Below are positions 1 to 64,000 of a DNA stretch of 64,000 nucleotides, piece after piece. The DNA is from Actinopolyspora halophila DSM 43834 (GTDB lineage Bacteria; Actinomycetota; Actinomycetes; Mycobacteriales; Pseudonocardiaceae). The translations under genes were made by a program, and so were the position numbers. The DNA is taken from NCBI RefSeq assembly GCF_000371785.1, contig NZ_AQUI01000002.1:652590-716589 (forward strand), written 5' to 3'. The notes below the pieces were generated by a model that did not search any database, was not told the origin of the DNA, and was given only the letters and a program-made list of their open reading frames with translations. Numbering within the stretch: the stretch's first letter is position 1; each line of letters starts with the position of its first letter.

Positions 1-220
1 CGGTCATGCGCGAAACCATATCCGGTGACTCGGAGGCCGAGGGCTCCCCCGAGGTGAACACGAGCACGGGCGCACGTCCTCGCCGACACCGAACGCCACG
101 CTGATGTCGTCACTCGGGAGCGTGACGTGGCCCCGTTTTGATCAAGACATGGTGTAATGCGTAGGGGGCACGAACCGGTGCCTTCCGGTGCGGATAGTCG
201 ATCGTGAGGCGAGGTGCGAC

Positions 221-703
221 ATGGACGCCGCCCAGATGTTGACCGCACACGAGATCGCGCGGCAGTGCCAGCAGCGTGCGCGCACCGCCGAGCGGCCCGA
301 ACCGGACTCCGGCACGGAAAGACCCGCTACGGAGAGACCGCGCGGGCACTTACGTGCCGTCGACCCGATAACTCAGCCGATCGAGCGCGTTCCCGAGCAG
401 GCCAGGGGGAGCGCGGTCGACGACACCGGCGAGGAGGTCCGCTCCGATGAGCTGACCGACCGGGAGCGCGAAGTGCTCGCCTTCGAACGTCAGTGGTGGA
501 AGGGAACGGAAAGCAAGGAGCGGGCGGTTCGGGAGCTGTTCGCGCTCACGCTGTCCGAGTACCGGCACCTGCTCGATGATCTGCTGGACAAGCCCGCGGC
601 GATGCGGAGCGAGCCGATGTTGATCAAGCGACTGCGTCGCGAGCGCCGCTCGGGCGGGATCGACTCGGCCCCCACGCGTCCCGGACCCGTACGGGAGTAC
701 TGA
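221..703 (+). CDS. DUF3263 domain protein
   Basis: A 160-residue cytosolic protein. The C-terminal half (from about residue 75, LTDREREVLAFERQWWK, to the RLRRERR segment) matches the small actinobacterial DUF3263 family (Rv0430-like), of unknown function, probably a short helical DNA-binding-like module. The first ~70 residues are charged and low in complexity. I chose ATG 221 because GAGGCGAGGTG lies just upstream; an in-frame ATG at 188 has no such site. The stop overlaps the next start (TGATG), so the two are co-transcribed, as with Rv0430-Rv0431. Family assignment is from sequence pattern; function is unknown. Confidence 0.8.
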   Translation: MDAAQMLTAHEIARQCQQRARTAERPEPDSGTERPATERPRGHLRAVDPITQPIERVPEQARGSAVDDTGEEVRSDELTDREREVLAFERQWWKGTESKERAVRELFALTLSEYRHLLDDLLDKPAAMRSEPMLIKRLRRERRSGGIDSAPTRPGPVREY

Positions 704-1359
704 TGACCTCCGGAGAACCCCCAACCGGCCCCTCCGCGGCGCGGATCGGCGGTTTCACGCTCATAGGAATCGGAGCGCTCGCGCTCGTCTTCGGAACGGC
801 CTCGGTGTTCGCCGGTGAGAGCGACACCGTGGCCGAGCCCTCCTCCGGGCCGGTGGCGACGAGCTCGCGGACCGCGTCCGAGGGCGAAAGCACGTCGACG
901 GGGACGAGCCCCACCGAGAGCGCGGAGGAGACGGAAGGCCCCACCTCCTCCGCACCGGCCGAGGAGTCGAGCACGGCCAGCTCCCCGCCGCAACGGGTGA
1001 CCTCGGAGAGCCGGAGCCCGGAGAGAACCGGACGCCGGGACGGCAGCTCGGACTCCTCCGGGAAGTCCGAGAGCGTCTCCCTGCGGGTGTACAACAACAG
1101 CAAGATCGAGGGGCTCGCGCACCGCGCGGCGGGCGACCTGCGTGGCGCCGGATTCGACGTGGTCGAGGTGGACAACTACTCGGGAGGGCGCATCCCCGTC
1201 ACGACCGTGTACTACCGGCCGGACACCGATGAGCGCGCCGGGGCCGAGACGGTGGCGCGGAAGCTGGACGTGCGGACCAAACCCAGGTTCGACGGCATAT
1301 CCGACGCCAGCCCCGGGGTTATCGTGATCGTTACCAAGAACTACGACGGCCTGGGGTAG
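703..1359 (+). CDS. LytR C-terminal domain membrane-anchored protein
   Basis: A 218-residue protein with one N-terminal membrane segment (about residues 14-34, FTLIGIGALALVFG) and no basic cleavable signal. A Ser/Thr/Glu-rich linker (35-125) leads to a C-terminal LytR_C domain (about 128-215, starting SLRVYNNSKIEGLA) expected outside the membrane. Rv0431 has the same layout and neighbour. LytR_C domains occur with cell-wall glycopolymer ligases, but this protein lacks the catalytic LCP domain, so a binding or accessory role is inferred. The start overlaps the preceding stop by one base. A palindromic repeat follows directly downstream. Confidence 0.85.
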   Translation: MTSGEPPTGPSAARIGGFTLIGIGALALVFGTASVFAGESDTVAEPSSGPVATSSRTASEGESTSTGTSPTESAEETEGPTSSAPAEESSTASSPPQRVTSESRSPERTGRRDGSSDSSGKSESVSLRVYNNSKIEGLAHRAAGDLRGAGFDVVEVDNYSGGRIPVTTVYYRPDTDERAGAETVARKLDVRTKPRFDGISDASPGVIVIVTKNYDGLG

Positions 1360-1369
1360 TTAGAGTTCG

Positions 1370-1600
1370 GCTGCTCGGTTTGCTCAGCGGGTTACTTGGC
1401 GGAACCTCTCGCGGGCTCTCGCTCCGGGTAGGCCCGACATCGGGTAGCCACCTACACAACGTCTCCGGCCGTCCTCGCCGGGCACTCGACTGAGAACCCG
1501 CGGCGGTGTCGACGGGTCAGGGTCAGAGCGTTTGCGTTGGTGTGGATCTCTTGGTCGGGAGTTCCTGCCTGGTGTTTCGGCGTTGCGTTCCACAGGGGAA
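1370..1600 (+). repeat. Palindromic repeat family, copy 1
   Basis: The element starts with a head (GCTCGGTTTGCTC), then a long imperfect inverted repeat (about 1400-1500): arm GGAACCTCTCGCGGG, inner stem GCCCGAC, loop with GTAGCCACCTAC, then the right arm ending CTGAGAACCCGC. A tail follows, ending near TTTCGGCGTTGCG. Here the two arms are of different types and pair poorly; the right arm equals that of copy 5. It lies between convergent genes. Confidence 0.85.
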
Positions 1601-1734
1601 CTCTGCGCGCTTCCGGCGAAAGGCCTCGGTCAACGCGAGCGCTTCAGCCTGAGCAGAACGAGGAGATCCGGTTCGTGAGTCGGATGCATCGCAAGGCCGG
1701 ACCGCTCGCAGCGTAGGTCGTTACTCACCAGCGG

Positions 1735-1800
1735 CCCAACGCTCCCGAGGCGCCGACTCACGTGCCGGCTGAGCGACCACCCAAGCAACCGGCCCCGTGG
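1735..1800 (-). repeat. Fragment related to the palindromic repeat family
   Basis: Read on the minus strand it has GGTTGCTTGGGTGG followed by CACGTGAGTCGGCGCCT. The second string recurs as the left arm of copy 9 near 58404. It looks like a head plus one arm without the rest of the element. It lies directly downstream of the CDC48-like gene. Confidence 0.5.
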
Positions 1801-1821
1801 GCCGAAGCCGATGCGGTCCGT

Positions 1822-4092
1822 TCAGCGTCCCCGCTCGTACGCGTCGAACGCCGCCAGCTGCTCCGCCGACAGCGAGGGGCGCACCCGTGAGCGCGCGGCC
1901 TCGACGTGCGTGGTCGAGACCTCGGTCGCGTCCATGCTCTCCCGCAGCGCGGAAAGAGCCGCCTCCCTGACCAGCGCTGAGCAGTCGGCGGCCGAATACC
2001 CCTCGAGGGACTCGGCCAGCGCCTCCGGGGCCACATCGGAAGCCAGCGGGGTGTTCCTGCTCGCGGAACGCAGGATCTCGGCCCGCGCCTTCGCGTCGGG
2101 CGGCGGAACACCGATGGAGCGTTCGAGCCTGCCCGGACGCAGCAGCGCCGGATCCACCAGCTCGGGTCGGTTGGTCGCCCCGATCACCACGACGTCGCGC
2201 AACGGTTCCACACCGTCCAGTTCGGTCAGCAGTGCGGCCACCACCCTGTCCGTGACCCCCGAGTTCGCGGACTGGCCCCGAACCGGGGCGAGCGCGTCGA
2301 TCTCGTCCAGGAACACCAGGGTCGGAGCGGCCTCCGCGGCCCTGGCGAACAACTCGCGCACCGCCCGTTCGGACTCGCCGACCATTTTGTCCAGCAGCTC
2401 CGCGCCCTTGACCGCCATCGCGTTGAGCTCGCCAGAGCCGGCCAGCGCCCGCACCAGGAAGGTCTTCCCGCAACCGGGAGGACCGTGCAGCAGCACCCCG
2501 CGAGAGGGGCGAACCCCCAACCTGGCGAAGGAGTCCGGGTAGCTCAGCGGCCAGAGCACGGTCTCGTTCAACGCCTGCTTGACCTCGGTCATGTCCCCGA
2601 CGTCGTCCAACGTGAGATCGCCGGTTCGCAGCGTGTCCGTTGTGGACATCGAGATGGGGCGCACGGAGGACAGCGCCCGCTCGAAGTCCTCGGCCCCCAC
2701 TCTGGGCTCCTCCGTTCCGTGCTCCGCGCGGTGCCGCAGCGCGGCCTGCACCGCCGCCTCCCCGCACAACGCCTCCAGATCGGCGGCGACGAAACCGGGG
2801 GTGCGTTCGGCGAGTCCACCCACGTCCACTTCGCGGTGCAACGGGGTCTGCCCGAGCAGCACCCGGAGCAGCTCGGTGCGGGTCGACACGTCGGGAGGAC
2901 CGACGGTCAGCTCCCGGTCGGCGAGTCCCGGCTCCCGAGCCCCCGGAGCCACTTCCTGCGGGGATGCGCTGGTGAGCACGAGCGCCAATCCGCGCTCCTT
3001 CGTCGCGGAGCGCAGCGCGTCCAGTGCCACCGTGGAAAGCGGCGGTGGGTCGGTGGCGGGAAAGAGCTCCTCCACATCCGTGACCAGCAGCACGCAACCG
3101 CCGTTCCGGCCCGCCGCCGCACGCGCCCGCCGTACCGCGTCGTGAACCCGCTCAGCCGCGGTCGCGGCCTCCAGAGCGGCGACGCTCGGTCCGCTCAACT
3201 CCACGAGATCGGCGTCCACGGCCGCGGCCACCGAGCGCACCATCGTCGCCTTGCCCACACCGGAAGGGCCGCTGAGCAGCACGCCCAGCCGTGACGTGGT
3301 GCCGAGGTGCTCCAGCAGCTCGGGCTGACGGAAGGAGAGCCGCAGCCACTCGTCGAGCCGGGCTGCCGTCTGCCTCCCGGCAACCAGATCGGACAGCGGC
3401 AGGACGCGCTGTCCGCCCGCATCGTCCGGGGCAGCGGCGGGTTCCTCCGCGGAGCGAGCGGGCGCTCGCCGCTCCGAAGTGTTCGGGGCGGGCGAAGCCG
3501 CCTCCGGATTCGCCCGCGCCCCCGTGGTGCGCTGCCAGTCGACCAGCGTCCCGGGATGGACCGCCACGGCCCCGGCCGGATCCGTCTCCGTGATGGTGAC
3601 CAGCTCGTTGGTCCAGGTGCTTCCGAACGAGGCGGAGAGCCTGCCGCGGACCGCGCCTGCCGCTCCGGACGTTCCGCCGACGAGGTCCTGGGGCAGCAGC
3701 GAAACCGCGTCCCCGGCCAGCAGCACCTTGCCCGTGAGCGCGAGGCGCAGCGTTTCCGGGGATATCGAAGCGGTGGCCATCCGCGAGCCGGAGACGGTGA
3801 TCGAACGGGCCGTGTGCACCTGCTCGGGGGCGACGAGGAGTGCGCTGCCCTCGGTGGCACCCGCGTTGCGCAAGGTGATGTCGTCGACGAACACCGCGCC
3901 CGTGGACTCGCCGATCCTGGTGCTCGCGGCCAGCGCCACGGTGTCGGTGGTTCCGGTGATCCGAACCGCGTCGAGACTGCTCAGCCCGAGAGCGTCCAGC
4001 ACCTCGGGGTGCAGCCGCAGCACCCCGCGGCGGTTGTCCGCGGCCGAGCTGGTCAGCCTGGCGGTGAGGCTGATCGACGAAGTCACGTTCAC
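1822..4092 (-). CDS. CDC48/p97-like double AAA+ ATPase
   Basis: A 756-residue cytosolic ATPase. The N-terminal ~190 residues resemble a CDC48 N-domain (double-psi barrel-like repeats around 20-130). The first AAA module has Walker A GPSGVGKAT at 275-283 and a degenerate Walker B (LLVTDVEEL, ~335-343) with no typical DE pair. The second has Walker A GPPGCGKT (537-544), Walker B LVFLDEIDA (592-600) and the GATNRPELVDPALLRPGR segment (638-655) with arginine fingers, so D2 is the likely motor. Members unfold or remodel protein complexes; the substrate is unknown. Rv0435c is the mycobacterial counterpart, also next to pssA. The start is GTG, with only a weak ribosome site. Confidence 0.9.
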   Translation of the reverse strand: MNVTSSISLTARLTSSAADNRRGVLRLHPEVLDALGLSSLDAVRITGTTDTVALAASTRIGESTGAVFVDDITLRNAGATEGSALLVAPEQVHTARSITVSGSRMATASISPETLRLALTGKVLLAGDAVSLLPQDLVGGTSGAAGAVRGRLSASFGSTWTNELVTITETDPAGAVAVHPGTLVDWQRTTGARANPEAASPAPNTSERRAPARSAEEPAAAPDDAGGQRVLPLSDLVAGRQTAARLDEWLRLSFRQPELLEHLGTTSRLGVLLSGPSGVGKATMVRSVAAAVDADLVELSGPSVAALEAATAAERVHDAVRRARAAAGRNGGCVLLVTDVEELFPATDPPPLSTVALDALRSATKERGLALVLTSASPQEVAPGAREPGLADRELTVGPPDVSTRTELLRVLLGQTPLHREVDVGGLAERTPGFVAADLEALCGEAAVQAALRHRAEHGTEEPRVGAEDFERALSSVRPISMSTTDTLRTGDLTLDDVGDMTEVKQALNETVLWPLSYPDSFARLGVRPSRGVLLHGPPGCGKTFLVRALAGSGELNAMAVKGAELLDKMVGESERAVRELFARAAEAAPTLVFLDEIDALAPVRGQSANSGVTDRVVAALLTELDGVEPLRDVVVIGATNRPELVDPALLRPGRLERSIGVPPPDAKARAEILRSASRNTPLASDVAPEALAESLEGYSAADCSALVREAALSALRESMDATEVSTTHVEAARSRVRPSLSAEQLAAFDAYERGR

Positions 4093-4186
4093 AGTTCGAG
4101 CTTAGGGATTCCTCGTGGTGCCTCGCTCGGGTGGTGTGTTTCGCGTTTCCGGCGCCGAAGAAGTACCGAGCTGGGAGCTGTCGAAC

Positions 4187-4200
4187 GTTTCGCGCGAAAC
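4187..4200. promoter_or_regulatory. 14-bp perfect palindrome, parS-like
   Basis: GTTTCGCGCGAAAC is a perfect palindrome in the gap between pssA and the CDC48-like gene. It differs from the actinobacterial parS core GTTTCACGTGAAAC only at the two symmetric central positions. It could be a ParB-family site variant or an operator; the sequence alone cannot decide. Confidence 0.35.
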
Positions 4201-4258
4201 TGTCGCGACGGCCGGTGACGGTACCGCACGTGCGGAAGGGCACCACCCGCCGCCGGAC

Positions 4259-5191
4259 TCACTTCGAGCGGTGGCGCAGCCCCAGCGCCCGGTAGCTGCG
4301 CCTGTTCTCCCGCTCGCGGTCGCCGTTGCGCCGGGGCAGCCTGACCCGTCGCGCGGCTCCGGCGACCCGGCGACGAAGCGGAGGACGCAGTCCGAGCCGA
4401 CGCTGACTGCGTCGGATCGCCCGGCGTTCCCGCGGCGGGACTTCCCAGGCCTCCGGATGGTTGGCCAGCCAGTGGTGGCGGTACACGGCGTACGGCACGT
4501 GCACGAGGTAGCCGGCCAGCGCGATCGTCAGGGAGATGAGCGGGTAGGTCACGATCCCCGCGGCGAGCAGCGCGACCAGCACCAGCAACGGTGCGACCAG
4601 CTTGGCCGGAACCTTGATCGTTTTCAACGACAGCGTCGGGACCCTGCTCACAGCGAGGGCGGCGATCGCGAGCATCCAGACCATCACGGTCGGCTGGGCC
4701 GACCACCAACCGTTGCCGCCCGCAGCCGCGGTGATCACGATCGGCAGCAACGCGAGCAGCCCGGCCGCCGGGGCAGGTATCCCGACGAAGAACTCCTTGC
4801 TGAACGACGGCTGCTCGCCGTCGTCGAGCAGCGTGTTGAAACGCGCGAGCCGCAGGATCATGCACACCGCGAAGATCAGGGCCACCACCCAGCCGACCCG
4901 GTTCCCGCCCAGCTGCCAGGCGTAGAGGGTGAGGGCGGGAGCCACACCGAAGGACATCGCATCGGAGAGCGAGTCGAGTTCGGCGCCCATCTTGCTGGTG
5001 GCGTCCAGCAGTCGCGCTATCCGCCCGTCCAGGCCGTCGAGCACGGCGGCCACCGCCGTGGCGGCGATGGCTCCCTCCAATTGCTGGTTGAGGGCGAACT
5101 GCACGGCGGAAAGCCCCGCGCACATCGCCAGCACGGTTACCGCGTTGGGCAGGAACCGGACCCCGGGTGGATTAGTACGTGTCTCGCTCAT
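4259..5191 (-). CDS. pssA: CDP-diacylglycerol--serine O-phosphatidyltransferase
   Basis: A 310-residue integral membrane enzyme that makes phosphatidylserine from CDP-diacylglycerol and serine. The CDP-alcohol phosphotransferase signature DGxxAR-x8-GxxxDxxxD is complete (D55, G56, A59, R60, G69, D73, D77). Several hydrophobic segments follow up to about residue 225. The last ~85 residues form a basic Arg-rich cytosolic tail, longer than in many homologues. Its start overlaps the psd stop by four bases (ATGA), so the product is passed directly to the decarboxylase encoded upstream in the same transcript. Order psd-pssA-CDC48 matches mycobacteria. Confidence 0.95.
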   Translation of the reverse strand: MSETRTNPPGVRFLPNAVTVLAMCAGLSAVQFALNQQLEGAIAATAVAAVLDGLDGRIARLLDATSKMGAELDSLSDAMSFGVAPALTLYAWQLGGNRVGWVVALIFAVCMILRLARFNTLLDDGEQPSFSKEFFVGIPAPAAGLLALLPIVITAAAGGNGWWSAQPTVMVWMLAIAALAVSRVPTLSLKTIKVPAKLVAPLLVLVALLAAGIVTYPLISLTIALAGYLVHVPYAVYRHHWLANHPEAWEVPPRERRAIRRSQRRLGLRPPLRRRVAGAARRVRLPRRNGDRERENRRSYRALGLRHRSK

Positions 5192-5919
5192 ACCGCTGTC
5201 GCACCGTTCCCGTGGGTGTACTCGGCGAGGACGGTCTCACCACCGACGGCACGCTGGCCCGGTTCGACCGCTATCCGGCTGGTGGAGGGGACGTAGAGGT
5301 CCACGCGGGAGCCGAAGCGGATCAGTCCGTAGGTGTCCCCGGCCGAGACGGAGTCCTCCTCCTGAACCGAGCACACGATCCTTCGCGCGACCAACCCGGC
5401 GATCTGCACCACGACCATGTCGACGCCCTCGCGGGTGCGCAGCAGCATCGCGTTGCGCTCGTTGTCCTCGCTCGCCTTGTCGAGGTCGGCGGACAGGAAA
5501 GCGCCCGGGCGGTAGGCGAGCGCGGTGACCTCCCCGTCGACCGGGATCCGCTGCACGTGCACGTCGAACACCGTCAGGAAGATGCTGATCCGCCGCATCC
5601 GCTGCTCTCCCAGCCCGAGCTCGGGCGGAGGGCAGGCCTCCTGCACCCCGGCGATCGTGCCGTCGGCCGGTGCGACGGCGATGCCGGGTTCGCGGGGGGT
5701 GACTCGGCGCGGTTCGCGGAAGAACCACGCGCACCAGGCCGTGGTGAGGGCACCGAGCACTCCCGCCGGACGCCAGAGGCGGCGCAGCAGCACGGTGGCC
5801 AGCGCTCCCGCGAGCACGAACGGTCTGCCCGCCCGGTGCATGGGCGGGAGAGTCTCGCGGGCCAGCTGTGCCAGCTTGAGTAACGGGCCGGTTTTCGGTG
5901 CGGAGTCCGCGTTCTTCAT
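5188..5919 (-). CDS. psd: Phosphatidylserine decarboxylase, archaetidyl-type short form
   Basis: A 243-residue pyruvoyl enzyme that converts phosphatidylserine to phosphatidylethanolamine at the membrane. It begins with a hydrophobic stretch (about residues 33-66) and contains PADGTI near 85 and FLTVFDVHVQRIP near 114, both typical of the family. The RFGSRVDLY segment holds the self-cleavage site, with Ser204 expected to become the pyruvoyl group; the GS form is that of the short proenzyme class. First gene of the psd-pssA pair, overlapping it by four bases. No close upstream gene on this strand, so the promoter should lie in 5920-6530. Confidence 0.93.
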   Translation of the reverse strand: MKNADSAPKTGPLLKLAQLARETLPPMHRAGRPFVLAGALATVLLRRLWRPAGVLGALTTAWCAWFFREPRRVTPREPGIAVAPADGTIAGVQEACPPPELGLGEQRMRRISIFLTVFDVHVQRIPVDGEVTALAYRPGAFLSADLDKASEDNERNAMLLRTREGVDMVVVQIAGLVARRIVCSVQEEDSVSAGDTYGLIRFGSRVDLYVPSTSRIAVEPGQRAVGGETVLAEYTHGNGATAV

Positions 5920-6210
5920 CGAGGTGGCTCGCCCCTGCGTCGACGATCAGGATGCGACGTGTCGCTTGCTCGCGTCGCCGTGGTTACAGCATCGCTGATA
6001 TCCGGTTGCCGACTGTGAGCAGGGGGCGGTTGTAGTCGGGTTCACGGCCTGTGCTGGCGGACGAGGTCCGTGCTGGTGTGCGGGAGAGGCCGTTCCGCGG
6101 GAACGGCGTCCCCCGGGGGGCGTCCGCCGGAAGGTGTTCGACCGTCGAGCGCTTCGGGCGTCGTCGATCGGGTGGTCCGCGCTGGGGGGGCGGAGTGGTG
6201 GTTTCTCGGA

Positions 6211-6256
6211 TTCCGGGACGGTGCCGGCACCCCCGAAGTGCCGGCACCGCCCGGAA
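6211..6256. terminator. Strong hairpin, probable terminator of the pseudo-M48 gene
   Basis: TTCCGGG-A-CGGTGCCGGCAC pairs with GTGCCGGCACCG-CCCGGAA around a 7-base loop (CCCCGAA): a 19-bp stem with one bulged A. No U-tract follows on either strand. It lies 3' of the gene ending at 6532 and 5' of psd. Confidence 0.6.
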
Positions 6257-6386
6257 CCACGACCGCTCGGGGCCTCCCCGCTGACTCCGAACGGCCCCCG
6301 GTGGATCCGTGCGCCCCCCGACGGCACACGCATCCGGATCCCGATCTTCTCGTTGGCACCAGGGTGCTGAAAAGGTCCGACGCTCT

Positions 6387-6412
6387 GTAGATGTAACGGG
6401 TAGATGTAACGG
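6387..6412. promoter_or_regulatory. Exact 13-bp direct tandem repeat (GTAACG-type)
   Basis: GTAGATGTAACGG occurs twice head to tail, so TGTAACG recurs at 13-bp spacing. Direct repeats of GTAACG-like motifs about one helical turn apart resemble the sites bound by the actinobacterial response regulator MtrA. The resemblance is the only evidence. Confidence 0.4.
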
Positions 6413-6531
6413 TTCGACAGCTTGTGATGCTGTGTCCAGTGTAATGGAACTCACAAGGAGATGAGTAGCCGCTATCGGAGGACTTTTGTCACAGATTTAA
6501 TAACATTTTGTATTTGATTGTGCCAGGTTAC

Positions 6532-8517
6532 TCACTCTTCCGAGTGGGGATCCTTGTCGGCGCTCAACCGACCTCCCAGCAGGTCGCCCAGCCCCGAATA
6601 GGGGGTCCCACGCTCGAATGAGTCAGTGACGCTGGATATACGCAACTTGGCCAATTCCTCCTCGCTCGTGGAATCCGCCGCCGCGGGCTCGGTGAGGGAC
6701 TCGGAGAGCTCCGAGACCGCGTAGTCGTCCAGGTAGAGCTCCATCGTCAGCTCCCAGGATTTCACGTCCCGGTGCAACTCGGCCGTGGCGACGTCCCGGC
6801 TGTCCACCCACTGGGAGCCGTCCAGCTCGCGCAGCTCGACCACGGGGGTCTCCGCCAACCGCTCGAGGCGCTCGTGCTCGGTCCGTCGGAGGCGGGCGAG
6901 TGCTCCGGCCAACAGCCGCCGGAACGTTCCCGTCCGGTTGGGCAGCAGCAGCACCCCCCGGTCGGTGACGAACAGGTCGTGGGGCTTTTTCGCGATCCGC
7001 ACCGGGCTGACCACCCCGGAGAGCTTCGGCTCCGGCTCCTCGCGCGGCGGCCGCTCGTGATCCAACGCGACCCCGAGATGCAGCAGATGCCGATGCAATC
7101 CGGGCACCAGTCGGGGATCGGCCACGGCGGGCCGCACCAGCCTGTCCGGGTCCAGCGCCCGCCCGTCGGCGAGCTGGAGCTTCGGAGGCCCGCTCCAGTC
7201 CAGCTCGTGCTGCGCGTGCCCCGCCTGAACCAGGGCGTCCACCACGGCGGCCCCGAGCAGCTCCGTCATCGTGTCGACCACGGCCTCGTCCACCAGCTCG
7301 GGGGACAGGCCCGGGTTGAGCGCCGGGTTGATCAGCTCGTTCATCTCGCCCCGGTGCACGGCGGCCAGCACCCCGGCCAGGTTCGGCTCGGCCTCCACCC
7401 CGCTCTGGACGACGGCGGAACTGAGTCTGCCTGCTTGCACGGCGACGTCGTGATCGGCGGCCAGCCGCGCCAGTTCCGGCCACGGCACCCGTGTGCCCAG
7501 TCCCTCCACCAGAAGCCGGTCCTCGATGGACGGGATGCTCCTGCGCGGATTGCGGATCAGCGCGACGGCGGGCCGGTCGTCCGTCTCATCGGGTTCGCCC
7601 GAGGAGGCTCGTTTGAGGGCTTCGAGACGTTGGGAGACAGTGGGACTGGCGGGATCGTCGGCCCGCTCGGCCGCGACGGTCTCCTTCGCCCGTTCGGCCA
7701 GGTCCTTCTTGCGGTGCTGGTTCTCGAGGAACGAACGGAAACCGAGCAGCACGTCCGGGGTGTGTTCCACCCGGGTCGCCATGCTCAGGTACTCCTTCGC
7801 GTAATCCCGCCACCCCAGCTGCAGCCCCACGTGCTTGCGCAGGGTGGCCATCGTGGTGCGCTTGCCCGCGAGGCGGACCGCTATCGCGTCCCCCCGCAGG
7901 GTCCGAGTACGCACCAGCGGGGTCGTCAGGGCCGCGCAGAGCCGGGAATGACCGGAGAACAGCCACTTGGTGGGGCCCGCGGTCAGCTTCCGCTCGGTGT
8001 CCAGGACGGTGTCGCGGATGCGGCAGGCGAGCGCCTCGGGGGTGCTGCCTCCGCCCTTGCTCAGCTCCTGGGTCAGCACGACCGAGAGTTCGGTGACGGT
8101 GAGGCCGGCCAGCAGTGGGAGTCCGACCTCCAGGCACCGGGGGCCGCGCAGCAGGCCGAGCAGTCTGGTCCGCTCCCGCAAACGCACCCCGGTGTCGCAG
8201 GTGATGCGCAGTTCGTCCGGTTCGGGCGCCTCGGCCGTTTTGGCGACTTTGCGGACTGCGCGCCACAACTGGGGCTGGGCGTCACCGTTCACGGAGATCC
8301 CGCGCGGTCTGTCGTCGACTCCGAGCAGGCCTCTCAACATCACGACGATGCTGGCCACGACCACGAGTCCGGCCAGCGCGGCGCGCGCGCCGTTGCCGAA
8401 GTCGTAGCGGACCGCGTAGGCGGCGATTCCGAACAGCCCGAGAACCAGCACTGCCGGTACGGCGAAAAAACCGATGTGCAGTGCCGATGTCAGAGCGGCA
8501 CGCCATGGGCCACGCAC
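6532..8517 (-). CDS. Membrane protein of M48 peptidase type with lost zinc site (pseudoenzyme)
   Basis: A 661-residue protein with two N-terminal membrane segments (about 12-36 and 45-65), then a region laid out like actinobacterial M48 metallopeptidases: LEVGLPLLAGLTVTELSVVL leads to the catalytic helix. Where active enzymes read HELAH or HELGH, this one has QELSK (150-154), and the expected downstream EFAAD glutamate motif is replaced by LRGDAIAVRLAG. All likely zinc ligands are gone, so I infer a non-catalytic membrane scaffold. The C-terminal ~380 residues are unassigned. Start is GTG with CGGGAG upstream. It lies between moeA and psd; whether they share a transcript is unclear because a repeat separates it from moeA. 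Confidence 0.7.
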   Translation of the reverse strand: MRGPWRAALTSALHIGFFAVPAVLVLGLFGIAAYAVRYDFGNGARAALAGLVVVASIVVMLRGLLGVDDRPRGISVNGDAQPQLWRAVRKVAKTAEAPEPDELRITCDTGVRLRERTRLLGLLRGPRCLEVGLPLLAGLTVTELSVVLTQELSKGGGSTPEALACRIRDTVLDTERKLTAGPTKWLFSGHSRLCAALTTPLVRTRTLRGDAIAVRLAGKRTTMATLRKHVGLQLGWRDYAKEYLSMATRVEHTPDVLLGFRSFLENQHRKKDLAERAKETVAAERADDPASPTVSQRLEALKRASSGEPDETDDRPAVALIRNPRRSIPSIEDRLLVEGLGTRVPWPELARLAADHDVAVQAGRLSSAVVQSGVEAEPNLAGVLAAVHRGEMNELINPALNPGLSPELVDEAVVDTMTELLGAAVVDALVQAGHAQHELDWSGPPKLQLADGRALDPDRLVRPAVADPRLVPGLHRHLLHLGVALDHERPPREEPEPKLSGVVSPVRIAKKPHDLFVTDRGVLLLPNRTGTFRRLLAGALARLRRTEHERLERLAETPVVELRELDGSQWVDSRDVATAELHRDVKSWELTMELYLDDYAVSELSESLTEPAAADSTSEEELAKLRISSVTDSFERGTPYSGLGDLLGGRLSADKDPHSEE

Positions 8518-8639
8518 AGTGACAACTCCCGACTGACGATGGTCCGTGAACGCTGGCTTAGGCTAGTCATCCTCGAGGTTCCGGCGGTAGGGAACCCTGG
8601 GAGGAGAAGTGTCACCCCGGGGCATCGGCTTGGCCTTCC

Positions 8640-8840
8640 TGCGGTTCGGTCGGCCGGCAAGCGGCGCCAGCCGCTTTCCACCACCTGCGCAACCGGCACC
8701 GCCGGGGGTTCTCAGTCTCGGGTCTCGCAGGCAAGGCCCGACGTTGTGTAGGTGGCCACCCGATGTCGGGCCTGGCCGCGGCGAGACCCCGACTGAGGTT
8801 CCCCCACGGAACCACCCGAGCAAATCAAGCCACGCACTCT
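8640..8840 (-). repeat. Palindromic repeat family, copy 2
   Basis: Minus orientation, directly 3' of moeA. The stem is the CTCAGTCGGGGTCTCGC type, paired with GCGAGACCCGAGACTGAG; inner stem GCCCGAC/GTCGGGC; loop GGGTGGCCACCTACACAAC. The tail hairpin is the AAGCGGC/GCCGCTT form. The stem sequence differs from copies 3 and 8 on both arms, keeping the pairing. Confidence 0.9.
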
Positions 8841-8842
8841 AC

Positions 8843-10096
8843 TTAGTCGAGGAGCCATATGTCCACGGTGGTCCCCTCGGAGACCTCGGAACTCTCCTCC
8901 GGCAGCTGGATGAGGCAGTTGGCAGCGGCCATGCCGGAGAGGAGGTGGGAGCCTGCTCCCCCCTGCGCGATCACCGTGTCGGACTCCGGGTCGAAGAGCC
9001 CGCGCCGGTACTGGCGCTTGCCCGGTGAGGATCGCAGGGTCTCGGACAGCACTACTCTCCTTCGTGGACGATCCACTGCGCTGTGCCCGCCCGCACGGCG
9101 CAGCGCGGGACGCACGAACACCTCGAAGGACACGATCGAGCTGACGGGGTTTCCCGGAAGCGTGACCACGGGGACACGCCGCCCTCCCGCGGTGTAGTGA
9201 CCCGATCCCTGCGGCATGCCCGGTTGTACGGCGACCTTCTCGAAGCGGACCTCGTCGCCCTCCAACGCGTCCTTGACGACCTCGTAGGCGCCCGCGCTCA
9301 CCCCGCCGGAAGTGAGGATCAGGTCGGTCCCGTCCAGATACGGCTCCAACGCGGAGTGGAAGGCCGCGACGTCGTCGGGCACGAAGTGCAACAACTCGGC
9401 CGTGCCGCCGCACTGGCGCACCGCCGCCGCGAGCATGGTTCCGTTGGACTCGTAGATCTCGCCTCCGCGCAGCGGATTCCCCGGGCGCACCAGTTCCGAG
9501 CCCGTCGAGAGCACGAGCACCCTGGGAGGGCGGTGGACCGGGAGTTCGGCGCTTCCCACGGCCGAGGCCATGCCCAGCTGGGCGGCTCCGAGCGTGCTTC
9601 CGCCGTCGAGGACGGTCTGCCCCGCGGTCACGTCCTCGCCGCTGCCGCGGACGTTGGCACCGGCGGGAACGGTGGCCTGGATCGTCACCCGCTCCGTGCC
9701 GCCGTCGGTGCGTTCCACCGGGACCGTCGCGTCGGCGCCGGAGGGCAGCTGTGCGCCCGTCATTATCCGATGTGCCGCCCCCGGGGCGAGTTCGTCGACG
9801 TGCACCCGGCCTGCGGGTATGTCGGCGGTCACGGGAAGAGTCACGGGTCTCTCCGGGCCCGCCTCCGCGAGGTCGGCCGAGCGGACGGCGTAACCGTCCA
9901 TGGCCGAGTTGTCGAAGGGCGGCAGGGAGATCGGCGCCGTCAGGTGCTCGGCCAGCGCCAGTCCCAGGCATTCGTCCAGCGGCAGGTTCAGCGTCGGAGT
10001 CGGGACGAGCAGTTCCGATACGCGCCTGCGGTACTCGTCCACCGACAGCAGTGCCGAGGGATCGGTAGTGTGAGCCACGCCCCGATCATCGGACAT
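8843..10096 (-). CDS. moeA: Molybdopterin molybdenumtransferase MoeA
   Basis: About 417 residues. MoeA inserts molybdate into adenylylated molybdopterin, the last step of molybdenum cofactor synthesis in the cytosol. Family marks: the N-terminal SVDEYRRRV segment, LPPFDNSAMDGYAV (about 54-67), the RIMTGAQLP motif with P-rich flanks, and the MPT-binding LILTSGGVSAGAYE motif in the middle domain. I place the start at ATG 10096; longer in-frame starts run into a repeat, and an internal GTG (VAHTTD) with GGGG upstream is an alternative. Rv0438c (moeA2) lies at the equivalent position. The cofactor would serve the CO-dehydrogenase-type enzyme at 27-31 kb. Confidence 0.93.
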   Translation of the reverse strand: MSDDRGVAHTTDPSALLSVDEYRRRVSELLVPTPTLNLPLDECLGLALAEHLTAPISLPPFDNSAMDGYAVRSADLAEAGPERPVTLPVTADIPAGRVHVDELAPGAAHRIMTGAQLPSGADATVPVERTDGGTERVTIQATVPAGANVRGSGEDVTAGQTVLDGGSTLGAAQLGMASAVGSAELPVHRPPRVLVLSTGSELVRPGNPLRGGEIYESNGTMLAAAVRQCGGTAELLHFVPDDVAAFHSALEPYLDGTDLILTSGGVSAGAYEVVKDALEGDEVRFEKVAVQPGMPQGSGHYTAGGRRVPVVTLPGNPVSSIVSFEVFVRPALRRAGGHSAVDRPRRRVVLSETLRSSPGKRQYRRGLFDPESDTVIAQGGAGSHLLSGMAAANCLIQLPEESSEVSEGTTVDIWLLD

Positions 10097-10114
10097 GACG
10101 TTCCGGAGGTTGGA

Positions 10115-10375
10115 GTTAGGGTCGGCGGCTCTTTTTGCTCGGCGGTGCGGGTGGCGGAACCTCTCGCGGGCTCTCGCTGAAGGCGAGGCCCGACATCGAG
10201 TAGCCACCTACGCCACGTCGGACCTTGCCTGCGAGAACACCACGAGAGAACCCGCGGCGGTGCCGGTGACTCAGGCTCAAAGCACCTGAGTCGGAGCGGA
10301 ACCTTTCGCCCGAGGTTCTTGGCAGGAGTTCGGCAGTGCCGGTGGTTGGCTGGGGAAAGCGGATCCGCCGCTGGT
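10115..10375 (+). repeat. Palindromic repeat family, copy 3
   Basis: Stem CTCTCGCGGGCTCTCGC pairs with GCGAGAACACCACGAGAG; loop CGAGTAGCCACCTACGCCAC. The second stem is CTCAGG/CCTGAG around CTCAAAGCA, where copies 5 and 6 have GCAGG-type arms: a paired change. The tail is of the AAAGCGG/CCGCT form. It lies in the divergent gap between moeA and the AIM24-like gene, so this copy is not a 3' element of a same-strand gene. Confidence 0.9.
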
Positions 10376-10540
10376 CCGATGATCGATCCAGCCGAGTGAG
10401 TGCTAACCCGATCCGCGCCCCCCGCCTTCGGGGCTCGCTGCCTGCCTGACCCGCTCGGTGGACGAGTGCCGTGCGTGAAAGACTTCTCCCCGTCGGGGCG
10501 TCGTGTCCGCGAGGCGCCGTCGTCTTGCCTGGAGGGGGCA

Positions 10541-11212
10541 GTGCAGGTTCGAACTCGTCATTCTCCTTCGTTCGGAGTGGCGCGACTCGTGCTCGCGGCC
10601 GGTGAGGTCGCGCGAACCGGAACCGAGGCCATGGCCACCAGTTACGGAGTGGCGAGCGCTTCAGCGAGCCGCGCGGGCAAGCGCGGATCCGGGGGGATCA
10701 AGCTCGGGGGCGGTTCGGTTCCGGAGCGGAGCTACACGGCCGGTCCGCAGGGCGGATGGGTCGACGTGGCCCCCGGTTTCCCCGGGGATGTGCACACCAT
10801 CGAGATGGACGGTCGGCGGGGTTGGTGCGTGACCGGGGACTCGTGGCTCGCAGCGGCTGGAACCGTCCGACTCGACGCGGACTGGAACGGGTTCCGGGAG
10901 CTTTTCGGGGGACAGCCGGGGTTTCTCGCCCATGCGGGCGGACAGGGGCAACTCGTGCTGGCCTGTTGCGGGGCGCTGGACGTGCACGAGCTCCAGCCCG
11001 GGGAGTTCGTGACCATGGACACCGGCCACCTGGTGGCCTATGTGGACACCTTGCAGTGCAGGCTCCGCCAGTCCGAGCAGGGGCGCGCGCAGTCCATGCG
11101 CACGGGCGACGGTCTGGTCGTCGATTTCGCCGGTCCGGGACGGGTGGTGGCGCAGAGCCGCAACCCGCGTCGGATGGCGTCCTGGTCACAGCACAGTGGA
11201 AACGGACGTTGA
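10541..11212 (+). CDS. AIM24 (DUF124) family protein
   Basis: A 223-residue protein with the repeated beta-strand pattern of the AIM24/TIGR00266 family: GWCVTGDSWLAAAGTV, GQLVLACCGALDVHELQPGE and MDTGHLVAYVDTLQ are recognisable. In bacteria its function is undefined; the fungal namesake is a mitochondrial inner-membrane protein. I chose GTG 10541 because GGAGG lies five bases before it, making the protein about 47 residues shorter than the longest open frame, which runs into the upstream repeat. A single gene between a divergent moeA and a cold-shock gene. Confidence 0.8.
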   Translation: MQVRTRHSPSFGVARLVLAAGEVARTGTEAMATSYGVASASASRAGKRGSGGIKLGGGSVPERSYTAGPQGGWVDVAPGFPGDVHTIEMDGRRGWCVTGDSWLAAAGTVRLDADWNGFRELFGGQPGFLAHAGGQGQLVLACCGALDVHELQPGEFVTMDTGHLVAYVDTLQCRLRQSEQGRAQSMRTGDGLVVDFAGPGRVVAQSRNPRRMASWSQHSGNGR

Positions 11213-11378
11213 GCGACGTTCCACATCGTTCCGGGCGATTCGCCGTGTCACGCAACGCGTTGGATGTCGGGAAAAACCGCACGATCGAGAACGGGACGAA
11301 TCCGTCCGTGTGCGGTAGCGTAGCGATTGCTACATCGGCGCCTCGCGGCGTCGCGCAACATATTTCTAGGAGGACGCC

Positions 11379-11582
11379 GTGGCAGTCGGCACGGTCAAAT
11401 GGTTCAACCCCGAGAAGGGTTACGGATTCATCGCCACGGACAACGGTTCGGATGTTTTCGTGCACTACTCGGCGATCGACATGGACGGGTTCCGGACTCT
11501 CGACGAAGGGGACCGGGTCGAGTACGAGGTGAAGCCGGGACGGGACGGTCGTAGTCAGGCCGACGGCGTCCGCAAACTCTGA
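11379..11582 (+). CDS. Cold-shock domain protein
   Basis: A 67-residue single-domain OB-fold RNA chaperone, standard CspA length. Both RNA-binding motifs are present: RNP1 KGYGFI (13-18) and RNP2 VFVHYS (26-31). The sequence starts [17 protein letters not shown] start with AGGAGG seven bases upstream. A ~160-base non-coding leader separates it from the preceding gene and includes a small GTAGC-GATT-GCTAC inverted repeat (11320-11333); such leaders often regulate csp genes, but no specific element was identified. Confidence 0.95.
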
Positions 11583-11644
11583 GGAATCGCCCGAAATCGG
11601 TGTTCTCCCGGCGCGAGAGGTGCCGGAACACACCCTCCGAGCAG

Positions 11645-11765
11645 CTCGCACCGCCGCCGGTTCTCTCGTGGTGCTCTCGTGAGGACGCTCCCGATGTCGT
11701 GTAGAACCGCTACCCGATGCCGGGGGCCCGCCCACGAGACCGCGGAAGGCTCCGCTGAGCGGAAC
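11645..11765 (-). repeat. Palindromic repeat family, copy 4 (degenerate)
   Basis: Minus orientation. The loop GGGTAGCGGTTCTAC and right arm CACGAGAGCACCACGAGAG are recognisable, but the left arm is diverged (CTTCCGCGGTCTCGTG), keeping only CTCGTG/CACGAG pairing. It sits between the cold-shock gene and the kinase gene, opposite to both. Confidence 0.75.
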
Positions 11766-11861
11766 GACCCGCGCGAACCGAGACGGCGAAATCCCGATAG
11801 GACCGGAATTCGTGAGCCGCACCTGCGGACGTCGGCGGTACGGAAACGTTAGGCTGCCGTT

Positions 11862-13157
11862 GTGTCGGAAGACCTCACCGGGAGCCGTCTCGGCCACTAC
11901 AAGATCGAAGGAGTACTCGGTCGCGGTGGCATGAGCGTCATGTACCGCGCCACCGATGTCCGTCTGGGGCGCAAGGTCGCCCTCAAGGTGATGGGGGAGC
12001 ACATCACCGGCGACGGCGAGTTCCGCGAGCGGTTCGTCGACGAGGCGCGCAACACCTCGGCCATCGACCACGCCAACATCGTCCCGCTGTACGACTTCGG
12101 AGAAGTCGACGGGATGCTCTACATCGCCATGCGGCTCGTCGACGGTTCCGACCTCGCGAGCCTCATCTCGGAGGGTCCGATGGACCCCAACCGGGCGGTC
12201 GAACTGCTGGCCCAGGCGGCCGAGGCTCTCGACACGCTGCACGAGCAGGGGCTCGTGCACCTGGATCTGAAACCGGCCAACGTGTTGGTCACCTCGCGCG
12301 AGGCTGCCCACGAGCACGTCTACCTGGCCGACTTCGGGCTGACCCGGCGAGGGGCCACCGGGCACCGCACCAGCAGCGGGGACTTCCTCGGTTCGCCCAC
12401 CTACGCCGCCCCGGAGCATCTGCGTGGTGAGTCGGTGGACGGGCGGACCGATCTCTACGCGCTCGCCTGCATGCTCTACGCGTGCCTGACCGGCGGTCCT
12501 CCGTACAAGGGCGAGGTGCAGGAGGTGATCCAGGGGCATCTGCGGACGGAGGCACCGCGGGTCACCTCGCGGGTGCCGCTACCGCCGGCGGTGGACGAGG
12601 TGCTGCGCCGTGGGATGGGCAAGACCCCGGACCAGCGCTACGGGACCTGCAAGGAGCTGATCTCCGCGGCGAAGAGCGCCCTGGAATCGGGCAAGCGGAC
12701 CGAGCAGTCCCCGGCGTCCGGGCCGTTGCCCGCCCAGGCGGGGCCCGTGCCGATGCCGCCGCAGCCGGGCACGCCCCCGGGCGGCAACCCGGGAGCGGGT
12801 CCGCCTCCTCCGGCGGGGGCGCAGGTTCCGGGGGGACAGCCGTTCCCCGGAGGTCCCGGGCAGCCCGTGCCTCCGGGGCAGCAACCGCCTCCGCCCGCCA
12901 GGGGGGAACCGGTTCGGGTGCGTCCTCCCATGCCCGCCCAGTCGACCTCCTTCGCGCGGAAGTCGGACAGTTCGGCCCGGTGGCTGGTTCCGATACTGGT
13001 GATCGCGGCCGTGACCGTGATCGTGGTGATGTTCATCATCATGAGCGAGACGGTCAGTTCCGCGCCTCCGACGGACGGAGGATTCGGCGGGAGCGGTGGG
13101 AGCGCGGGCAGTCCCTCTCCGGGGGAGGACGGCCCGAACGCTCCACCGTTCGGGTGA
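11862..13157 (+). CDS. Membrane Ser/Thr protein kinase, PknB-like class
   Basis: A 431-residue Hanks-type kinase. Residues 11-280 hold the kinase domain: glycine loop GRGGMSVMYRA, VAIK-type lysine in KVALKVMG, catalytic loop HLDLKPANV (Asp135) and DFGL. A Pro/Gly-rich linker (285-365) leads to a single membrane segment (about 373-393, WLVPILVIAAVTVIVVMFII) and a short Gly/Ser-rich outer tail with no PASTA repeats or other sensor domain. The catalytic loop reads HLD rather than HRD, marking it as a non-RD kinase, which are often not controlled by activation-loop phosphorylation. GTG start without a clear ribosome site; possibly leaderless. Substrate unknown. Confidence 0.92.
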   Translation: MSEDLTGSRLGHYKIEGVLGRGGMSVMYRATDVRLGRKVALKVMGEHITGDGEFRERFVDEARNTSAIDHANIVPLYDFGEVDGMLYIAMRLVDGSDLASLISEGPMDPNRAVELLAQAAEALDTLHEQGLVHLDLKPANVLVTSREAAHEHVYLADFGLTRRGATGHRTSSGDFLGSPTYAAPEHLRGESVDGRTDLYALACMLYACLTGGPPYKGEVQEVIQGHLRTEAPRVTSRVPLPPAVDEVLRRGMGKTPDQRYGTCKELISAAKSALESGKRTEQSPASGPLPAQAGPVPMPPQPGTPPGGNPGAGPPPPAGAQVPGGQPFPGGPGQPVPPGQQPPPPARGEPVRVRPPMPAQSTSFARKSDSSARWLVPILVIAAVTVIVVMFIIMSETVSSAPPTDGGFGGSGGSAGSPSPGEDGPNAPPFG

Positions 13158-13192
13158 GTGTGACACCTCGCGGCGTCTCTTCCGCGCGGCGG

Positions 13193-15063
<1,871 letters not shown>

Positions 15064-15139
15064 CGTCCTCCGGGACGAACATCGGCGCTGCCACCGTCCG
15101 TCACGGCACCCGTGCCGAGGCGTGAACGAGCACGCTGGA

Positions 15140-15177
15140 CGAAAGGGCCGTTCCCCGCCCGGGGAGCGGCCCTTTCG
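15140..15177 (+). terminator. Intrinsic terminator after groEL
   Basis: CGAAAGGGCCG pairs with CGGCCCTTTCG, with an inner CCCC/GGGG stem; the 3' arm itself carries CCCTTTCG. It lies 77 bases after the groEL stop and before the next gene on the same strand. Confidence 0.85.
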
Positions 15178-15290
15178 CGTATGAGTCGACCGTGCCTCGG
15201 CCGAGGATCCCGCCAACGGGGCGGGAAACGAGGTGACGATCCGCGGTTCACTCGGGCAGGATCCCGGCGAGAACTCTTCCAGGAGGGCAT

Positions 15291-16307
15291 GTGGACCGGC
15301 CGACTTTCGAGTGGAGCACCGAGACGGAGCGCGCCGCGTGGCTCGCCCCGGCGATGGGAGAGCTGACCGACCCGCGGGTTCTCTCGGTGATTCCCTCCGG
15401 GTTCGAGAGCTACGCGCGGCTGCCGCACCCGGTGTCCTCCGCGGAAGGCAGAACCGTGCGCTGGTCCGAAGTGGCTGCGTGGAGCGGAACCGAGCTGCGC
15501 AACTGGACGACTTTCCCCGAGGTGGCCCTGCCGCGGCACCTTCCGGAGGAACCGATGCCCTGGGACGGGGACGGCCCCGAGGAGGGAACGCTGCCGCGCG
15601 GGGACGCCGCCGTGCTGACCGAGATCCTCCGGGAGAGCACCACCGACCCGGAGGACTGCTGGTTCTGTCTGTGGGACGGCCACGGCTGGGACAACGTCGC
15701 GGCTTACCACATCACCGACGACGGATCCGTTCTCCGGGGAACTCCGCCGCCCGACCCGGTGCCCGCGCGGATCCGCTCGGGACCTCGGGTGCGGCTGCCG
15801 GAGCGCGACCACCTGCTCTACACCGGCCCGGTGGAAGCGGTGTCGGCCTTCGTGCCCGAGCAGGGGCAGACCGCGAACCTGTGGTGGCCCGCGGACCGGT
15901 CCTGGTGCGTGGCCACCGAGATCGACCTCAGGGAGACCTACCTGGCCGGGTCCCGCGCTCTGGTGGAGCGGGTGCTGGCCGATCAGCGCCTGGAGGCCTT
16001 CCCGATAGGCCCGCAGGACCCGATTCCGCTCCGCCCCCTTCCGGAGTGGTTGGCCGAGGAGGTCGACAACGCCGTGTCCGAGCTGCTGGACCGTGGTGAG
16101 GCCCGGATCACCACCCCCTGCGGAAGTGTGCACGCCCGGCTGGAACCGTTGGGGGAGGGCGACCGCCGTCGGTTCTTCGTCAGCTGCAGGGACGCTTCCG
16201 GCTCCCCCTCGAGCGGGGAGCAGACGCTCGGAACCACCGACGAGGCGGAACTGCGCGAGCGGTTGGGATCGGGACTTTCCGTCGGCCTCGTCGAACTCGT
16301 CTGCTGA
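15291..16307 (+). CDS. Uncharacterised actinobacterial protein
   Basis: A 338-residue cytosolic protein, rich in Trp and acidic residues, without membrane segments. I recognise no domain with confidence. Notable segments are DPRVLSVIPSGFESYARLPHP near the start, CWFCLWDGHGWD in the middle and a W-rich stretch NLWWPADRSWCVATEIDLRETYLAG near 205. The N-terminal two-thirds resembles unassigned actinobacterial proteins often seen beside unrelated genes. GTG start, with AGGAGGG just upstream; the ATG three bases earlier overlaps it in another frame. A single gene downstream of the groEL terminator. Confidence 0.75.
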   Translation: MDRPTFEWSTETERAAWLAPAMGELTDPRVLSVIPSGFESYARLPHPVSSAEGRTVRWSEVAAWSGTELRNWTTFPEVALPRHLPEEPMPWDGDGPEEGTLPRGDAAVLTEILRESTTDPEDCWFCLWDGHGWDNVAAYHITDDGSVLRGTPPPDPVPARIRSGPRVRLPERDHLLYTGPVEAVSAFVPEQGQTANLWWPADRSWCVATEIDLRETYLAGSRALVERVLADQRLEAFPIGPQDPIPLRPLPEWLAEEVDNAVSELLDRGEARITTPCGSVHARLEPLGEGDRRRFFVSCRDASGSPSSGEQTLGTTDEAELRERLGSGLSVGLVELVC

Positions 16308-16459
16308 GTCCTCTCCGGCTTCCGGACAAACTGTGGGATCCGTCCCCTGAACGGGTCGGGTGATTCGAACCCGGCCGTACCGCCATGATTCACTTCGGTT
16401 AGGCCGCTTGCGAACGCGAACAACCGATCGGCATCGGTTGATGAACCCGAGGAGGCGCC

Positions 16460-18523
16460 GTGGGCCGTTTCCGGCGAACCGCCCGCCGTCCGGTGGTGCT
16501 GGTGGCGTTGTCGTGCGTGCTCGCGCTTCTCGCGGTGGCCTGCACGGACGGCGCGACGCCCTCGGGCTCGGAGGAGCCCACCGATCCCACGGGGCAGACC
16601 CGGACGAGTGACCGGGCCGACAACGGATTGCCCGAGGTGGTGCCGAAACCGAGCCAGGTGCGTTCCGAGGGCGAGGACGTGGAGGTAGAGGGCAAGGTGG
16701 AGCTGGTCGTCGACCCGATGGTCGATCCGCAGACCCGTGATCTCGCGGTGCGGGTGCTGACCGAGGCCGGCGCCGCTGACGTGGTGGTGCGTCAGCCCGG
16801 CGATCCCGTCGACGACTCGACGCTGCGGGTACGTCTCGGAAACCGCTGGGCCCCGATGATCCGGAAGGAGCTCCAGCACTCGGGGCTGGACTTTCCGGAC
16901 GGGAGCAGCGACGACGAGGAGGACCTGGCCGGGGAGAGCTACGCGATCACGGTGCACAGCGGGCAGGACCCCGCCGTGGTGCTCGGTGGGGTCGACGCGG
17001 CGGGAGCCTACTACGCGGTGCAGACGCTGCGGCAGATCACTTCCGCGGGGCGTATCGCCGGTGTGAGCATCCTGGACGAGCCGGACGTGCCGACGCGCGG
17101 GACGATCGAGGGGTTCTACGGAAGCCCGTGGACCCACGCGGAACGGATGGACCAGCTGGCCTTCTACGGCTCCGTGAAGCTCAACACCTACGTCTACGCT
17201 CCGAAGGACGACCCCTACCACCGTTCGAAGTGGCGGGAACCCTATCCGACGGACCGGTTCGAGCAACTGCGCGAACTCGTGGAGCAGTCGGCCGCGCACC
17301 ACGTGAAGTTCGTTTTCGCCGTCTCGCCCGGGCAGTCGATCTGCTTCAGCGACGAACAGGACCGGCAGGCGCTGATCACCAAGTTGCAGGCGATGTACGA
17401 CATCGGGGTGCGCAGTTTCTCGGTGCCGTTCGACGACATCTCCTACACCGAGTGGAACTGCTCCGCCGACCGGGAGCGCTACGGGGCGCCCTCGCCGGAG
17501 GCGGCGGGTCGGGCCCAGGCCGAGCTGCTCAACGGGCTCGAGACCCAGTTCGTCGACACCCATCCGGGGACCCTCTCGCTGCAGACGGTCCCCACCGAGT
17601 ACTCGGACGCGGAGCGGACCCCCTACAAGACAGCGCTGCGGGAGGGCCTGTCTTCCTCGGTCGAGGTGATGTGGACCGGTGACGGTGTGATCCCGGAGGG
17701 CGTCTCGGTCTCCGACGCCGCGGCGGCGGCCGAGGTGTGGGGCCGGGAACCGATGTTGTGGGACAACTACCCGGTAAACGATTTCGACGCCACCGAGGGC
17801 CGACTGATGCTCGGCCCGTACGCGAAGCGGGAGAAGGGCCTGACGAAGGAGCTCGACGGGCTGATCATCAACCCGATGAACCAGGCCGCCGCGAGCAAGG
17901 TCGTCGAGACCTCGGCCGCCGACTTCGCGTGGAACAGCGCGGGCTTCGACGCCGAACGCGCGTGGCGTCAGGCGGCGGAGTACCTCGCCGGCGATCGGTT
18001 CACCGACGACGTGAGCGGCTTCGAGGCCGACGGCGCCACCGTCGACTCACTGCTCGTGTTCTTCGATCTGAACCGCATGGCCCCCTTGCCGAGCGGTGAG
18101 CCGTGGCTGAGTCCCGCCCCCGAGCTGCGGGACAGGTTGGAGGAGTTCCGGAAGGCGTGGAACTCGGACGGAGCGGGCAGGCAGCAGGCCGTGGCCGATC
18201 TGCGCGGTTACGCCCGGTCGATCGCGGACGCGCCGGAACGGATCGAGGAGAACGCGCCGAAGAACTTCGTCTCGGACGCGAGGCCGTGGTTGCGTGCGAC
18301 CGATGCCTGGGGCGAGGCCTTGTTGACCACCCTGGATGGCTTCTCCGCGCGGGCCGATGGCGACTCGGAAACGGCCGCGGACCGCTTCGATCAGGCGGCC
18401 GAACTCGCCGACCGTGCCGAATCGATACGTACCGCGCCCGGTGAGACACGTCCCCAGGGGCCGGTGCGTGTCGCCGACGGGGTGCTCGACGAGTTCGTCC
18501 GGCAGGCACCGGACATGCGCTGA
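16460..18523 (+). CDS. Secreted lipoprotein, GH84-like beta-N-acetylglucosaminidase
   Basis: A 687-residue predicted lipoprotein: basic N-terminus, hydrophobic core and lipobox LAVAC at about 24-28. After a Ser/Thr/Pro linker comes a GH20b-like domain (about 55-205), then the GH84 TIM barrel beginning RGTIEGFYGSPWTHAERMD. The paired acidic catalytic residues of this substrate-assisted family fit FDDIS (Asp325, Asp326). The C-terminal helical part (about 480-685) is typical of bacterial members. It should release terminal GlcNAc from glycoconjugates outside the cell; the natural substrate is unknown. GTG start after GAGGAGG. A single gene convergent with the PspC gene. Confidence 0.88.
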   Translation: MGRFRRTARRPVVLVALSCVLALLAVACTDGATPSGSEEPTDPTGQTRTSDRADNGLPEVVPKPSQVRSEGEDVEVEGKVELVVDPMVDPQTRDLAVRVLTEAGAADVVVRQPGDPVDDSTLRVRLGNRWAPMIRKELQHSGLDFPDGSSDDEEDLAGESYAITVHSGQDPAVVLGGVDAAGAYYAVQTLRQITSAGRIAGVSILDEPDVPTRGTIEGFYGSPWTHAERMDQLAFYGSVKLNTYVYAPKDDPYHRSKWREPYPTDRFEQLRELVEQSAAHHVKFVFAVSPGQSICFSDEQDRQALITKLQAMYDIGVRSFSVPFDDISYTEWNCSADRERYGAPSPEAAGRAQAELLNGLETQFVDTHPGTLSLQTVPTEYSDAERTPYKTALREGLSSSVEVMWTGDGVIPEGVSVSDAAAAAEVWGREPMLWDNYPVNDFDATEGRLMLGPYAKREKGLTKELDGLIINPMNQAAASKVVETSAADFAWNSAGFDAERAWRQAAEYLAGDRFTDDVSGFEADGATVDSLLVFFDLNRMAPLPSGEPWLSPAPELRDRLEEFRKAWNSDGAGRQQAVADLRGYARSIADAPERIEENAPKNFVSDARPWLRATDAWGEALLTTLDGFSARADGDSETAADRFDQAAELADRAESIRTAPGETRPQGPVRVADGVLDEFVRQAPDMR

Positions 18524-18548
18524 AGCGGTTTCACGCGCACCTCGCCCG

Positions 18549-18806
18549 TCACCGCTCGGGAACTATGATCCAGCAGGCGAGGTAGAGCAGGAAACCGACT
18601 CCGAAACCGAGCAGCGTCGCGGCGACCAGCACGATGCGGACGATCGTGGCGTCCACGTCGAGCAGCTCCGCCAACCCGCCGCACACTCCGGCGATCATGC
18701 GCTCGGAGCGGGAGCGGCGGAACCTGCGGTGCTTCGTGGTGGTATCGGGGCGCACGTTCCCGGTCGCGGGAACGGTGTGGTCGCGGTTCTCGTCCTGGTG
18801 CGTCAT
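18549..18806 (-). CDS. PspC domain membrane protein
   Basis: An 85-residue protein. After a polar N-terminus (1-30) comes the PspC domain: RMIAGVCGGLAELLDVDATIVRIV followed by a hydrophobic membrane hairpin and CWIIVPE at the end. PspC proteins sense membrane stress or bind partner kinases and regulators in the membrane. This one lacks the ATPase or LiaF-like domains found in longer relatives, so its partner is not evident. It converges with the GH84-like gene, the two stops being 25 bases apart. Confidence 0.9.
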   Translation of the reverse strand: MTHQDENRDHTVPATGNVRPDTTTKHRRFRRSRSERMIAGVCGGLAELLDVDATIVRIVLVAATLLGFGVGFLLYLACWIIVPER

Positions 18807-18944
18807 GGCTCCATGGAACGGCGAAAACCCCCTCGCCCGCCTCGGGGAACAACCCCCGGGTTACCCGGAGTTCCGCCACCTCCGGCTCGGGGCCCGGCGG
18901 GGTCGGGTGCGCCTCGCCCCGTGCGAACGGAAAACGTCCACCGG

Positions 18945-19502
18945 TCAGGCCACGGAGGGGCGAAAGGCGTCGAGCAGATCGCTGTCGTGCTGCTCCCACC
19001 GATCGTAGAGCACGTCGCTGCCGTAGCGCGCCACGAGCTGCGCCTCGCCCCGCGATATCGGAAGCAGGGTGATGATGCGCAGTACGGCTTCCCCGGACTC
19101 GTCGCGGAGGATGTCGAAGTCCTCGCCGAGGTAGGGGTGGGGAGCGGCCAGGGCTCCGCTGATCTCGGTCTCCGGGAGCAGCGCCCTGTCGTTCATGATC
19201 AGCGCGCCCGGCCCCACGCGGCTGTTCGACTCCTCCAGCAGCTCGGCGATGACACCGGTCAGGTGCCGCGCGTGCAACTCCTGTCCACTGTGCAGCGTGC
19301 AGACCAGCTCGTGCGGAAGTGGCGCGCCCGCCGCGTGCGAGCGCAGTCCGTTGGTGAGCACCGAGATGTGCGCGCCGTGCGGTGGATCGCAGTAGACGAG
19401 GTGATATCCCCGCTCCCGCGAATCGGTCTCCTGGCTGTCCGCGCCGCGAATCCTGCCGAGGTACTTCTCGACATGGGCGGGGAATCCGCTGAACCGGTTC
19501 AA
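18945..19502 (-). CDS. SUFU domain protein (first of two)
   Basis: A 185-residue cytosolic protein that is essentially one suppressor-of-fused (SUFU) domain. Hallmarks are YHLVYCDPPHGAHISVLTNGL, PHELVCTLHSGQ, and the C-terminal ITLLPISRGEAQLVARYGSDVL followed by FRPSVA. The protein at 37556-38152 shares this plan and the ending RPSVA. Bacterial SUFU proteins have been proposed as immunity proteins of polymorphic toxins, but no toxin gene is beside it. I chose TTG 19502 because CGAGGTGG lies six bases before it; the open frame extends far upstream without a ribosome site. Divergent from the CoxD-like gene. Confidence 0.8.
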   Translation of the reverse strand: MNRFSGFPAHVEKYLGRIRGADSQETDSRERGYHLVYCDPPHGAHISVLTNGLRSHAAGAPLPHELVCTLHSGQELHARHLTGVIAELLEESNSRVGPGALIMNDRALLPETEISGALAAPHPYLGEDFDILRDESGEAVLRIITLLPISRGEAQLVARYGSDVLYDRWEQHDSDLLDAFRPSVA

Positions 19503-19736
19503 GATCCACCTCGGCTGTACGTGGTCCTTACCCGCGTAAGTATGGCTTCCGGTCCTTCGGAAGGAACGGGTGGGATTCGGTACCGCCCGCGGTGTCCTCC
19601 GAACGGGTTTTCCCGGGAAGTTCGGTGGGAACGCGGAGTGCGCGTCGCGGCCCGCCACCGCGTCCTTTTCGGATCGTCCGGTCCGCGGGCACCCGCGGGA
19701 GAGCGCACAACGTGATCCGTCACATACGCTCGCGGC

Positions 19737-20636
19737 ATGTTCGACGATCGCAGCTCCGCCGCGCCGGACTCGCCCGCCGACGTCTCCACGGCGTTGCGGA
19801 ACACCGGTTACCTTCCGGACGAGGGCATAGCCACTGCGGCTTTCCTCGCCGCCAGCATGGGACGGCCGCTGCTGTGCGAGGGGGAGCCGGGCACCGGCAA
19901 GACGGCGCTCGCGCACGCTCTGTCCAGCGCCTACGGAGTCGAGCTGATCAGGTTGCAGTGCCACGAGGGGATCGACGCCGCCCAGGCGCTCTACGAGTGG
20001 GACTTTCCGCGTCAGCTGCTGCACCTGCGGACGCTGGAGGCCACGGCGGATGAGGGGATCGACACCGCTCGGGCGGAGGCCTCGCTCTACACCTCCCGCT
20101 TCCTGCTGGCCCGTCCGCTGTTGCGGGCGCTGTGGCAGGTCCCCTGCGTGCTGCTGGTCGACGAGATCGACCGCGCCGACGACGAGTTCGAGGCCTTCCT
20201 GCTGGAGGTGCTCTCCGACTACACCGTGAGCATCCCCGAGTTCGGCACCGTTCAGGCGCGGCGTCCCCCGTTCGTGCTGCTGACCTCCAACCGCACCCGC
20301 GAGGTGCACGACGCGCTCAAGCGCCGGTGCCTCTACCACTGGCTGGAGCACCCGGACCTGGGGCGTGAGGTGGCCATCCTGCGCAGCCGGGTTCCCGGAC
20401 TGGAGGAGCGGCTGGCCGAGCAGGTGGCGGGTGCGGTACGCCGGATGCGCTCCATGGAGCTGCTCAAGCCACCGGGGGTGGCCGAATCGATCGACTGGGC
20501 GAACGCGCTGCTCGCGCTCGGCAGGGCGGAACTGGACACCGCGACGGCGGCGCACACCCTGGGAGCGGTGTTGAAGTACCGCGAGGATGTCCAGCGGGTG
20601 CACGCCGCGGGTGGAGTGTCGGGCTTCGACACCTGA
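19737..20636 (+). CDS. coxD: MoxR-family AAA+ ATPase, CoxD-like
   Basis: A 299-residue cytosolic ATPase with Walker A GEPGTGKTA (about 45-53), Walker B CVLLVDEIDRADDE (about 137-150) and sensor 1 VLLTSNRTREVHDA. MoxR ATPases work with VWA proteins to mature metalloenzymes; CoxD with CoxE builds the Cu-S-Mo site in CO dehydrogenases of Afipia. The matching VWA protein lies 5.1 kb downstream, with a one-carbon operon between them, so the usual coxDE pair is split. The gene symbol follows domain type and proximity to the hydroxylase genes; a general MoxR role is possible. Confidence 0.85.
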   Translation: MFDDRSSAAPDSPADVSTALRNTGYLPDEGIATAAFLAASMGRPLLCEGEPGTGKTALAHALSSAYGVELIRLQCHEGIDAAQALYEWDFPRQLLHLRTLEATADEGIDTARAEASLYTSRFLLARPLLRALWQVPCVLLVDEIDRADDEFEAFLLEVLSDYTVSIPEFGTVQARRPPFVLLTSNRTREVHDALKRRCLYHWLEHPDLGREVAILRSRVPGLEERLAEQVAGAVRRMRSMELLKPPGVAESIDWANALLALGRAELDTATAAHTLGAVLKYREDVQRVHAAGGVSGFDT

Positions 20637-20751
20637 TCGAGGTTTTCCCTCCCCGGCGTGGGGGTTCTCCCCGGAGCGCGGGGCGGCGGAACGCCCACGC
20701 GACCACCTACGCCGGGGGAGCGGAGAACGTCGGTGCGTCCGGTGCGGGCGG

Positions 20752-21006
20752 TTACTCCGCTTCGGTCCCGTCCGGATCGAGCACGGTCTTCCAGGCCGCC
20801 TCCTGTGGCTCGGTCATCCCTCCGATCACGAACTCGCCGTCCTCGTTGAAGATCGGTCCTCCCGCCTGCGCGGTCGCCGCGGCCTGCGCGAGCGTGGCGT
20901 GCGCCTGGGCGTAGGCCACGTAGGTGCGTTCCCCGTCCTGATCGTGCTGCTCCGGAGCTTCGGCCAGCAGGCGTTGCGCGGTCTTGAAGTGTTCGGGCCC
21001 AGTCAT
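20752..21006 (-). CDS. Small uncharacterised protein
   Basis: An 84-residue acidic cytosolic protein without membrane segment or cysteines. The first part is a helix-rich stretch (MTGPEHFKTAQRLLAEAP then AYAQAHATLAQAAATAQAGG). Short proteins with this MTGPEHFxxAxxLL start are common and unassigned in actinomycetes, often near phage or regulatory genes. Convergent with the CoxD-like gene. Coding status is supported by codon composition and the conserved-looking N-terminus; function unknown. Confidence 0.65.
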   Translation of the reverse strand: MTGPEHFKTAQRLLAEAPEQHDQDGERTYVAYAQAHATLAQAAATAQAGGPIFNEDGEFVIGGMTEPQEAAWKTVLDPDGTEAE

Positions 21007-21146
21007 ACCGGCAACCCTGCCAGACCGGGCTCCGACATCACACGGGCGTGTAAAACGCCCTCGGGAAACCGCTGCAGGACTTCGTCATCGGCCGGCTCGC
21101 CGGTGAACGGGACACCACTGGTGCTAAGAGCGGGGAACAACCGTCG

Positions 21147-22082
21147 TCAGGCCGATTCGCGGACGATCACCCGCCCGGGGGCCGCGTCGAGTCCGGTGGT
21201 GTCGAGCCCCAGAACGGTGCGTGCGGCCATGCGCCCGTGCGATTCGGCATCGATGTGGACGGTCGTGAGGGCGGGCGTGACCAGCTCGCCGTACTCGGTG
21301 TCGTCGAATCCGATCACGGCCACGTCGTCGGGAACGCGGTACCCGAGGTCGTGCAGTCCCGTGACGACGCGGAGCGCGATGTTGTCGTCGAGAGCGGCGA
21401 CCGCGGTCGGGTGCGGGGGAGTGTCGAGGAAATCCCGCACGGCGACCGTGCTCGCGCTCCTGGGAGGTGGCACCGCGAACCACCGCAGCGGGGGGAGTTC
21501 CAGGGTTCGCGCGGCCTCCCGCGCGAAACGCAGCCGAACCTCGCTCAGGGGTGATTCGGGGGCGGGCAGTGCCATGGCGATCCGCGTGTGGTCGCGCTCG
21601 GCGAGGTGACGGAGTTGCATCGAGGTGTGTGCGGCGAGCCCGTCCCGCCAGCCGCCGCCCTGGTCCCCGAGCTCGTCACCGGTCAGATACGCCTCGCCGA
21701 GCCGCAGTACCGCCCGGGGAGTGATCGCGTCGAGCACCTGTCGGGTGGACCGTGCCGTGGGACTGCCGTGCCGGACCACCAGGACGTGCTCGTGCTCGGC
21801 GAGCTCCTCGTCGAGCCCGCGGATGAAGCTGCTCGAATAGTTGCCCTCGAAATTGGTGTCGACGTCGAGCACGACGATTCGGGACGTCCCCTCCCGCAGT
21901 GCTCGGGCGATGCCGTGCGGCGCGTAACCGAGTTCCCGCGCCGTGTGCAGTACCCGCTCCCGGGTGGCCGCCGAGATCGTCTGGTTCGGGGTGTCGTTGA
22001 GGACGAAGCTCACAGTGGCTCGGGACACGCCGCTGGCGTCGGCCACGTCCCGCAGCGTCACCCGGTCGACATCGCTCATCAT
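21147..22082 (-). CDS. LacI-family transcriptional regulator
   Basis: About 311 residues. The N-terminal helix-turn-helix reads VTLRDVADASGVSRATVSFVLN (about 8-29), followed by the hinge helix GYAPHGIARALR. The rest is a periplasmic-binding-protein-like ligand domain ending VIGFDDTEYGELVTPALTTVHID. It is divergent from the demethylase-MetF-PurU operon with about 220 bases between starts, so it most likely represses that operon and releases on binding a methylated substrate or related metabolite. The gap holds GCTAGC-type palindromes. Two adjacent ATG codons are possible starts; I used the first. Confidence 0.9.
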   Translation of the reverse strand: MMSDVDRVTLRDVADASGVSRATVSFVLNDTPNQTISAATRERVLHTARELGYAPHGIARALREGTSRIVVLDVDTNFEGNYSSSFIRGLDEELAEHEHVLVVRHGSPTARSTRQVLDAITPRAVLRLGEAYLTGDELGDQGGGWRDGLAAHTSMQLRHLAERDHTRIAMALPAPESPLSEVRLRFAREAARTLELPPLRWFAVPPPRSASTVAVRDFLDTPPHPTAVAALDDNIALRVVTGLHDLGYRVPDDVAVIGFDDTEYGELVTPALTTVHIDAESHGRMAARTVLGLDTTGLDAAPGRVIVRESA

Positions 22083-22230
22083 CACACCCCGTATCGGTCG
22101 TAGCCCGAGGCTACCGAGCTCTCGAGCCGGTATCCGTTTCCGGATCCGTTTCACGGCTCCGTGGCGCGACCGCCGAATACCCTCCCCGCCCGCCGGGAGA
22201 GCGGCGCTCGCCGACACGCCCTCCCGTCGT

Positions 22231-22275
22231 GCTAGCGTGTTAGCTAGCTCGATTTAGTGCTGGTTAGCTCGCTTT
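22231..22275. promoter_or_regulatory. Candidate LacI-type operator cluster
   Basis: GCTAGC occurs twice, six bases apart (22231-22236, 22243-22248), the second inside the 8-bp palindrome AGCTAGCT. A partial repeat GTTAGCTCG follows at about 22264. These lie 26-70 bases before the demethylase start, where a promoter and operator are expected. The link to the LacI protein is by position only. Confidence 0.5.
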
Positions 22276-22300
22276 GTTTGATATCGGAAAGGGAACTGCC

Positions 22301-23635
22301 ATGACGGCATCCAGTCTTCAGGACGGCATCGACCAGGCGGGGTCACCCCTGAATCTGCTGTGGAAACCGAACGCCGCACCGTGGTTGCCGGAAGTGGTCG
22401 AATCCGAGTACGCGGGCTGGCGTGCGGAGCAGCGCGCCTGGCACGAGGGTGTGGCATTCCTGGAGCTCTCGCACCACATGTCCGACACCTTCCTGCGCGG
22501 GCCGGATGCCACGCGGTTGCTGATGGACGTCAGCGCGAACGAGCTCCGCGACTGCGCCATCGGGCAGGCGAAGCAGTTCGTCCCGGTCACCCCTGCCGGT
22601 CACATCGTCAGCGACGGCATACTGCTGCGCGAAGACGAGCGGAGCTACACCCTCAGCGGCCCGCCCACCGCGCACAACTGGGTCAAGTACCACGCGGAAA
22701 AGGACGACTACGACGTAACGTTCTCCACCGACCCGTCCTCGGCCTTCCGCGGCGGTGCCGAACCCGCGCTCTTCCGCTACCAGATTCAGGGGCCCCTGGC
22801 ATCGGATCTCGTGGAACGGGCGTTCGGCGGGCCGCTGCCCAGGACGAAGTTCTTCCACTCCACCCCGGTCACCCTGGAGGGCAGCAGCATCCGCGCCCTG
22901 CGCCACGGCATGGCGGGACAACCGGGCTACGAGTTCATCGGCAACCGGGAGGACGCGCTGCCCGTGCGGGAGGCGCTGGTGCGGGCGGGTGAACCGCTCG
23001 GCCTGGTCCACGTCGGAGCGCTCGCCTACACCACGGCCTCGGTCGAGAGCGGCTGGATCCCCACGCCCGTCCCCGGTATCTACACCGACCCGGAGTTGGA
23101 CGACTACCGCCGTCATCTCCCGCTCGCTTCCCTCGAAGGGCAACGTCGGCTGCACGGCAGCTTCTTCTCCGAGAGCATCGAGGACTACTACAGCTCGCCG
23201 TACGAGCTCGGCTACGGCAGGATCATCTCGTTCGACCACGACTTCATCGGACGCGACGCCCTGCTGCGCGCGAAGGACGACGTTTCGCGCACCAAGGTCA
23301 CGCTCGTCTTCGACCCCGCCGACGCCCGGGCCGCGATGGGCACCGAACCGGAGTTCACGCTCAGCTACGCGCGGCAACGCGTGGAGGCCCGCGACGGCTT
23401 GGTCGGCATCACCTGCCACTCCGCCTCGCTCGACCCGGCGGGAACGGTGCTGTCGCTCGCGCTGGTCGACAACCGGTTCGCCGAACCGGGCACCGAGGTG
23501 AGCGTGGTGTGGGGTGACCACCCGGGGCCGGGTACCGCTCCCGACGCCGATCTGGGTTTCCCGCGCATCCGTGCCACGGTCGCGCCCGCCCCGTACGACG
23601 AGTACGCCCGGACGCTGTACCGCGGCGACGCCTGA
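22301..23635 (+). CDS. Tetrahydrofolate-dependent O-demethylase, LigM/DesA-like (GcvT fold)
   Basis: A 444-residue aminomethyltransferase-fold protein: an N-terminal folate-binding GcvT domain (about 20-340, with GYEFIGNRED and the YELGYGRIISFDHDFIGRDAL segment) and a C-terminal GcvT barrel. Its length and the start SPLNLLWKPNAAPWLPEVVESEYAGWRAEQ fit LigM/DesA demethylases, which move the methyl group of vanillate, 3-O-methylgallate or syringate to tetrahydrofolate. The neighbours oxidise methyl-THF, supporting demethylation rather than glycine cleavage. The substrate is unknown; no ring-cleavage genes are in the window, and other methylated compounds (DMSP or betaines, for example) are possible. 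ATG with GGAAAGGG upstream. Confidence 0.85.
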   Translation: MTASSLQDGIDQAGSPLNLLWKPNAAPWLPEVVESEYAGWRAEQRAWHEGVAFLELSHHMSDTFLRGPDATRLLMDVSANELRDCAIGQAKQFVPVTPAGHIVSDGILLREDERSYTLSGPPTAHNWVKYHAEKDDYDVTFSTDPSSAFRGGAEPALFRYQIQGPLASDLVERAFGGPLPRTKFFHSTPVTLEGSSIRALRHGMAGQPGYEFIGNREDALPVREALVRAGEPLGLVHVGALAYTTASVESGWIPTPVPGIYTDPELDDYRRHLPLASLEGQRRLHGSFFSESIEDYYSSPYELGYGRIISFDHDFIGRDALLRAKDDVSRTKVTLVFDPADARAAMGTEPEFTLSYARQRVEARDGLVGITCHSASLDPAGTVLSLALVDNRFAEPGTEVSVVWGDHPGPGTAPDADLGFPRIRATVAPAPYDEYARTLYRGDA

Positions 23636-23707
23636 GAACCGGCTCCTCGTGACTCCGGTCCGGGGTTGTCCGTTCAGCCGAACGCGGTCTCGGGGAACTT
23701 CGTCCGC

Positions 23708-23751
23708 CGTGGCTCCGGAAGGGCCTCGTCGCAGGCGCTTCCGGAGCCACG
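23708..23751 (+). other. Perfect 14-bp intercistronic hairpin
   Basis: CGTGGCTCCGGAAG pairs exactly with CTTCCGGAGCCACG around a 16-base loop, between the demethylase and metF genes. It lacks a U-tract. It may limit readthrough or stabilise the 3' end of the demethylase message, giving more demethylase than MetF. Confidence 0.7.
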
Positions 23752-23785
23752 CGGGATTCCCCGCCATCGTTTCCGAGGAGGATCC

Positions 23786-24655
23786 ATGAGCTCTGCCCCC
23801 ATCGCCCCCTCCCGCGCGCTCGCCGGACTCCTGGAGGACGTCTCGTTCGAGATGACGGGTAAGGACACCGACAGCTTGACCGGCGCGCGTGCCTGCCTGC
23901 CGCGAGGTAGCCGGATGAACGTGACCTACCTGGCCAACGAACAGCAGCAGCAGCGGCTGCGTGCCGTGCGCGCCGCCCGGGACGCCGGTTTCGTGCCCGT
24001 GCCGCACATCTCCGCACGTCAACTGGAATCGCGGGCGGAGCTGGAGGAGTACTTGGCCGCGCTCCGGGAAGCCGGGTCCTGTGACGAGGTATTCGTCGTG
24101 GGGGGTGATCCGGCGAGTCCCCGAGGGCCCTACGAGGACTCCCTCGAGGTGATCCGCTCCGGCCTGCTGGAGCAGTACGGTGTGCGGTGCGTCGGCATCG
24201 GCGGTTACCCAGAGGGGCACCCCCTCATCAGTGACGCTTCGCTGTGGTCGGCACTCGAGAACAAGTCCGAGGTGATCCGAGAGCGTGGGCTGGTCGGTGG
24301 TGTCATCACCCAGTTCGGGTTCGATGTCGACCCGGTGCTGAGTTGGGTGGAGGCCGTTCGGCGGCGTGGAATCGACTTACCGATCCGGGTCGGTGTGCCG
24401 GGGCCTGCAGGTGTCCGGCGGCTGCTGCGCTACGCCGCGCGATTCGGCGTCGGCACGAGCGCGGGCATCGCCAAGAAGTACGGGCTGTCGTTGACCAATC
24501 TGGTGGGGACTGCCGGTCCCGACCGATTCCTGCACACTCTGGCCCGGAACTACGACGCGCAGCGTCACGGTGAGATCAAACTGCACTTTTACACCTTCGG
24601 TGGGCTCAAAGCCACATCGGACTGGGTCACCGAGTTCCGGCGGAAGGAAAGCTGA
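23786..24655 (+). CDS. metF: Methylenetetrahydrofolate reductase
   Basis: A 289-residue TIM-barrel flavoprotein interconverting 5-methyl-THF and 5,10-methylene-THF. Recognisable marks are VTYLANEQQQQR near 45, PVPHISARQL, VFVVGGDPASPRGPYEDS near 100-120 and TQFGFDVDPVLSWVE near 175. In this operon it would oxidise the methyl-THF made by the demethylase, a direction also assigned to MetF in the Sphingobium LigM pathway. ATG with GAGGAGG upstream. The next gene starts one base after its stop. Confidence 0.9.
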   Translation: MSSAPIAPSRALAGLLEDVSFEMTGKDTDSLTGARACLPRGSRMNVTYLANEQQQQRLRAVRAARDAGFVPVPHISARQLESRAELEEYLAALREAGSCDEVFVVGGDPASPRGPYEDSLEVIRSGLLEQYGVRCVGIGGYPEGHPLISDASLWSALENKSEVIRERGLVGGVITQFGFDVDPVLSWVEAVRRRGIDLPIRVGVPGPAGVRRLLRYAARFGVGTSAGIAKKYGLSLTNLVGTAGPDRFLHTLARNYDAQRHGEIKLHFYTFGGLKATSDWVTEFRRKES

Positions 24656-24656
24656 C

Positions 24657-25577
24657 TTGACGACAGAATCGGCGACGTCGCGGACGGATTCGTCCGCCTC
24701 GCCCCAGAACCACGCGCTGTCGGAGAACCACGCCTCGCTGATCGTGCAGGGCGCGGACCGCACCGGCATAGTCGCCGCGGTCAGCGCGGTGCTGAGCGGG
24801 CACGGCGCGAACATCGTCTCGCTGGACCAGTACTCCGACGACCCGCAGGGCGGTGCGTTCTACCAGCGCACGGTGTTCAGCCTCGACAACCTCAAGGCCG
24901 TGCTGCCCACGATCGAGCGGGAGCTGGAAACCGAGCTGGGCCAGGGATTCGACCTCGGCTTCACGCTGCGCGACATGGCGGTGCCCAAACGCGTCGCGAT
25001 CTTCGCCTCCAGGGAGGACCACTGCCTGCTCGACCTGCTGTGGCGGCACCGGCGGGGGCAGCTGCCGGTGACCATCTCGATGGTCGTGTCCAACCACACC
25101 GACACCGCCGACGAAGTGCGTGCCTTCGGCGTCCCGTTCGTGCACGTGCCCACGGGTGAAATGGGCGAACCGGCCGCCGAGGCCGAGCACCTGCGGTTGT
25201 TGCGGGGCAACGTGGACTTCGTCGTGCTGGCCCGGTACATGCGGATCCTGTCCGGGGACTTCATCGCGAGCCTGGGGGTGCCGATCATCAACATCCACCA
25301 CTCGTTCCTGCCCGCCTTCATCGGGGCAGCCCCCTACGCCAAGGCCAAGGAACGCGGGGTCAAACTCGTCGGAGCCACCGCCCACTACGTGACCGAGGAC
25401 CTCGACGAGGGGCCGATCATCGAGCAGGACGTCGTGCGGGTGACCCACGCCGACACCGTCGCCGACATCCGGCGGCGCGGTGCCGACGTCGAGCGCACCG
25501 TGCTTTCCCGCGCGGTGCGGTGGCACAGCGAGGACCGCGTGCTCCGCACCGACAACAACACCATCGTCTTCGCCTGA
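24657..25577 (+). CDS. purU: Formyltetrahydrofolate deformylase
   Basis: About 306 residues. An N-terminal ACT domain (about 20-100, LIVQGADRTGIVAAVSAVL) is followed by a formyltransferase-fold hydrolase domain with INIHHSFLPAF (Asn, His) and the catalytic Asp region DLDEGPIIEQD. It splits 10-formyl-THF into formate and THF. In this operon it regenerates THF and disposes of the oxidised methyl carbon as formate; the Sphingobium LigM cluster uses a formyl-THF synthetase instead. TTG start, one base after the metF stop, with AAGGAAAG upstream. No folD is in the window, so the middle step must be supplied elsewhere. Confidence 0.93.
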   Translation: MTTESATSRTDSSASPQNHALSENHASLIVQGADRTGIVAAVSAVLSGHGANIVSLDQYSDDPQGGAFYQRTVFSLDNLKAVLPTIERELETELGQGFDLGFTLRDMAVPKRVAIFASREDHCLLDLLWRHRRGQLPVTISMVVSNHTDTADEVRAFGVPFVHVPTGEMGEPAAEAEHLRLLRGNVDFVVLARYMRILSGDFIASLGVPIINIHHSFLPAFIGAAPYAKAKERGVKLVGATAHYVTEDLDEGPIIEQDVVRVTHADTVADIRRRGADVERTVLSRAVRWHSEDRVLRTDNNTIVFA

Positions 25578-25719
25578 TCGAGGCTCCGGAACGTCGGAGC
25601 GGACGGCCGGACCGGTGACCGGTTGCCGAGCTCCCCGGTGGGCGGGTGCCGCCGCGTCCCGCATCGAATAACCGGATCTCCGAACCGGCGTCGGAGCCGG
25701 GCCGTGATAGGCGCGCCAG

Positions 25720-26847
25720 GTGCACAATGCGGATATGAACGAGGCGGATCACACGCTCGAAGGACTCGTCGGCTTCGCCGATGCGCTGCGCCACTCGGGG
25801 CTGAACTGCGATCCGGGGCGGGTCAGGGCCTTTCTGGACGCGACCGCCCACGTCGACCTTGCCGAGTGGACGCGGCTGTACTGGGCGGGAAGGTTGACCC
25901 TGTGCTCCGAGCCGGATGATCTGTCGCTGTTCGACGCCGCCTTCGCCGCCTGGTTCGGCGGACTTCCGGAGTCCGGTGGCGTGCCGGCCCGGCATCGTGC
26001 CGTTCGCCCGCGTGCGGCCCCGCTCGGTGGTGAGCCGCACGGGGAGTCCGAGGCCTCGGAAACCGAGGAATTGGCCGTTGCCGGTGATGTGGAGACACTG
26101 CGCAGGAGGGACCTCGCCGAACTGGGCGAGGCCGAGCGGGCGCACCTGCGCAGGATGCTGTCCCAATTGGACCTCCGTCCGCCGCGGCGTTCCTCGCTGC
26201 GGCGACGCCCGGCCCGACGGGGAACGTTGGATCCGGACGGGACCATGCGTGCCATGCTCCGGTCCGGTGGGGAACCGATGCGGCTCGCTCGGCGGGCGCG
26301 GGCGGGCAGGCCGCGCAGGGTGGTGCTGCTCGTCGACGTGTCCGGCTCGATGAGCGCCTATGCCGACGCCCTGCTGCGCTTCGCCCACTTGGTGGTGCGG
26401 GCGGCCCCGGCGAGTACCGAGGCCTTCACCCTGGGGACGCGGTTGACCAGGGTCACTCGCCAATTGCGGCAGCGCGACCCCGAAGTGGCGCTGGCCGCGG
26501 CCGGTCGCGCCGTGCCGGACTTCTCCGGAGGGACCCGGTTGGGGGAGACCCTGCGTGCTTTCCTGGACCGCTGGGGTCAGCGCGGGGCAGCCAGGTCGGC
26601 CGTGGTGGTGCTGTTCTCGGACGGTTGGGAACGCGGGGACACGGCCGAGCTCACCGAGGCCGTGCGCAGGCTGCGCAGGCTGGCGTACGCCGTGCTGTGG
26701 GCCAACCCGCACGCGGGCCACTCGGGGTACTCGCCCGTGCAGTCCGGGATAGTCGCGGCACTGCCCCATGTGGACGCGCTGGTCGCCGGGCACAGTCTGG
26801 AGGCTCTGCGGACGCTCTGGGAGGAAGTGCACCGCCAGTCCCGGTGA
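25720..26847 (+). CDS. coxE: VWA domain protein, CoxE-like
   Basis: About 375 residues. The N-terminal half is a charged helical region (VGFADALRHSGLNCDPGRVRAFL); the C-terminal half is a von Willebrand A domain with the MIDAS motif DVSGSMS (about 207-213), and SDGWERGD completing the metal site. CoxE-type VWA proteins partner MoxR ATPases to mature the active site of CO-dehydrogenase-type enzymes, which are encoded directly downstream. GTG 25720 and ATG 25735 are both possible starts. A palindromic repeat separates it from coxS. Confidence 0.85.
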   Translation: MHNADMNEADHTLEGLVGFADALRHSGLNCDPGRVRAFLDATAHVDLAEWTRLYWAGRLTLCSEPDDLSLFDAAFAAWFGGLPESGGVPARHRAVRPRAAPLGGEPHGESEASETEELAVAGDVETLRRRDLAELGEAERAHLRRMLSQLDLRPPRRSSLRRRPARRGTLDPDGTMRAMLRSGGEPMRLARRARAGRPRRVVLLVDVSGSMSAYADALLRFAHLVVRAAPASTEAFTLGTRLTRVTRQLRQRDPEVALAAAGRAVPDFSGGTRLGETLRAFLDRWGQRGAARSAVVVLFSDGWERGDTAELTEAVRRLRRLAYAVLWANPHAGHSGYSPVQSGIVAALPHVDALVAGHSLEALRTLWEEVHRQSR

Positions 26848-26854
26848 CTGGGGT

Positions 26855-27130
26855 TCACCGGTTCTTTTTGCTTGGCGGGTCACTTGGCGGAACCTCGGAT
26901 CGGCGCCCGGCTGCGGGTGCCCGACATCGGGTAGCGGCCTACACAACGTCTCCGGCCGTCCTCGCCGGGCACTCGACTGAGAACCCGCGGTCGGTCGGGC
27001 TGCGCAGGCTCAGAGCACTTGCGTCGGAGTGGACCTCTCGGTCGGGAGTTCCGGTCTGCGGTGCGGGTTGCTTGGGGGCGCGCTCCGGCGCTGCCGCGCC
27101 GAAGGGGAAACCGAGCCAACCGGTGACTCG
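26855..27130 (+). repeat. Palindromic repeat family, copy 5
   Basis: The stem is a third type: GCCCGGC (left) with GCCGGGC (right) flanked by CTC/GAG; inner stem TGCCCGAC; loop GGGTAGCGGCCTACACAAC. The tail ends in a perfect hairpin (GGCGC-TGCC-GCGCC) then AAACCGAGCC, the inverse of the head's GGTTTGCTTGG. The right arm is identical to that of copy 1. Confidence 0.9.
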
Positions 27131-27217
27131 ACGGGTGAAGCACCGCGCGTTCGCGGCGGAGTTTCACCGGATCGTGGTCGACAGTCCGCTGTGTCGCTGC
27201 TCGGACACGACACGTGC

Positions 27218-27241
27218 CGTTCGGGATCATGATCCCGAACG
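27218..27241. promoter_or_regulatory. 24-bp perfect palindrome upstream of coxSLM
   Basis: CGTTCGGGATCA is followed immediately by its exact reverse complement, 122 bases before the coxS start. The length and symmetry suit a dimeric repressor or activator, but no regulator gene adjoins it. It is not part of the repeat family. Confidence 0.65.
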
Positions 27242-27362
27242 ATCGTGGGCTTGCTTGCACCGGCGAGGAGTAGCAGGCTCTTGTGTTGTGACTCCCGTCA
27301 CTCGGGCGGGTTGTTCCGATGTACGTCCGCGCACCGCGGGCCAGACCCGTTGAGGAGCCCCA

Positions 27363-27920
27363 ATGCCGCGCATAACCGTCGATGTCGACGGAACCACCTA
27401 CACCGACGAGGTGCAGCCCAGAACCCTGCTGGTGCAGTACCTGCGCGAACAGCTCGGCAAAGTCGGCACCGTCGTCGGCTGCGACACCAGTAACTGCGGG
27501 GCCTGCACGGTCCACATGGACGGGCAGAGCGTGAAGTCCTGCTCGGTGCTGGCCGTCCAGGCGGACGGCCACGAGGTGACCACCGTCGAAGCCCTCTCCC
27601 AGGAAGGACGGCTGCATCCGCTGCAGCGGGCTTTCCACGACAACCACGCGTTGCAGTGCGGATTCTGCACCCCGGGAATGATCATGCAGGCCCTGGACCT
27701 GCTCGCGGAGAACCCCGAGCCGGACGACGAGCAGATCCGGGAAGGCCTGGAAGGCAACCTCTGCCGCTGCACGGGTTACCAGAACATAGTCCGCGCCGTG
27801 CGGGACGCCTCCGAGCAGATGCGGCCCGGAGCGGGACCGGCGATGGAGCGCTCCGGGGAGACACCTGCTCCGCGTGCTTCCGCGGAGCGGGCCGACACAC
27901 GTGTGACGGGAGGACAGTGA
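27363..27920 (+). CDS. coxS: Molybdenum hydroxylase small subunit, [2Fe-2S] protein
   Basis: A 185-residue iron-sulfur subunit of the xanthine oxidase/CO dehydrogenase family. The plant-type cluster motif is [12 protein letters not shown] (about 40-51, next Cys near 60); the second cluster motif is CGFCTPGM (about 100-107) with CRCTGY (about 136-141). It carries electrons from the molybdenum site to the FAD subunit. The last ~35 residues are a low-complexity tail beyond the usual ~155-160-residue length. Its stop is read through by the coxL ATG (GTGATG), indicating translational coupling. The order S-L-M differs from the classical M-S-L. Confidence 0.95.
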
Positions 27921-30376
27921 TGACCGCCACGCCAGTGAGCCCGTCCGAACCGGAACTCGGTCGCGCGCGCAAGCGCAAGGAGGACGCCCGGCTGGTCACC
28001 GGAAGGACGCGCTGGACCGACAACATGGCCCCGCCCGGCACGGTGCACCTGGCCGTGCTCCGCAGTCCGGTGGCCCACGCCGGGATCAGCTCCATCGACA
28101 CCTCGGAAGCGCGGAGGATGTCCGGGGTCCACGCGGTGGTGACCGGGGCCGACATCGCGCAACGGCAGGGCAGCCTGCCGTGCGCCTGGCCCGTCACCGA
28201 GGACATGAAAGCCCCCGACGCACCCGCCATGGCGGTCGAGTCGGTCAACTTCGCAGGCGAGGCCGTGGCCATGGTCGCGGCGCGCAGCGCGGCCGAGGCG
28301 CGCGACGCCCTGGACGCGATCGACGTCGACTACGAGGACCTCGACGTCGTGCTCGACATCGAGTCGGCCGCGCGGGACGACTCCCCGCTGGTTCACGAGG
28401 AGTTGGGAACCAACCGCAACGCGACGTGGACCTTCGACTCGGTCGAGGCAGGGACCGGAGGCGACGTGGAGCGGACGCTGCGGGACGCCGAGGTGCGGGT
28501 GGACCGGACCTTCAGGCAGCAGCGGTTGATCCCCGCCTTCATGGAACCCCGCTCGGTGCTCGTCGACCCGACGGGAGAGCAGTACACGGTCTGGTCGGCC
28601 ACCCAGGTGCCGCACATCCTGCGCACCATGATCGCCATGACGCTGGGGACCCCCGAGCACAAGGTCCGGGTGATCGCTCCGGACGTCGGAGGGGGATTCG
28701 GCGGCAAGTTGCAGGTCACCCCCGAGGAAGTGCTCACCTTCCTGATGGCCGAACAGCTCGGGCGCCCGGTCAAGTGGACCGAGTCCAGGTCCGAGACGAT
28801 GATCTCCGGTCACCACGGCAGGGACCAGGTGCAGCGGCTCTCCCTGGCCGCGCGTTCGGACGGAACCGTCACCGGGCTCAAGGTCGACCTGCTCGCCGAC
28901 ATGGGGGCCTACCTGCGGCTGGTCTCGCCCGGGGTGCCGATTCTCGGCGCGTTGATGTTCAACTCGATCTACAAGTTCGACGCGTACCGGTTCACCTGCA
29001 CGAACGTGTTCACCAACAAGACACCGACCGATGCCTACCGGGGAGCGGGACGTCCCGAGGCGACCTTCGCGATCGAACGGATGATGGACGAGCTGGCCGC
29101 CGAGCTCGACATGGATCCGATGGAGGTCCGCCGCAAGAACTGGATCGGCCACGAGGAGTTCCCCTTCGACACCATCGCCGGGCTGACCTACGACTCCGGG
29201 AACTACGAGGCGGCCACGGACCGGGCGCTGGAGATGTTCGGTTACCAGCAGCTGCGTGACGAGCAGGTGCAGCGCAGACAGCGCGGTGACACCGTTCAGC
29301 TGGGAATCGGGATCTCCACCTTCACCGAGATGTGCGGGCTGGCTCCCTCCAGAGTGCTCGGTTCGCTGTCCTACGGGGCGGGTGGTTGGGAGCACTCCCA
29401 GGTTCGGGTGCTGCCCACCGGCAAGGTGGAGGTGGTCACCGGCACCTCGCCGCACGGGCAGAGCCACGTGACCGCCTGGAGTCAGATCGTCTCCGACCGG
29501 CTGGGCGTGCCCTTCGAGGACATCGAGGTGCTGCACGGTGACACGCAGTCCTCGCCGCGCGGTCTGGACACCTACGGGTCCCGCTCGCTCGCGGTCGGGG
29601 GAATCGCGGCTGTTCAGGCCTCCGACAAGGTGGTCGACAAGGCCGGGAAGATCGCGGCGCACATGCTGGAGTGCGCCGAGCAGGACCTGGAGTTCACCGA
29701 GGGGCGGTTCGCCGTTCGCGGCACGGACAAGGGCGTGGGCATCACGGACGTGGCGCTGGCCGCGTTCACCGCCCACGACCTGCCCGAGGGCGTGGAGCCG
29801 AACCTCGACGCCGAGGCCAGTTACGACCCGGAGAACTTCTCCTTCCCGCACGGCACGCACCTGTGCGCCGTGGAGGTCGACACCGAGACCGGAGGGGTGC
29901 GCATCAGGTCCTATGTGTGCGTGGACGACGTCGGCAGCGTCGTCAACCCGCTCATCGTGGAAGGCCAGGTGCACGGTGGGCTGGCCCAGGGGATCGCCCA
30001 GGCGCTGTACGAGGAGGCGGTTTACGACGACGACGGCACGCTGACGACGGCTACCTTCGCGGACTACCTGGTTCCCTCCGCGATGGACCTGCCCGAGTTC
30101 CGAACGGACCGCACCGAGACCGAGGCGACCTCCAACCCGCTCGGGGTCAAGGGAGTGGGCGAGGCGGGCACGATCGCCTCCACCCCCGCCGTGGTCAACG
30201 CGGTGGTCGACGCGATCAGGCACTACGGGGTCACCGATGTGCGGATGCCGTGCTCGCCGCAGCGGGTGTGGCGGGCCCTGTCCGAGGCCCGGTCGAGTTC
30301 CGCCACGGCGGAATCCGGCGGTGGGCTCGGACCCAGCGACAGCGACGGTGGTCTCACGACCGGAGGTGACAGGTGA
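27920..30376 (+). CDS. coxL: Molybdenum hydroxylase large subunit, form II CO-dehydrogenase type
   Basis: An 818-residue catalytic subunit binding the molybdopterin cytosine dinucleotide cofactor. The N-terminal KRKEDARLVTGRTRWTDN and the GGGFGGK motif near 258 are typical. The active-site loop reads AYRGAGR (about 371-377), the form II signature; proven CO oxidisers of form I have AYxCSFR with the copper-binding cysteine. The catalytic glutamate lies in GVGEAGT near the C-terminus. CO oxidation by form II enzymes is disputed, so the substrate may be another aldehyde or heterocycle. ATG overlaps the coxS stop, and coxM overlaps its end by four bases. Confidence 0.92.
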   Translation: MTATPVSPSEPELGRARKRKEDARLVTGRTRWTDNMAPPGTVHLAVLRSPVAHAGISSIDTSEARRMSGVHAVVTGADIAQRQGSLPCAWPVTEDMKAPDAPAMAVESVNFAGEAVAMVAARSAAEARDALDAIDVDYEDLDVVLDIESAARDDSPLVHEELGTNRNATWTFDSVEAGTGGDVERTLRDAEVRVDRTFRQQRLIPAFMEPRSVLVDPTGEQYTVWSATQVPHILRTMIAMTLGTPEHKVRVIAPDVGGGFGGKLQVTPEEVLTFLMAEQLGRPVKWTESRSETMISGHHGRDQVQRLSLAARSDGTVTGLKVDLLADMGAYLRLVSPGVPILGALMFNSIYKFDAYRFTCTNVFTNKTPTDAYRGAGRPEATFAIERMMDELAAELDMDPMEVRRKNWIGHEEFPFDTIAGLTYDSGNYEAATDRALEMFGYQQLRDEQVQRRQRGDTVQLGIGISTFTEMCGLAPSRVLGSLSYGAGGWEHSQVRVLPTGKVEVVTGTSPHGQSHVTAWSQIVSDRLGVPFEDIEVLHGDTQSSPRGLDTYGSRSLAVGGIAAVQASDKVVDKAGKIAAHMLECAEQDLEFTEGRFAVRGTDKGVGITDVALAAFTAHDLPEGVEPNLDAEASYDPENFSFPHGTHLCAVEVDTETGGVRIRSYVCVDDVGSVVNPLIVEGQVHGGLAQGIAQALYEEAVYDDDGTLTTATFADYLVPSAMDLPEFRTDRTETEATSNPLGVKGVGEAGTIASTPAVVNAVVDAIRHYGVTDVRMPCSPQRVWRALSEARSSSATAESGGGLGPSDSDGGLTTGGDR

Positions 30377-31224
30377 TTCCCGCGGAGTTCGACTACGTCG
30401 CCCCCTCCACGGTGGAGGAGGCGGTCCGGGCGCTGGGCAGCGCGGGGGAGGACGCCAAAGTCCTCGCCGGAGGTCAGAGCCTGCTACCGGTGCTGCGCAT
30501 GAGGCTCGCCGACCCCTCGCTGGTGGTGGACCTCGGCAAGGTCGCCGAGATGCGCGGGATTCGCGAGGAAGGCGACGAACTGGTGATCGGAGCCATGACC
30601 AGTCACCACGATGTGCTGCGTGACGACCTGGTGTCCGAACACGCCGAGCTGATCGCGCTGACGACACGGACCGTCGCCGACCCGCAGGTGCGGCACCGCG
30701 GGACGTTCGGAGGGTCCATAACCCACGCCGATCCCGCGGGCGACCTGTTGGCGCCCGTGCTGGCGATGGACGCGGAGATGGTCGTGGCCGGCCCTTCCGG
30801 GAGGAGGAGCATCGCGGCACGCGAGTTCTTCGTCGATTACTTCACCACGGCGATCGAGCCGGACGAGGTTCTCGTCGAGGTCCGGTTGCCCAAGTACACG
30901 GGGTGGAGCGCGCACTACGAGAAGTTCAACCGGGTGGCACAGGCATGGTCGGTGGTGGGAGTCGCGACCACGGTGCGCGTGGAGGGCGGAAAGATCGCTC
31001 GCGCGCGGGTCGGGCTGACCAACATGGGAGCGACCCCGATACGTGCGGAGGGCGTGGAGCAGGCGCTGCTCGGCGCGGCCCCCACCGAGGAGGCGATACG
31101 GCAGGCGGCCGCGCGTGCCACCGAGGGAACGAGCGCGGGCAGCGACGCCAACGCCGATGTGGACTATCGGGAGCATCTGGCCGAAGTGTTGACCAAGCGA
31201 GCTCTGACCACCGCTAGTTCTTAG
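30373..31224 (+). CDS. coxM: Molybdenum hydroxylase FAD subunit
   Basis: A 283-residue FAD-binding subunit passing electrons from the iron-sulfur subunit to the acceptor. The FAD motifs of the family are both present: AGGQSLLPVLRMRLADPS (about 32-49) and TFGGSITHADPAGD (about 112-125). The C-terminal CO-dehydrogenase FAD domain covers 175-280. GTG start inside a GTGA overlap with coxL. Expected to form an (SML)2 complex at the inner membrane face. A palindromic repeat follows. Confidence 0.94.
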   Translation: MIPAEFDYVAPSTVEEAVRALGSAGEDAKVLAGGQSLLPVLRMRLADPSLVVDLGKVAEMRGIREEGDELVIGAMTSHHDVLRDDLVSEHAELIALTTRTVADPQVRHRGTFGGSITHADPAGDLLAPVLAMDAEMVVAGPSGRRSIAAREFFVDYFTTAIEPDEVLVEVRLPKYTGWSAHYEKFNRVAQAWSVVGVATTVRVEGGKIARARVGLTNMGATPIRAEGVEQALLGAAPTEEAIRQAAARATEGTSAGSDANADVDYREHLAEVLTKRALTTASS

Positions 31225-31234
31225 GACTCCGGAT

Positions 31235-31510
31235 CGGGGCGGTTTGCGTGGCGGGTCGCTTGGCGGAACCTCTCGCGGGCTCTCGCTCCGGGGAGGCCCG
31301 ACATCGGGTAGCCACCTACACAACGTCGAACCTTCCTCGCGAGAGCACCACGAGAGAACCCGCGGCGGTGCCGACTGCGCAGGCTCAGAGCACCTGCGTC
31401 GAGCGGAAGCCTTGCACTGGGAGTTCCTGAGTGGGAGTGGCAGCTCGGTTTTCCGGTGATACCGACTGCGTGCTCGGCAAGGGTTTTGGCGCCTGCGGGG
31501 CCGAAGGGAT
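31235..31510 (+). repeat. Palindromic repeat family, copy 6
   Basis: Stem CTCTCGCGGGCTCTCGC pairs with GCGAGAGCACCACGAGAG; inner GCCCGAC faces GTCGAAC (one break); loop GGGTAGCCACCTACACAAC. A second stem GCGCAGG/CCTGCG surrounds CTCAGAGCA. The tail is diverged (TTTTGGCGCCTGCGGGGCCGAA). It lies between coxM and the CoxG-like gene. Confidence 0.9.
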
Positions 31511-31586
31511 GCCCCGGGACCTCTCCTGAGCCGCCAGAAGACCGCCGATCCGGACGGACAGCCGGCTGATGCGAGGAGGAGGAGAA

Positions 31587-32471
31587 GTGCAGCTGGAGCA
31601 CGAATTCACCGTGCCGGTTCCGGTCGACGACGCCTGGCAGGCGCTGCTCGACCTGGAGCGGGTGGCGCCGTGCATGCCGGGGGCGACGCTGAAAAGCGTG
31701 GAGGGAAACGAGTTCTCCGGTTCGGTCAAGGTCAAACTCGGTCCGGTGTCGCTGCTGTACAAGGGCAGCGGCAGCTTCACCTCGGTCGACCCCGAGGCGC
31801 ACCGGGCCGTCGTGGACGCGAGCGGTAAGGACTCGCGCGGCAACGGCACCGCTTCGGCCACGGTGAGCGCGACGTTGCGTCCCGAGGGAACGAGCACCGC
31901 CGTGCACGTGAGCACGGATCTGAAAGTAACCGGAAAACCCGCGCAACTCGGTCGTGGACTGATCTCCGACGTGACGGAGAAGCTGATCGACCAGTTCGCG
32001 AACTGCCTGGCCGAGCGGCTGACCGGAACCGAGTCCGACCAGGCAGCAGCACCGGCCACCACCGGGGAAACCGCCGGTGCGACCGGGGACGGCCACGGCC
32101 CCGCCGTCTCCCGGAACGGACACCTCCCGGAGGGCGAACAGCCCGTTCCGGCGAGCGAGCAGGCGGACGAGCAGGAACAGCAGGAGATCTACGAAGGGCG
32201 GACCGGCTGGAAGGTCACCGGTGTCGAGACGTCCGGACAGCGGTCCGACTCGGAAACCGCGCGGCCCGGCGCCGGAAACTCCCCGGAGGGCGCCACGGTC
32301 GGCGGGAAGCGGGAAGCGGCCGAGTTATCAGCGGATTCCGAGGACGTGGTTGATCTGCTCGACACGGCGGGGATGCCGGTTCTGAAACGACTCGTCCCCG
32401 TGGTCGCCGCGGTGGTCGGACTGGCCGCGGTCCTCGTGGCGCTGCGCAGGAGGACCAACCGGAACCGGTGA
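31587..32471 (+). CDS. coxG: CoxG-like SRPBCC protein with C-terminal membrane anchor
   Basis: A 294-residue protein. The first ~150 residues form a SRPBCC/CoxG domain (PVPVDDAWQALLDLERVAPCMPGA, SVKVKLGPVSLLYKG). A disordered acidic linker (about 155-260) leads to one C-terminal membrane segment (LVPVVAAVVGLAAVLVAL) and a basic end. CoxG is reported to anchor CO dehydrogenase to the membrane and to bring quinone to it; the tail anchor fits that role. I chose GTG 31587 behind GGAGGAGGAG. It lies downstream of coxSLM across a repeat. Confidence 0.9.
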   Translation: MQLEHEFTVPVPVDDAWQALLDLERVAPCMPGATLKSVEGNEFSGSVKVKLGPVSLLYKGSGSFTSVDPEAHRAVVDASGKDSRGNGTASATVSATLRPEGTSTAVHVSTDLKVTGKPAQLGRGLISDVTEKLIDQFANCLAERLTGTESDQAAAPATTGETAGATGDGHGPAVSRNGHLPEGEQPVPASEQADEQEQQEIYEGRTGWKVTGVETSGQRSDSETARPGAGNSPEGATVGGKREAAELSADSEDVVDLLDTAGMPVLKRLVPVVAAVVGLAAVLVALRRRTNRNR

Positions 32472-32494
32472 GCCGGGAGGCGTTCCACCCCCGG

Positions 32495-32527
32495 TCGAGT
32501 GCCCGCCCCAGCGGGCCGGGCACTCGA
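32495..32527. terminator. Bidirectional terminator between coxG and the SPFH gene
   Basis: TCGAGTGCCCG pairs exactly with CGGGCACTCGA around an 11-base loop that can pair further (CCC/GGG). It sits between convergent gene ends, 24 and 43 bases from them. No long U-tract. Confidence 0.75.
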
Positions 32528-32569
32528 ACCGTGCGGGCGGGATTCCGGAGGAACTCCCGGAACCGCGAG

Positions 32570-33931
32570 CTACTGGTTGCCCGTCTCGTTGTCCAGCATC
32601 GACTGCGCGAACTCCTCGGTCCGGTCGACAGCCTGCATCGCCTCGTCCACGTTGCTCCCGCTCCGCGACTTCCCGGAACCGGTCGAGCGGGACGCGGCAC
32701 CGCCGTTGGCGAACGCCTCCGAACTCATCTTCGGCAGTAGCTGGGACACCAGCAGCGTGGACAGCGTCGACTGCTCGCCGCCACCGCCGCGTACGACGAC
32801 CGGGCGCGGCGCGCGCTCGGCGAGCTTCGCACCGACCTCGAGCCTGCGCTGCGCCAGCTCGTAGCTGAGCACGGCGCGGTTGTCCCGGTAGGCGCGGCCC
32901 AGCCGCTCGCGGGACTTCGCCTCGTTCTGCGCCTCGGTGAGCGTGGCCCTGCCGCGAGCCTCGATCTCCCACTGGGCCCGCTGGGCCTCGGTCTCCTGCT
33001 CTTCCAGCCTGCGGGCGACGTCGCGCCGCGCCTGGTTGCGGGCCGCCTTCACCTCCACCAGCTTGGCGTCGCGCGTCTTCTTCGCCCGCTCGATCTCCAT
33101 CGACAGGTTGTCGATGCGCCGCTTGCGGGTCAGCTCCCACTCGCGTTCGTAGGCGCTGAGCTCCTTGGAGACACGCTCCCTCGTGGCGAGGTGCTGCTGG
33201 TACTGGTCCGGGAGCTGCACGTCCGGGATGTTGGCACCGAGGATCCACACGCCGTACTTGCTCAACTGGCGGTTCAGCGTCGCCTGCATGTCCTCGACGT
33301 CGCTGCCGCGCAGGTCGTAGGCGTCCTCGGTGTGCACCTGCCTGCCGCGCTGCCGGATCGCGTCCTGCACCGCGCTGGACAGCACCGCGTCGAAGTTGCC
33401 CGCGCCGATCGTGCGCACGAAGTCGACCGGATTGTCGATGCGGAACTTGAGGAAGAACTCGATGGACTTCAGCGGCACGTCCTCGGCGGTGGGGCAGGCG
33501 GCCACCGGTGCGCTGTAGGGGATCTCGGTGGTGGTGTCCACGATGAACTCCACCTTGTCCCAGGGCCACCACAGGTAGTGCCTACCGGGGTCGAGTGTGC
33601 CGATGAACGCGCCGTAACGACTGCGGATGCCGGTGGTGCCCTGCTCGATCTCCACGATCGAGCCACGCCACAGCGCGATCAAGGCGAGCACCAGGGCCAA
33701 CGCCGCCCCGGCCCCGGTGGCCGCGGCGATCAGCCCGCCGCTGAACGCGGCCGTTCCGGCGAGGTAGAGGGCGGCGAACAGCAGCACCAGCCAGCCGATC
33801 CCCCGGTTGTCCTTCGGGATCACCACCGGCACGAGCTTGCCCTCGTCCCCGCCGCGAATGAGCTGGCGGATGTTCGACCACGACGCGACCGCGTCGGTGA
33901 TCTTGGAAAAACCGCGTTCCTGGCTCGCCAT
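32570..33931 (-). CDS. SPFH/band-7 membrane protein (second gene of pair)
   Basis: A 453-residue protein with two N-terminal membrane segments (about 46-65 and 69-88), an SPFH/band-7 domain (about 95-270, including GRHYLWWPWDKVEFIVDTTTEI) and a long Arg/Glu-rich coiled coil (about 270-370). The tail has GGGGEQSTLSTLLVSQLLPKMSSEAF. SPFH proteins form large membrane rings or cages that organise microdomains and regulate membrane proteases. ATG 33931 overlaps the upstream stop by one base (TGATG), so the two SPFH proteins are made together, probably as a hetero-oligomer. No NfeD or FtsH partner is nearby. Confidence 0.85.
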   Translation of the reverse strand: MASQERGFSKITDAVASWSNIRQLIRGGDEGKLVPVVIPKDNRGIGWLVLLFAALYLAGTAAFSGGLIAAATGAGAALALVLALIALWRGSIVEIEQGTTGIRSRYGAFIGTLDPGRHYLWWPWDKVEFIVDTTTEIPYSAPVAACPTAEDVPLKSIEFFLKFRIDNPVDFVRTIGAGNFDAVLSSAVQDAIRQRGRQVHTEDAYDLRGSDVEDMQATLNRQLSKYGVWILGANIPDVQLPDQYQQHLATRERVSKELSAYEREWELTRKRRIDNLSMEIERAKKTRDAKLVEVKAARNQARRDVARRLEEQETEAQRAQWEIEARGRATLTEAQNEAKSRERLGRAYRDNRAVLSYELAQRRLEVGAKLAERAPRPVVVRGGGGEQSTLSTLLVSQLLPKMSSEAFANGGAASRSTGSGKSRSGSNVDEAMQAVDRTEEFAQSMLDNETGNQ

Positions 33932-35583
33932 CACTGCTCACCTGCCTGGTGCTGCTCGTCGATCGGGCCCGCGTCGTTCTCGGTCGGCTCGGCGGTTCGG
34001 ACGTCCCGTGTGTCCGCGGGCGCCTCGGACACCGCGGTCTCGGACCGGTCCTCCTCCGAATCAGCGGGCTCGGCGGAGGACTCCGCATCGGTTTCGGTGT
34101 GCCCGCCCGCGGTCAGCAACTGCTCGATCTCTGCCTCGCGTCCGCGCACGCGTTCCTGGATCGTCTCGACGCGCTGCTGGATGGCGGCCACGTCCGCTTC
34201 GGAGAGCCCGACCCCGTCCTCCGCGGCCCCGAGCATCTGCCGCGCGGTGGCCAGGTAGTCGATGTCCTCGCCGTCGCCGAGCGAGAGGAGCGTCGGCAGG
34301 TGTTCGGCGAGACTCTCCAGCTTGTCCAGCGTCTCCTTCTCGTAGTGGTATTCCAGGATCTCCGGATTGTCCGCGGCGCTGAGCGCCCGGATGTCCAGGG
34401 CCTGGGCCTCCAGCAGGGCGGCGTTGGCGTTGGCGGTGCTCTCCGCCTCGACGAAGCGCTGCCGCGCCTGGGCCTTGGCACGGTTGGTCTCCCGCTCCAG
34501 GGAGGTGTCCATCTGCGCCTGGTAGCTGGCGATCTCTGCCTTGATGCCGGACAGGCTCTCGTTCATCGAGGCCAGTTCCTTGTTCAGATCGCCCTCGTCC
34601 TGCTCCTTGCGCAGGCTGAGCTCGTACTCGTAGGTGTAGGCGTCCTTGGCCATCCGCACCATCTCCGGCGCGGCCAGATCAGCCCGGTACTGCTGGCTGC
34701 CCGGCTCGGCATGGGTGATGTTGGCGCTGGTGAGCCGGACGGCGGGCAGGAACTGCTCGTTCAGGTTGTCCAGCAGTTCCTGGGTGCTCTCCCCCACGAG
34801 GTCGTAGATGTCCTCGGCGCGCTGCTGGTAGATCAGGCTGCGGGTGACCTCGCTGACGGCGTTGGTCAGCTTGTCGGAGAACCCGGAAACCGCTCCGAGC
34901 GCGAACATGAACTGCGTCGGGTCCTCGATGCGGAACTGCAGGAACAGGTCGACCGAGGCCTTGATGCCGCCCCGGGTGGGAGCCTCGCTGATCGGCGCGT
35001 TGAACGGGTACTCCCGCGTCGTGTTCAGCACGTAGCTGACCTGCTTGCGCGGGTCGAGGAGCACTGTGCGGCCCGGACCGACCGTGCGGTCCAGCTTGCT
35101 GAACTTGGTGATCATCGCGTGGCAGCCCTCCGGCACCATGACGATGCTGCGTCGTGCCCACAGCATCACGGCGGCGATCGCCAGCAGCACCCAGATGTGC
35201 GGGCCGAACCACGCCGTTCCCACACCGGTCGCCTGCGCCGCGACCGTGCCGAGCACGGCGATCACGGCCAGCGCCAACACCGGCAGCGCGATGCTGGTCA
35301 GCGCGTTGCGCTTGGGGATGACCACGGGGCAGATGACATTGACCCACTCCCCGTCGTTCCCGCGTTCGGAAACACTGCTGTTGACGAGCTGGCTGATCTC
35401 GCCCATCGATGCGGTTCGCTGCTCGATCCGAGTTCCGGCCGAGCTGCCCTGCTCCCGAGCGGAGAGGAAGTCGGCCGGGTCGGTCGTGAATCCTTCGATC
35501 GTGTTTTCCGCGGACTCACCGGAAAACCCCTGATTCTCGGTAACCGCGGACATGGCTTGACGCCCGGCCGCTGCAACGGACAT
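33931..35583 (-). CDS. SPFH/band-7 membrane protein (first gene of pair)
   Basis: A 550-residue protein. A polar N-terminus (~1-85) precedes two membrane segments (about 92-112 and 122-140), an SPFH domain (about 145-330, including RRSIVMVPEGCHAMITKFSKLDRTVGPGRTVLLDPRKQ) and coiled coil (about 330-490). The acidic C-terminal tail (490-550) is likely disordered. It resembles the second SPFH protein in layout but not closely in sequence. ATG 35583 has AGGGGGC upstream. A repeat copy in the same orientation lies within 60-230 bases upstream, possibly in its 5' leader. Confidence 0.85.
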   Translation of the reverse strand: MSVAAAGRQAMSAVTENQGFSGESAENTIEGFTTDPADFLSAREQGSSAGTRIEQRTASMGEISQLVNSSVSERGNDGEWVNVICPVVIPKRNALTSIALPVLALAVIAVLGTVAAQATGVGTAWFGPHIWVLLAIAAVMLWARRSIVMVPEGCHAMITKFSKLDRTVGPGRTVLLDPRKQVSYVLNTTREYPFNAPISEAPTRGGIKASVDLFLQFRIEDPTQFMFALGAVSGFSDKLTNAVSEVTRSLIYQQRAEDIYDLVGESTQELLDNLNEQFLPAVRLTSANITHAEPGSQQYRADLAAPEMVRMAKDAYTYEYELSLRKEQDEGDLNKELASMNESLSGIKAEIASYQAQMDTSLERETNRAKAQARQRFVEAESTANANAALLEAQALDIRALSAADNPEILEYHYEKETLDKLESLAEHLPTLLSLGDGEDIDYLATARQMLGAAEDGVGLSEADVAAIQQRVETIQERVRGREAEIEQLLTAGGHTETDAESSAEPADSEEDRSETAVSEAPADTRDVRTAEPTENDAGPIDEQHQAGEQ

Positions 35584-35639
35584 GTGTGTTGCCCCCTGGT
35601 AGTGCTTTTTCGGGTGTGTTCGTTCGGTTCTCCGGGTGT

Positions 35640-35800
35640 CATTCGGCGCGGCAGCGCCGAAACGATCACCTGAGCGGCTCGCACCGCCGCGGGGTCTCTC
35701 GGGTGTGCTCCCGCGAGGACGGTCGGAGACGTTGTGCAGGTCGCTCCCCGACGTCGGGGCACCCGCAGCGATAGTCCGCGAGAGGTGCCGCTCAGCAACC
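35640..35800 (-). repeat. Palindromic repeat family, copy 7
   Basis: Minus orientation. Stem CTCTCGCGGACTATCGC faces GCGGGAGCACACCCGAGAG, only partly paired. The inner stem has changed to CCCCGAC next to GTCGGGG, and the loop (GAGCGACCTGCACAAC) is diverged. The tail hairpin is perfect: TTCGGCGC-TGCC-GCGCCGAA (35643-35662). It precedes the SPFH pair in the same direction. Confidence 0.8.
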
Positions 35801-36406
35801 ACTTACGCAGACCGAGACGACGAAGTCCTACTGGTTGACTGCGGAATCGTCCGGTTCGGACGCGTGACGACGGCATTCGGTTCCTCGTGCGCCGTGATGT
35901 CGCTCGGTGCGGCTCTCGGAAGACTATCGCACGCGCGGTGGGCCGTGTGCGGTTTTTCCCGTATTCACGGGAGGTGTGCTCGGCAAGCGCGGCGGCCGGG
36001 GCGGCCGGATCGGATTCGCGGAAGAGCTGATCAGAATGTGAACTCCGGGCCAGGAGGAAATGTTCGCGGAATGCGCACCGAAGCGTCGACTCCCGCTCGG
36101 CCGGGGTCTTCCGGTACCGGACATACCGGATCGCGGCGCTGCGCGTCGACGACGGATCGCCGGTTCCGGGGCGGGGCGTTCAGGTGCTACTCGAAGGGAC
36201 GGTCCCCGTGGAGCGCTCCGTAGCGAGCCTGCCGCCCGCGCAGTACGCGGCGAACGTTCTGCCCGGCAGCCGGATCGGAACCAGGTCGCTGGTTCATCGG
36301 ATGGCGGTGTTCGTCGGCAACCGGGCGCGCGCCGAGGGGAGCGGCCGGAGTGCGGGACCCGCTCGGCCACCGCCGGAGTGACCGGGCCGCCGAGCGGGAC
36401 GGCGAC
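35801..36406. other. Intergenic region with possible gene remnant
   Basis: No gene is confidently supported. A frame open from 36031 to 36381 on the plus strand encodes protein-like sequence (YRTYRIAALRVDDG, then LPPAQYAANVLPGSRIGTRSLVHRM), but it has no suitable start; AGGAGG at 36052-36057 is followed by ATG codons in other frames. It may be a decayed gene. The rest shows no recognisable signal. Confidence 0.35.
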
Positions 36407-37399
36407 TCATCCGGTCATCGTCTCGTGCACCCGGCGCAGTCGGTCCAGCCAGTGGTGCTGGGTCTCGGCGGTCGGAGTGGCGGCGGCGACCAGCGCGGGT
36501 GCCGGTTCGGGAGCCCGCTCGGGCACGGGCATCCGTCCGGCGACGGGCAGCAGGGAGTCGGTGACGACGTCGCCGTCGAGCAGGGACATCGTGCCCAGCC
36601 CACAGGCGAACGGCAGCCGGGGCAACGCTCCGGCGAGCGCGAGCTGCGCGGCGAGTCCGACGCTGCTCTCCACGGCCGAGGAGACCACGCAGGGCAAGCC
36701 GCAGGCCTCGGCCACCCGCAAGGCGCGGCGCACTCCCCCCAGCGGGGCGGCTTTGATCACCGCCACGTCGGCCGCGTCCGCGACGGCCACGCGCAGCGGG
36801 TCCTCCGCCCGCCGGATCGACTCGTCCGCCGCGATGCGCACGTCCACCCTCTTCCGTACGGCGGCGAGTTCCTCGATGCTCGCGCACGGCTGTTCCGCGT
36901 ACTCCAGCCCGTCCGCCGCGCGGTCGAGTTCCCGGATGCGCCGGACGGCGGTGTCCACGTCCCAGGCGGTGTTGGCGTCCACCCGCACCGCCCCGGAACC
37001 ACCGAGCGCGTCGCGTACGGCCTCCACCCGCTCCACGTCGGCGGAAGCGGGTTGGCCCGCTTCGGCGACCTTGACCTTCGCCGTGCCGCACCCCGAGCTC
37101 GCGGCGATCTCGTGGGCCCGCTGCGGCCCCACGGCGGGGACGGTGCAGTTGACCGGGACCGTATCCCGCACCGGCTCCGGCCAGTGCTCGAAGCAGCTCT
37201 CCAGCGCGGCCCCCAGCCACGGGGCGGAGTCGGAATCCGAGTAGTCCTCGAACGGGCAGAACTCCCCCCAGCCGGCAGGACCGCTGAGCAGCACTCCCCG
37301 GCGCACCGTCACTCCCCGGAATCTGGTGCGCATCGGCAGGCTGTAGACGCGCACCGCATCGAGCTCGGACAGGTCCGTCTTTCCGGGGGAGGAGTCCAT
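36407..37399 (-). CDS. menC: o-Succinylbenzoate synthase
   Basis: A 330-residue enolase-superfamily enzyme that dehydrates SHCHC to o-succinylbenzoate in menaquinone synthesis. All catalytic and metal residues are visible in order: the KVK pair (about 133-135), Asp in VDANTAW, Glu in EYAEQP, Asp in IAADES and the lysine in AVIKAAPLGG. It lacks the longer N-terminal domain insertions of some homologues. ATG 37399, with GTG two codons upstream as an alternative. No other men gene is in the window; menaquinone could accept electrons from the CoxSLM enzyme, an inference. Confidence 0.93.
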   Translation of the reverse strand: MDSSPGKTDLSELDAVRVYSLPMRTRFRGVTVRRGVLLSGPAGWGEFCPFEDYSDSDSAPWLGAALESCFEHWPEPVRDTVPVNCTVPAVGPQRAHEIAASSGCGTAKVKVAEAGQPASADVERVEAVRDALGGSGAVRVDANTAWDVDTAVRRIRELDRAADGLEYAEQPCASIEELAAVRKRVDVRIAADESIRRAEDPLRVAVADAADVAVIKAAPLGGVRRALRVAEACGLPCVVSSAVESSVGLAAQLALAGALPRLPFACGLGTMSLLDGDVVTDSLLPVAGRMPVPERAPEPAPALVAAATPTAETQHHWLDRLRRVHETMTG

Positions 37400-37494
37400 G
37401 CTCACGATCCTGGCACGCGCGTACCACCCGGGGCATCCGATTACGGCCCACCGCACACCCCGCAGGCCGCCGAGCTGTTCGGGAGTTCCGGTTC

Positions 37495-37545
37495 GGTTGG
37501 CGTGGGCTCCGCCACGCAACCACCCGAGCAAACCGGCCGTCCCGC
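37495..37545 (-). repeat. Head fragment of the palindromic repeat family
   Basis: On the minus strand it reads GGTTTGCTCGGGTGGTTGCG then TGGCGGAGCCCACGCCAACC, matching the head of the long elements (GGTTTGCTTGG, then TTGGCGGA) and closing with its own GGTTGCGTGG/CCACGCCAACC stem. The long palindrome is absent. It lies between menC and the second SUFU gene. Confidence 0.5.
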
Positions 37546-37555
37546 AGAGAATCTT

Positions 37556-38152
37556 TCAGGCCACGCTGGGCCTGCCCAGGTCGAACACGTCCACCTCGAA
37601 GCGCGCCCACTGCTTGCGCAGCGCGGAGACCCCCCGGTCGAGGGCGAAGTTCAGCTCGCCGAGCGTCACCGGAAGCAGCGTGAAGACCTGCAGCTGTTCC
37701 ACTCCCTGGGCATCGGTGAACCTGGTGAACTCGGGAGGGAACATCGGGTGCCCACCCGCGAGCAGCGCGTGGAACTCGGTCCCGGCCAGCAGCGGCTGGT
37801 CGTTGGGAACGAGCTGGTCCGGCACGAGATGGGTGCTGTTGCGCACCAGCAGCTCGGAGGAGATGTCCACCAGGTAGCGGGCCGCCTCGGCCTGCTCCCG
37901 GTACACCGTGCACGCCAGCTCCTGGGCGGGTTCGGCCCCGATGGGCTGGAAGCGCAGCCCCGAACTGATCACCGACGTCAGGTGGTACTCGTCCAGGTGG
38001 AAGAAGACCAGACCGTAGCCGCGGTCCGGACCGTTCACGTTCGGGGGCTCCGCCTCCGAGGGCGCCCCCGCGTACCGTTCCAGGTTCTCCGCGAGGCCGA
38101 CGAACCGGTGGGCGCCTCCGATAGGAGGAGTTTCCTTGTTATCGGTGTTCAA
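37556..38152 (-). CDS. SUFU domain protein (second of two)
   Basis: A 198-residue single SUFU-domain protein: DRGYGLVFFHLDEYHLTSVISSGL, ELACTVYREQ, and the C-terminal VFTLLPVTLGELNFALDRGV, ending FDLGRPSVA. It parallels the protein at 18945-19502 along its whole length; they are related but strongly diverged. TTG start with GGAGG five bases upstream. It lies between menC and the XPB helicase gene. An immunity or chaperone-like role is only inferred from the family. Confidence 0.82.
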   Translation of the reverse strand: MNTDNKETPPIGGAHRFVGLAENLERYAGAPSEAEPPNVNGPDRGYGLVFFHLDEYHLTSVISSGLRFQPIGAEPAQELACTVYREQAEAARYLVDISSELLVRNSTHLVPDQLVPNDQPLLAGTEFHALLAGGHPMFPPEFTRFTDAQGVEQLQVFTLLPVTLGELNFALDRGVSALRKQWARFEVDVFDLGRPSVA

Positions 38153-38259
38153 CCTGGCCTCCAGCGACGTCCGGTGGGCGCGAACACGTCACGGGTGCTG
38201 CACGGGGCCGACCGGTGGTCCCGGTCGGTTCGCTCTCGGCCGTGGGCACCGCGGCGGTT

Positions 38260-39924
38260 TCAGGCGTCCACATCGGGAATGGCGGGTCCGAGCAGATCCT
38301 CGGAGTCCACTATCCGGTAGGCGTATCCCTGCTCGGTGAGGAAACGTTGCCGATGGGCAGCGTAGTCGGTGTCCATCGTGTCCCGGGCGACCACCGAGTA
38401 GAAGTGTGCCTGCCCACCCTCGGCCTTGGGCCGCAGCAGCCTGCCCAACCGCTGCGCCTCCTCCTGGCGGGAGCCGAAAGTCCCGGAAACCTGCACGGCG
38501 ACCGAGGCCTCGGGGAGGTCGATGGAGAAGTTGGCCACCTTGGAGACCACGAGCCGGTTGATCTCGCCGCGCCGGAACGCCTCGTAGAGCTTCTCGCGCT
38601 CCTTGTTCCTGGTCGATCCCTCGATGATCGGGGCGTCCAGCGCCTGCCCCAACTCGTGCAGCTGCTCCAGGTAGGCGCCGATCACCAGTGAGGGCTCCTC
38701 CGGGTGCTGGTCGAGGATCGCCCGCACCACGGAGGTCTTGGTGTGCGCCGTGGAGCAGAGTTTGTACCGGTCCTCGGCCTCGGCCGTGGCGTACTCGATG
38801 CGTTCGTCCTCGGACAGCGTCACCCGGACCTCCACGCAGTCCGCGGGGGCGATCCAGCCCTGTGCCTCGATGTCCTTCCAGGGGGCGTCGAAGCGCTTGG
38901 GGCCGATGAGGGAGAACACGTCGCCCTCGCGCCCGTCCTCGCGGACCAGCGTCGCGGTCAGCCCGAGCCGTCTCCTGGACTGGAGGTCCGCGGTCATGCG
39001 AAAGACCGGCGCGGGGAGCAGGTGCACCTCGTCGTAGATGATCAGCCCCCAGTCGCGCGAGTCGAACAGGTCGAGGTGCTGGTACTCGCCCTTCGACTTG
39101 CGGGTGATCACCTGGTAGGTGGCTATGGTCACCGGTCGGATCTGTTTCTGCTCACCCGAGTACTCGCCGATCTCGTCCTCGGTGAGCGAGGTCCGCTCGA
39201 CGAGCTCGCGTTTCCACTGCCTGCCCGCGACCGTGTTGGTGACCAGGATCAGCGTGGTCGCACCGGCCTCGGCCATGGCCGCGGCCCCGACCAGGGTCTT
39301 GCCCGCGCCGCAGGGCAGCACCACGACCCCCGAGCCCCCGGCCCAGAACGATTCGACGGCCTGGCGCTGGTAGTCGCGCAGCTGCCACCCGTGCTGCTCG
39401 AGTGAGATGGGGTGGGCTTCGCCGTCCACGTACCCGGCCAGGTCCTCGGCGGGCCAGCCCAGTTTGAGCAGGGTCTGCTTGAGTCGGCCGCGCTCGCTGG
39501 GGTGGACCACCACCGTGTCCCCGTCCAGGCGCTCGCCGACCATGGGTTTGATCTTCTTGCTGCGCAGGACCTCCTCGAGCACGGCCCGGTCACGTGCGCC
39601 GAGCACGAGACCGTGCGCGGGGTCGTGGGTCAGCTCCAGCCTGCCGTAACGGCCCATCGTTTCGACGATGTCGACCAGCAGCGGCTGCGGGACGGGGTAG
39701 CGCGAGTTGTTGACCAGGGCGTCCACGACCTGCTCGGGGTCGTGCCCTGCGGCGCGGGCGTTCCACAGCGCGAGGGGAGTGATCCGGTAGGTGTGCACGT
39801 GTTCCGGTGCGCGTTCGAGCTCGGCGAACGGTGCGATCGCGGTACGCGCCTCTTCGGCCCCGGTGTGGTCCACCTCGAGAAGTACCGTCTTGTCCGACTG
39901 AACTATCAGTGGTCCGTCAGTCAC
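38260..39924 (-). CDS. DNA repair helicase XPB
   Basis: A 554-residue superfamily 2 helicase. An N-terminal XPB-specific domain (about 1-150) is followed by RecA1 with Walker A PCGAGKT (about 207-213) and the DEVH box YDEVHLLP, then RecA2 with SKVANFSIDLPEASVAVQVSG and motif VI QRLGRLLRPK. It unwinds DNA 3'-5' and is linked to nucleotide excision repair with a Bax1-type nuclease in other organisms. I chose GTG 39924 behind CAGGAG; the upstream extension is not credible. Rv0861c is the counterpart. Its mycobacterial neighbour (helicase-associated protein) lies 12 kb away here. Confidence 0.93.
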   Translation of the reverse strand: MTDGPLIVQSDKTVLLEVDHTGAEEARTAIAPFAELERAPEHVHTYRITPLALWNARAAGHDPEQVVDALVNNSRYPVPQPLLVDIVETMGRYGRLELTHDPAHGLVLGARDRAVLEEVLRSKKIKPMVGERLDGDTVVVHPSERGRLKQTLLKLGWPAEDLAGYVDGEAHPISLEQHGWQLRDYQRQAVESFWAGGSGVVVLPCGAGKTLVGAAAMAEAGATTLILVTNTVAGRQWKRELVERTSLTEDEIGEYSGEQKQIRPVTIATYQVITRKSKGEYQHLDLFDSRDWGLIIYDEVHLLPAPVFRMTADLQSRRRLGLTATLVREDGREGDVFSLIGPKRFDAPWKDIEAQGWIAPADCVEVRVTLSEDERIEYATAEAEDRYKLCSTAHTKTSVVRAILDQHPEEPSLVIGAYLEQLHELGQALDAPIIEGSTRNKEREKLYEAFRRGEINRLVVSKVANFSIDLPEASVAVQVSGTFGSRQEEAQRLGRLLRPKAEGGQAHFYSVVARDTMDTDYAAHRQRFLTEQGYAYRIVDSEDLLGPAIPDVDA

Positions 39925-40339
39925 GGGATGGCTCCTGGCTGGACTGGATTGTTGCTGGCTCGTGGCGGTGTGTGCCGCGGGGTCCAACGGGATTCCGGCC
40001 GTCGAGTATTCCACCGGAAGCGCGGTTCGTGTGGTGCAGGTCGTGGACACCGGGTCGCTGGACCGCTCCGGGCGGGGTCGGCGGTCGAGCGGGCGCGACC
40101 GCCGACCGGTTCGTGCGCCGCGGGGGCGGTGGTGGCCGCCGTCGCCCGGCCGTGCGATCGGCGGCCCGTCGCGCCTCTCCGGCCCGCGCGGGATCGTCGC
40201 CGGTCGGCGGTCGTGTTACTGCTGGAAAATTCCATTGGCACAACGCTTCGTTTCAGTTCTCGTCACGACTGGTCCGCCGTCCCGGTGACATCCAGTAATT
40301 TGCTCACTCGACCGGGTGAAGCAAGGTAGAGAGGATGGC
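39925..40339. other. 415-bp divergent intergenic region
   Basis: It lies between the XPB and LppU-like gene starts. Mostly GC-rich without a supportable gene; a lower-GC stretch at 40210-40310 (GGAAAATTCCATTGG, then CAGTAATTTGCTCACTC) probably carries the promoter of the rightward gene. No repeat copy. Confidence 0.5.
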
Positions 40340-41017
40340 GTGAACACTCCACCAGACACACCGGACTCGGAGGATTCTTCGACGTGGGACGCGCAACCTT
40401 CCGAAGGGATCACGGAGACGGAACCGCGGTCCGAGCGACAGGTGGACGAGGAGGAGGTGGTGGATCCTCACCCGAGGAGCGGGAGACGTGGGAAGCTGTT
40501 CGGCTCTTTGGTCACGCTCGCCGTCGTGGTGCTGCTCGGGTGCGGTGCGCTGTTCGGCTGGAACGCGTGGAAGTCCGGCTCGATGGGAGCCGTGGAGGAG
40601 ATGCTGTCCGACATCGGCGGGGTGGACCTCGCCGAGGGTGACTGCGTGCACATCCCCCGGGGCGGCGAGAACGTCGACTTCGAGCAGGCCGGGTGCGGTT
40701 CGGCCCGCTCGGATTTCCGCGTGGTCGAGCTGCGGGAGGACTCGCGGAAGTGCGCCCGGCAGTCCTACGGCGCGTTGCTCGTTAACGAGGACGTGTACTG
40801 CATGGTCCCCGATGTGGAGGTCGGCGACTGCGTGACCGACCTCGAGGGGGAGACGACACTGCTCACCAAGGCGAACTGCGCCGACGAGGCCGCGGCATGG
40901 CGAGTGACCGGGGTCGCCGATGTGGTCGATTCCGAGGAGTGCGCCGCGGGTGCCATGTACCAGACCTACCCCGAGCCCGCGCGGACGCTGTGTTTCGCGG
41001 AGCTCTCCCGGGAGTAG
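40340..41017 (+). CDS. LppU-like single-pass membrane protein (first of two)
   Basis: A 225-residue protein: disordered acidic N-terminus (1-55), one membrane segment (about 58-78, GSLVTLAVVVLLGCGALFGW) and an outer domain with about ten cysteines. The pattern GDCVHIP, then CG, GDCVTDLEGETTLLTKANC, AAWRVTGV and YPEPARTLCF recurs in LppU-like actinobacterial proteins, whose function is unknown. The cysteines likely form disulfides outside the cell. GTG start behind GAGAGGA. Its neighbour at 41313 shares the plan, suggesting an old tandem duplication. Confidence 0.82.
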   Translation: MNTPPDTPDSEDSSTWDAQPSEGITETEPRSERQVDEEEVVDPHPRSGRRGKLFGSLVTLAVVVLLGCGALFGWNAWKSGSMGAVEEMLSDIGGVDLAEGDCVHIPRGGENVDFEQAGCGSARSDFRVVELREDSRKCARQSYGALLVNEDVYCMVPDVEVGDCVTDLEGETTLLTKANCADEAAAWRVTGVADVVDSEECAAGAMYQTYPEPARTLCFAELSRE

Positions 41018-41312
41018 TCGGCCCTTCCGCCTCGGTCGTCGTGGGCCGGCCGGAGCGGGGCCGCCCACTGGTTCGGGAACGGGTGTCCCGGTCCCGGTGA
41101 GTGCCCCGCTTCGACCGTCGACTCGAACGGAGAACCGTCGGGGGAGCGCGTGCGGCGGGGATCAGCGTGGCTCCCCGCCCTCGTGCGGAGCACCTCCGGC
41201 GCCGGTTCTCGATTTCACGACTTCTTGTCCGCCGGAAGTGCCCGACAGGAGGAGAAGCCCCGGAACATCGGTTAGATTTAACTCGAAAGCATGATCTTCG
41301 GAAGAGGGGCGC

Positions 41313-42056
41313 GTGACTTTTCCACCACAGTCGTCGAATGATCCCGAGCAGGACCCGTCGGGCGAGGCTCGGGCCGGCGCGGAGAACCCCTCCGGCCCCG
41401 GGAGACCGGCCGGTCCTGGATGGGACGTCTTCGGGTTGAGCTGGGGCGGTCCCGACGCGGCTGGAGAAACGCGGTCACCGCACGCCCGGCGGCGGTTCAA
41501 AGCGGGATCGCCGCTGCTGCTGTTCAGCGTGATCGCTCCGCTCGTGCTGGTCGCGCTGGTGGCCACCCTGGTCGGGGTGGGAGCGCGGACCGATTCGACG
41601 GAGGAGGCCTTCGACGGGGGAACGAGTGAGGAACTCGGCTCGGAGGCCGGTGGTGCCGACGACTCGGAGGGAACCTGCCTGAACGTCGTCGACCCCAGCA
41701 TCGAAGCCGGGGTGCAACGCCCCGCCGCCTGCGGCTCGCGGGACTCGGACTACGAGGTGGTGAGCAGCACCGCCTCCCCGCCCCTCGAGTGTCCTTCCGA
41801 CGCCTACAGCAGGCTGGTCCGTGCGGGCAGCGGTTACTGCCTGATTCCGGACGTCCGGAAGGGCGACTGCATGCGCAGCGGTGCGCCCACGGAATTCCGC
41901 ACCAAGGTGCGGTGCGTCGACGCCGAGGCCGACATGCGGATCACGAAGGTCGCCTCCGCCGCCGACGAGACGCTCTGCCCGATCGGGACGACCTGGTACA
42001 TGAGTTATCCGGAGCCGGAGGAGACGCTCTGCGCCGAACGGATCTCCGCGATCTAA
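41313..42056 (+). CDS. LppU-like single-pass membrane protein (second of two)
   Basis: A 247-residue protein with the same architecture as the preceding gene: disordered N-terminus (1-62), membrane segment (about 69-90, LLLFSVIAPLVLVALVATLV) and a Cys-rich outer domain (CLNVVDPS, CLIPDVRKGDC, TKVRCVDAEADMRITKV, YPEPEETLCAERI). The cysteine spacing matches the neighbour's, but overall identity appears low. GTG start with GGAAGAGG upstream. A separate 295-base gap with an AT-rich GGTTAGATTTAAC stretch suggests its own promoter. Confidence 0.8.
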   Translation: MTFPPQSSNDPEQDPSGEARAGAENPSGPGRPAGPGWDVFGLSWGGPDAAGETRSPHARRRFKAGSPLLLFSVIAPLVLVALVATLVGVGARTDSTEEAFDGGTSEELGSEAGGADDSEGTCLNVVDPSIEAGVQRPAACGSRDSDYEVVSSTASPPLECPSDAYSRLVRAGSGYCLIPDVRKGDCMRSGAPTEFRTKVRCVDAEADMRITKVASAADETLCPIGTTWYMSYPEPEETLCAERISAI

Positions 42057-42079
42057 CGCGTCTCCGCTGACGAGCGCGG

Positions 42080-42115
42080 CCCTGCGGCGGAGTGGAACCC
42101 TGCGGCGGAGTGGAA
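42080..42115. repeat. 18-bp tandem direct repeat (two units)
   Basis: CCCTGCGGCGGAGTGGAA occurs twice back to back between the convergent ends of the second LppU-like gene and the ABC ATPase gene. Probably a local slippage duplication. Confidence 0.9.
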
Positions 42116-42120
42116 CGGAG

Positions 42121-43092
42121 TCACTCGGCGGGCTCGTGCGCGGAGGGCCCCGACTCCACCGCGATGGACTCCGACTCCGCATCGGAGCGCTCGCCATCCG
42201 AAGTGGACTCGCTCTCCGAAGTGGACTCGTCCTCCGAAGAGGTGCTCCGCGTGGTGGTTCCGCCCGGCCGCTCGACTTCTCCGCCGCCGCGCAGCATGCG
42301 GGCGATCTCACCGCGCAGGTGCACGAAGGTCTCCGACTCGCGGGTACCGATCTGGTCGCGCTCGTCGCCGAGGTCGACCGGCAGGTCGGCGACGATGGTC
42401 GCGGGCGTCTTGGACAGCACGAGCACCCGGTCCCCGAGGTAGACGCTCTCGTCGATGTCGTGGGTGACCAGCAGGATCGTGGTGTCCTGCTCCGCGCGGA
42501 CCCGCAACAGCAGGTCCTCCAGCTCGAAACGCGTCTGCGCGTCCACGGAGGCGAACGGTTCGTCCATGAGCAACAGCGCGGGGCGACAGGCCAGCGCCCG
42601 TGCGATGGCGACTCGCTGCTGCATTCCACCGGAAAGCTGCCACGGATACTTGCGCTCCGAGCCGGACAGTCCCACCCAGTCCAGGGTCTGCCGCACCCGC
42701 TCGCGTCGCCGCTCCTTGGGGATGTTCCCGGAGCGCAGCGGGAACTCGACGTTTCCGCGCACGCTCATCCACGGGAACAGCGAACGACCGTAGTCCTGGA
42801 AGACCACGGCCAGGTCCTCGGGAACCCCCCGTACGGGCTCTCCGTGCATCCGCACCTCGCCGCCGCTCGGCCTGATCAGCGAGGCGATGCAGCGCAGCAG
42901 AGTGGACTTGCCGCACCCGGACGGGCCGACGATGCAGGTCAGCTGTCCGGCTCTGACGTCGAAGGACACTCCGCCGATGGCGGTGTGCTCCTGTTGTCCC
43001 GCGTAGGTGTGCCCCAGGTCGGAGACTTCCAGCATGCTCGGCACGGTTCCTCCGCTCCCGTCCGTCGTCGGTTCGTTCCGCGTTGCCGTCAT
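42121..43092 (-). CDS. ABC transporter ATP-binding protein, nitrate/sulfonate/taurine type
   Basis: A 323-residue ATPase energising uptake. Walker A GPSGCGKST (about 55-63), Q-loop VFQDYGRSLFPW, signature LSGGMQQRVAIARAL and Walker B LLLMDEPFASVD are intact. The sequence resembles SsuB/TauB/NrtD-type proteins. The last ~60 residues (from about 265) are a Ser/Glu-rich acidic tail with TSSEDESTSESES-like repeats, unusual for the family. Its start overlaps the permease stop by four bases. Last gene of a four-gene operon. Confidence 0.93.
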   Translation of the reverse strand: MTATRNEPTTDGSGGTVPSMLEVSDLGHTYAGQQEHTAIGGVSFDVRAGQLTCIVGPSGCGKSTLLRCIASLIRPSGGEVRMHGEPVRGVPEDLAVVFQDYGRSLFPWMSVRGNVEFPLRSGNIPKERRRERVRQTLDWVGLSGSERKYPWQLSGGMQQRVAIARALACRPALLLMDEPFASVDAQTRFELEDLLLRVRAEQDTTILLVTHDIDESVYLGDRVLVLSKTPATIVADLPVDLGDERDQIGTRESETFVHLRGEIARMLRGGGEVERPGGTTTRSTSSEDESTSESESTSDGERSDAESESIAVESGPSAHEPAE

Positions 43093-43901
43093 TGCGGTAC
43101 CGCCTCCAGGACACGTCGCTCCACGATGGACAGGGCGGTGTTCAGCAGGTAACCGAGAACGCCGAGCAGCACGATCCCGCTCCAAAGCTGTGCGTAGTCG
43201 AATTGGTCGCGTGCGAGCATCATGGCGTGCCCGAGGCCGTCGCTGGCGCCGACGAGCTCGGAGATCACCATCATGATCAGGGCCAGCGAGAGGCTGATCC
43301 GCAGGCCCGCGAAGATCTTGGGCAGTGCCCCCGGAAGCACGACCGAGCCGAGCCAGGAAGCGCGTGAGATGCCGAAGGCGCGGGCCGTCTCCGTTTTGAC
43401 CGGATCCACGGAGCGGGCGCCGTCGGCGCTGTTGAGCAGGATCGGCCAGAGGCAGCCGAACACGATCGTCACCAGCTGCAGCTTGAAACCGATGCTGAAC
43501 AGCACCATGAAGACCGGAAGCAGTGCGGGCGGGGGGATGGAACGCGCGAAGGACAGCAGCGGGCCGACGTAGGCCAGCACGTTGCCGGAACGCCCCAGCA
43601 GCAGCCCGATACCGACCCCGAGCACTCCGGCCAGCGCCCAGCCGAGGAGCAGTCTGCCCACGCTGGGCAGCACGTCGTCGAAGGCCGCCTCGGTCAGGAA
43701 CAGCGTCCCGAGCCCGCCGCTGAACCACATCCGCCACATCTCCGCGACCACGCGCACCGGAGTGGGGAAGAACGGGCTGTCGTTGCCCACCGTGAACAGC
43801 TGCCACAGCAGTACGGCCCCGAGGAGCACGCCCAGCTGGGAGATCACTCCCGTCACGCGGTGGTGCGGGCGTGTGTTCGCCGAACTCGCGGAGCCGCTCA
43901 T
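43089..43901 (-). CDS. ABC transporter permease, SsuC/TauC-like (second)
   Basis: A 270-residue inner-membrane permease with about six membrane segments and the EAA-type loop (VDPVKTETARAFGISRASWLGSVVLPGALPKIF), which contacts the ATPase. I place the start at ATG 43901, within an ATGA overlap with the first permease's stop; an earlier ATG at 43934 would extend into it. It probably pairs with the first permease as a heterodimer. Confidence 0.92.
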   Translation of the reverse strand: MSGSASSANTRPHHRVTGVISQLGVLLGAVLLWQLFTVGNDSPFFPTPVRVVAEMWRMWFSGGLGTLFLTEAAFDDVLPSVGRLLLGWALAGVLGVGIGLLLGRSGNVLAYVGPLLSFARSIPPPALLPVFMVLFSIGFKLQLVTIVFGCLWPILLNSADGARSVDPVKTETARAFGISRASWLGSVVLPGALPKIFAGLRISLSLALIMMVISELVGASDGLGHAMMLARDQFDYAQLWSGIVLLGVLGYLLNTALSIVERRVLEAVPQ

Positions 43902-44662
43902 GTCGTCCCTCCCGAAGGAGCCCAGGTGATCCACTTGCGCTGAGCCCCGGACATCCCCGCGTTGACCAGGTAGCCGAGCACACCCGCGAGCAGGGTTCCG
44001 GCCAGGACCTGGTCCATGCGGCCCGCTCCGCTGCTGGCCACGTAGATGAAGCTCCCGATGCCTCCGCTACCGGGGTTCAGCATCTCCACGCTGATCAGCA
44101 CGATCAGCGCGGTGCTGGCCGCCAGCCGCAGTCCGGTGAACACGAACGGGATCACGTGGGGAAGCTTGATCCGGAGGAGTCGCTGGACGCGCGAGATGCG
44201 GAAGGCTCGCGCCGATTCGAGCAGCTGCTCGTCGAGTTGGCCCGTGGAGTAGATCGTGTTGAACAGCAGCGGCCAGACGGCGGCGTAGCAGGCGAGGAAG
44301 ATCTTCCCGGACGGGCTTCCCGCCGTGACCACGACGACGAGGGGAATCAGCGCCACCGAGGGGACGGGGCGCAGGAACTCGATGAGGGAGGTCGTCGCCG
44401 TCCGCAGCAGCGGGACGCTGCCGAGCAGCAATCCCGCGGGAACGGCTACCAGACCGCAGATTCCCAGGGCGATCAGCCAGGAGAGGACGGTGGCGACGAC
44501 GTCGAGCAGGAAGTCGCGCTGACCGAGCAACTCGGCCAGCTCGGTCAGCACGATCGAGGGCGGTGGAAGGTATCGCTGCGGGGCGAGACCGGAGCGGCCC
44601 ACGATCTCGCAGAGCACGAGAAAGACGGTGGCCCCGATCAGTGCGCGGACGGCGTTGCGCAT
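43898..44662 (-). CDS. ABC transporter permease, SsuC/TauC-like (first)
   Basis: A 254-residue inner-membrane permease. Residues 8-25 form the first membrane segment, and the EAA-type loop reads LDEQLLESARAFRISRVQRLLRIKLPHVIPFVF. Two permease genes for one transporter is less usual in the nitrate/sulfonate family, where a homodimer is common. It overlaps the second permease by four bases and follows the substrate-binding protein after a 200-base gap containing a strong hairpin. Confidence 0.92.
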   Translation of the reverse strand: MRNAVRALIGATVFLVLCEIVGRSGLAPQRYLPPPSIVLTELAELLGQRDFLLDVVATVLSWLIALGICGLVAVPAGLLLGSVPLLRTATTSLIEFLRPVPSVALIPLVVVVTAGSPSGKIFLACYAAVWPLLFNTIYSTGQLDEQLLESARAFRISRVQRLLRIKLPHVIPFVFTGLRLAASTALIVLISVEMLNPGSGGIGSFIYVASSGAGRMDQVLAGTLLAGVLGYLVNAGMSGAQRKWITWAPSGGTT

Positions 44663-44793
44663 CGTTTCCTGAATCGTCCGAACGGCAGGCCCGTTCGTTC
44701 AGCGGATGGACAGGTCTCGGCTCGGTTCGCTCGGCGGTGCTGGTTCCGGTTGGCTCAGGCGGTGCCGAAGAACCACCACCCGAGCCACCGGCT

Positions 44794-44829
44794 CCGCAGC
44801 GGGAGGTTCCGTCCCGGAACCCCCTGCGG
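44794..44829 (-). other. Intercistronic hairpin between binding-protein and permease genes
   Basis: CCGCAG and CTGCGG form the outer stem, and GGTTCCG/CGGAACC the inner stem around TCC, with small internal breaks. Such structures often trim transport-operon messages so the binding protein is made in excess. The sequence just left (AACCACCACCCGAGCC) resembles the head of the palindromic repeat family, so it may derive from it. Confidence 0.65.
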
Positions 44830-44862
44830 CACCCGAACCGGAAAATTTCGACAGGGCCGAGT

Positions 44863-45885
44863 TCACTCCTGCTCGTCGGGGGCGTGGAAGAGCATCGACT
44901 CGATGTCGAACTCCTCCGACGGCAGCTCCCCGTTGTTCTGCATGAGACTGACCACGCTCTTGAGCCTGCTGGCCTCGAGGGTGGACGGGTAGGAGCCGAT
45001 GGTCACCAGCGAGGCTGTCTTCGGCTCGATCTCGGTGTACTCCGGCAGGAGTTCCTCGACCTGGCTGCGGTTGTCGTTGGCTTCCGCCTGCGCCCTGGAC
45101 ATCACCCGCTGGAAGTCGGCTGCGGCTTCCTTGTGGTTCTGCATCCACTCGTTGGTGGCCGCGTAGCCCGCGATGGGCATGTTGGCGGTCGGTCCCGAGG
45201 TCTGATCCACCAGGGTTTGGGCGCCCAGCTGGTTGGCTCGCGAGATGAAGGGTTCGATCACCGAGGCCGCCGCGACGTCGCCGTTGCGCACTGCGGTGGG
45301 CATGTCGGGGAAGTCCATCGTGACGAACTCGACGTTGTCCGGATCGACGCCGTGGGTCTCCAGGGTGGTCCGCGCCGTCAGCTCGTTGAGGTTGCCCCGG
45401 GTGTTGACCGCGATCTTCTTGCCCGCGAGGTCGGAGATTTCCTGTGCGCGCCCGTCCGGCATGTGCATCAGCAGGAAGGTGCCCTCCTCGGCCTGGTAGG
45501 CGTCGGAGAGGGCCTTGATGTCGGCCGTCCCTTTCTGCTGGGCACGGATGAACGAGACCCAGTTGCCGAAGGTGACGTCCAACTCGCCGCTGGCGATCTT
45601 GGGGATGCCGCGCGCGCCGCCGGGGATGGTGGTCAGGTTCACTTCGAGGCCTGCGTCCTTGAAATAGCCCTTCTTCATCGCCAGATGGAGCGGGGCCACG
45701 TCGACGGCGGGCATGGTGCCGAGGTTGATCTTCGTGTTCCCCGACTCCGAGTTCGCTTCGCCTTCCGAGCCGCTGAGCAGGCCGCAGCCGGAAACCAGGA
45801 AGAGACCGAGGCTGGTGGCGAGAGCCAGCGCGGTCCGGAACAACGAGCGGCTTCTCCGGCCGGCTCGCACATCGGATCGAACCAT
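44863..45885 (-). CDS. ABC transporter substrate-binding lipoprotein, SsuA/NrtA/NMT1-like
   Basis: A 340-residue lipoprotein with lipobox VSGC near residue 32. The mature part is a two-lobed binding protein of the SsuA/TauA/NrtA/NMT1 group (NLGTMPAVDVAPLHLAMKKGYF, GNLNELTARTTLETHGVDPDNVEFV). It would deliver a small anion or heterocycle (nitrate, sulfonate, taurine, pyrimidine precursor or similar); the ligand cannot be read from sequence. ATG 45885 is assumed; a TTG nine bases upstream is possible. First gene of the operon, divergent from the conservon kinase gene. Confidence 0.9.
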   Translation of the reverse strand: MVRSDVRAGRRSRSLFRTALALATSLGLFLVSGCGLLSGSEGEANSESGNTKINLGTMPAVDVAPLHLAMKKGYFKDAGLEVNLTTIPGGARGIPKIASGELDVTFGNWVSFIRAQQKGTADIKALSDAYQAEEGTFLLMHMPDGRAQEISDLAGKKIAVNTRGNLNELTARTTLETHGVDPDNVEFVTMDFPDMPTAVRNGDVAAASVIEPFISRANQLGAQTLVDQTSGPTANMPIAGYAATNEWMQNHKEAAADFQRVMSRAQAEANDNRSQVEELLPEYTEIEPKTASLVTIGSYPSTLEASRLKSVVSLMQNNGELPSEEFDIESMLFHAPDEQE

Positions 45886-46407
45886 GGTCAGCAATGCTCT
45901 TTCGAGTGGTTGGGCGACGGGATATTGGACGACGGGATGAGGCAGCTCATTACTTTCACGGTTCCGGCACGAAGAGTCAACAGTGTGGCTCGTTTCATCC
46001 GGACGAGTTAACGCTAGTTAGTTAACTATTCACATACCGCCGATGCATGACCATGGTCGGAAACCGTCCGGCGCTGTTCTGCCGCGGTCCGCCGGGAAGT
46101 GGGTTATCTCACAGAGGGGGTGGAAAGTTGCTCACCGTACCCACTTGACCCGGTGATGCCTTCTAACGGGGGAAAACTGGGAATAGTGTGAATAACGCTA
46201 CGTATAGCGCCCCACTTTTCCGATCGTGGTGTCCGTCAGTACGCTGATGCTGCCCGCGGGAGTCGCGCAGCCCCGGATTCCCGGGGGAGTGGGTTCGGGA
46301 CGCCAGGGTGGCGACCATCCCCTGAGCTGCACATCCCGTGTTTTGGTGCCGTCAGTCCATCGACGGAACGGCACGTGCCCGTAACTGTCGGAATGAGGAA
46401 GCCACGA
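45886..46407. other. Divergent regulatory region between ABC operon and conservon
   Basis: No gene. GTTAAC occurs twice around CTAGTTA (about 46008-46028), with AT-rich sequence after it, and CGCTA-CGTA-TAGCG forms an inverted repeat at 46196-46209. These are the best candidates for shared control of the two divergent units. A TTGACC (46145-46150) lies upstream of the kinase gene. Confidence 0.5.
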
Positions 46408-49400
46408 GTGGCCGGAGGAAACAAAGGCCCCGATCGGTCGACCGGGAGGGGGTCCGCGGATTCGCACCCACTGATGACGGGTGTGGAAACCGCCACCGCG
46501 AGCGATCAGGGTGTGGTAGGGGAAACACCCTCTGCGGGCAGCAGCAGCGGTCCGGCCGACGAGCGCGCCGAGAATCGGCCCTCCGGCGGGCTGCGCATGC
46601 GCAACTGGCGGTTGCGCACCAAGCTGCTCGTGGTGCTGCTGGTTCCAACGGTGGCGGCGCTGGTCTTCGGGGCGTTCCAGGTCGTCTCCGACTACAACCA
46701 GGCCCAGCAACTGCTGAAGATTCGTCAGCAGGTGACGCTCGACACGAGCGCGGACAAGGTCGTCCAGGAACTGCAGCGTGAGCGCGATCTCACGGTGGCC
46801 CACATCGCGGCGGGACGTAATGGCGAACGCAGCCAGCTGGTCGAGCAGCGCAACGCCGTCGACGATGCGGTCGAGGACCTGCGCAACGCCGTCGAGCAGG
46901 CCGAACAGGCGGACCGCGGTCAGATCGTGGAGCCGTACCGGCAGTCCCTGGAGAGGCTGGACAGGTTACAGGCGCTGCGCACGGTCACCGACGAGACCTC
47001 CTACCCGGCAACGGCCGCGCTGCGCGCCTACAGCGACTCCGTCGACAACCTGATCAACCTCGGGGAAACGGGCGTGACGCGGATCAACAACCCCGAGATC
47101 TCCCAGCTTTACCTCGCCACCAACGCGGTCGCGCGCGCCAAGGAGCAGGAGTCGGTCAAACGTGCCCGGCTGCTCGCCGCCATGGAGAGCGGGGAGTTCG
47201 GAGTCAACGGACAGCGCGAGCTGCTCACGGCCGACGCCGGTCTGCGCGCGGCGATGGACGACTTCCGCAAGTGGGCCGACAACAGCCAGGTCCAGACCTA
47301 CGAGGACACGGTCGCCGGTCTGGCCGTGGACAAGGCACGCACCCTGGAGGAGACCGCGCTGGTCCGTTCACAGAACGGCGCGGGGATCGGGAACCTCGAT
47401 CCGCAGGAGTGGATGCGGACCTCCACCGAACTGGTCAACCGCACTTACCAGGTCGAGACACAGCTCCGTGACCAGCTGCAGAACAAGGCCGACAGCCTCG
47501 CCGGCGCCGCGCGGACACAGACCTACATCGCGGTCGTGGTCGTGCTCTCGGTGCTGATCCTGGCCTTCGCGATCGCCCTGTTCGTGGCGCGGTCCATGCT
47601 GCTTCCGCTGCGCACGCTGCGCCGTTCCGCGCTGAACGTGGCCGACAACCGGCTTCCGGAAGCCGTGCAGTCCATCCTCGACGACGAGAACCCGGACCTG
47701 GCGACACGCAGCAGCATAGATCCGATCCCGGTGCACACCACCGAGGAGATCGGCAGGGTCGCCCGCTCCTTCGACGCCGTGCACGCGCAGGCACTGCGCC
47801 TGGCCTCCGAACAGGCCCTGCTGCGGAACAACGTGAACGACCTGTTCGTAAACCTGGCCCGGCGCAGCCAGACGCTGGTTCAGCGTCAGCTCTCGCTGAT
47901 CGACCGGCTGGAGCAGGACGAGCAGGACCCGGACCAGCTCAGCCAGTTGTTCGAGCTGGACCACCTCGCGACCCGAATGCGGCGCAACAACGAGAACCTG
48001 CTGGTCCTCGGTGGCACCGACCTCACCCGCAGGACGGTGCGTCCGGTGCCGCTCGCCGAGGTCATCGGCGCAGCGGTCTCCGAGGTCGAGCAGTACGCAC
48101 GCGTGGGGATCGGGGAGACCCCGGACCTCGCCATGCAGGGACGCGTGGTCAACGACATCGTCCACCTGATCGCCGAGCTGTTGGAGAACGCGACCGTCTA
48201 CTCCAACCCGGACACCGAAGTCAGCGTCCGGAGCGCCTACCGCAAGCAGGAGCTCGTGCTGGAGATCAGGGACCGCGGGGTCGGTGTGGACGTCGAGCAG
48301 CTCGACGAGATCAACGACCGGCTGGTCCGTCCTCCGGACATCGACGTCTCCGTTTCCCGCCGTATGGGGTTGTACGTGGTCGGGCAGCTCGCCCGCAGGC
48401 ACAACGTCGCGGTGGAGCTGGAGAACAACGGCGACCTCGAGGGCGGTGCGACGGCCACGGTCCGGTTGCCGGGCGAGCTGATCGTGCAGCTCACCCCGAA
48501 CGGCCCCATGCCGATGCCGGACGTCCCGCGCGGCGACCAACCGCCGGAGGGGACCACCGACACGGGGGCCCACTCCGGGCTCGCCGCGGCCTTCGGCACG
48601 GCAGGTGGTGACCGCAACCAGCTCGAGCACATCCCCGGTGCGGACGGTTTCGCCTCCCAGGAGAACGCGGAGCAGGACTCCGCCCCGGACCAGCGGGAGC
48701 CCGACCGCCGCGACTCGGAGGAGCTCCTCTTCCCCGAGCAGGACTCCCAGCAGGACTCCGCGTGGGACGTCGAGCAGCAGCGCGCCCCCGTCGAACCGCC
48801 GAACTACTCGGTCCAGCTGTCCTCGGGGGAGGCCTACGGAGCCACCGAGGTCCCTCTCTGGGAGGACCACGGCGACTCGATCGAGGGTTCCGTGCGCGAG
48901 CCGGATCACTCCGAGCGCGAGTGGTCGGGCTCGGGCTGGTCCGCGATGGACTGGCCCGTTTCCGATGCGACGGCCGAGCACGCGGTCGGCAACGACGTCA
49001 CGGACCACCAGGGGCAGTGCGGATCACCGCCCGGAGTGGGCGAGTCCGCGGATCTGTTCCACAGTCCGTTCGAAACGGAAAAGACCGACTACATGTCGTG
49101 GCCGGTGCAGGAACCGGATCCCCGCGAGGTCGCAGCCGAACCGGTTCCGGAACCGTCCGAGGAGTGGCAGGAACGGGCGGCACCCCCGCTCGGGAGTGGT
49201 CCGCCTCCAGGCAGCACGTTCGAGGCGGACGACGCTCCCACGGAACGTCTGCCCATCTACGAGGCCGTGCTCTCCCAGTGGTTCCGGGAGGAGGACGAGG
49301 ACCAGGCCCCGGCGGCAGGCATGTCCGCCTTCGACCGGAGTGCGGAGCTGCCCTCCGACTCCGAGCTCGTCGACGACGCCATCGGCTGGTCGGCGGGCGG

Positions 49401-50097
49401 TTCGGCCGACGGTGCCTTCGAAGGGGGCGAGGTGTCGCACCGCGACGGCTACTCCCCGGTGGCGTCCGGGAGCCTCGACGGAGTCGGGCAGGCCCCCGAC
49501 CTCCAGCACACGAACGACTACTCCGAATCGATCCGGGGGGACTTCCCACCGGAAGCCCGTCCGGAGGAGGAGCAGCACCGATCGGCGGCACCTGGCCCGA
49601 CCCGGTCCCCAGCCGACGGTGAGATGAGTGCGCGGGTGCCGAACGAGCACTCGCCCAACGGGACCGAGAGCGGTTCGGTTCCCGGAAGCGGTCCGGCCAA
49701 CGCGATGCAGGCATTCTCCGGTCGCAGGGCCGCGACACGTGAGCAGCGCAACCGGGCCGCCGATGCGCGCCAGGCCGGAAACGATCCCGGCTGGGGCTCC
49801 GGTGACGAAGGCTGGGAGGCTGCTGAGGCACTCGTACAGCAGACCGAGCAGGAACCGGAGCAGACCTCGGCGGGGCTGCCCAAGCGCAGGCCCAAGTCGC
49901 ACCTGGTTCCCGGATCGGCCGCACAACCGCAGTCGCAGGCACCGAGCAAACCGGCCGTGCCGCGGTCGGCTTCCGCCGTGCGTGGGAGAATGTCCAACTT
50001 TCAGCAAGGTGTTCGGCGTGGTAGGCACGCCAAGGTCGAACCGGATTCGACCGAACAGTCCCGCTCGATTCCGAGCCGTCACGAGGAGCAGGAGTGA
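46408..50097 (+). CDS. cvnA: Conservon sensor kinase CvnA with NIT domain
   Basis: About 1229 residues. A first membrane segment (about 75-95, KLLVVLLVPTVAALVFGAF) precedes an extracytoplasmic nitrate/nitrite-sensing (NIT) domain (about 110-355, VVQELQRERDLTVAHIA), a second membrane segment (about 370-392) and a HAMP-like linker. The HATPase domain has the N-box LIAELLENATVYS, G1 DRGVGV and G2 RRMGLYVVGQLARRH. No classical phospho-His dimerisation box is evident. The last ~530 residues are disordered, acidic and Pro-rich, ending in a basic segment, usual for CvnA. GTG 46408 (AGGAAG upstream) is preferred; ATG 46393 is possible. The B, C and D partners follow. Confidence 0.92.
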   Translation: MAGGNKGPDRSTGRGSADSHPLMTGVETATASDQGVVGETPSAGSSSGPADERAENRPSGGLRMRNWRLRTKLLVVLLVPTVAALVFGAFQVVSDYNQAQQLLKIRQQVTLDTSADKVVQELQRERDLTVAHIAAGRNGERSQLVEQRNAVDDAVEDLRNAVEQAEQADRGQIVEPYRQSLERLDRLQALRTVTDETSYPATAALRAYSDSVDNLINLGETGVTRINNPEISQLYLATNAVARAKEQESVKRARLLAAMESGEFGVNGQRELLTADAGLRAAMDDFRKWADNSQVQTYEDTVAGLAVDKARTLEETALVRSQNGAGIGNLDPQEWMRTSTELVNRTYQVETQLRDQLQNKADSLAGAARTQTYIAVVVVLSVLILAFAIALFVARSMLLPLRTLRRSALNVADNRLPEAVQSILDDENPDLATRSSIDPIPVHTTEEIGRVARSFDAVHAQALRLASEQALLRNNVNDLFVNLARRSQTLVQRQLSLIDRLEQDEQDPDQLSQLFELDHLATRMRRNNENLLVLGGTDLTRRTVRPVPLAEVIGAAVSEVEQYARVGIGETPDLAMQGRVVNDIVHLIAELLENATVYSNPDTEVSVRSAYRKQELVLEIRDRGVGVDVEQLDEINDRLVRPPDIDVSVSRRMGLYVVGQLARRHNVAVELENNGDLEGGATATVRLPGELIVQLTPNGPMPMPDVPRGDQPPEGTTDTGAHSGLAAAFGTAGGDRNQLEHIPGADGFASQENAEQDSAPDQREPDRRDSEELLFPEQDSQQDSAWDVEQQRAPVEPPNYSVQLSSGEAYGATEVPLWEDHGDSIEGSVREPDHSEREWSGSGWSAMDWPVSDATAEHAVGNDVTDHQGQCGSPPGVGESADLFHSPFETEKTDYMSWPVQEPDPREVAAEPVPEPSEEWQERAAPPLGSGPPPGSTFEADDAPTERLPIYEAVLSQWFREEDEDQAPAAGMSAFDRSAELPSDSELVDDAIGWSAGGSADGAFEGGEVSHRDGYSPVASGSLDGVGQAPDLQHTNDYSESIRGDFPPEARPEEEQHRSAAPGPTRSPADGEMSARVPNEHSPNGTESGSVPGSGPANAMQAFSGRRAATREQRNRAADARQAGNDPGWGSGDEGWEAAEALVQQTEQEPEQTSAGLPKRRPKSHLVPGSAAQPQSQAPSKPAVPRSASAVRGRMSNFQQGVRRGRHAKVEPDSTEQSRSIPSRHEEQE

Positions 50098-50522
50098 CCG
50101 GGTCCGTCCAGCAACCCATGAGCAGCAACAGTTTCAGTTGGCTGATTACCGACTTCGTGCGTCGGGTGCCCGGCGTAGCGCACTCGGTCGTGGTCTCCGC
50201 GGACGGCCTGCTGCTCGCAGGCTCCCAAGGTTTGCCACGTGACCGCGCCGAGCAGCTGTCGGCCGTCGCATCAGGACTGGTCAGTCTTACCCAGGGGGCA
50301 GCGCGATGCTTCGAGGCCGGCGACGTCACCCAGACCGTCGTCGAGATGGAGCAGGGCTACCTGTTCCTGATGTCGATCAGTGACGGTTCTTGCCTTGCCG
50401 TGTTGGCAGCACCCAATGCCGACATCGGCTTGGTCGCCTACGAGATGACCCTGCTTGTCGAACGGGTGGGGCGCCAGCTCACCCCGGAGCTGCGTGCTCA
50501 GTTGCAGGGGATGGGTCGATGA
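50094..50522 (+). CDS. cvnB: Conservon roadblock/LC7 protein CvnB
   Basis: A 142-residue protein: one roadblock/LC7 domain (FSWLITDFVRRVPGVAHSVVVSADGLLLA, AVLAAPNADIGLVAYEM). In conservons CvnB dimerises and acts with the CvnD GTPase, in a way resembling MglB with MglA. GTG start within a GTGA overlap with cvnA, giving coupled translation. Length is standard for the family. Confidence 0.95.
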   Translation: MTGSVQQPMSSNSFSWLITDFVRRVPGVAHSVVVSADGLLLAGSQGLPRDRAEQLSAVASGLVSLTQGAARCFEAGDVTQTVVEMEQGYLFLMSISDGSCLAVLAAPNADIGLVAYEMTLLVERVGRQLTPELRAQLQGMGR

Positions 50523-50553
50523 GATCAGCCTCGGCTGACGTTGGGAGCTCATT

Positions 50554-51351
50554 ATGAGCGAGGGGGCCAACCCGAACTGGGACGGTGACCTGTTCCGTCT
50601 TTACGGTCAACGCACAGGAGCCGACGACTGGCAGGACGACTTCCTCGGCGGTCCCCGGGGTGGGGGACCCGATGACCAGCCCACCCGAGGAGGGGACACG
50701 GCCAGCACGGAGGAGTACCAGCGCGGACTGTTCGGCGGTCCGGGAGCCGACTTGTTCGGGTCCGATCGCGAAGGTTCCGGCCCCGGCGCCGATCCCGGTG
50801 ACCGTGGGGAACCGGAGCGCGGTGGACCCGATCGGGGAGGACCGGATCGCGGGGGGCCCGCCCCTGGGGGAGCCGACGGTGGCCCCGTGTCGATGCCGTC
50901 CATCTCGCAGCCGATGTCACCGCTGTCCCAGTCGATGCCATCGCTGTCCTCCTCCATGCCGTCCATCCCGGGACAGGACGACGGTGCGTCCTCGGAGAGC
51001 GACTCGGAGGAAGCGGGCTCGTTGATGCGGCCGTACGCCCGCACGCGCGGTCGTACCCGGACCGAGTACGAGCTCGCGATCGAAACGCTGGTGTCCACCA
51101 GTGAGCGGGGGCGTGCCCAGAGTGCTCAGGCCAGTCCCGAGCACCGGTCGATCTGCAATCTGTGTACCGATGCGCGCTCGGTCGCCGAGATCTCGGCCCA
51201 CCTGAGGTTACCGCTGGGTGTGGTGCGAGTGTTGATCGGCGACATGGCCGGTCTCGGCCTGGTCGAGATTCACGAGAGTGGAATGGTCGTGGGTGACCGG
51301 CCTTCCATGGACTTCTTGGAAAGGGTGCTCAGTGGGCTTCGCAAGCTCTGA
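50554..51351 (+). CDS. cvnC: Conservon DUF742 protein CvnC with long low-complexity N-terminus
   Basis: A 265-residue protein. The C-terminal ~110 residues (from LMRPYARTRGRTRTEYEL) are the DUF742 domain, with a winged-helix-like stretch RSVAEISAHLRLPLGVVRVLIGDMAGLGLV. Most CvnC proteins are about 120-140 residues; here ~155 additional residues precede it, including GGPDRGGPDRGG repeats and a run of SMPS/SQP/SQSMPS units. The extension is probably disordered. ATG start; it ends 20 bases inside cvnD. Confidence 0.92.
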   Translation: MSEGANPNWDGDLFRLYGQRTGADDWQDDFLGGPRGGGPDDQPTRGGDTASTEEYQRGLFGGPGADLFGSDREGSGPGADPGDRGEPERGGPDRGGPDRGGPAPGGADGGPVSMPSISQPMSPLSQSMPSLSSSMPSIPGQDDGASSESDSEEAGSLMRPYARTRGRTRTEYELAIETLVSTSERGRAQSAQASPEHRSICNLCTDARSVAEISAHLRLPLGVVRVLIGDMAGLGLVEIHESGMVVGDRPSMDFLERVLSGLRKL

Positions 51352-51937
51352 TCCCCACGCGGCGACCGGTGACGGTGCGGGCAAGACTTCGACGAAGATC
51401 GTGGTCGCCGGCGGTTTCGGGGTCGGCAAGACTACACTGGTCGGTTCGGTCTCCGAGATCCTTCCGCTGACCACCGAAGCGGTCATGACCGAGGCCAGCG
51501 TCGGCGTCGACGACCTCACCGCGACCCCGGGGAAGGTGACCACGACGGTCGCCATGGACTTCGGCAGGGTCTCGCTGGACTCCGAACTGATCCTCTACCT
51601 GTTCGGAACCCCGGGCCAGCACAGGTTCTGGTTCATGTGGGACGACCTGGTGCGGGGAGCGATCGGCGCTGTGGTGCTCGTCGACACGCGCAGGCTCGCG
51701 GACGCCTTCGCCTCGATCGACTTCTTCGACGACCGGCAGCTTCCCTACGTGGTGGCGGTGAACACCTTCGACGGGGTGCTGCACCATCGTCTCGAGGACG
51801 TCCGCGAGGCGCTGACCATCGACGAGTCCGTCCCGATTCTCGGCTGCGACGCCAGGGACAAGGAGTCCACGAAGAACACGCTGATCACCCTGGTGCAGCA
51901 CGCCATGAAGCAGCGCATGGCCACTTCGCAGAGCTGA
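51332..51937 (+). CDS. cvnD: Conservon small GTPase CvnD
   Basis: A 201-residue Ras-like GTPase: P-loop GGFGVGKTTLV (about 28-38), switch region TTTVAMDFGRV, G3-like LFGTPGQHRFW with Gly-Gln, and NTFDG in place of NKxD. CvnD completes the signalling module; cell-membrane association with CvnA is proposed for conservons of Streptomyces. GTG 51332 overlaps cvnC by 20 bases. It converges with the helicase-associated gene. Confidence 0.95.
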   Translation: MGFASSDPHAATGDGAGKTSTKIVVAGGFGVGKTTLVGSVSEILPLTTEAVMTEASVGVDDLTATPGKVTTTVAMDFGRVSLDSELILYLFGTPGQHRFWFMWDDLVRGAIGAVVLVDTRRLADAFASIDFFDDRQLPYVVAVNTFDGVLHHRLEDVREALTIDESVPILGCDARDKESTKNTLITLVQHAMKQRMATSQS

Positions 51938-52059
51938 CGGGGAGCCGTCCGCCCGGTCCCGCCGTACGCGATTTCGCGAGGCGTCGTCCTCGGAACGGGT
52001 CCGGCAGTGGCGGTTGGTTTCGCGCGGAACGTGCGCTCCGGGGGAGCTGCCGGGAGCCG

Positions 52060-54381
52060 CTAGCCCTCCACGACCGCGACGGACGTGATCCTGTGCAACG
52101 GGAAGTTGCCCAGCTCGTCACGGGACGAGTCGAAGCCCTGCAGGACCCCGCTGCCGACGCTGACCGGCTGCACGATCCGCTGCGTCGAACCTCCCTGGGT
52201 GTCCACGAAGCCCAGCCACACGCTGTGCCCGCTCCGGGCCGCCTCGCGGAGCAGCTCCAACGTCGCGTTCGCGCTGGGGCGCCCCTTCTCGGGAGCGAGC
52301 GTGTTGCCCCGCACGTTCGCCGCCTGGTCCCCGGCGCGCAGCGTGCGTACCCGCTCGGCGAGCTGCTGCTCGCTCGGGTGACCGGGGCCGGTCGGATCCC
52401 CGGGGCGGCCTCCGTACCTGCCGCGTCCCCTGATCCGCCGGGCGCTGGGTCGCAGATCCAGCACTCCGCCGTCGGAGCCCTCGGCGACCGGTGCGTAGCC
52501 CGCCGCGCGCAGTTCGTCGACCAGCTCCTCCAGCGAAAGTGGGCTGACAAGCACGGTGGGGGCTATCCGGCGCAGCGCGAGCCCACCGAGGTCCGACCTG
52601 CCGAGCACCTCGGTCAGCACCACCGGGTCCTCACAACGCAGGAACGACGAGGCCGTGCCCGCGCGGAGCTTGCCGTGCCTGCGGGCGGTGTCGTCGACGA
52701 GGTAGCTCAGGCCCTGCGGGATCGGCGTGCGGGAGCGCGTCCGGAACAGTTCGTGCAGCTGCTCGCTGCTTCGCCCCGCGTCCAACGCCCTGCGCACGCT
52801 CGCCTCGCTGATCCGGTACACGGTCGCGCTGCCCGCCGATTCGACGTCGGCGACCAGATCCATCTCCCGGGCCAGTTCGGGTTCGAGCCTGCCCGGCGCG
52901 ACGATCGTCAGGTCCGCCTGGACCAGCACGTGGTCGACCGGATCCGGGATCGCGCGGCCCATCACCTCGGCCGCGGCGTTCTCGTCCCCGGCCAGCAGGG
53001 CGCGCCCGCCGGAGGACAGCCCACCGGCCGCCACCACGCCGAGAGTGATCCCCTCGGACAGTGTCCAGTGCACCGTCTCGTCACGCAGCGATCCGCCGCG
53101 CCGCGGTGCACGCCAGGCCAGCACGGCGGCGACGTCGGCGTCGCGTCGTACTCCGTAACCGGAGGGCTGTTCGTCGACGAGTTCCAGCACACGGCGACGT
53201 TCCCCCGCCGCGTTGGGACGTCGCAGTCCTTCGGACAACGGACCCAGCAGCCGCCCCCGCTCGTCGCGGCCCCCCATGAGCCCCGGAAGGCGGGGCAGGT
53301 CCAGCCAGGAGGCGGCGAGCGCGGACCAGCGCTGTTCCGGGGAGGACGCCAGCCACGTGTCGGCCCGCACGGTCGGGGCCCACTGCGGGTCCTCCTCCCC
53401 GCTCGTGTCGACGAGCCCGGCGGCCACCACCAGCTCGGCCAGCAGCGCCGCGCGGCTCTCGGTGATGTTGAGTTCCTTGCCGGTGCGGCGTATGTCGCGC
53501 ACGGCGAGGCCGCCGGAGCGCAGCACGTCCGGGGGTTCCTGCCCCCAGGATTCGAGCAGCAGTTCGACGTGTCTGTTCAGTTCGAGGAGTTCACCCGCGG
53601 CGGCCCCGTCGATCCGCTCCTGCCCGTGCTCGGTGAGCTCGAGGGTCGGTTCCGCGGTCTCGACCTCGCCCATCGGGTGTTCCGCGCCTCGCGCGGCCAG
53701 CCCGAGCTGCCTGGGGAGCTCCACCGTTTCCTCGTCCCGGCGGAGCAGCGATCCCCGGTCGAGCAGCCGCTGGATCGGAGTGGGGCGCTGCCCCCGTTCC
53801 GCGTCCCGGCGGACTTCCCTGGTGCGTCCGAGCGGGGACGCTCCGGCGAGCTTGTCCACGACCCGGCGCTCCTCGTCGTCCAGTTCCCCCAGAAGCTCGT
53901 GCGCGCGTTGCTCGGACAGGTCCGCCGCGGGCTCTCCGAGTCCGCCGGGGTGGGCGCGCATCGTCTCCCGAACAGTGGGGACCATCCGGATCGATTCGTC
54001 CCCGCCCCACACGAGGACCCGATCGCGCAGCACCCCGACCCGGGCGACCACCTGGCGTTCGGTGACGTCCTGTCCGAGGAACCCGCCGAGACCTTCCACC
54101 GTCACCTCGTGCTCGTCCGCGTCGAGCAGCACGAGCGCCTCGAGCACGGTGAGCGTGAACGAGTCGAGGTCCTCGCAGGCGCGCGCCACCGAAGCGCGTG
54201 CCATCGCGCGCTTGGCGAGCACCGCGGTGTCCGTGGGCGGTGGCGTGGCCAGGTCGGGACGCAGCCGGAACAGCTCGAGCAGCTGCTCGTCGTCGGAGGC
54301 ACGCAGCGCGCGGGCGAGCGACTCGACGTCGTACGCCGAAGGATCCTGCGACGCGGATTTCGGGGGCATCTCCTCCAACAT
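52060..54381 (-). CDS. Helicase-associated domain protein (Rv0862c-like)
   Basis: A 773-residue cytosolic protein without Walker motifs. The C-terminal third (from about 480, DHVLVQADLTIVAPGRLEPELAREMD) is the helicase XPB/Ssl2-like conserved domain; the last ~80 residues (LLREAARSGHSVWLGFVDTQGGSTQRIVQPVSVGSG) resemble a WYL-like fold. In mycobacteria this gene sits directly beside the XPB helicase gene, implying a joint repair role; here 12 kb separates them. I use ATG 54381 (GAGAGGG upstream); ATG 54369 is an alternative. Divergent from the small Rv0863-like gene. Confidence 0.85.
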   Translation of the reverse strand: MLEEMPPKSASQDPSAYDVESLARALRASDDEQLLELFRLRPDLATPPPTDTAVLAKRAMARASVARACEDLDSFTLTVLEALVLLDADEHEVTVEGLGGFLGQDVTERQVVARVGVLRDRVLVWGGDESIRMVPTVRETMRAHPGGLGEPAADLSEQRAHELLGELDDEERRVVDKLAGASPLGRTREVRRDAERGQRPTPIQRLLDRGSLLRRDEETVELPRQLGLAARGAEHPMGEVETAEPTLELTEHGQERIDGAAAGELLELNRHVELLLESWGQEPPDVLRSGGLAVRDIRRTGKELNITESRAALLAELVVAAGLVDTSGEEDPQWAPTVRADTWLASSPEQRWSALAASWLDLPRLPGLMGGRDERGRLLGPLSEGLRRPNAAGERRRVLELVDEQPSGYGVRRDADVAAVLAWRAPRRGGSLRDETVHWTLSEGITLGVVAAGGLSSGGRALLAGDENAAAEVMGRAIPDPVDHVLVQADLTIVAPGRLEPELAREMDLVADVESAGSATVYRISEASVRRALDAGRSSEQLHELFRTRSRTPIPQGLSYLVDDTARRHGKLRAGTASSFLRCEDPVVLTEVLGRSDLGGLALRRIAPTVLVSPLSLEELVDELRAAGYAPVAEGSDGGVLDLRPSARRIRGRGRYGGRPGDPTGPGHPSEQQLAERVRTLRAGDQAANVRGNTLAPEKGRPSANATLELLREAARSGHSVWLGFVDTQGGSTQRIVQPVSVGSGVLQGFDSSRDELGNFPLHRITSVAVVEG

Positions 54382-54577
54382 ACCCGTGCCCTCTCGCGGC
54401 GAGGCGAGGTGTGATATGTGGCTCCCCCGGCGAGGGGGTAGGGGCCGGGAGCCGCGGAGGTTCAGGCAGACTGGTCGGTGAACGAGCGGGCTTGGGAAGC
54501 TCTTCGTGCGGCAGGTGACGCCGGGGCGCCCGGGTACGCGACGAGATCGTGGGAATGGTCCGGTAAAGGAGGTCGGC

Positions 54578-54763
54578 GTGGCCGACGCGAACAAGTCCAA
54601 GAACGAGCGCATCGACCCGGAATGGCCACACGAGGGTGAGCACCCCGTCAGCGAGTTCCTGGCCGATCGGCAGGGGGCCATGTCGCCCTTCGGTGACGTC
54701 ACCTTTCCGCTTTCCGAGGGCACGCTTCTCTACGAGCACCCGCACACCGAGATCAACAAGTGA
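54578..54763 (+). CDS. Small Rv0863-like protein
   Basis: A 61-residue acidic protein with RIDPEWPHEGEHPVSEFLADRQGAM and SEGTLLYEHPHTEINK, no membrane segment and no cysteines. It fits the small conserved protein found between the helicase-associated gene and moaC in mycobacteria; function unknown. GTG start behind AAGGAGG, a strong ribosome site. Too short for many gene finders but well supported by the site and conserved context. Confidence 0.8.
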   Translation: MADANKSKNERIDPEWPHEGEHPVSEFLADRQGAMSPFGDVTFPLSEGTLLYEHPHTEINK

Positions 54764-54814
54764 CCGGTCTCCGTCGACCGGTTCCTCCGGTCGTGTTGAC
54801 GGTCGGTCCGGGGG

Positions 54815-54870
54815 TTTCCACGCGGCGCGGCAGCGCCGGAACACGTCCCCGAGCCACCGAGCGAACCGCC
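54815..54870 (-). repeat. Short tail-plus-head relic of the palindromic repeat family
   Basis: On the minus strand a head-like GGTTCGCTCGGTGGCTCGGG is followed by the tail hairpin CCGGCGC-TGCC-GCGCCG, without the central long palindrome. It lies between the Rv0863-like and malic enzyme genes. Confidence 0.55.
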
Positions 54871-55011
54871 CCGCCGCCCCTTGCGATCGGATCGCGTGCC
54901 GGAAATCACCCCCGGTGGAACGGTGGGGTGGCAGTGCTTCCGCGGTGATGAGTTCTAGTCTCGGTCGGGCCACAGGGTTTCGCGAGAGCTCATCACTGAC
55001 AGAGGTGCTAC

Positions 55012-56502
55012 ATGCCGGTTCCAGGTCCGGGTTATTCGATCACCGTTCGCGTCGAGGCTCCTCCCTCGGCCACAGCGGCCGGTGATCTGACCACGGCGGT
55101 CGGCCGTACGGGCGCGGTGATAACGGCGTTCGACGTCGTCGAATCGCACGCCGACCGCATAGTGGTCGACATAACCTGCAATTCGTTGTCGGCGGACCAC
55201 GCCGACGACATCACCGAGGCGCTCGAAGCGCTGCCGGGTACACGGGTCCGCAAGGTCTCCGATCGGACCTTCCTGGTCCACCTCGGCGGCAAGATCGAGG
55301 TCAATTCCAAGGTAGCCCTGGCCAACCGGGACGACCTCTCCCGCGCCTACACCCCGGGGGTGGCCCGGGTGTGCACGGCGATCGCCAAGAATCCGGAGGA
55401 CGCGCGGCGGCTGACCGTCAAACGCAGCTCGGTCGCCGTTCTCACGGACGGCTCCGCCGTCCTCGGGCTCGGCAACATCGGCCCCGAGGCCGCCCTGCCC
55501 GTGATGGAGGGCAAGGCGGCACTGTTCAAGAAGTTCGCCGGCGTCAACGCCTGGCCGGTGTGTCTGGACACCCAGGACACCGAGGAGATCATCCGGGCCG
55601 CCGAGCTGATCGCTCCGGCCTACGGCGGGATCAATCTCGAGGACATCGCCGCGCCGCGTTGCTTCGAGATCGAAGCGCGGCTCCGGGAGCGGTTGAACAT
55701 CCCGGTCTTCCACGACGATCAGCACGGCACCGCGATCGTGGTGCTCGGTGCGCTGCGCAACGCCTTGCGTGTGGTCGACAAGGACCTGTCCGACTGCCGC
55801 GTGGTCGTGTGCGGTGTGGGGGCCGCCGGATCGGCGATCATCCGGCTGCTGCGGCAGAAGAGCCCCGCCGACATAGTCGCGGTGGACGTCGACGGGATCG
55901 TGCACGATGCTCGGGGGGACACCGACGAGCACCTGCGTGCCATAGCCGCCGGGACCAACGCGGAGGGGCGTACCGGCACGCTCGCCGACGCCGTGCGAGG
56001 GGCCGACGTGTTCATCGGGGTCTCCGCGCCGAATCTGCTCAGCGCGGAGGACGTGGCCACGATGAACGACGACGCGATCGTGTTCGCGCTGGCCAACCCC
56101 GATCCCGAGGTGGACCCGCTGGAGGCCCGGAAGCACGCCACGGTCGTGGCCACCGGCCGCAGCGACTACCCGAACCAGATCAACAACGTGCTGGCCTTCC
56201 CCGGTTTCTTCCGGGGTCTGCTGGACGCGCACGCGCACGAGATCACCGACGAGATGATGTTGGCCGCGGCCAACGCGATCGCCGATGTCGTGGACAGCAA
56301 CGATCGGGTCAACGCCTCGTTCATCGTTCCGAGCGTGTTCGACAGCACCGTCTCGCCCACCGTGGCGGAGGCGGTCCGCCGGGTGGCCGTGTCCGGGGAC
56401 GAAGCCGGCGGTGGTGGAAGCCAGGGGGGAGCGGCCGGTTCCTCCGTGGCGGCAGCGGGAGTTCCCGGTTTCGCCGATATGGAGGAGGACACCGGGCTCT
56501 GA
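55012..56502 (+). CDS. NAD-dependent malic enzyme with N-terminal ACT-like domain
   Basis: A 496-residue cytosolic enzyme converting malate to pyruvate and CO2. Residues 1-90 form an ACT-like regulatory domain ([24 protein letters not shown]), then the malic domain with [12 protein letters not shown] (catalytic Tyr) and the metal site [12 protein letters not shown], and a Rossmann NAD domain with GVGAAGSAI. The tail (about 460-496) is Gly/Ala-rich. ACT-malic enzymes are single-domain forms related to Rv2332-type but shorter. A repeat copy follows before moaC. GACAGAGGTG is the likely ribosome site. Confidence 0.93.
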
Positions 56503-56524
56503 TCCCTCCGGTGGGGTAGAGAGT

Positions 56525-56780
56525 GCACGGCTCGGTTTGCTTGACGGTGCGGGTGGCGGAACCTCTCGCGGGCTCTCGCTGCGGCCAGGCCCGACATCGG
56601 GTAGCGGCCTACACAACGTCGGGCCTTGCCTGCGAGAGCACCACGGGAGAACCCGCGGCGGTGCCGGTTGGTTGGGTGTTCGGCACTGGCGCGCCGAAGA
56701 GCCCCCGGCGGTGCCGACTGCGTAGGTGGGTGACAAGCGGCTCCGCCGCTTGTCCGGCAACCGGACTGACCGAACGGGTG
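56525..56780 (+). repeat. Palindromic repeat family, copy 8
   Basis: The cleanest copy: GGAACCTCTCGCGGGCTCTCGC faces GCGAGAGCACCACGGGAGAA, inner GGCCCGAC/GTCGGGCC, loop GGGTAGCGGCCTACACAAC. The tail carries both a TTCGGCACTGGCGCGCCGAA-like stem and an AAGCGGC-TCC-GCCGCTT hairpin. It fills the gap between the malic enzyme gene and moaC. Confidence 0.93.
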
Positions 56781-56841
56781 CTCGCTCGAGCCGTGCACTC
56801 TCACAGGCAGAACTGTGAGCACCACCGAGTAGGGTCGGCGC

Positions 56842-57333
56842 ATGGCGTCAGAGCAAGAGCTCACCCACGTGGACGAATCCGGTGCCGCGCGGATGGTCGA
56901 TGTGGGCGACAAGGAAAGCACCGCGCGTCGCGCCGTCGCGTCCGGCACTCTGCGCACCACTCCCGAAGTGATCAGCCGGCTGCGTGGGGACGACCTCCCG
57001 AAAGGCGACGCGCTCGCGACCGCGCGGATCGCGGGGATCATGGCCACCAAACGCACTTCCGACCTGATCCCGCTGTGCCACCCGATCGCCATAGCGGGTG
57101 TGGACGTGGAGCTGGCCACCACCGAGGACCGAGTGCACATCACCGCGACCGTGCGCACCACCGACCGCACCGGGGTGGAGATGGAGGCGTTGACGGCCGT
57201 GACCGGTGCCGGGCTGGCGCTGCACGACATGGTCAAGGCCGTGGACCCGGCCGCCGTGCTCGACGGAGTGCGCGTGGAACGAAAAGAAGGCGGCAAGACC
57301 GGGCTGTGGGTCCGGGACGACGCGCGGGGATGA
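56842..57333 (+). CDS. moaC: Cyclic pyranopterin monophosphate synthase accessory protein MoaC
   Basis: A 163-residue cytosolic enzyme of molybdenum cofactor synthesis, converting the MoaA product to cyclic pyranopterin monophosphate. Family motifs: LTHVDESGAARMVDVGDK at the start, DLIPLCHPI (about 75-83) and MEALTAVTGAGLALHDMVKAVD (about 114-135) with the active-site Lys. ATG start; normal length. The mog-moaE fusion follows 49 bases later. Confidence 0.96.
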   Translation: MASEQELTHVDESGAARMVDVGDKESTARRAVASGTLRTTPEVISRLRGDDLPKGDALATARIAGIMATKRTSDLIPLCHPIAIAGVDVELATTEDRVHITATVRTTDRTGVEMEALTAVTGAGLALHDMVKAVDPAAVLDGVRVERKEGGKTGLWVRDDARG

Positions 57334-57382
57334 TTGTGCGCGTCGACACGTCAACCGTGATCACGCTCAGGGAAGGGCACCC

Positions 57383-58360
57383 ATGACCGAACGAGACGCC
57401 CGGGTGGTCGCTGCTTCGAACCGTGCCGCGGAGGGAACCTACGAGGACCGCACCGGCCCGATCATCGTCGCCTGGCTGCGGGAGCGCGGATTCCGGGTCG
57501 CCGACGCCGAAGTGGTTCCGGACGGCGCTCCGGTGCGCGCCGCACTGGGACGCGCGGTCGAGGAGAAGGTCGATCTGGTGCTGACCACGGGCGGCACCGG
57601 CATCAGCCCCACGGACCGCACCCCCGAGATGACAGCGGAACTGCTGGACTTCCCGATTCCCGGACTGGCCGAAGCGCTGCGCACGGCCGGACTCCCCGAG
57701 GTTCCCACGGCGGTGCTCTCGCGCGGTCTCGCCGGTGTGGCGGGGGAAACGCTGGTGGTGAACCTGCCCGGTTCCCGCGGCGGAGTGCGGGACGGTCTCG
57801 GTGTGCTGGACGGAGTGCTCGAACACGCACTGGACCAGGTGCGCGGAGGAGACCACCGGCGTGCAGGGGACCCCACCTCCGAGACCGCCGCTTCCGCGGC
57901 CGACGGGGAAGCGACGAACACCGGGGACAGCGATACGGTAGTGGTCTCGCGGGCGGCGATGACGGAGGAGCACATCGACGTGCCCCTGCTGGAGCGCGGA
58001 GTGGAGCACAGCGCGGCAGGGGCGGTGGTCACCTTCGCGGGGGCCGTGCGCGACCACGACGGCGGCCGTGGGGTTCGCGAACTGGAGTACACGAGCCATC
58101 CCTCGGCCGCGGAAGTGATCCGCGAGGTGGCCGCGGACGTGGCGTCCCGCTCGGACGGAGTGCGCGCGCTGGCGGTGGAACACCGCACGGGAGTGCTGCG
58201 GATCGGCGACGTCGCTCTCGGCTGCGCCGTATCGGCCGAACACCGCAAACAGGGCTTCGACGCCTGCTCCGAGCTCGTCGACGAAGTGAAGCGGCGGCTT
58301 CCGGTGTGGAAGCGCCAGGTTTTCGAGGACGGGCAGGAAGAGTGGGTCAACTGCCCTTAG
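57383..58360 (+). CDS. Mog-MoaE fusion protein
   Basis: A 325-residue protein joining two cofactor enzymes. Residues 1-155 are a complete MogA/MoaB-type domain (VVAASNRAAEGTYEDRTGPI, LVLTTGGTGISPTDRTPE, NLPGSRGG) that adenylylates molybdopterin. A linker (about 156-195, Ala/Thr/Asp-rich) leads to MoaE (about 197-325), the large subunit of molybdopterin synthase, with EHRKQGFDACSELVDEVKRRLPVWKRQVFEDG. Mycobacteria carry mog and moaE2 as separate adjacent genes. ATG behind GGAAGGG. The partner MoaD lies on the opposite strand at 60827. Confidence 0.92.
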   Translation: MTERDARVVAASNRAAEGTYEDRTGPIIVAWLRERGFRVADAEVVPDGAPVRAALGRAVEEKVDLVLTTGGTGISPTDRTPEMTAELLDFPIPGLAEALRTAGLPEVPTAVLSRGLAGVAGETLVVNLPGSRGGVRDGLGVLDGVLEHALDQVRGGDHRRAGDPTSETAASAADGEATNTGDSDTVVVSRAAMTEEHIDVPLLERGVEHSAAGAVVTFAGAVRDHDGGRGVRELEYTSHPSAAEVIREVAADVASRSDGVRALAVEHRTGVLRIGDVALGCAVSAEHRKQGFDACSELVDEVKRRLPVWKRQVFEDGQEEWVNCP

Positions 58361-58399
58361 AACTCATAGTGGAGCTTTGCTGAGCTGGTCGGGTAGCCG

Positions 58400-58500
58400 T
58401 CACGTGAGTCGGCGCCTTGCCGGCGTTGGAGGGCACCTCGAGTAGCGGCCTACGCCACGTGCCCTCCCGCCTTGCAATGCATCCGACTCACGCACCGGAG
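58400..58500 (+). repeat. Palindromic repeat family, copy 9 (divergent arms)
   Basis: Outer arms CACGTGAGTCGG (58402 on) and CCGACTCACG are complementary; the inner stem is GGAGGGCAC/GTGCCCTCC; loop CGAGTAGCGGCCTACGCCAC. Arms differ completely from other copies while the loop is kept, a strong case of conserved structure. It is directly downstream of mog-moaE. Confidence 0.88.
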
Positions 58501-58564
58501 CTCCTCGTCCTGCCCGGGCTGAAGCGCCTGTGCTGCACGGTCCCTCCGTTGGGAGTCCTGGCGG

Positions 58565-58765
58565 GAGTGCGGCGGCTCGGTTTGCTTGGTGGGTCGCTTG
58601 GCGGAACCTCAGTCGGGGTCTCGCTGCTCCGATCCTCGACATCGAGTAGGCACCTACGCCACGTCGAGGCTGTCCTCGCGAGACCCGTGACTGAGAACCC
58701 GCGGCGGTGCCGGTGGGCAGCGTGGTCGTTTCGGCGCTGCCGCGCCGAAGAAAAACCGAGCGAAT
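58565..58765 (+). repeat. Palindromic repeat family, copy 10
   Basis: Head GGCTCGGTTTGCTTGG, arms CTCAGTCGGGGTCTCGC/GCGAGACCCGTGACTGAG, inner CCTCGAC/GTCGAGG, loop CGAGTAGGCACCTACGCCAC. The tail is the perfect hairpin TTTCGGCGC-TGCC-GCGCCGAA followed by AAAACCGAGCG, the inverse of the head, so both ends of the element are visible. It lies about 100 bases after copy 9. Confidence 0.92.
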
Positions 58766-58861
58766 CGGCGGCTCGGGTTGCTCGGGTGGTGCTGAGCGGC
58801 TGTGCCGGTTGCGTAGTGGGTGCTGCGCCGGTCCGGGATCGAAACGGCTGCGAAGGTGGAA

Positions 58862-58898
58862 CGGGGCCCCGCCGCTGGGGGAAGGCGGCGGGGCCCCG
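58862..58898. terminator. Bidirectional terminator between mog-moaE and rpf
   Basis: CGGGGCCCCGCCGC pairs exactly with GCGGCGGGGCCCCG around a 9-base loop: a 14-bp perfect stem between convergent genes. U-tracts are short on both sides (AGTTTC; GTTCC). Confidence 0.8.
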
Positions 58899-59075
58899 AG
58901 TTTCGGGAGTCCTCATCGCGGCGGCCCGAGCGGGTGCGGGGACGACCGTGTCGACCGTTCCGCCGGGCAGGGCGTCCGGTTCACGGATGGAGCACCACGC
59001 TGCTCGATCCGAGCACCCGCCTCGGGGTCCGCCTCGAGAGGACAGCTGGTGAACGCGGTTCGGGGCCGCGTCCGA

Positions 59076-59747
59076 TCAGCGGATGTCGAGCTGCTGCCCG
59101 GGGAAGATGAGATCCGGGCTGTCCAGCACGTCGTTGTTGCGCTCGAAGATGTCCTGGTAGTTCACTCCGAACTGATTGCCGATGTCGCTCAGCGTGTCAC
59201 CGGACTCGACGGTGTAGTCGGCACCGTTGGAGCGCACGCTGGACTCCTGGGAGGACGTGCTCTGCTGGGAAGCCTCGGCCTCCTGCTCAACCGAGTCGCT
59301 CTGCTGCGAGGACTGGCTCCTGGTGGTGGTTTCACCCTGGGAGGAGGAGCTGCCGGAGACGTTGCCCGTGCCGCTCGTGCTGCCGCTGACCCAGTTGGTC
59401 TTGGAGGTGCAACCGGGCCAAGCACCGGGGCCCTGCGCGGCTAGCACCTTCTTGGCGACGGCGATCTGCTCGGAGCGGCTGGCCTTGTGCGCGTTCGAGG
59501 CGTACTGGTCACCGCCGAAGGCGGACCAGGTCGAGGGTGTGAACTGCAGGCCGCCGTAGAAGCCGTTTCCGGTGTTGATCTGCCAGTCGCCGCTGGACTC
59601 ACACTGGGCCAACTCGTCCCAGTCCGCCGCGCTCGCCGGGGTGGCCACCGCGAGCGGTGTGGCGACCACGGCACCCGCGATGGCCACTCGTGCGGCGTTT
59701 CGGGTGAAGTTGGAAGACTTACGGTGTTTGCCCTTGTAACGAGCCAT
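59076..59747 (-). CDS. Resuscitation-promoting factor, RpfA-like
   Basis: A 223-residue secreted muralytic protein. Signal peptide (about 1-40, [20 protein letters not shown]), then the Rpf transglycosylase-like domain (about 41-118) with [27 protein letters not shown] holding the catalytic Glu, a Ser/Gln-rich linker (120-173) and a C-terminal LysM (about 175-222, [18 protein letters not shown]). It cleaves peptidoglycan glycans, promoting growth resumption. ATG 59747 behind GGAGAGAGG; an upstream in-frame ATG is not needed. A long leader with a CRP-type site and repeated GTTAC motifs suggests layered control. moaD-moaA lie upstream, as around Rv0867c. Confidence 0.94.
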
Positions 59748-59864
59748 GTCCCTCTCTCCTGCCGCGCTTGCGGGAGTTCTCCGGAACCGTGTTCGGGCGT
59801 ATTCCGGTGGATTCCTCGGAACCCGTGTCATCCGTGAAGCCTCGGGACGCTCCGCGGATTCCCG

Positions 59865-59915
59865 TCCCTGCCCGGTTTCGTTTCGTTCGGGGGTAGGAAG
59901 CCCGCCGGGCAGGGA
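59865..59915 (-). promoter_or_regulatory. Leader hairpin upstream of rpf
   Basis: TCCCTGCCCGG pairs exactly with CCGGGCAGGGA across 29 bases, in the presumed 5' untranslated region 120-170 bases before the rpf start. The conserved core of the c-di-AMP (ydaO) riboswitch, expected before many rpf genes, was not found. Confidence 0.5.
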
Positions 59916-60016
59916 TCGGCGCTGCGGACTTCCCCTGTTTTCGTTGATCCAGCCGGTTCGGGGCCGACCGGTGGGAACAGTACGTAATCAAGCAAGCGAA
60001 CGGAAACTTAATGGAA

Positions 60017-60032
60017 TGTGATGCTAGTCACA
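60017..60032 (-). promoter_or_regulatory. Perfect CRP/GlxR-type binding site
   Basis: TGTGATGCTAGTCACA on the plus strand fits TGTGA-N6-TCACA exactly. The mycobacterial CRP-family regulator Rv3676 controls rpfA through such a site; position before an rpf gene and an exact match support conservation. About 270 bases from the rpf start. Confidence 0.75.
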
Positions 60033-60166
60033 GTAACGCATGAACCAGGGGGTGCGATCAAGGGTATTTATGCAGCGCACAGCGTCGTTATCAACTTGTT
60101 TCCTAGTCGATATCGATCACTCGCGGTGAGGTGTGGCTCACTCTTTCGCTCGGCCCTCGAGGGCTC

Positions 60167-60184
60167 GTTACATCCGGTGTTACG
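60167..60184. promoter_or_regulatory. GTTAC direct repeat (MtrA-like)
   Basis: GTTACA and GTTACG recur with 12-base spacing. Direct GTTAC-type repeats resemble MtrA sites, and MtrA regulates cell-wall hydrolase genes in actinobacteria. Weaker single GTAACG and GTTACA copies occur at about 60033 and 60240. Confidence 0.4.
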
Positions 60185-60826
60185 TCAGATTCGCCATTTT
60201 TTCGGTTCGAGTTCGCAGGTTCAAGGCTTTCGCGAACTCGTTACACATCGCAGGTCCATGGTCGCGAAACGTATCCGAAAAGGGTTCATCGAGTGATCCT
60301 TCACCCATTTGGAGAATGGTTGAAGTTCGCGGCCGTTTCCACGCGGAGAAGGCTCTGTAAATCACACAACAGAGTGAGAGCAACACGCCGTGCCATTAAA
60401 TTGTGCGTCGCTCGTTCCGAGCGTGGCTCGCTCTGCGCGAGGTCCCGTCGCCACATCCGAGCGGGGCGTAGCGTCCGGTACGGGCCGTCGTGCCCGAACG
60501 AGATCGCGACGACCGAGTTCCCGCGGTACGGCATGCCTCGGAGAAACCAGGGGACGGAACCGGCTGACCGGTACGACCGTCCAAGCCCGTGAAGCCGATC
60601 ATACCCGAGGGCGGAACAACCCGAGATCACGGGGATCACCGTGTTGCTGATCCTTTCGGGCGACACGCCGTCACTCACCCACCGCTGAACGGGCGTCGCC
60701 CGCGCGTGGCGCCACTTCTCGAGCAGTGCGGCGCGAAAACAGCTGTCCCCGAGCGGGGCGTCGAGCTGGGAGTCGCCGTGTCCGGGACACGCCGGGCGCC
60801 GTCGTCCGTGCGGCCGCTCGGGGGGC

Positions 60827-61189
60827 TCAGCCGCCCGCGAAGGGCGGAAGCACGTCGAACTCCGCCCCGTCCGCCACGGGTGCGCTGTTCTCGCGTACCG
60901 CGACCCCGTCGACGAGGAAACCGCAGGCGGCCATCACGCGAGCGAGGGCGTCACCGTGCGAGTCGAGCACCGTCCGGACCACATCGGCGACCGTGATCGG
61001 TGTCGTGGACGCCGTCGCGGAAGGGGCCACCAGCAGTCGCTCCTCCGGAACTCCTGCAGCGGCCCGGGCCCCGGCGAAGTAGCGCACCCGCACCGTGGCG
61101 GTACTCGCGCCCTGCGCGGGAGTGTCCTCCGTGGAAGGGCCGGTGGCCGTTCCACGGAGGGAATCCGCTGTGTTCCGCTGCTCGCCCAA
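60827..61189 (-). CDS. moaD: Molybdopterin synthase sulfur-carrier subunit MoaD
   Basis: A 120-residue ubiquitin-fold sulfur carrier; the C-terminal Gly-Gly (PPFAGG) is thiocarboxylated and donates sulfur with MoaE. The core begins at VRVRYFAGARAAAGV, about residue 33. The ~32-residue N-terminal extension from TTG 61189 is unusual for a protein of about 85 residues; an internal GTG at VRVRY could be the real start, though it has no good ribosome site. It follows moaA by six bases on the same strand. Confidence 0.88.
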   Translation of the reverse strand: MGEQRNTADSLRGTATGPSTEDTPAQGASTATVRVRYFAGARAAAGVPEERLLVAPSATASTTPITVADVVRTVLDSHGDALARVMAACGFLVDGVAVRENSAPVADGAEFDVLPPFAGG

Positions 61190-61195
61190 GGTCGA

Positions 61196-62254
61196 CTACC
61201 CGCCGATCGAACTCATCGGACGCGTGGGCTGGACGAAGTCCTCCCGGTCCATGCCGTGTCCGGCCGCCTTCGCCCACATGGTTTCCCGCCACAAGGTGGC
61301 CAGCTCCGCGTCGTCGACACCCTCGCGCATCGGCTCACGCAGGTTCGTCTCCGTCTGGGAGAACAGGCAGGAACGCAACTGCCCGTCGGCCGTGAGCCTG
61401 GTGCGATCACAGGTCGCACAGAACGGTCTGGTCACCGACCCGATCACACCGACGGTGGCCGGCCCGCCGTCCACCAGCCAGCGTTCGGCCGGCGCCGAGC
61501 CGCGTTCGGCCGTGTGCGGGGTCAGCGAGAACTCCTCGCCGAGCAGCCGCAGGATCTCGTCCGCGGTGACCATCTCCGCGCGATCCCACCCGTGCTGCGG
61601 ATCCAACGGCATCTGTTCGATGAAACGCAGTTGGTATCCCCGGTCGAGGCAGTAGCGCAGCAGGTCACAGGCTTCGTGATCGTTGATGCCGCGCAGCAGG
61701 ACGGAATTCACCTTCACCGGTTCCAGGCCGTGCTCCTTCGCCGCCTCGAGACCGGCGATCACGTCCTCGAAACGGTCCCTGCGGGTCAGACCGTGGAAGG
61801 TCTCGCGGTCCAATGTGTCCAGGGAGATGTTGACCCTGTCCAGTCCGCTCCCGGCGAGCTGCTCGGCGAACCTGCCGAGGTTGATCCCGTTGGTGGTCAA
61901 CGAGGTCCTGGGAGCTTCGGGCAGTGAGCCGGTGGCCGCGATGATGTCCACCAGGTCCTGGCGCAGCAGTGGTTCCCCGCCGGTGAAGCGCACATTCGTT
62001 ACCCCGAGCTCGCGCACCGCCAGACTGATCAGGCGGATCATCTCGTCGGTGTCGAGCATCTCGGATCGCTTCATCCACGGCAGACCCTCGGCGGGCATGC
62101 AGTAGGTACAGCGCAGATTGCATTTGTCGATCAGGGACACCCGTAGGTCGGTCGCGACTCGTCCGAAGCGGTCGACCAGGTACGGCGTATCCGGGCGCGC
62201 CGATGTGTCGACAGTTCGGCGGGTAACCGGGATGCCCAGGTCTACGGAAGTCAC
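61196..62254 (-). CDS. moaA: GTP 3',8-cyclase MoaA
   Basis: A 352-residue radical SAM enzyme starting molybdenum cofactor synthesis from GTP. The SAM cluster motif is CNLRCTYC, with the GGEPLLRQDL motif; the C-terminal cluster region has FCATCDRTRLTADGQLRSCLF. It ends SSIGG, the GG tail needed for activity. I chose GTG 62254; an ATG 14 codons earlier is possible. First gene of moaA-moaD, divergent from the HTH-TOBE and mod genes. Confidence 0.95.
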   Translation of the reverse strand: MTSVDLGIPVTRRTVDTSARPDTPYLVDRFGRVATDLRVSLIDKCNLRCTYCMPAEGLPWMKRSEMLDTDEMIRLISLAVRELGVTNVRFTGGEPLLRQDLVDIIAATGSLPEAPRTSLTTNGINLGRFAEQLAGSGLDRVNISLDTLDRETFHGLTRRDRFEDVIAGLEAAKEHGLEPVKVNSVLLRGINDHEACDLLRYCLDRGYQLRFIEQMPLDPQHGWDRAEMVTADEILRLLGEEFSLTPHTAERGSAPAERWLVDGGPATVGVIGSVTRPFCATCDRTRLTADGQLRSCLFSQTETNLREPMREGVDDAELATLWRETMWAKAAGHGMDREDFVQPTRPMSSIGG

Positions 62255-62430
62255 GCCCCGAGCGTAACTCTCCTGGCGGGGGTTATTCGATCGCACGAGC
62301 GGGTTTTCGTATGCCCGGACCCGGACGACCTCTCGTGGCCCGGCTCCGTTCGGAGGAAGACACGAAAAATGCCGTGAAACCGCTTTTGCGGGTATATATC
62401 GCTGGCTTTGTCCGCACGAGCGGTTTTAAC

Positions 62431-62844
62431 GTGTCCGTCGTGCCGCAGTACCGGATTTCCGAAGTCGCCGAGCTGATCGGCGTCAGCGACGACACGGTCC
62501 GCAGGTGGGTGGACGACGAGCGGCTGCCCGCCGAACAGGACCCGTCCGGACGACTGGTCGTCGAGGGGGCGGCGTTGGCCGAGTTCGCGCGGGCCAGGGC
62601 CACATCGGCCCGTGATCCTTCCGGGATAGAGCGCTCGGCGCGCAACCGCTTCGTCGGCCTGGTGACCGAGGTCGTTTCCGACAGGGTGATGTCGCAGGTC
62701 GAGCTGCAGTGCGGCTCCCAGCGGATCGTCTCGCTGATGAGTACCGAGGCCGTGACCGAGATGGGACTGCGACCGGGAGTGCTCGCGGTCGCGATCGTCA
62801 AGTCCACGGCGGTGGTGGTGGAGAAGCCCGGAGGTGGGCGATGA
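62431..62844 (+). CDS. HTH-TOBE molybdate-responsive regulator or molbindin
   Basis: A 137-residue protein: an N-terminal MerR/excisionase-like helix-turn-helix (YRISEVAELIGVSDDTVRRWVDDERLP) and a C-terminal TOBE (Mop) domain (about 68-132, SARNRFVGLVTEV), which binds molybdate. It probably senses molybdate and controls the mod and moa genes. GTG 62431 lies soon after a TATATAT -10-like box (about 62393), so the mRNA may be leaderless. AAACCGC (62368) and GCGGTTT flank that box, a candidate self-operator. Its stop overlaps modA. Confidence 0.87.
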   Translation: MSVVPQYRISEVAELIGVSDDTVRRWVDDERLPAEQDPSGRLVVEGAALAEFARARATSARDPSGIERSARNRFVGLVTEVVSDRVMSQVELQCGSQRIVSLMSTEAVTEMGLRPGVLAVAIVKSTAVVVEKPGGGR

Positions 62845-63602
62845 AGGAGTCCCGTCGAGTCGTGCCCCCGTTGGCGCTGCTGCTCACGCTGTTGTCCGCC
62901 GTGGCCGGATGCGGGGCGAGCGCGGAGGACGACACCCTGACCGTGCTGGCCGCCGCGTCGTTGACCGAGTCCTTCCGCGAGATCGGGGACCGTTTCGCCG
63001 AGCAGAACCCCGAGGTGGACCTACGGTTCAACTTCCAGGGGTCGTCGGTGTTGGCCGAACAGATCAGGCAGGGCGGTCAGGGGGACGTCTTCGCCTCGGC
63101 CAACACCGGAATGATGGACAAGGTGCGTCGGGCCGGTGTGGTGGCGCACGGGCCGGAGACCTTCGCCACGAACCAGCTGACCGTGGTCACTCCACCGGAT
63201 GATCCGGCCGGGATCGGCTCCTTCGCCGACCTCGCGCGTCCCGGAGTGTCCGCTGTGGTCTGCGCTCCCCAGGTGCCGTGCGGTTCGGCCGCCGAGGGCG
63301 TGGAGCGGAACTCGGGCGTGCGGTTGCACCCGGTCAGCGAGGAGGACGACGTCAAGGACGTGCTGCACAAGGTCACCTCGGGCGAAGCCGACGCCGGGCT
63401 GGTCTACGTCACCGACGCGGTCGCTGCGGGGGACGAGGTGCGACGGGTGGACATTCCGGAGGCCGATCAGGTGACGAACGAGTACCCGATCGCGACTCTC
63501 GGCGGGGAGAACGACCAGCGGCAGGCCCGGCGTTTCACCGACTTCGTCCGCGGGGCGGAGGGCCGCGAGGTGCTCCGGCGTCACGGGTTCGGGACACCGT
63601 GA
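62841..63602 (+). CDS. modA: Molybdate-binding lipoprotein ModA
   Basis: A 253-residue lipoprotein: hydrophobic signal and lipobox AVAGC at about residue 24. The mature part matches ModA (TVLAAASLTESFREIGDRF, FNFQGSSVLAEQIRQGGQGDVFASA, DAGLVYVTDAV). It captures molybdate for import. ATG within an ATGA overlap with the regulator gene; modB follows with a four-base overlap. Confidence 0.95.
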   Translation: MKESRRVVPPLALLLTLLSAVAGCGASAEDDTLTVLAAASLTESFREIGDRFAEQNPEVDLRFNFQGSSVLAEQIRQGGQGDVFASANTGMMDKVRRAGVVAHGPETFATNQLTVVTPPDDPAGIGSFADLARPGVSAVVCAPQVPCGSAAEGVERNSGVRLHPVSEEDDVKDVLHKVTSGEADAGLVYVTDAVAAGDEVRRVDIPEADQVTNEYPIATLGGENDQRQARRFTDFVRGAEGREVLRRHGFGTP

Positions 63603-64000
63603 CCGGAGGACCGTTCCCGCCCGCGCGGCGAAGGCCGTCCTCCGAGCGCGTCGTGGGAGTGCCCGCACCGCTGTGGCTGCCCGCCACGTGCGCGCTGGCA
63701 CTGATCGTGCTTCCGGTGCTCGGGCTGTTCGCCCGCGTGGACCTGTCCGGGCTGCCCGCGCTGCTGACCAGCCCCGCCGCCCTGTCCGCCCTGGAGCTGT
63801 CACTCCGGACCGCGGTGACCGCGACGCTGCTTTCCGTGCTGCTCGGAGCTCCGCTCGCCGTGGTGCTGGCCCGCGCGCGGTTCCCGGGAACGCGGTTGGT
63901 CCGGGGAGCCGTGCTGCTCCCGCTGGTGCTTCCTCCCGTCGTGGGGGGACTGGCACTGCTCTACCTGCTCGGACGTACCGGACCGGTGGGAAGCCTCCTG
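63599..64000 (+). CDS. modB: Molybdate ABC transporter permease ModB (partial)
   Basis: The first 134 codons of a permease, cut by the window edge. A polar start (TGGPFPPARRRPS) precedes a membrane segment (ALALIVLPVLGLFARV), then LSALELSLRTAVTATLLSVLLGAPLAVVLARA and LPLVLPPVVGGLALLYLLG, matching ModB. GTG within a GTGA overlap with modA. The ATPase gene modC is expected just beyond the edge. Confidence 0.93.
   Translation, partial: MTGGPFPPARRRPSSERVVGVPAPLWLPATCALALIVLPVLGLFARVDLSGLPALLTSPAALSALELSLRTAVTATLLSVLLGAPLAVVLARARFPGTRLVRGAVLLPLVLPPVVGGLALLYLLGRTGPVGSLL

What the first reader, a model, noticed from the sequence alone, without database searches (positions are those of the whole stretch)
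1370..58765. Family of long palindromic intergenic repeats with co-varying stems
At least ten copies in 64 kb (1370, 8640, 10115, 11645, 26855, 31235, 35640, 56525, 58400, 58565), all intergenic, three on the minus strand. The loop (GTAG-N4-CTAC followed by ACAAC or GCCAC) is conserved, but the arms exist in several forms that change on both sides: CTCTCGCGGG/CACCACGAGAG, CTCAGTCGGG/ACTGAG, GCCCGGC/GCCGGGC, GTGAGTCGG/CCGACTCAC. Inner stems change as pairs too (GCCCGAC/GTCGGGC, CCTCGAC/GTCGAGG, GGGCAC/GTGCCC). Paired change implies selection for a folded RNA or cruciform, or transposition by a hairpin-recognising enzyme. I do not recognise it as a described family.
Basis: seen in the sequence. 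Interest (0 to 1): 0.85.

Follow-up and report, generated by a model that had tools for sequence, protein, structure and literature searches.

The report
Mobile hairpins placed after stop codons
One family of actinobacteria carries up to a hundred or more copies per genome of an undescribed hairpin about 100 letters long, usually about 40 letters behind a gene's stop signal and swapped between genes as a unit, so it may be a movable part for the tail ends of messages.

Summary
The window (genus Actinopolyspora) holds 11 copies; the genome at least 140. The model also matches 71 of 390 Pseudonocardiaceae genomes in 15 of 46 genera; I read copies from five other genera, and they are the same element. 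In a class-wide draw of 394 genomes only the window's own matched. Each copy is a ~106-nt hairpin with a nearly invariant AAC/AAC loop; 24-26 of 39 stem pairs change on both sides. New here: 90 of 136 scorable copies begin 29-60 nt after a same-strand stop codon (null mean 11.7, maximum 21). Copies turn over: 12 of 26 orthologous sites lack a detectable copy in A. biskrensis. One relative carries eight identical cores in eight flanks. At two orthologous slots with 74 of 75 identical upstream letters the cores differ in subtype. No target duplication was found, and no Y1, RT or IS110 match in several copy-rich genomes. Best reading: a non-autonomous mobile hairpin cassette kept as an mRNA 3'-end structure. 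That role is inferred; strand tests did not settle it.

The parts
1398..1505 (+). type A hairpin core, 39 nt after the stop of the LytR_C-domain gene 805-1359
   Evidence: also present in A. biskrensis
   Evidence: also present in A. biskrensis
8700..8805 (-). type A core, 38 nt after the stop of the MoeA gene 8843-10042 (-)
   Evidence: absent at the orthologous site in A. biskrensis
10153..10259 (+). type A core between divergent MoeA and AIM24 genes; clean empty site in A. biskrensis
11652..11756 (-). type A core lying antisense behind a short cold-shock-like gene (gene recognised by eye, no family search); on the other strand behind the corresponding gene in L135 and L137 and, as a weak 38.5-bit match, in L136
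26886..26992 (+). type A core, 39 nt after the stop of the CoxE-like VWA gene 26278-26847
31262..31367 (+). type A core, 38 nt after the stop of the CO-dehydrogenase FAD-domain gene 30373-31224
35685..35792 (-). type A core, 615 nt from the predicted upstream gene; the surrounding segment is absent in A. biskrensis
56555..56660 (+). type A core, 53 nt after the stop of the malic enzyme gene 55117-56502; absent in A. biskrensis
58396..58502 (+). type B core, 36 nt after the stop of the MoaE-domain gene 57404-58360
58600..58706 (+). type A core, second slot in tandem behind the type B copy; absent in A. biskrensis
56698..56726 (+). right-flank module (CCCCCGGCGGTGCCGACTGCG) with no core of its own, downstream of the 56555 copy
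   Evidence: family D4; read

Best explanation
These are copies of a non-autonomous, non-coding cassette of about 100-115 nt, made of one long hairpin with conserved internal loops, that occupies slots just behind stop codons in Pseudonocardiaceae. SHOWN: the family, its structure-preserving variation, its stop-codon-anchored sense placement, turnover between species, dispersal of identical cores, and different cores at orthologous slots, with nearly fixed ends in most pairs compared and no target-site duplication found. INFERRED: (1) the cassette spreads by copying into similar 3'-flank modules, either by an unknown enzyme or by short-anchor recombination (gene conversion) through the conserved ends GGCGGAACCTC and GAGAACCCGC; (2) it is kept because, transcribed, it forms a 3'-UTR hairpin starting just beyond the terminating ribosome, where it would act on mRNA 3'-end formation or decay (termination, exonuclease block or endonuclease site).
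For: Placement: 90 of 136 scorable own copies lie 29-60 nt after a same-strand stop, null mean 11.7, maximum 21 in 2000 simulations. Type B arms: 41 found, 34 with a same-strand upstream gene, 29 of these at 31-57 nt. Ten other genomes: 17 of 20 copies at 33-59 nt. G002: 16 of 17 at 33-50 nt. Fold: 24 of 39 pairs changed on both sides against 6-9 slid; 26 of 39 against 12-22 slid on a structure-free alignment. Mobility: 12 of 26 orthologous sites without a detectable copy in A. biskrensis, clean empty site at 10153. Eight identical 106-nt cores in G002: exact left run 1-6 nt in 25 of their 28 pairs, right run 4-12 nt in 27 of 28. Swaps: 74/75 upstream letters identical but cores 87/112 and 87/114. 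Copy number from 0 to at least 131 among 30 genomes.
Against: No transcript data. G-U exceeds A-C only mildly in variable stem columns (140 against 100), and the mRNA-sense strand is on average 10.7 kcal/mol less stable than its complement (sense lower in 5 of 125 own and 1 of 19 other copies). An arm alignment made without the model gives 178 G-T and 497 A-C cells, conserved loops included. 31 of 136 scorable copies do not follow a same-strand gene (22 tandem antisense, 9 divergent). The left flanks share a degenerate motif (-8 G 98%, -15 C 91%, -16 G 87% of 113 copies), so the distance could be inherited from a target module rather than selected. No mobiliser found. L188/L189 share 122 nt on the right, and L188, L191 and L193 share 19-26 nt on the left, which fits gene conversion better than a fixed-ended transposition.
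Confidence: 0.5

Rival explanations
1. A purely selfish MITE. The hairpin is needed only for transposition (as DNA), and stop-proximal sites are merely where insertions do least harm or where a target module lies.
For: Sites filled in one species only, identical dispersed copies, a shared degenerate left-flank motif and core-less flank modules, antisense copies tolerated, unsettled strand tests. Of five upstream proteins from other genera with a 61-87% match in the held own loci, none is the gene of a sense copy in the own genome.
Against: Intergenic space is much wider than 29-60 nt after stops; random placement in the same gaps gives 11.7, not 90. No target-site duplication. No match to Y1 (G002, G008, G022), RT or IS110 proteins in several copy-rich genomes.
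Confidence: 0.3
2. A cis-regulatory or terminator RNA inherited with its genes and homogenised only by gene conversion, with no transposition.
For: Sense placement; 56 sense copies for 102 convergent gaps over 100 nt in the held loci against 49 for 268 tandem gaps (loci chosen around copies); covariation; orthologous slots often both filled (14 of 26; 10 of the 13 G002 genes with an own counterpart in held loci, again loci chosen around copies).
Against: Clean empty site, sites filled in one species only, copy numbers 5 to 124 within genus g26 (six genomes), and copies on opposite strands behind the corresponding gene in different species.
Confidence: 0.12
3. A chromosomal-architecture or gyrase-type DNA site, as proposed for E. 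coli BIMEs (recalled), acting as a cruciform.
For: 135 of 140 copies lie outside 1.75-3.75 Mb; origin near 0 and terminus near 2.45 Mb judged from the GC skew of held loci. Near-perfect palindrome.
Against: The conserved mismatches break the DNA palindrome. Orientation follows the gene in both replichores (34 + and 12 - on the left, 11 + and 33 - on the right).
Confidence: 0.05

Closest known systems
ERIC (enterobacterial repetitive intergenic consensus) and MITE-class repeats
   Same: ~100-130 nt imperfect palindrome, intergenic, tens to hundreds of copies. The review PMC10969869 (passages only) reports that ERIC insertion at 3' ends of Yersinia enterocolitica genes changes transcript levels by unmasking an RNase E site.
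   Different: Different clade. A near-constant distance to the stop codon and core swaps without target duplication, which I did not see in the passages read. No sequence comparison with ERIC was made.
QMITE2 of Coxiella burnetii
   Different: Not compared by sequence; the passage gives no stop-distance rule.
REPINs with RAYT transposases
   Same: Dispersed, extragenic, hairpin-forming, many copies (PMC3116915, passages).
   Different: A single long hairpin rather than two inverted REPs; no Y1_Tnp match in G002, G008 and G022.
Stem-loop sequence families of bacterial genomes
   Same: PMC2267715 (passages) reports 92 such families, ERIC among them.
   Different: The words actinobacteria and Streptomyces do not occur in its main text; the high-GC Gram-positives in the passage shown are Corynebacterium and Mycobacterium.
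Integron attC sites
   Same: Imperfect palindrome behind a stop codon in gene orientation, recombined as the folded bottom strand (recalled).
   Different: No RYYYAAC/GTTRRRY boxes (recalled motif) at the conserved ends by eye; the neighbours read are ordinary chromosomal genes, not a cassette array.

Membership tests
MITE (miniature inverted-repeat transposable element) | short, non-coding, terminal inverted repeats | tested here: met
   ~106-nt core; arms pair, with an AAC/AAC loop in the outer stem
MITE (miniature inverted-repeat transposable element) | target-site duplication | tested here: not met
   longest shared word of left and right 20 nt 5.04 against 5.07 shuffled, 133 of 200 shuffles at least as high; 113 of 140 copies could be placed
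MITE (miniature inverted-repeat transposable element) | a related autonomous element | tested here: inconclusive
   half copies seen, none with its other half around a gene in the 14 stretches read; whole genome not available as a file
REPIN/RAYT | Y1_Tnp-family RAYT in the genome | tested here: not met
   no match in G002, G008, G022; 7 matches in the own genome
group II intron or other retroelement | reverse transcriptase in the genome | tested here: not met
   no PF00078 match in own, G001, G003, G006, G022, G250, G395, G391, G404, G402, G379; matches in G002, G021, G382, G385
IS110-type element | DEDD transposase in the genome | tested here: not met
   no PF01548 match in own, G002, G022, G250, G395, G391, G404, G402; matches in 8 of 18 genomes
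integron attC | RYYYAAC and GTTRRRY boxes at the ends (recalled) | tested here: not met
   end consensus GGCGGAACCTC / GAGAACCCGC read by eye; no integrase search made
a described Rfam RNA | covariance-model match | tested here: not met
   no match on a copy (gathering level on the window, permissive level on 2.5 kb of it and on seven loci)
functional mRNA 3'-UTR element | present in transcripts and affecting 3' ends or stability | not testable with these tools
   no expression data
ERIC | sequence homology to ERIC | not tested
   no ERIC sequence compared

The most novel reading that the evidence does not exclude
A family-wide system of interchangeable mRNA 3' ends: genes carry stop-codon-proximal slots into which a structured hairpin cassette is exchanged as a unit, without target duplication and without need of the three mobiliser classes tested, so that the 3'-end module of a gene can be replaced while its flanks stay the same.
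Probability: 0.4. Interest if true: 0.85.

Novelty: new variant of a known kind. Interest (0 to 1): 0.7.

Why it matters
Interspersed palindromes in bacteria are usually described as loosely intergenic. Here the position is set relative to the stop codon to within about 30 nt, in gene orientation, in the six genera read (own included). That makes a direct test possible of whether such repeats persist because they serve as mRNA 3' ends. Orthologous genes with different cassettes or none are a natural experiment. How the units move is unexplained.

Tried and rejected
Rfam at gathering level on the window and at permissive E-values around copies: nothing on a copy. RAYT/Y1, reverse transcriptase and IS110 as necessary mobilisers: rejected, because each gives no match in at least three genomes with tens to over a hundred copies; another enzyme, or one since lost, is not excluded, and Y1 was not searched in most copy-rich genomes of other genera. 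Target-site duplication: not found, although 13 of 113 left flanks read GGCGGTGCGGGT, close to the right flank. Random-tract gene conversion as the only process: unlikely because identity ends near the same places in most pairs, but L188/L189 and L188/L191/L193 fit it. RNA-strand signature: inconclusive, and strand stability points the other way. An autonomous parent via half copies: none found; 14 half or partial copies were read and most left halves end at the hairpin tip. Gene-specific association across genera: of five upstream proteins from other genera with a 61-87% match in the held own loci, none is the gene of a sense copy in the own genome; few data. Plasmids and phages: no match to a 201-base query. 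Papers: nine searches (listings) gave no description of the element; in the Saccharopolyspora transcriptome paper PMC3610266 the passages shown do not describe it.

Rows dropped: 7 reverse-strand duplicates removed from A10 before the strand counts; two pair columns where G-U is the common state left out of the 140/100 count; 4 of 140 copies without both neighbours held left out of the null; 27 of 140 copies not placed in the duplication test.
Full report
OBSERVATION. All ten copies are present, and an eleventh (1664-1769, minus strand) was found with a covariance model. The apex pattern GTAGN4CTAC is far above chance in the window (7 against 0.04 expected). In the whole genome GTAGN4CTACRCNRC gives 128 hits and the reversed control none. 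Model R1, built from five window copies, gives 140 hits at E<=0.01 with 150 candidates scored, hence a lower bound. Sequence HMMs that also take type B and partial copies give 210 places in the held own loci.

WHERE IT IS FOUND. A protein next to the copies places the window in Actinopolyspora, nearest named relative A. biskrensis at 92% protein identity. R1 gives 123-141 matches at E<=0.001 in each of five named Actinopolyspora genomes, 150 candidates scored each. Among 390 Pseudonocardiaceae genomes, 71 in 15 of 46 genera have R1 matches at E<=1e-6, with ten candidates scored per genome. I read copies from genera g57, g6, g14, g26 and g13 besides the own genus, and they are the same element; the other nine genera rest on model scores. 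In a class-wide draw of 394 genomes only the window's own genome matched R2 at E<=1e-6. R2 counts at E<=1e-4, 131 candidates scored each: own 130, G002 111, G003 131, G022 118, G382 121, G379 124, G404 122, G402 131, G395 67, G385 57, G398 44, G250 43, G391 5, G006 3, G066 and G032 none, among 30 genomes. All 140 R1 hits of the own genome are on C2, none on the 95-kb C1.

STRUCTURE. Three window copies were folded alone and each gives one long hairpin. R1-fitted alignment A9 (32 matches, 31 distinct): 24 of 39 pairs have changes on both sides against 6-9 when partners are slid by 1-3 columns, and 154 double-changed cells against 17-27. Because A9 was found and aligned with a structural model, I repeated the count on a MAFFT alignment made without structure (A11, 32 sequences, 3 of them type B): 26 of 39 pairs against 12-22 slid, 112 cells against 25-63. 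The separation is weaker there, partly because inner stems are misaligned (helix 4 pairs in 78% of cells). Most of these sequences were nevertheless found through the model. Nearly invariant and unpaired: AAC on both sides near the base in type A. At the apex CGAC-ATCRR-GTAG-N4-CTAC-RCMAC-GTCG, the R and its partner switch as G.A or A.G. The apical stem itself varies in some genera (GTAG/CTAC, GTAT/ATAC, GAAT/ATTC).

POSITION. With a simple GC-based gene caller, 90 of 136 own copies with both neighbours held start 29-60 nt after the stop of a same-strand gene; random placement and orientation in the same gaps gives a mean of 11.7 and at most 21 in 2000 trials. The bulk lies between 33 and 49 nt. 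22 copies are antisense between tandem genes and 9 lie between divergent genes. Of 41 type B left arms, 34 have a same-strand upstream gene, 29 of them at 31-57 nt. Of 20 copies fetched from ten other genomes, 17 lie at 33-59 nt; the others are at 65 nt, at 158 nt and behind an opposite-strand gene. In G002, 16 of 17 lie at 33-50 nt. Left flanks of identical cores agree at only 10-29 of 30 letters, yet across 113 own copies they share a degenerate motif (for example -8 G 98%, -15 C 91%, -16 G 87%). Orientation follows the gene in both replichores. 5 of 140 copies lie between 1.75 and 3.75 Mb; GC skew of held loci puts the terminus near 2.45 Mb and the origin near 0.

TURNOVER. Against 400 kb of an A. 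biskrensis contig, 26 own copies have both flanks in place; at 12 no copy is detected there and at 14 one is. Two of the 12 (569509 and 642496) keep a left remnant in the alignment, and one of the 14, at 839838, is filled by a type B copy in a neighbouring slot while its own slot is empty. At window 10153 the site is cleanly empty; at most of the other sites the whole 3' segment differs, so gain, loss and replacement cannot always be told apart. Behind one short gene the copy is on the minus strand in the window and A. biskrensis and on the plus strand in L135, L137 and, weakly, L136.

DISPERSAL AND SWAPPING. G002 holds eight letter-identical 106-nt cores in eight different flanks; in G395 five copies have the same core. 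For the 28 pairs among the eight, exact identity runs 1-6 nt to the left in 25 and 4-12 nt to the right in 27; the exceptions are 19-26 nt left (L188, L191, L193) and 122 nt right (L188/L189). In the own genome 138 of 140 cores are distinct. At ten orthologous slots of the own genome and G002, two have 74 of 75 identical upstream letters but cores of different subtypes (87/112 and 87/114), in opposite directions; the other eight range from core 103/106 to 85/112. Left and right flanks show no duplication. A loose pattern finds 46 right-flank motifs away from copies, about 17 of which resemble the flank module by eye. Half copies mostly end at the hairpin tip.

MECHANISM. Shown: a hairpin unit that changes places and is found at a set distance behind stop codons. 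Inferred: copying into similar slots by an unknown enzyme or by recombination through the conserved ends, and retention as a 3'-UTR hairpin just outside the footprint of a terminating ribosome (about 12-15 nt beyond the stop, recalled). I favour selection at the mRNA level for the placement, since a DNA target does not read a stop codon; but a flank module that itself sits at this distance could carry the rule, and the shared left-flank motif leaves that open. Against an mRNA role: strand tests are not in favour. G-U is 264 and A-C 100 over all pairs, 140 and 100 without two columns where G-U is common; an arm alignment made without the model gives 178 and 497, conserved loops included; the sense strand is the more stable one in only 5 of 125 own and 1 of 19 other copies. 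The conserved AAC/AAC becomes GUU/GUU on the other strand. Recognition of the unpaired letters by a protein would explain this, but is untested.

MOBILISER. No Y1_Tnp match in G002, G008 and G022, 7 in the own genome; no RVT_1 match in own, G003, G022, G404, G402 and G379 among others; no IS110 match in own, G002, G022, G404 and G402 among others. None of the three is therefore necessary at present; an enzyme lost since, or of another class, is not excluded.

COMPARISON. It works like ERIC and other MITE-class repeats. The review PMC10969869 (passages) reports ERIC at 3' ends acting on transcripts and QMITE2 mainly in 3' untranslated regions. Membership in the MITE class fails on target duplication and is open on an autonomous parent. 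REPIN/RAYT (PMC3116915, passages) fails on the RAYT. No Rfam family matches a copy. Nine paper searches found no description; that covers open-licence PMC only.

VERDICT. A real and, as far as these searches go, undescribed repeat of Pseudonocardiaceae; a new variant of a known kind, with an unusual placement rule and exchange behaviour.

Noticed in passing
G000:C2 1.75-3.75 Mb: Only 5 of 140 copies lie in the terminus-proximal 2.0 Mb although that stretch is 38% of the contig.
   Followed up: partly
window 27081-27104, 35650-35665, 58732-58750: A second palindrome (GGCGCTGCCGCGCC and variants) recurs a short way behind several copies and looks like a terminator hairpin; in copies from other genera an AAGCGGC...GCCGCTT hairpin often takes that place.
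   Followed up: partly
G000:C2 163932, 224055, 649254, 3795580, 4360580 and others: Left half-copies that end at the hairpin tip, more common than right halves among the 14 partial copies read.
   Followed up: partly
G000:C2 4437407 and second modules about 250 nt behind stops: Flank modules without a hairpin core, about TTYGCTYGCGGCGGTGCCGRYTGCKYAGGCTC by eye; together with copies they form mosaics like E. coli BIMEs (recalled).
   Followed up: partly
window 1822-4092 (-): A CDC48-like double AAA ATPase with a CDC48_N domain next to a LytR_C gene.
   Followed up: no
window 26278-31224: CoxE-like VWA and CO-dehydrogenase FAD-domain genes, with MoeA and MoaE-domain genes elsewhere in the window, suggest a molybdenum hydroxylase locus.
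   Followed up: no
G006: A same-genus genome (4.2 Mb) with only 3 copies, against 111 and 131 in the two other relatives counted in that search.
   Followed up: no
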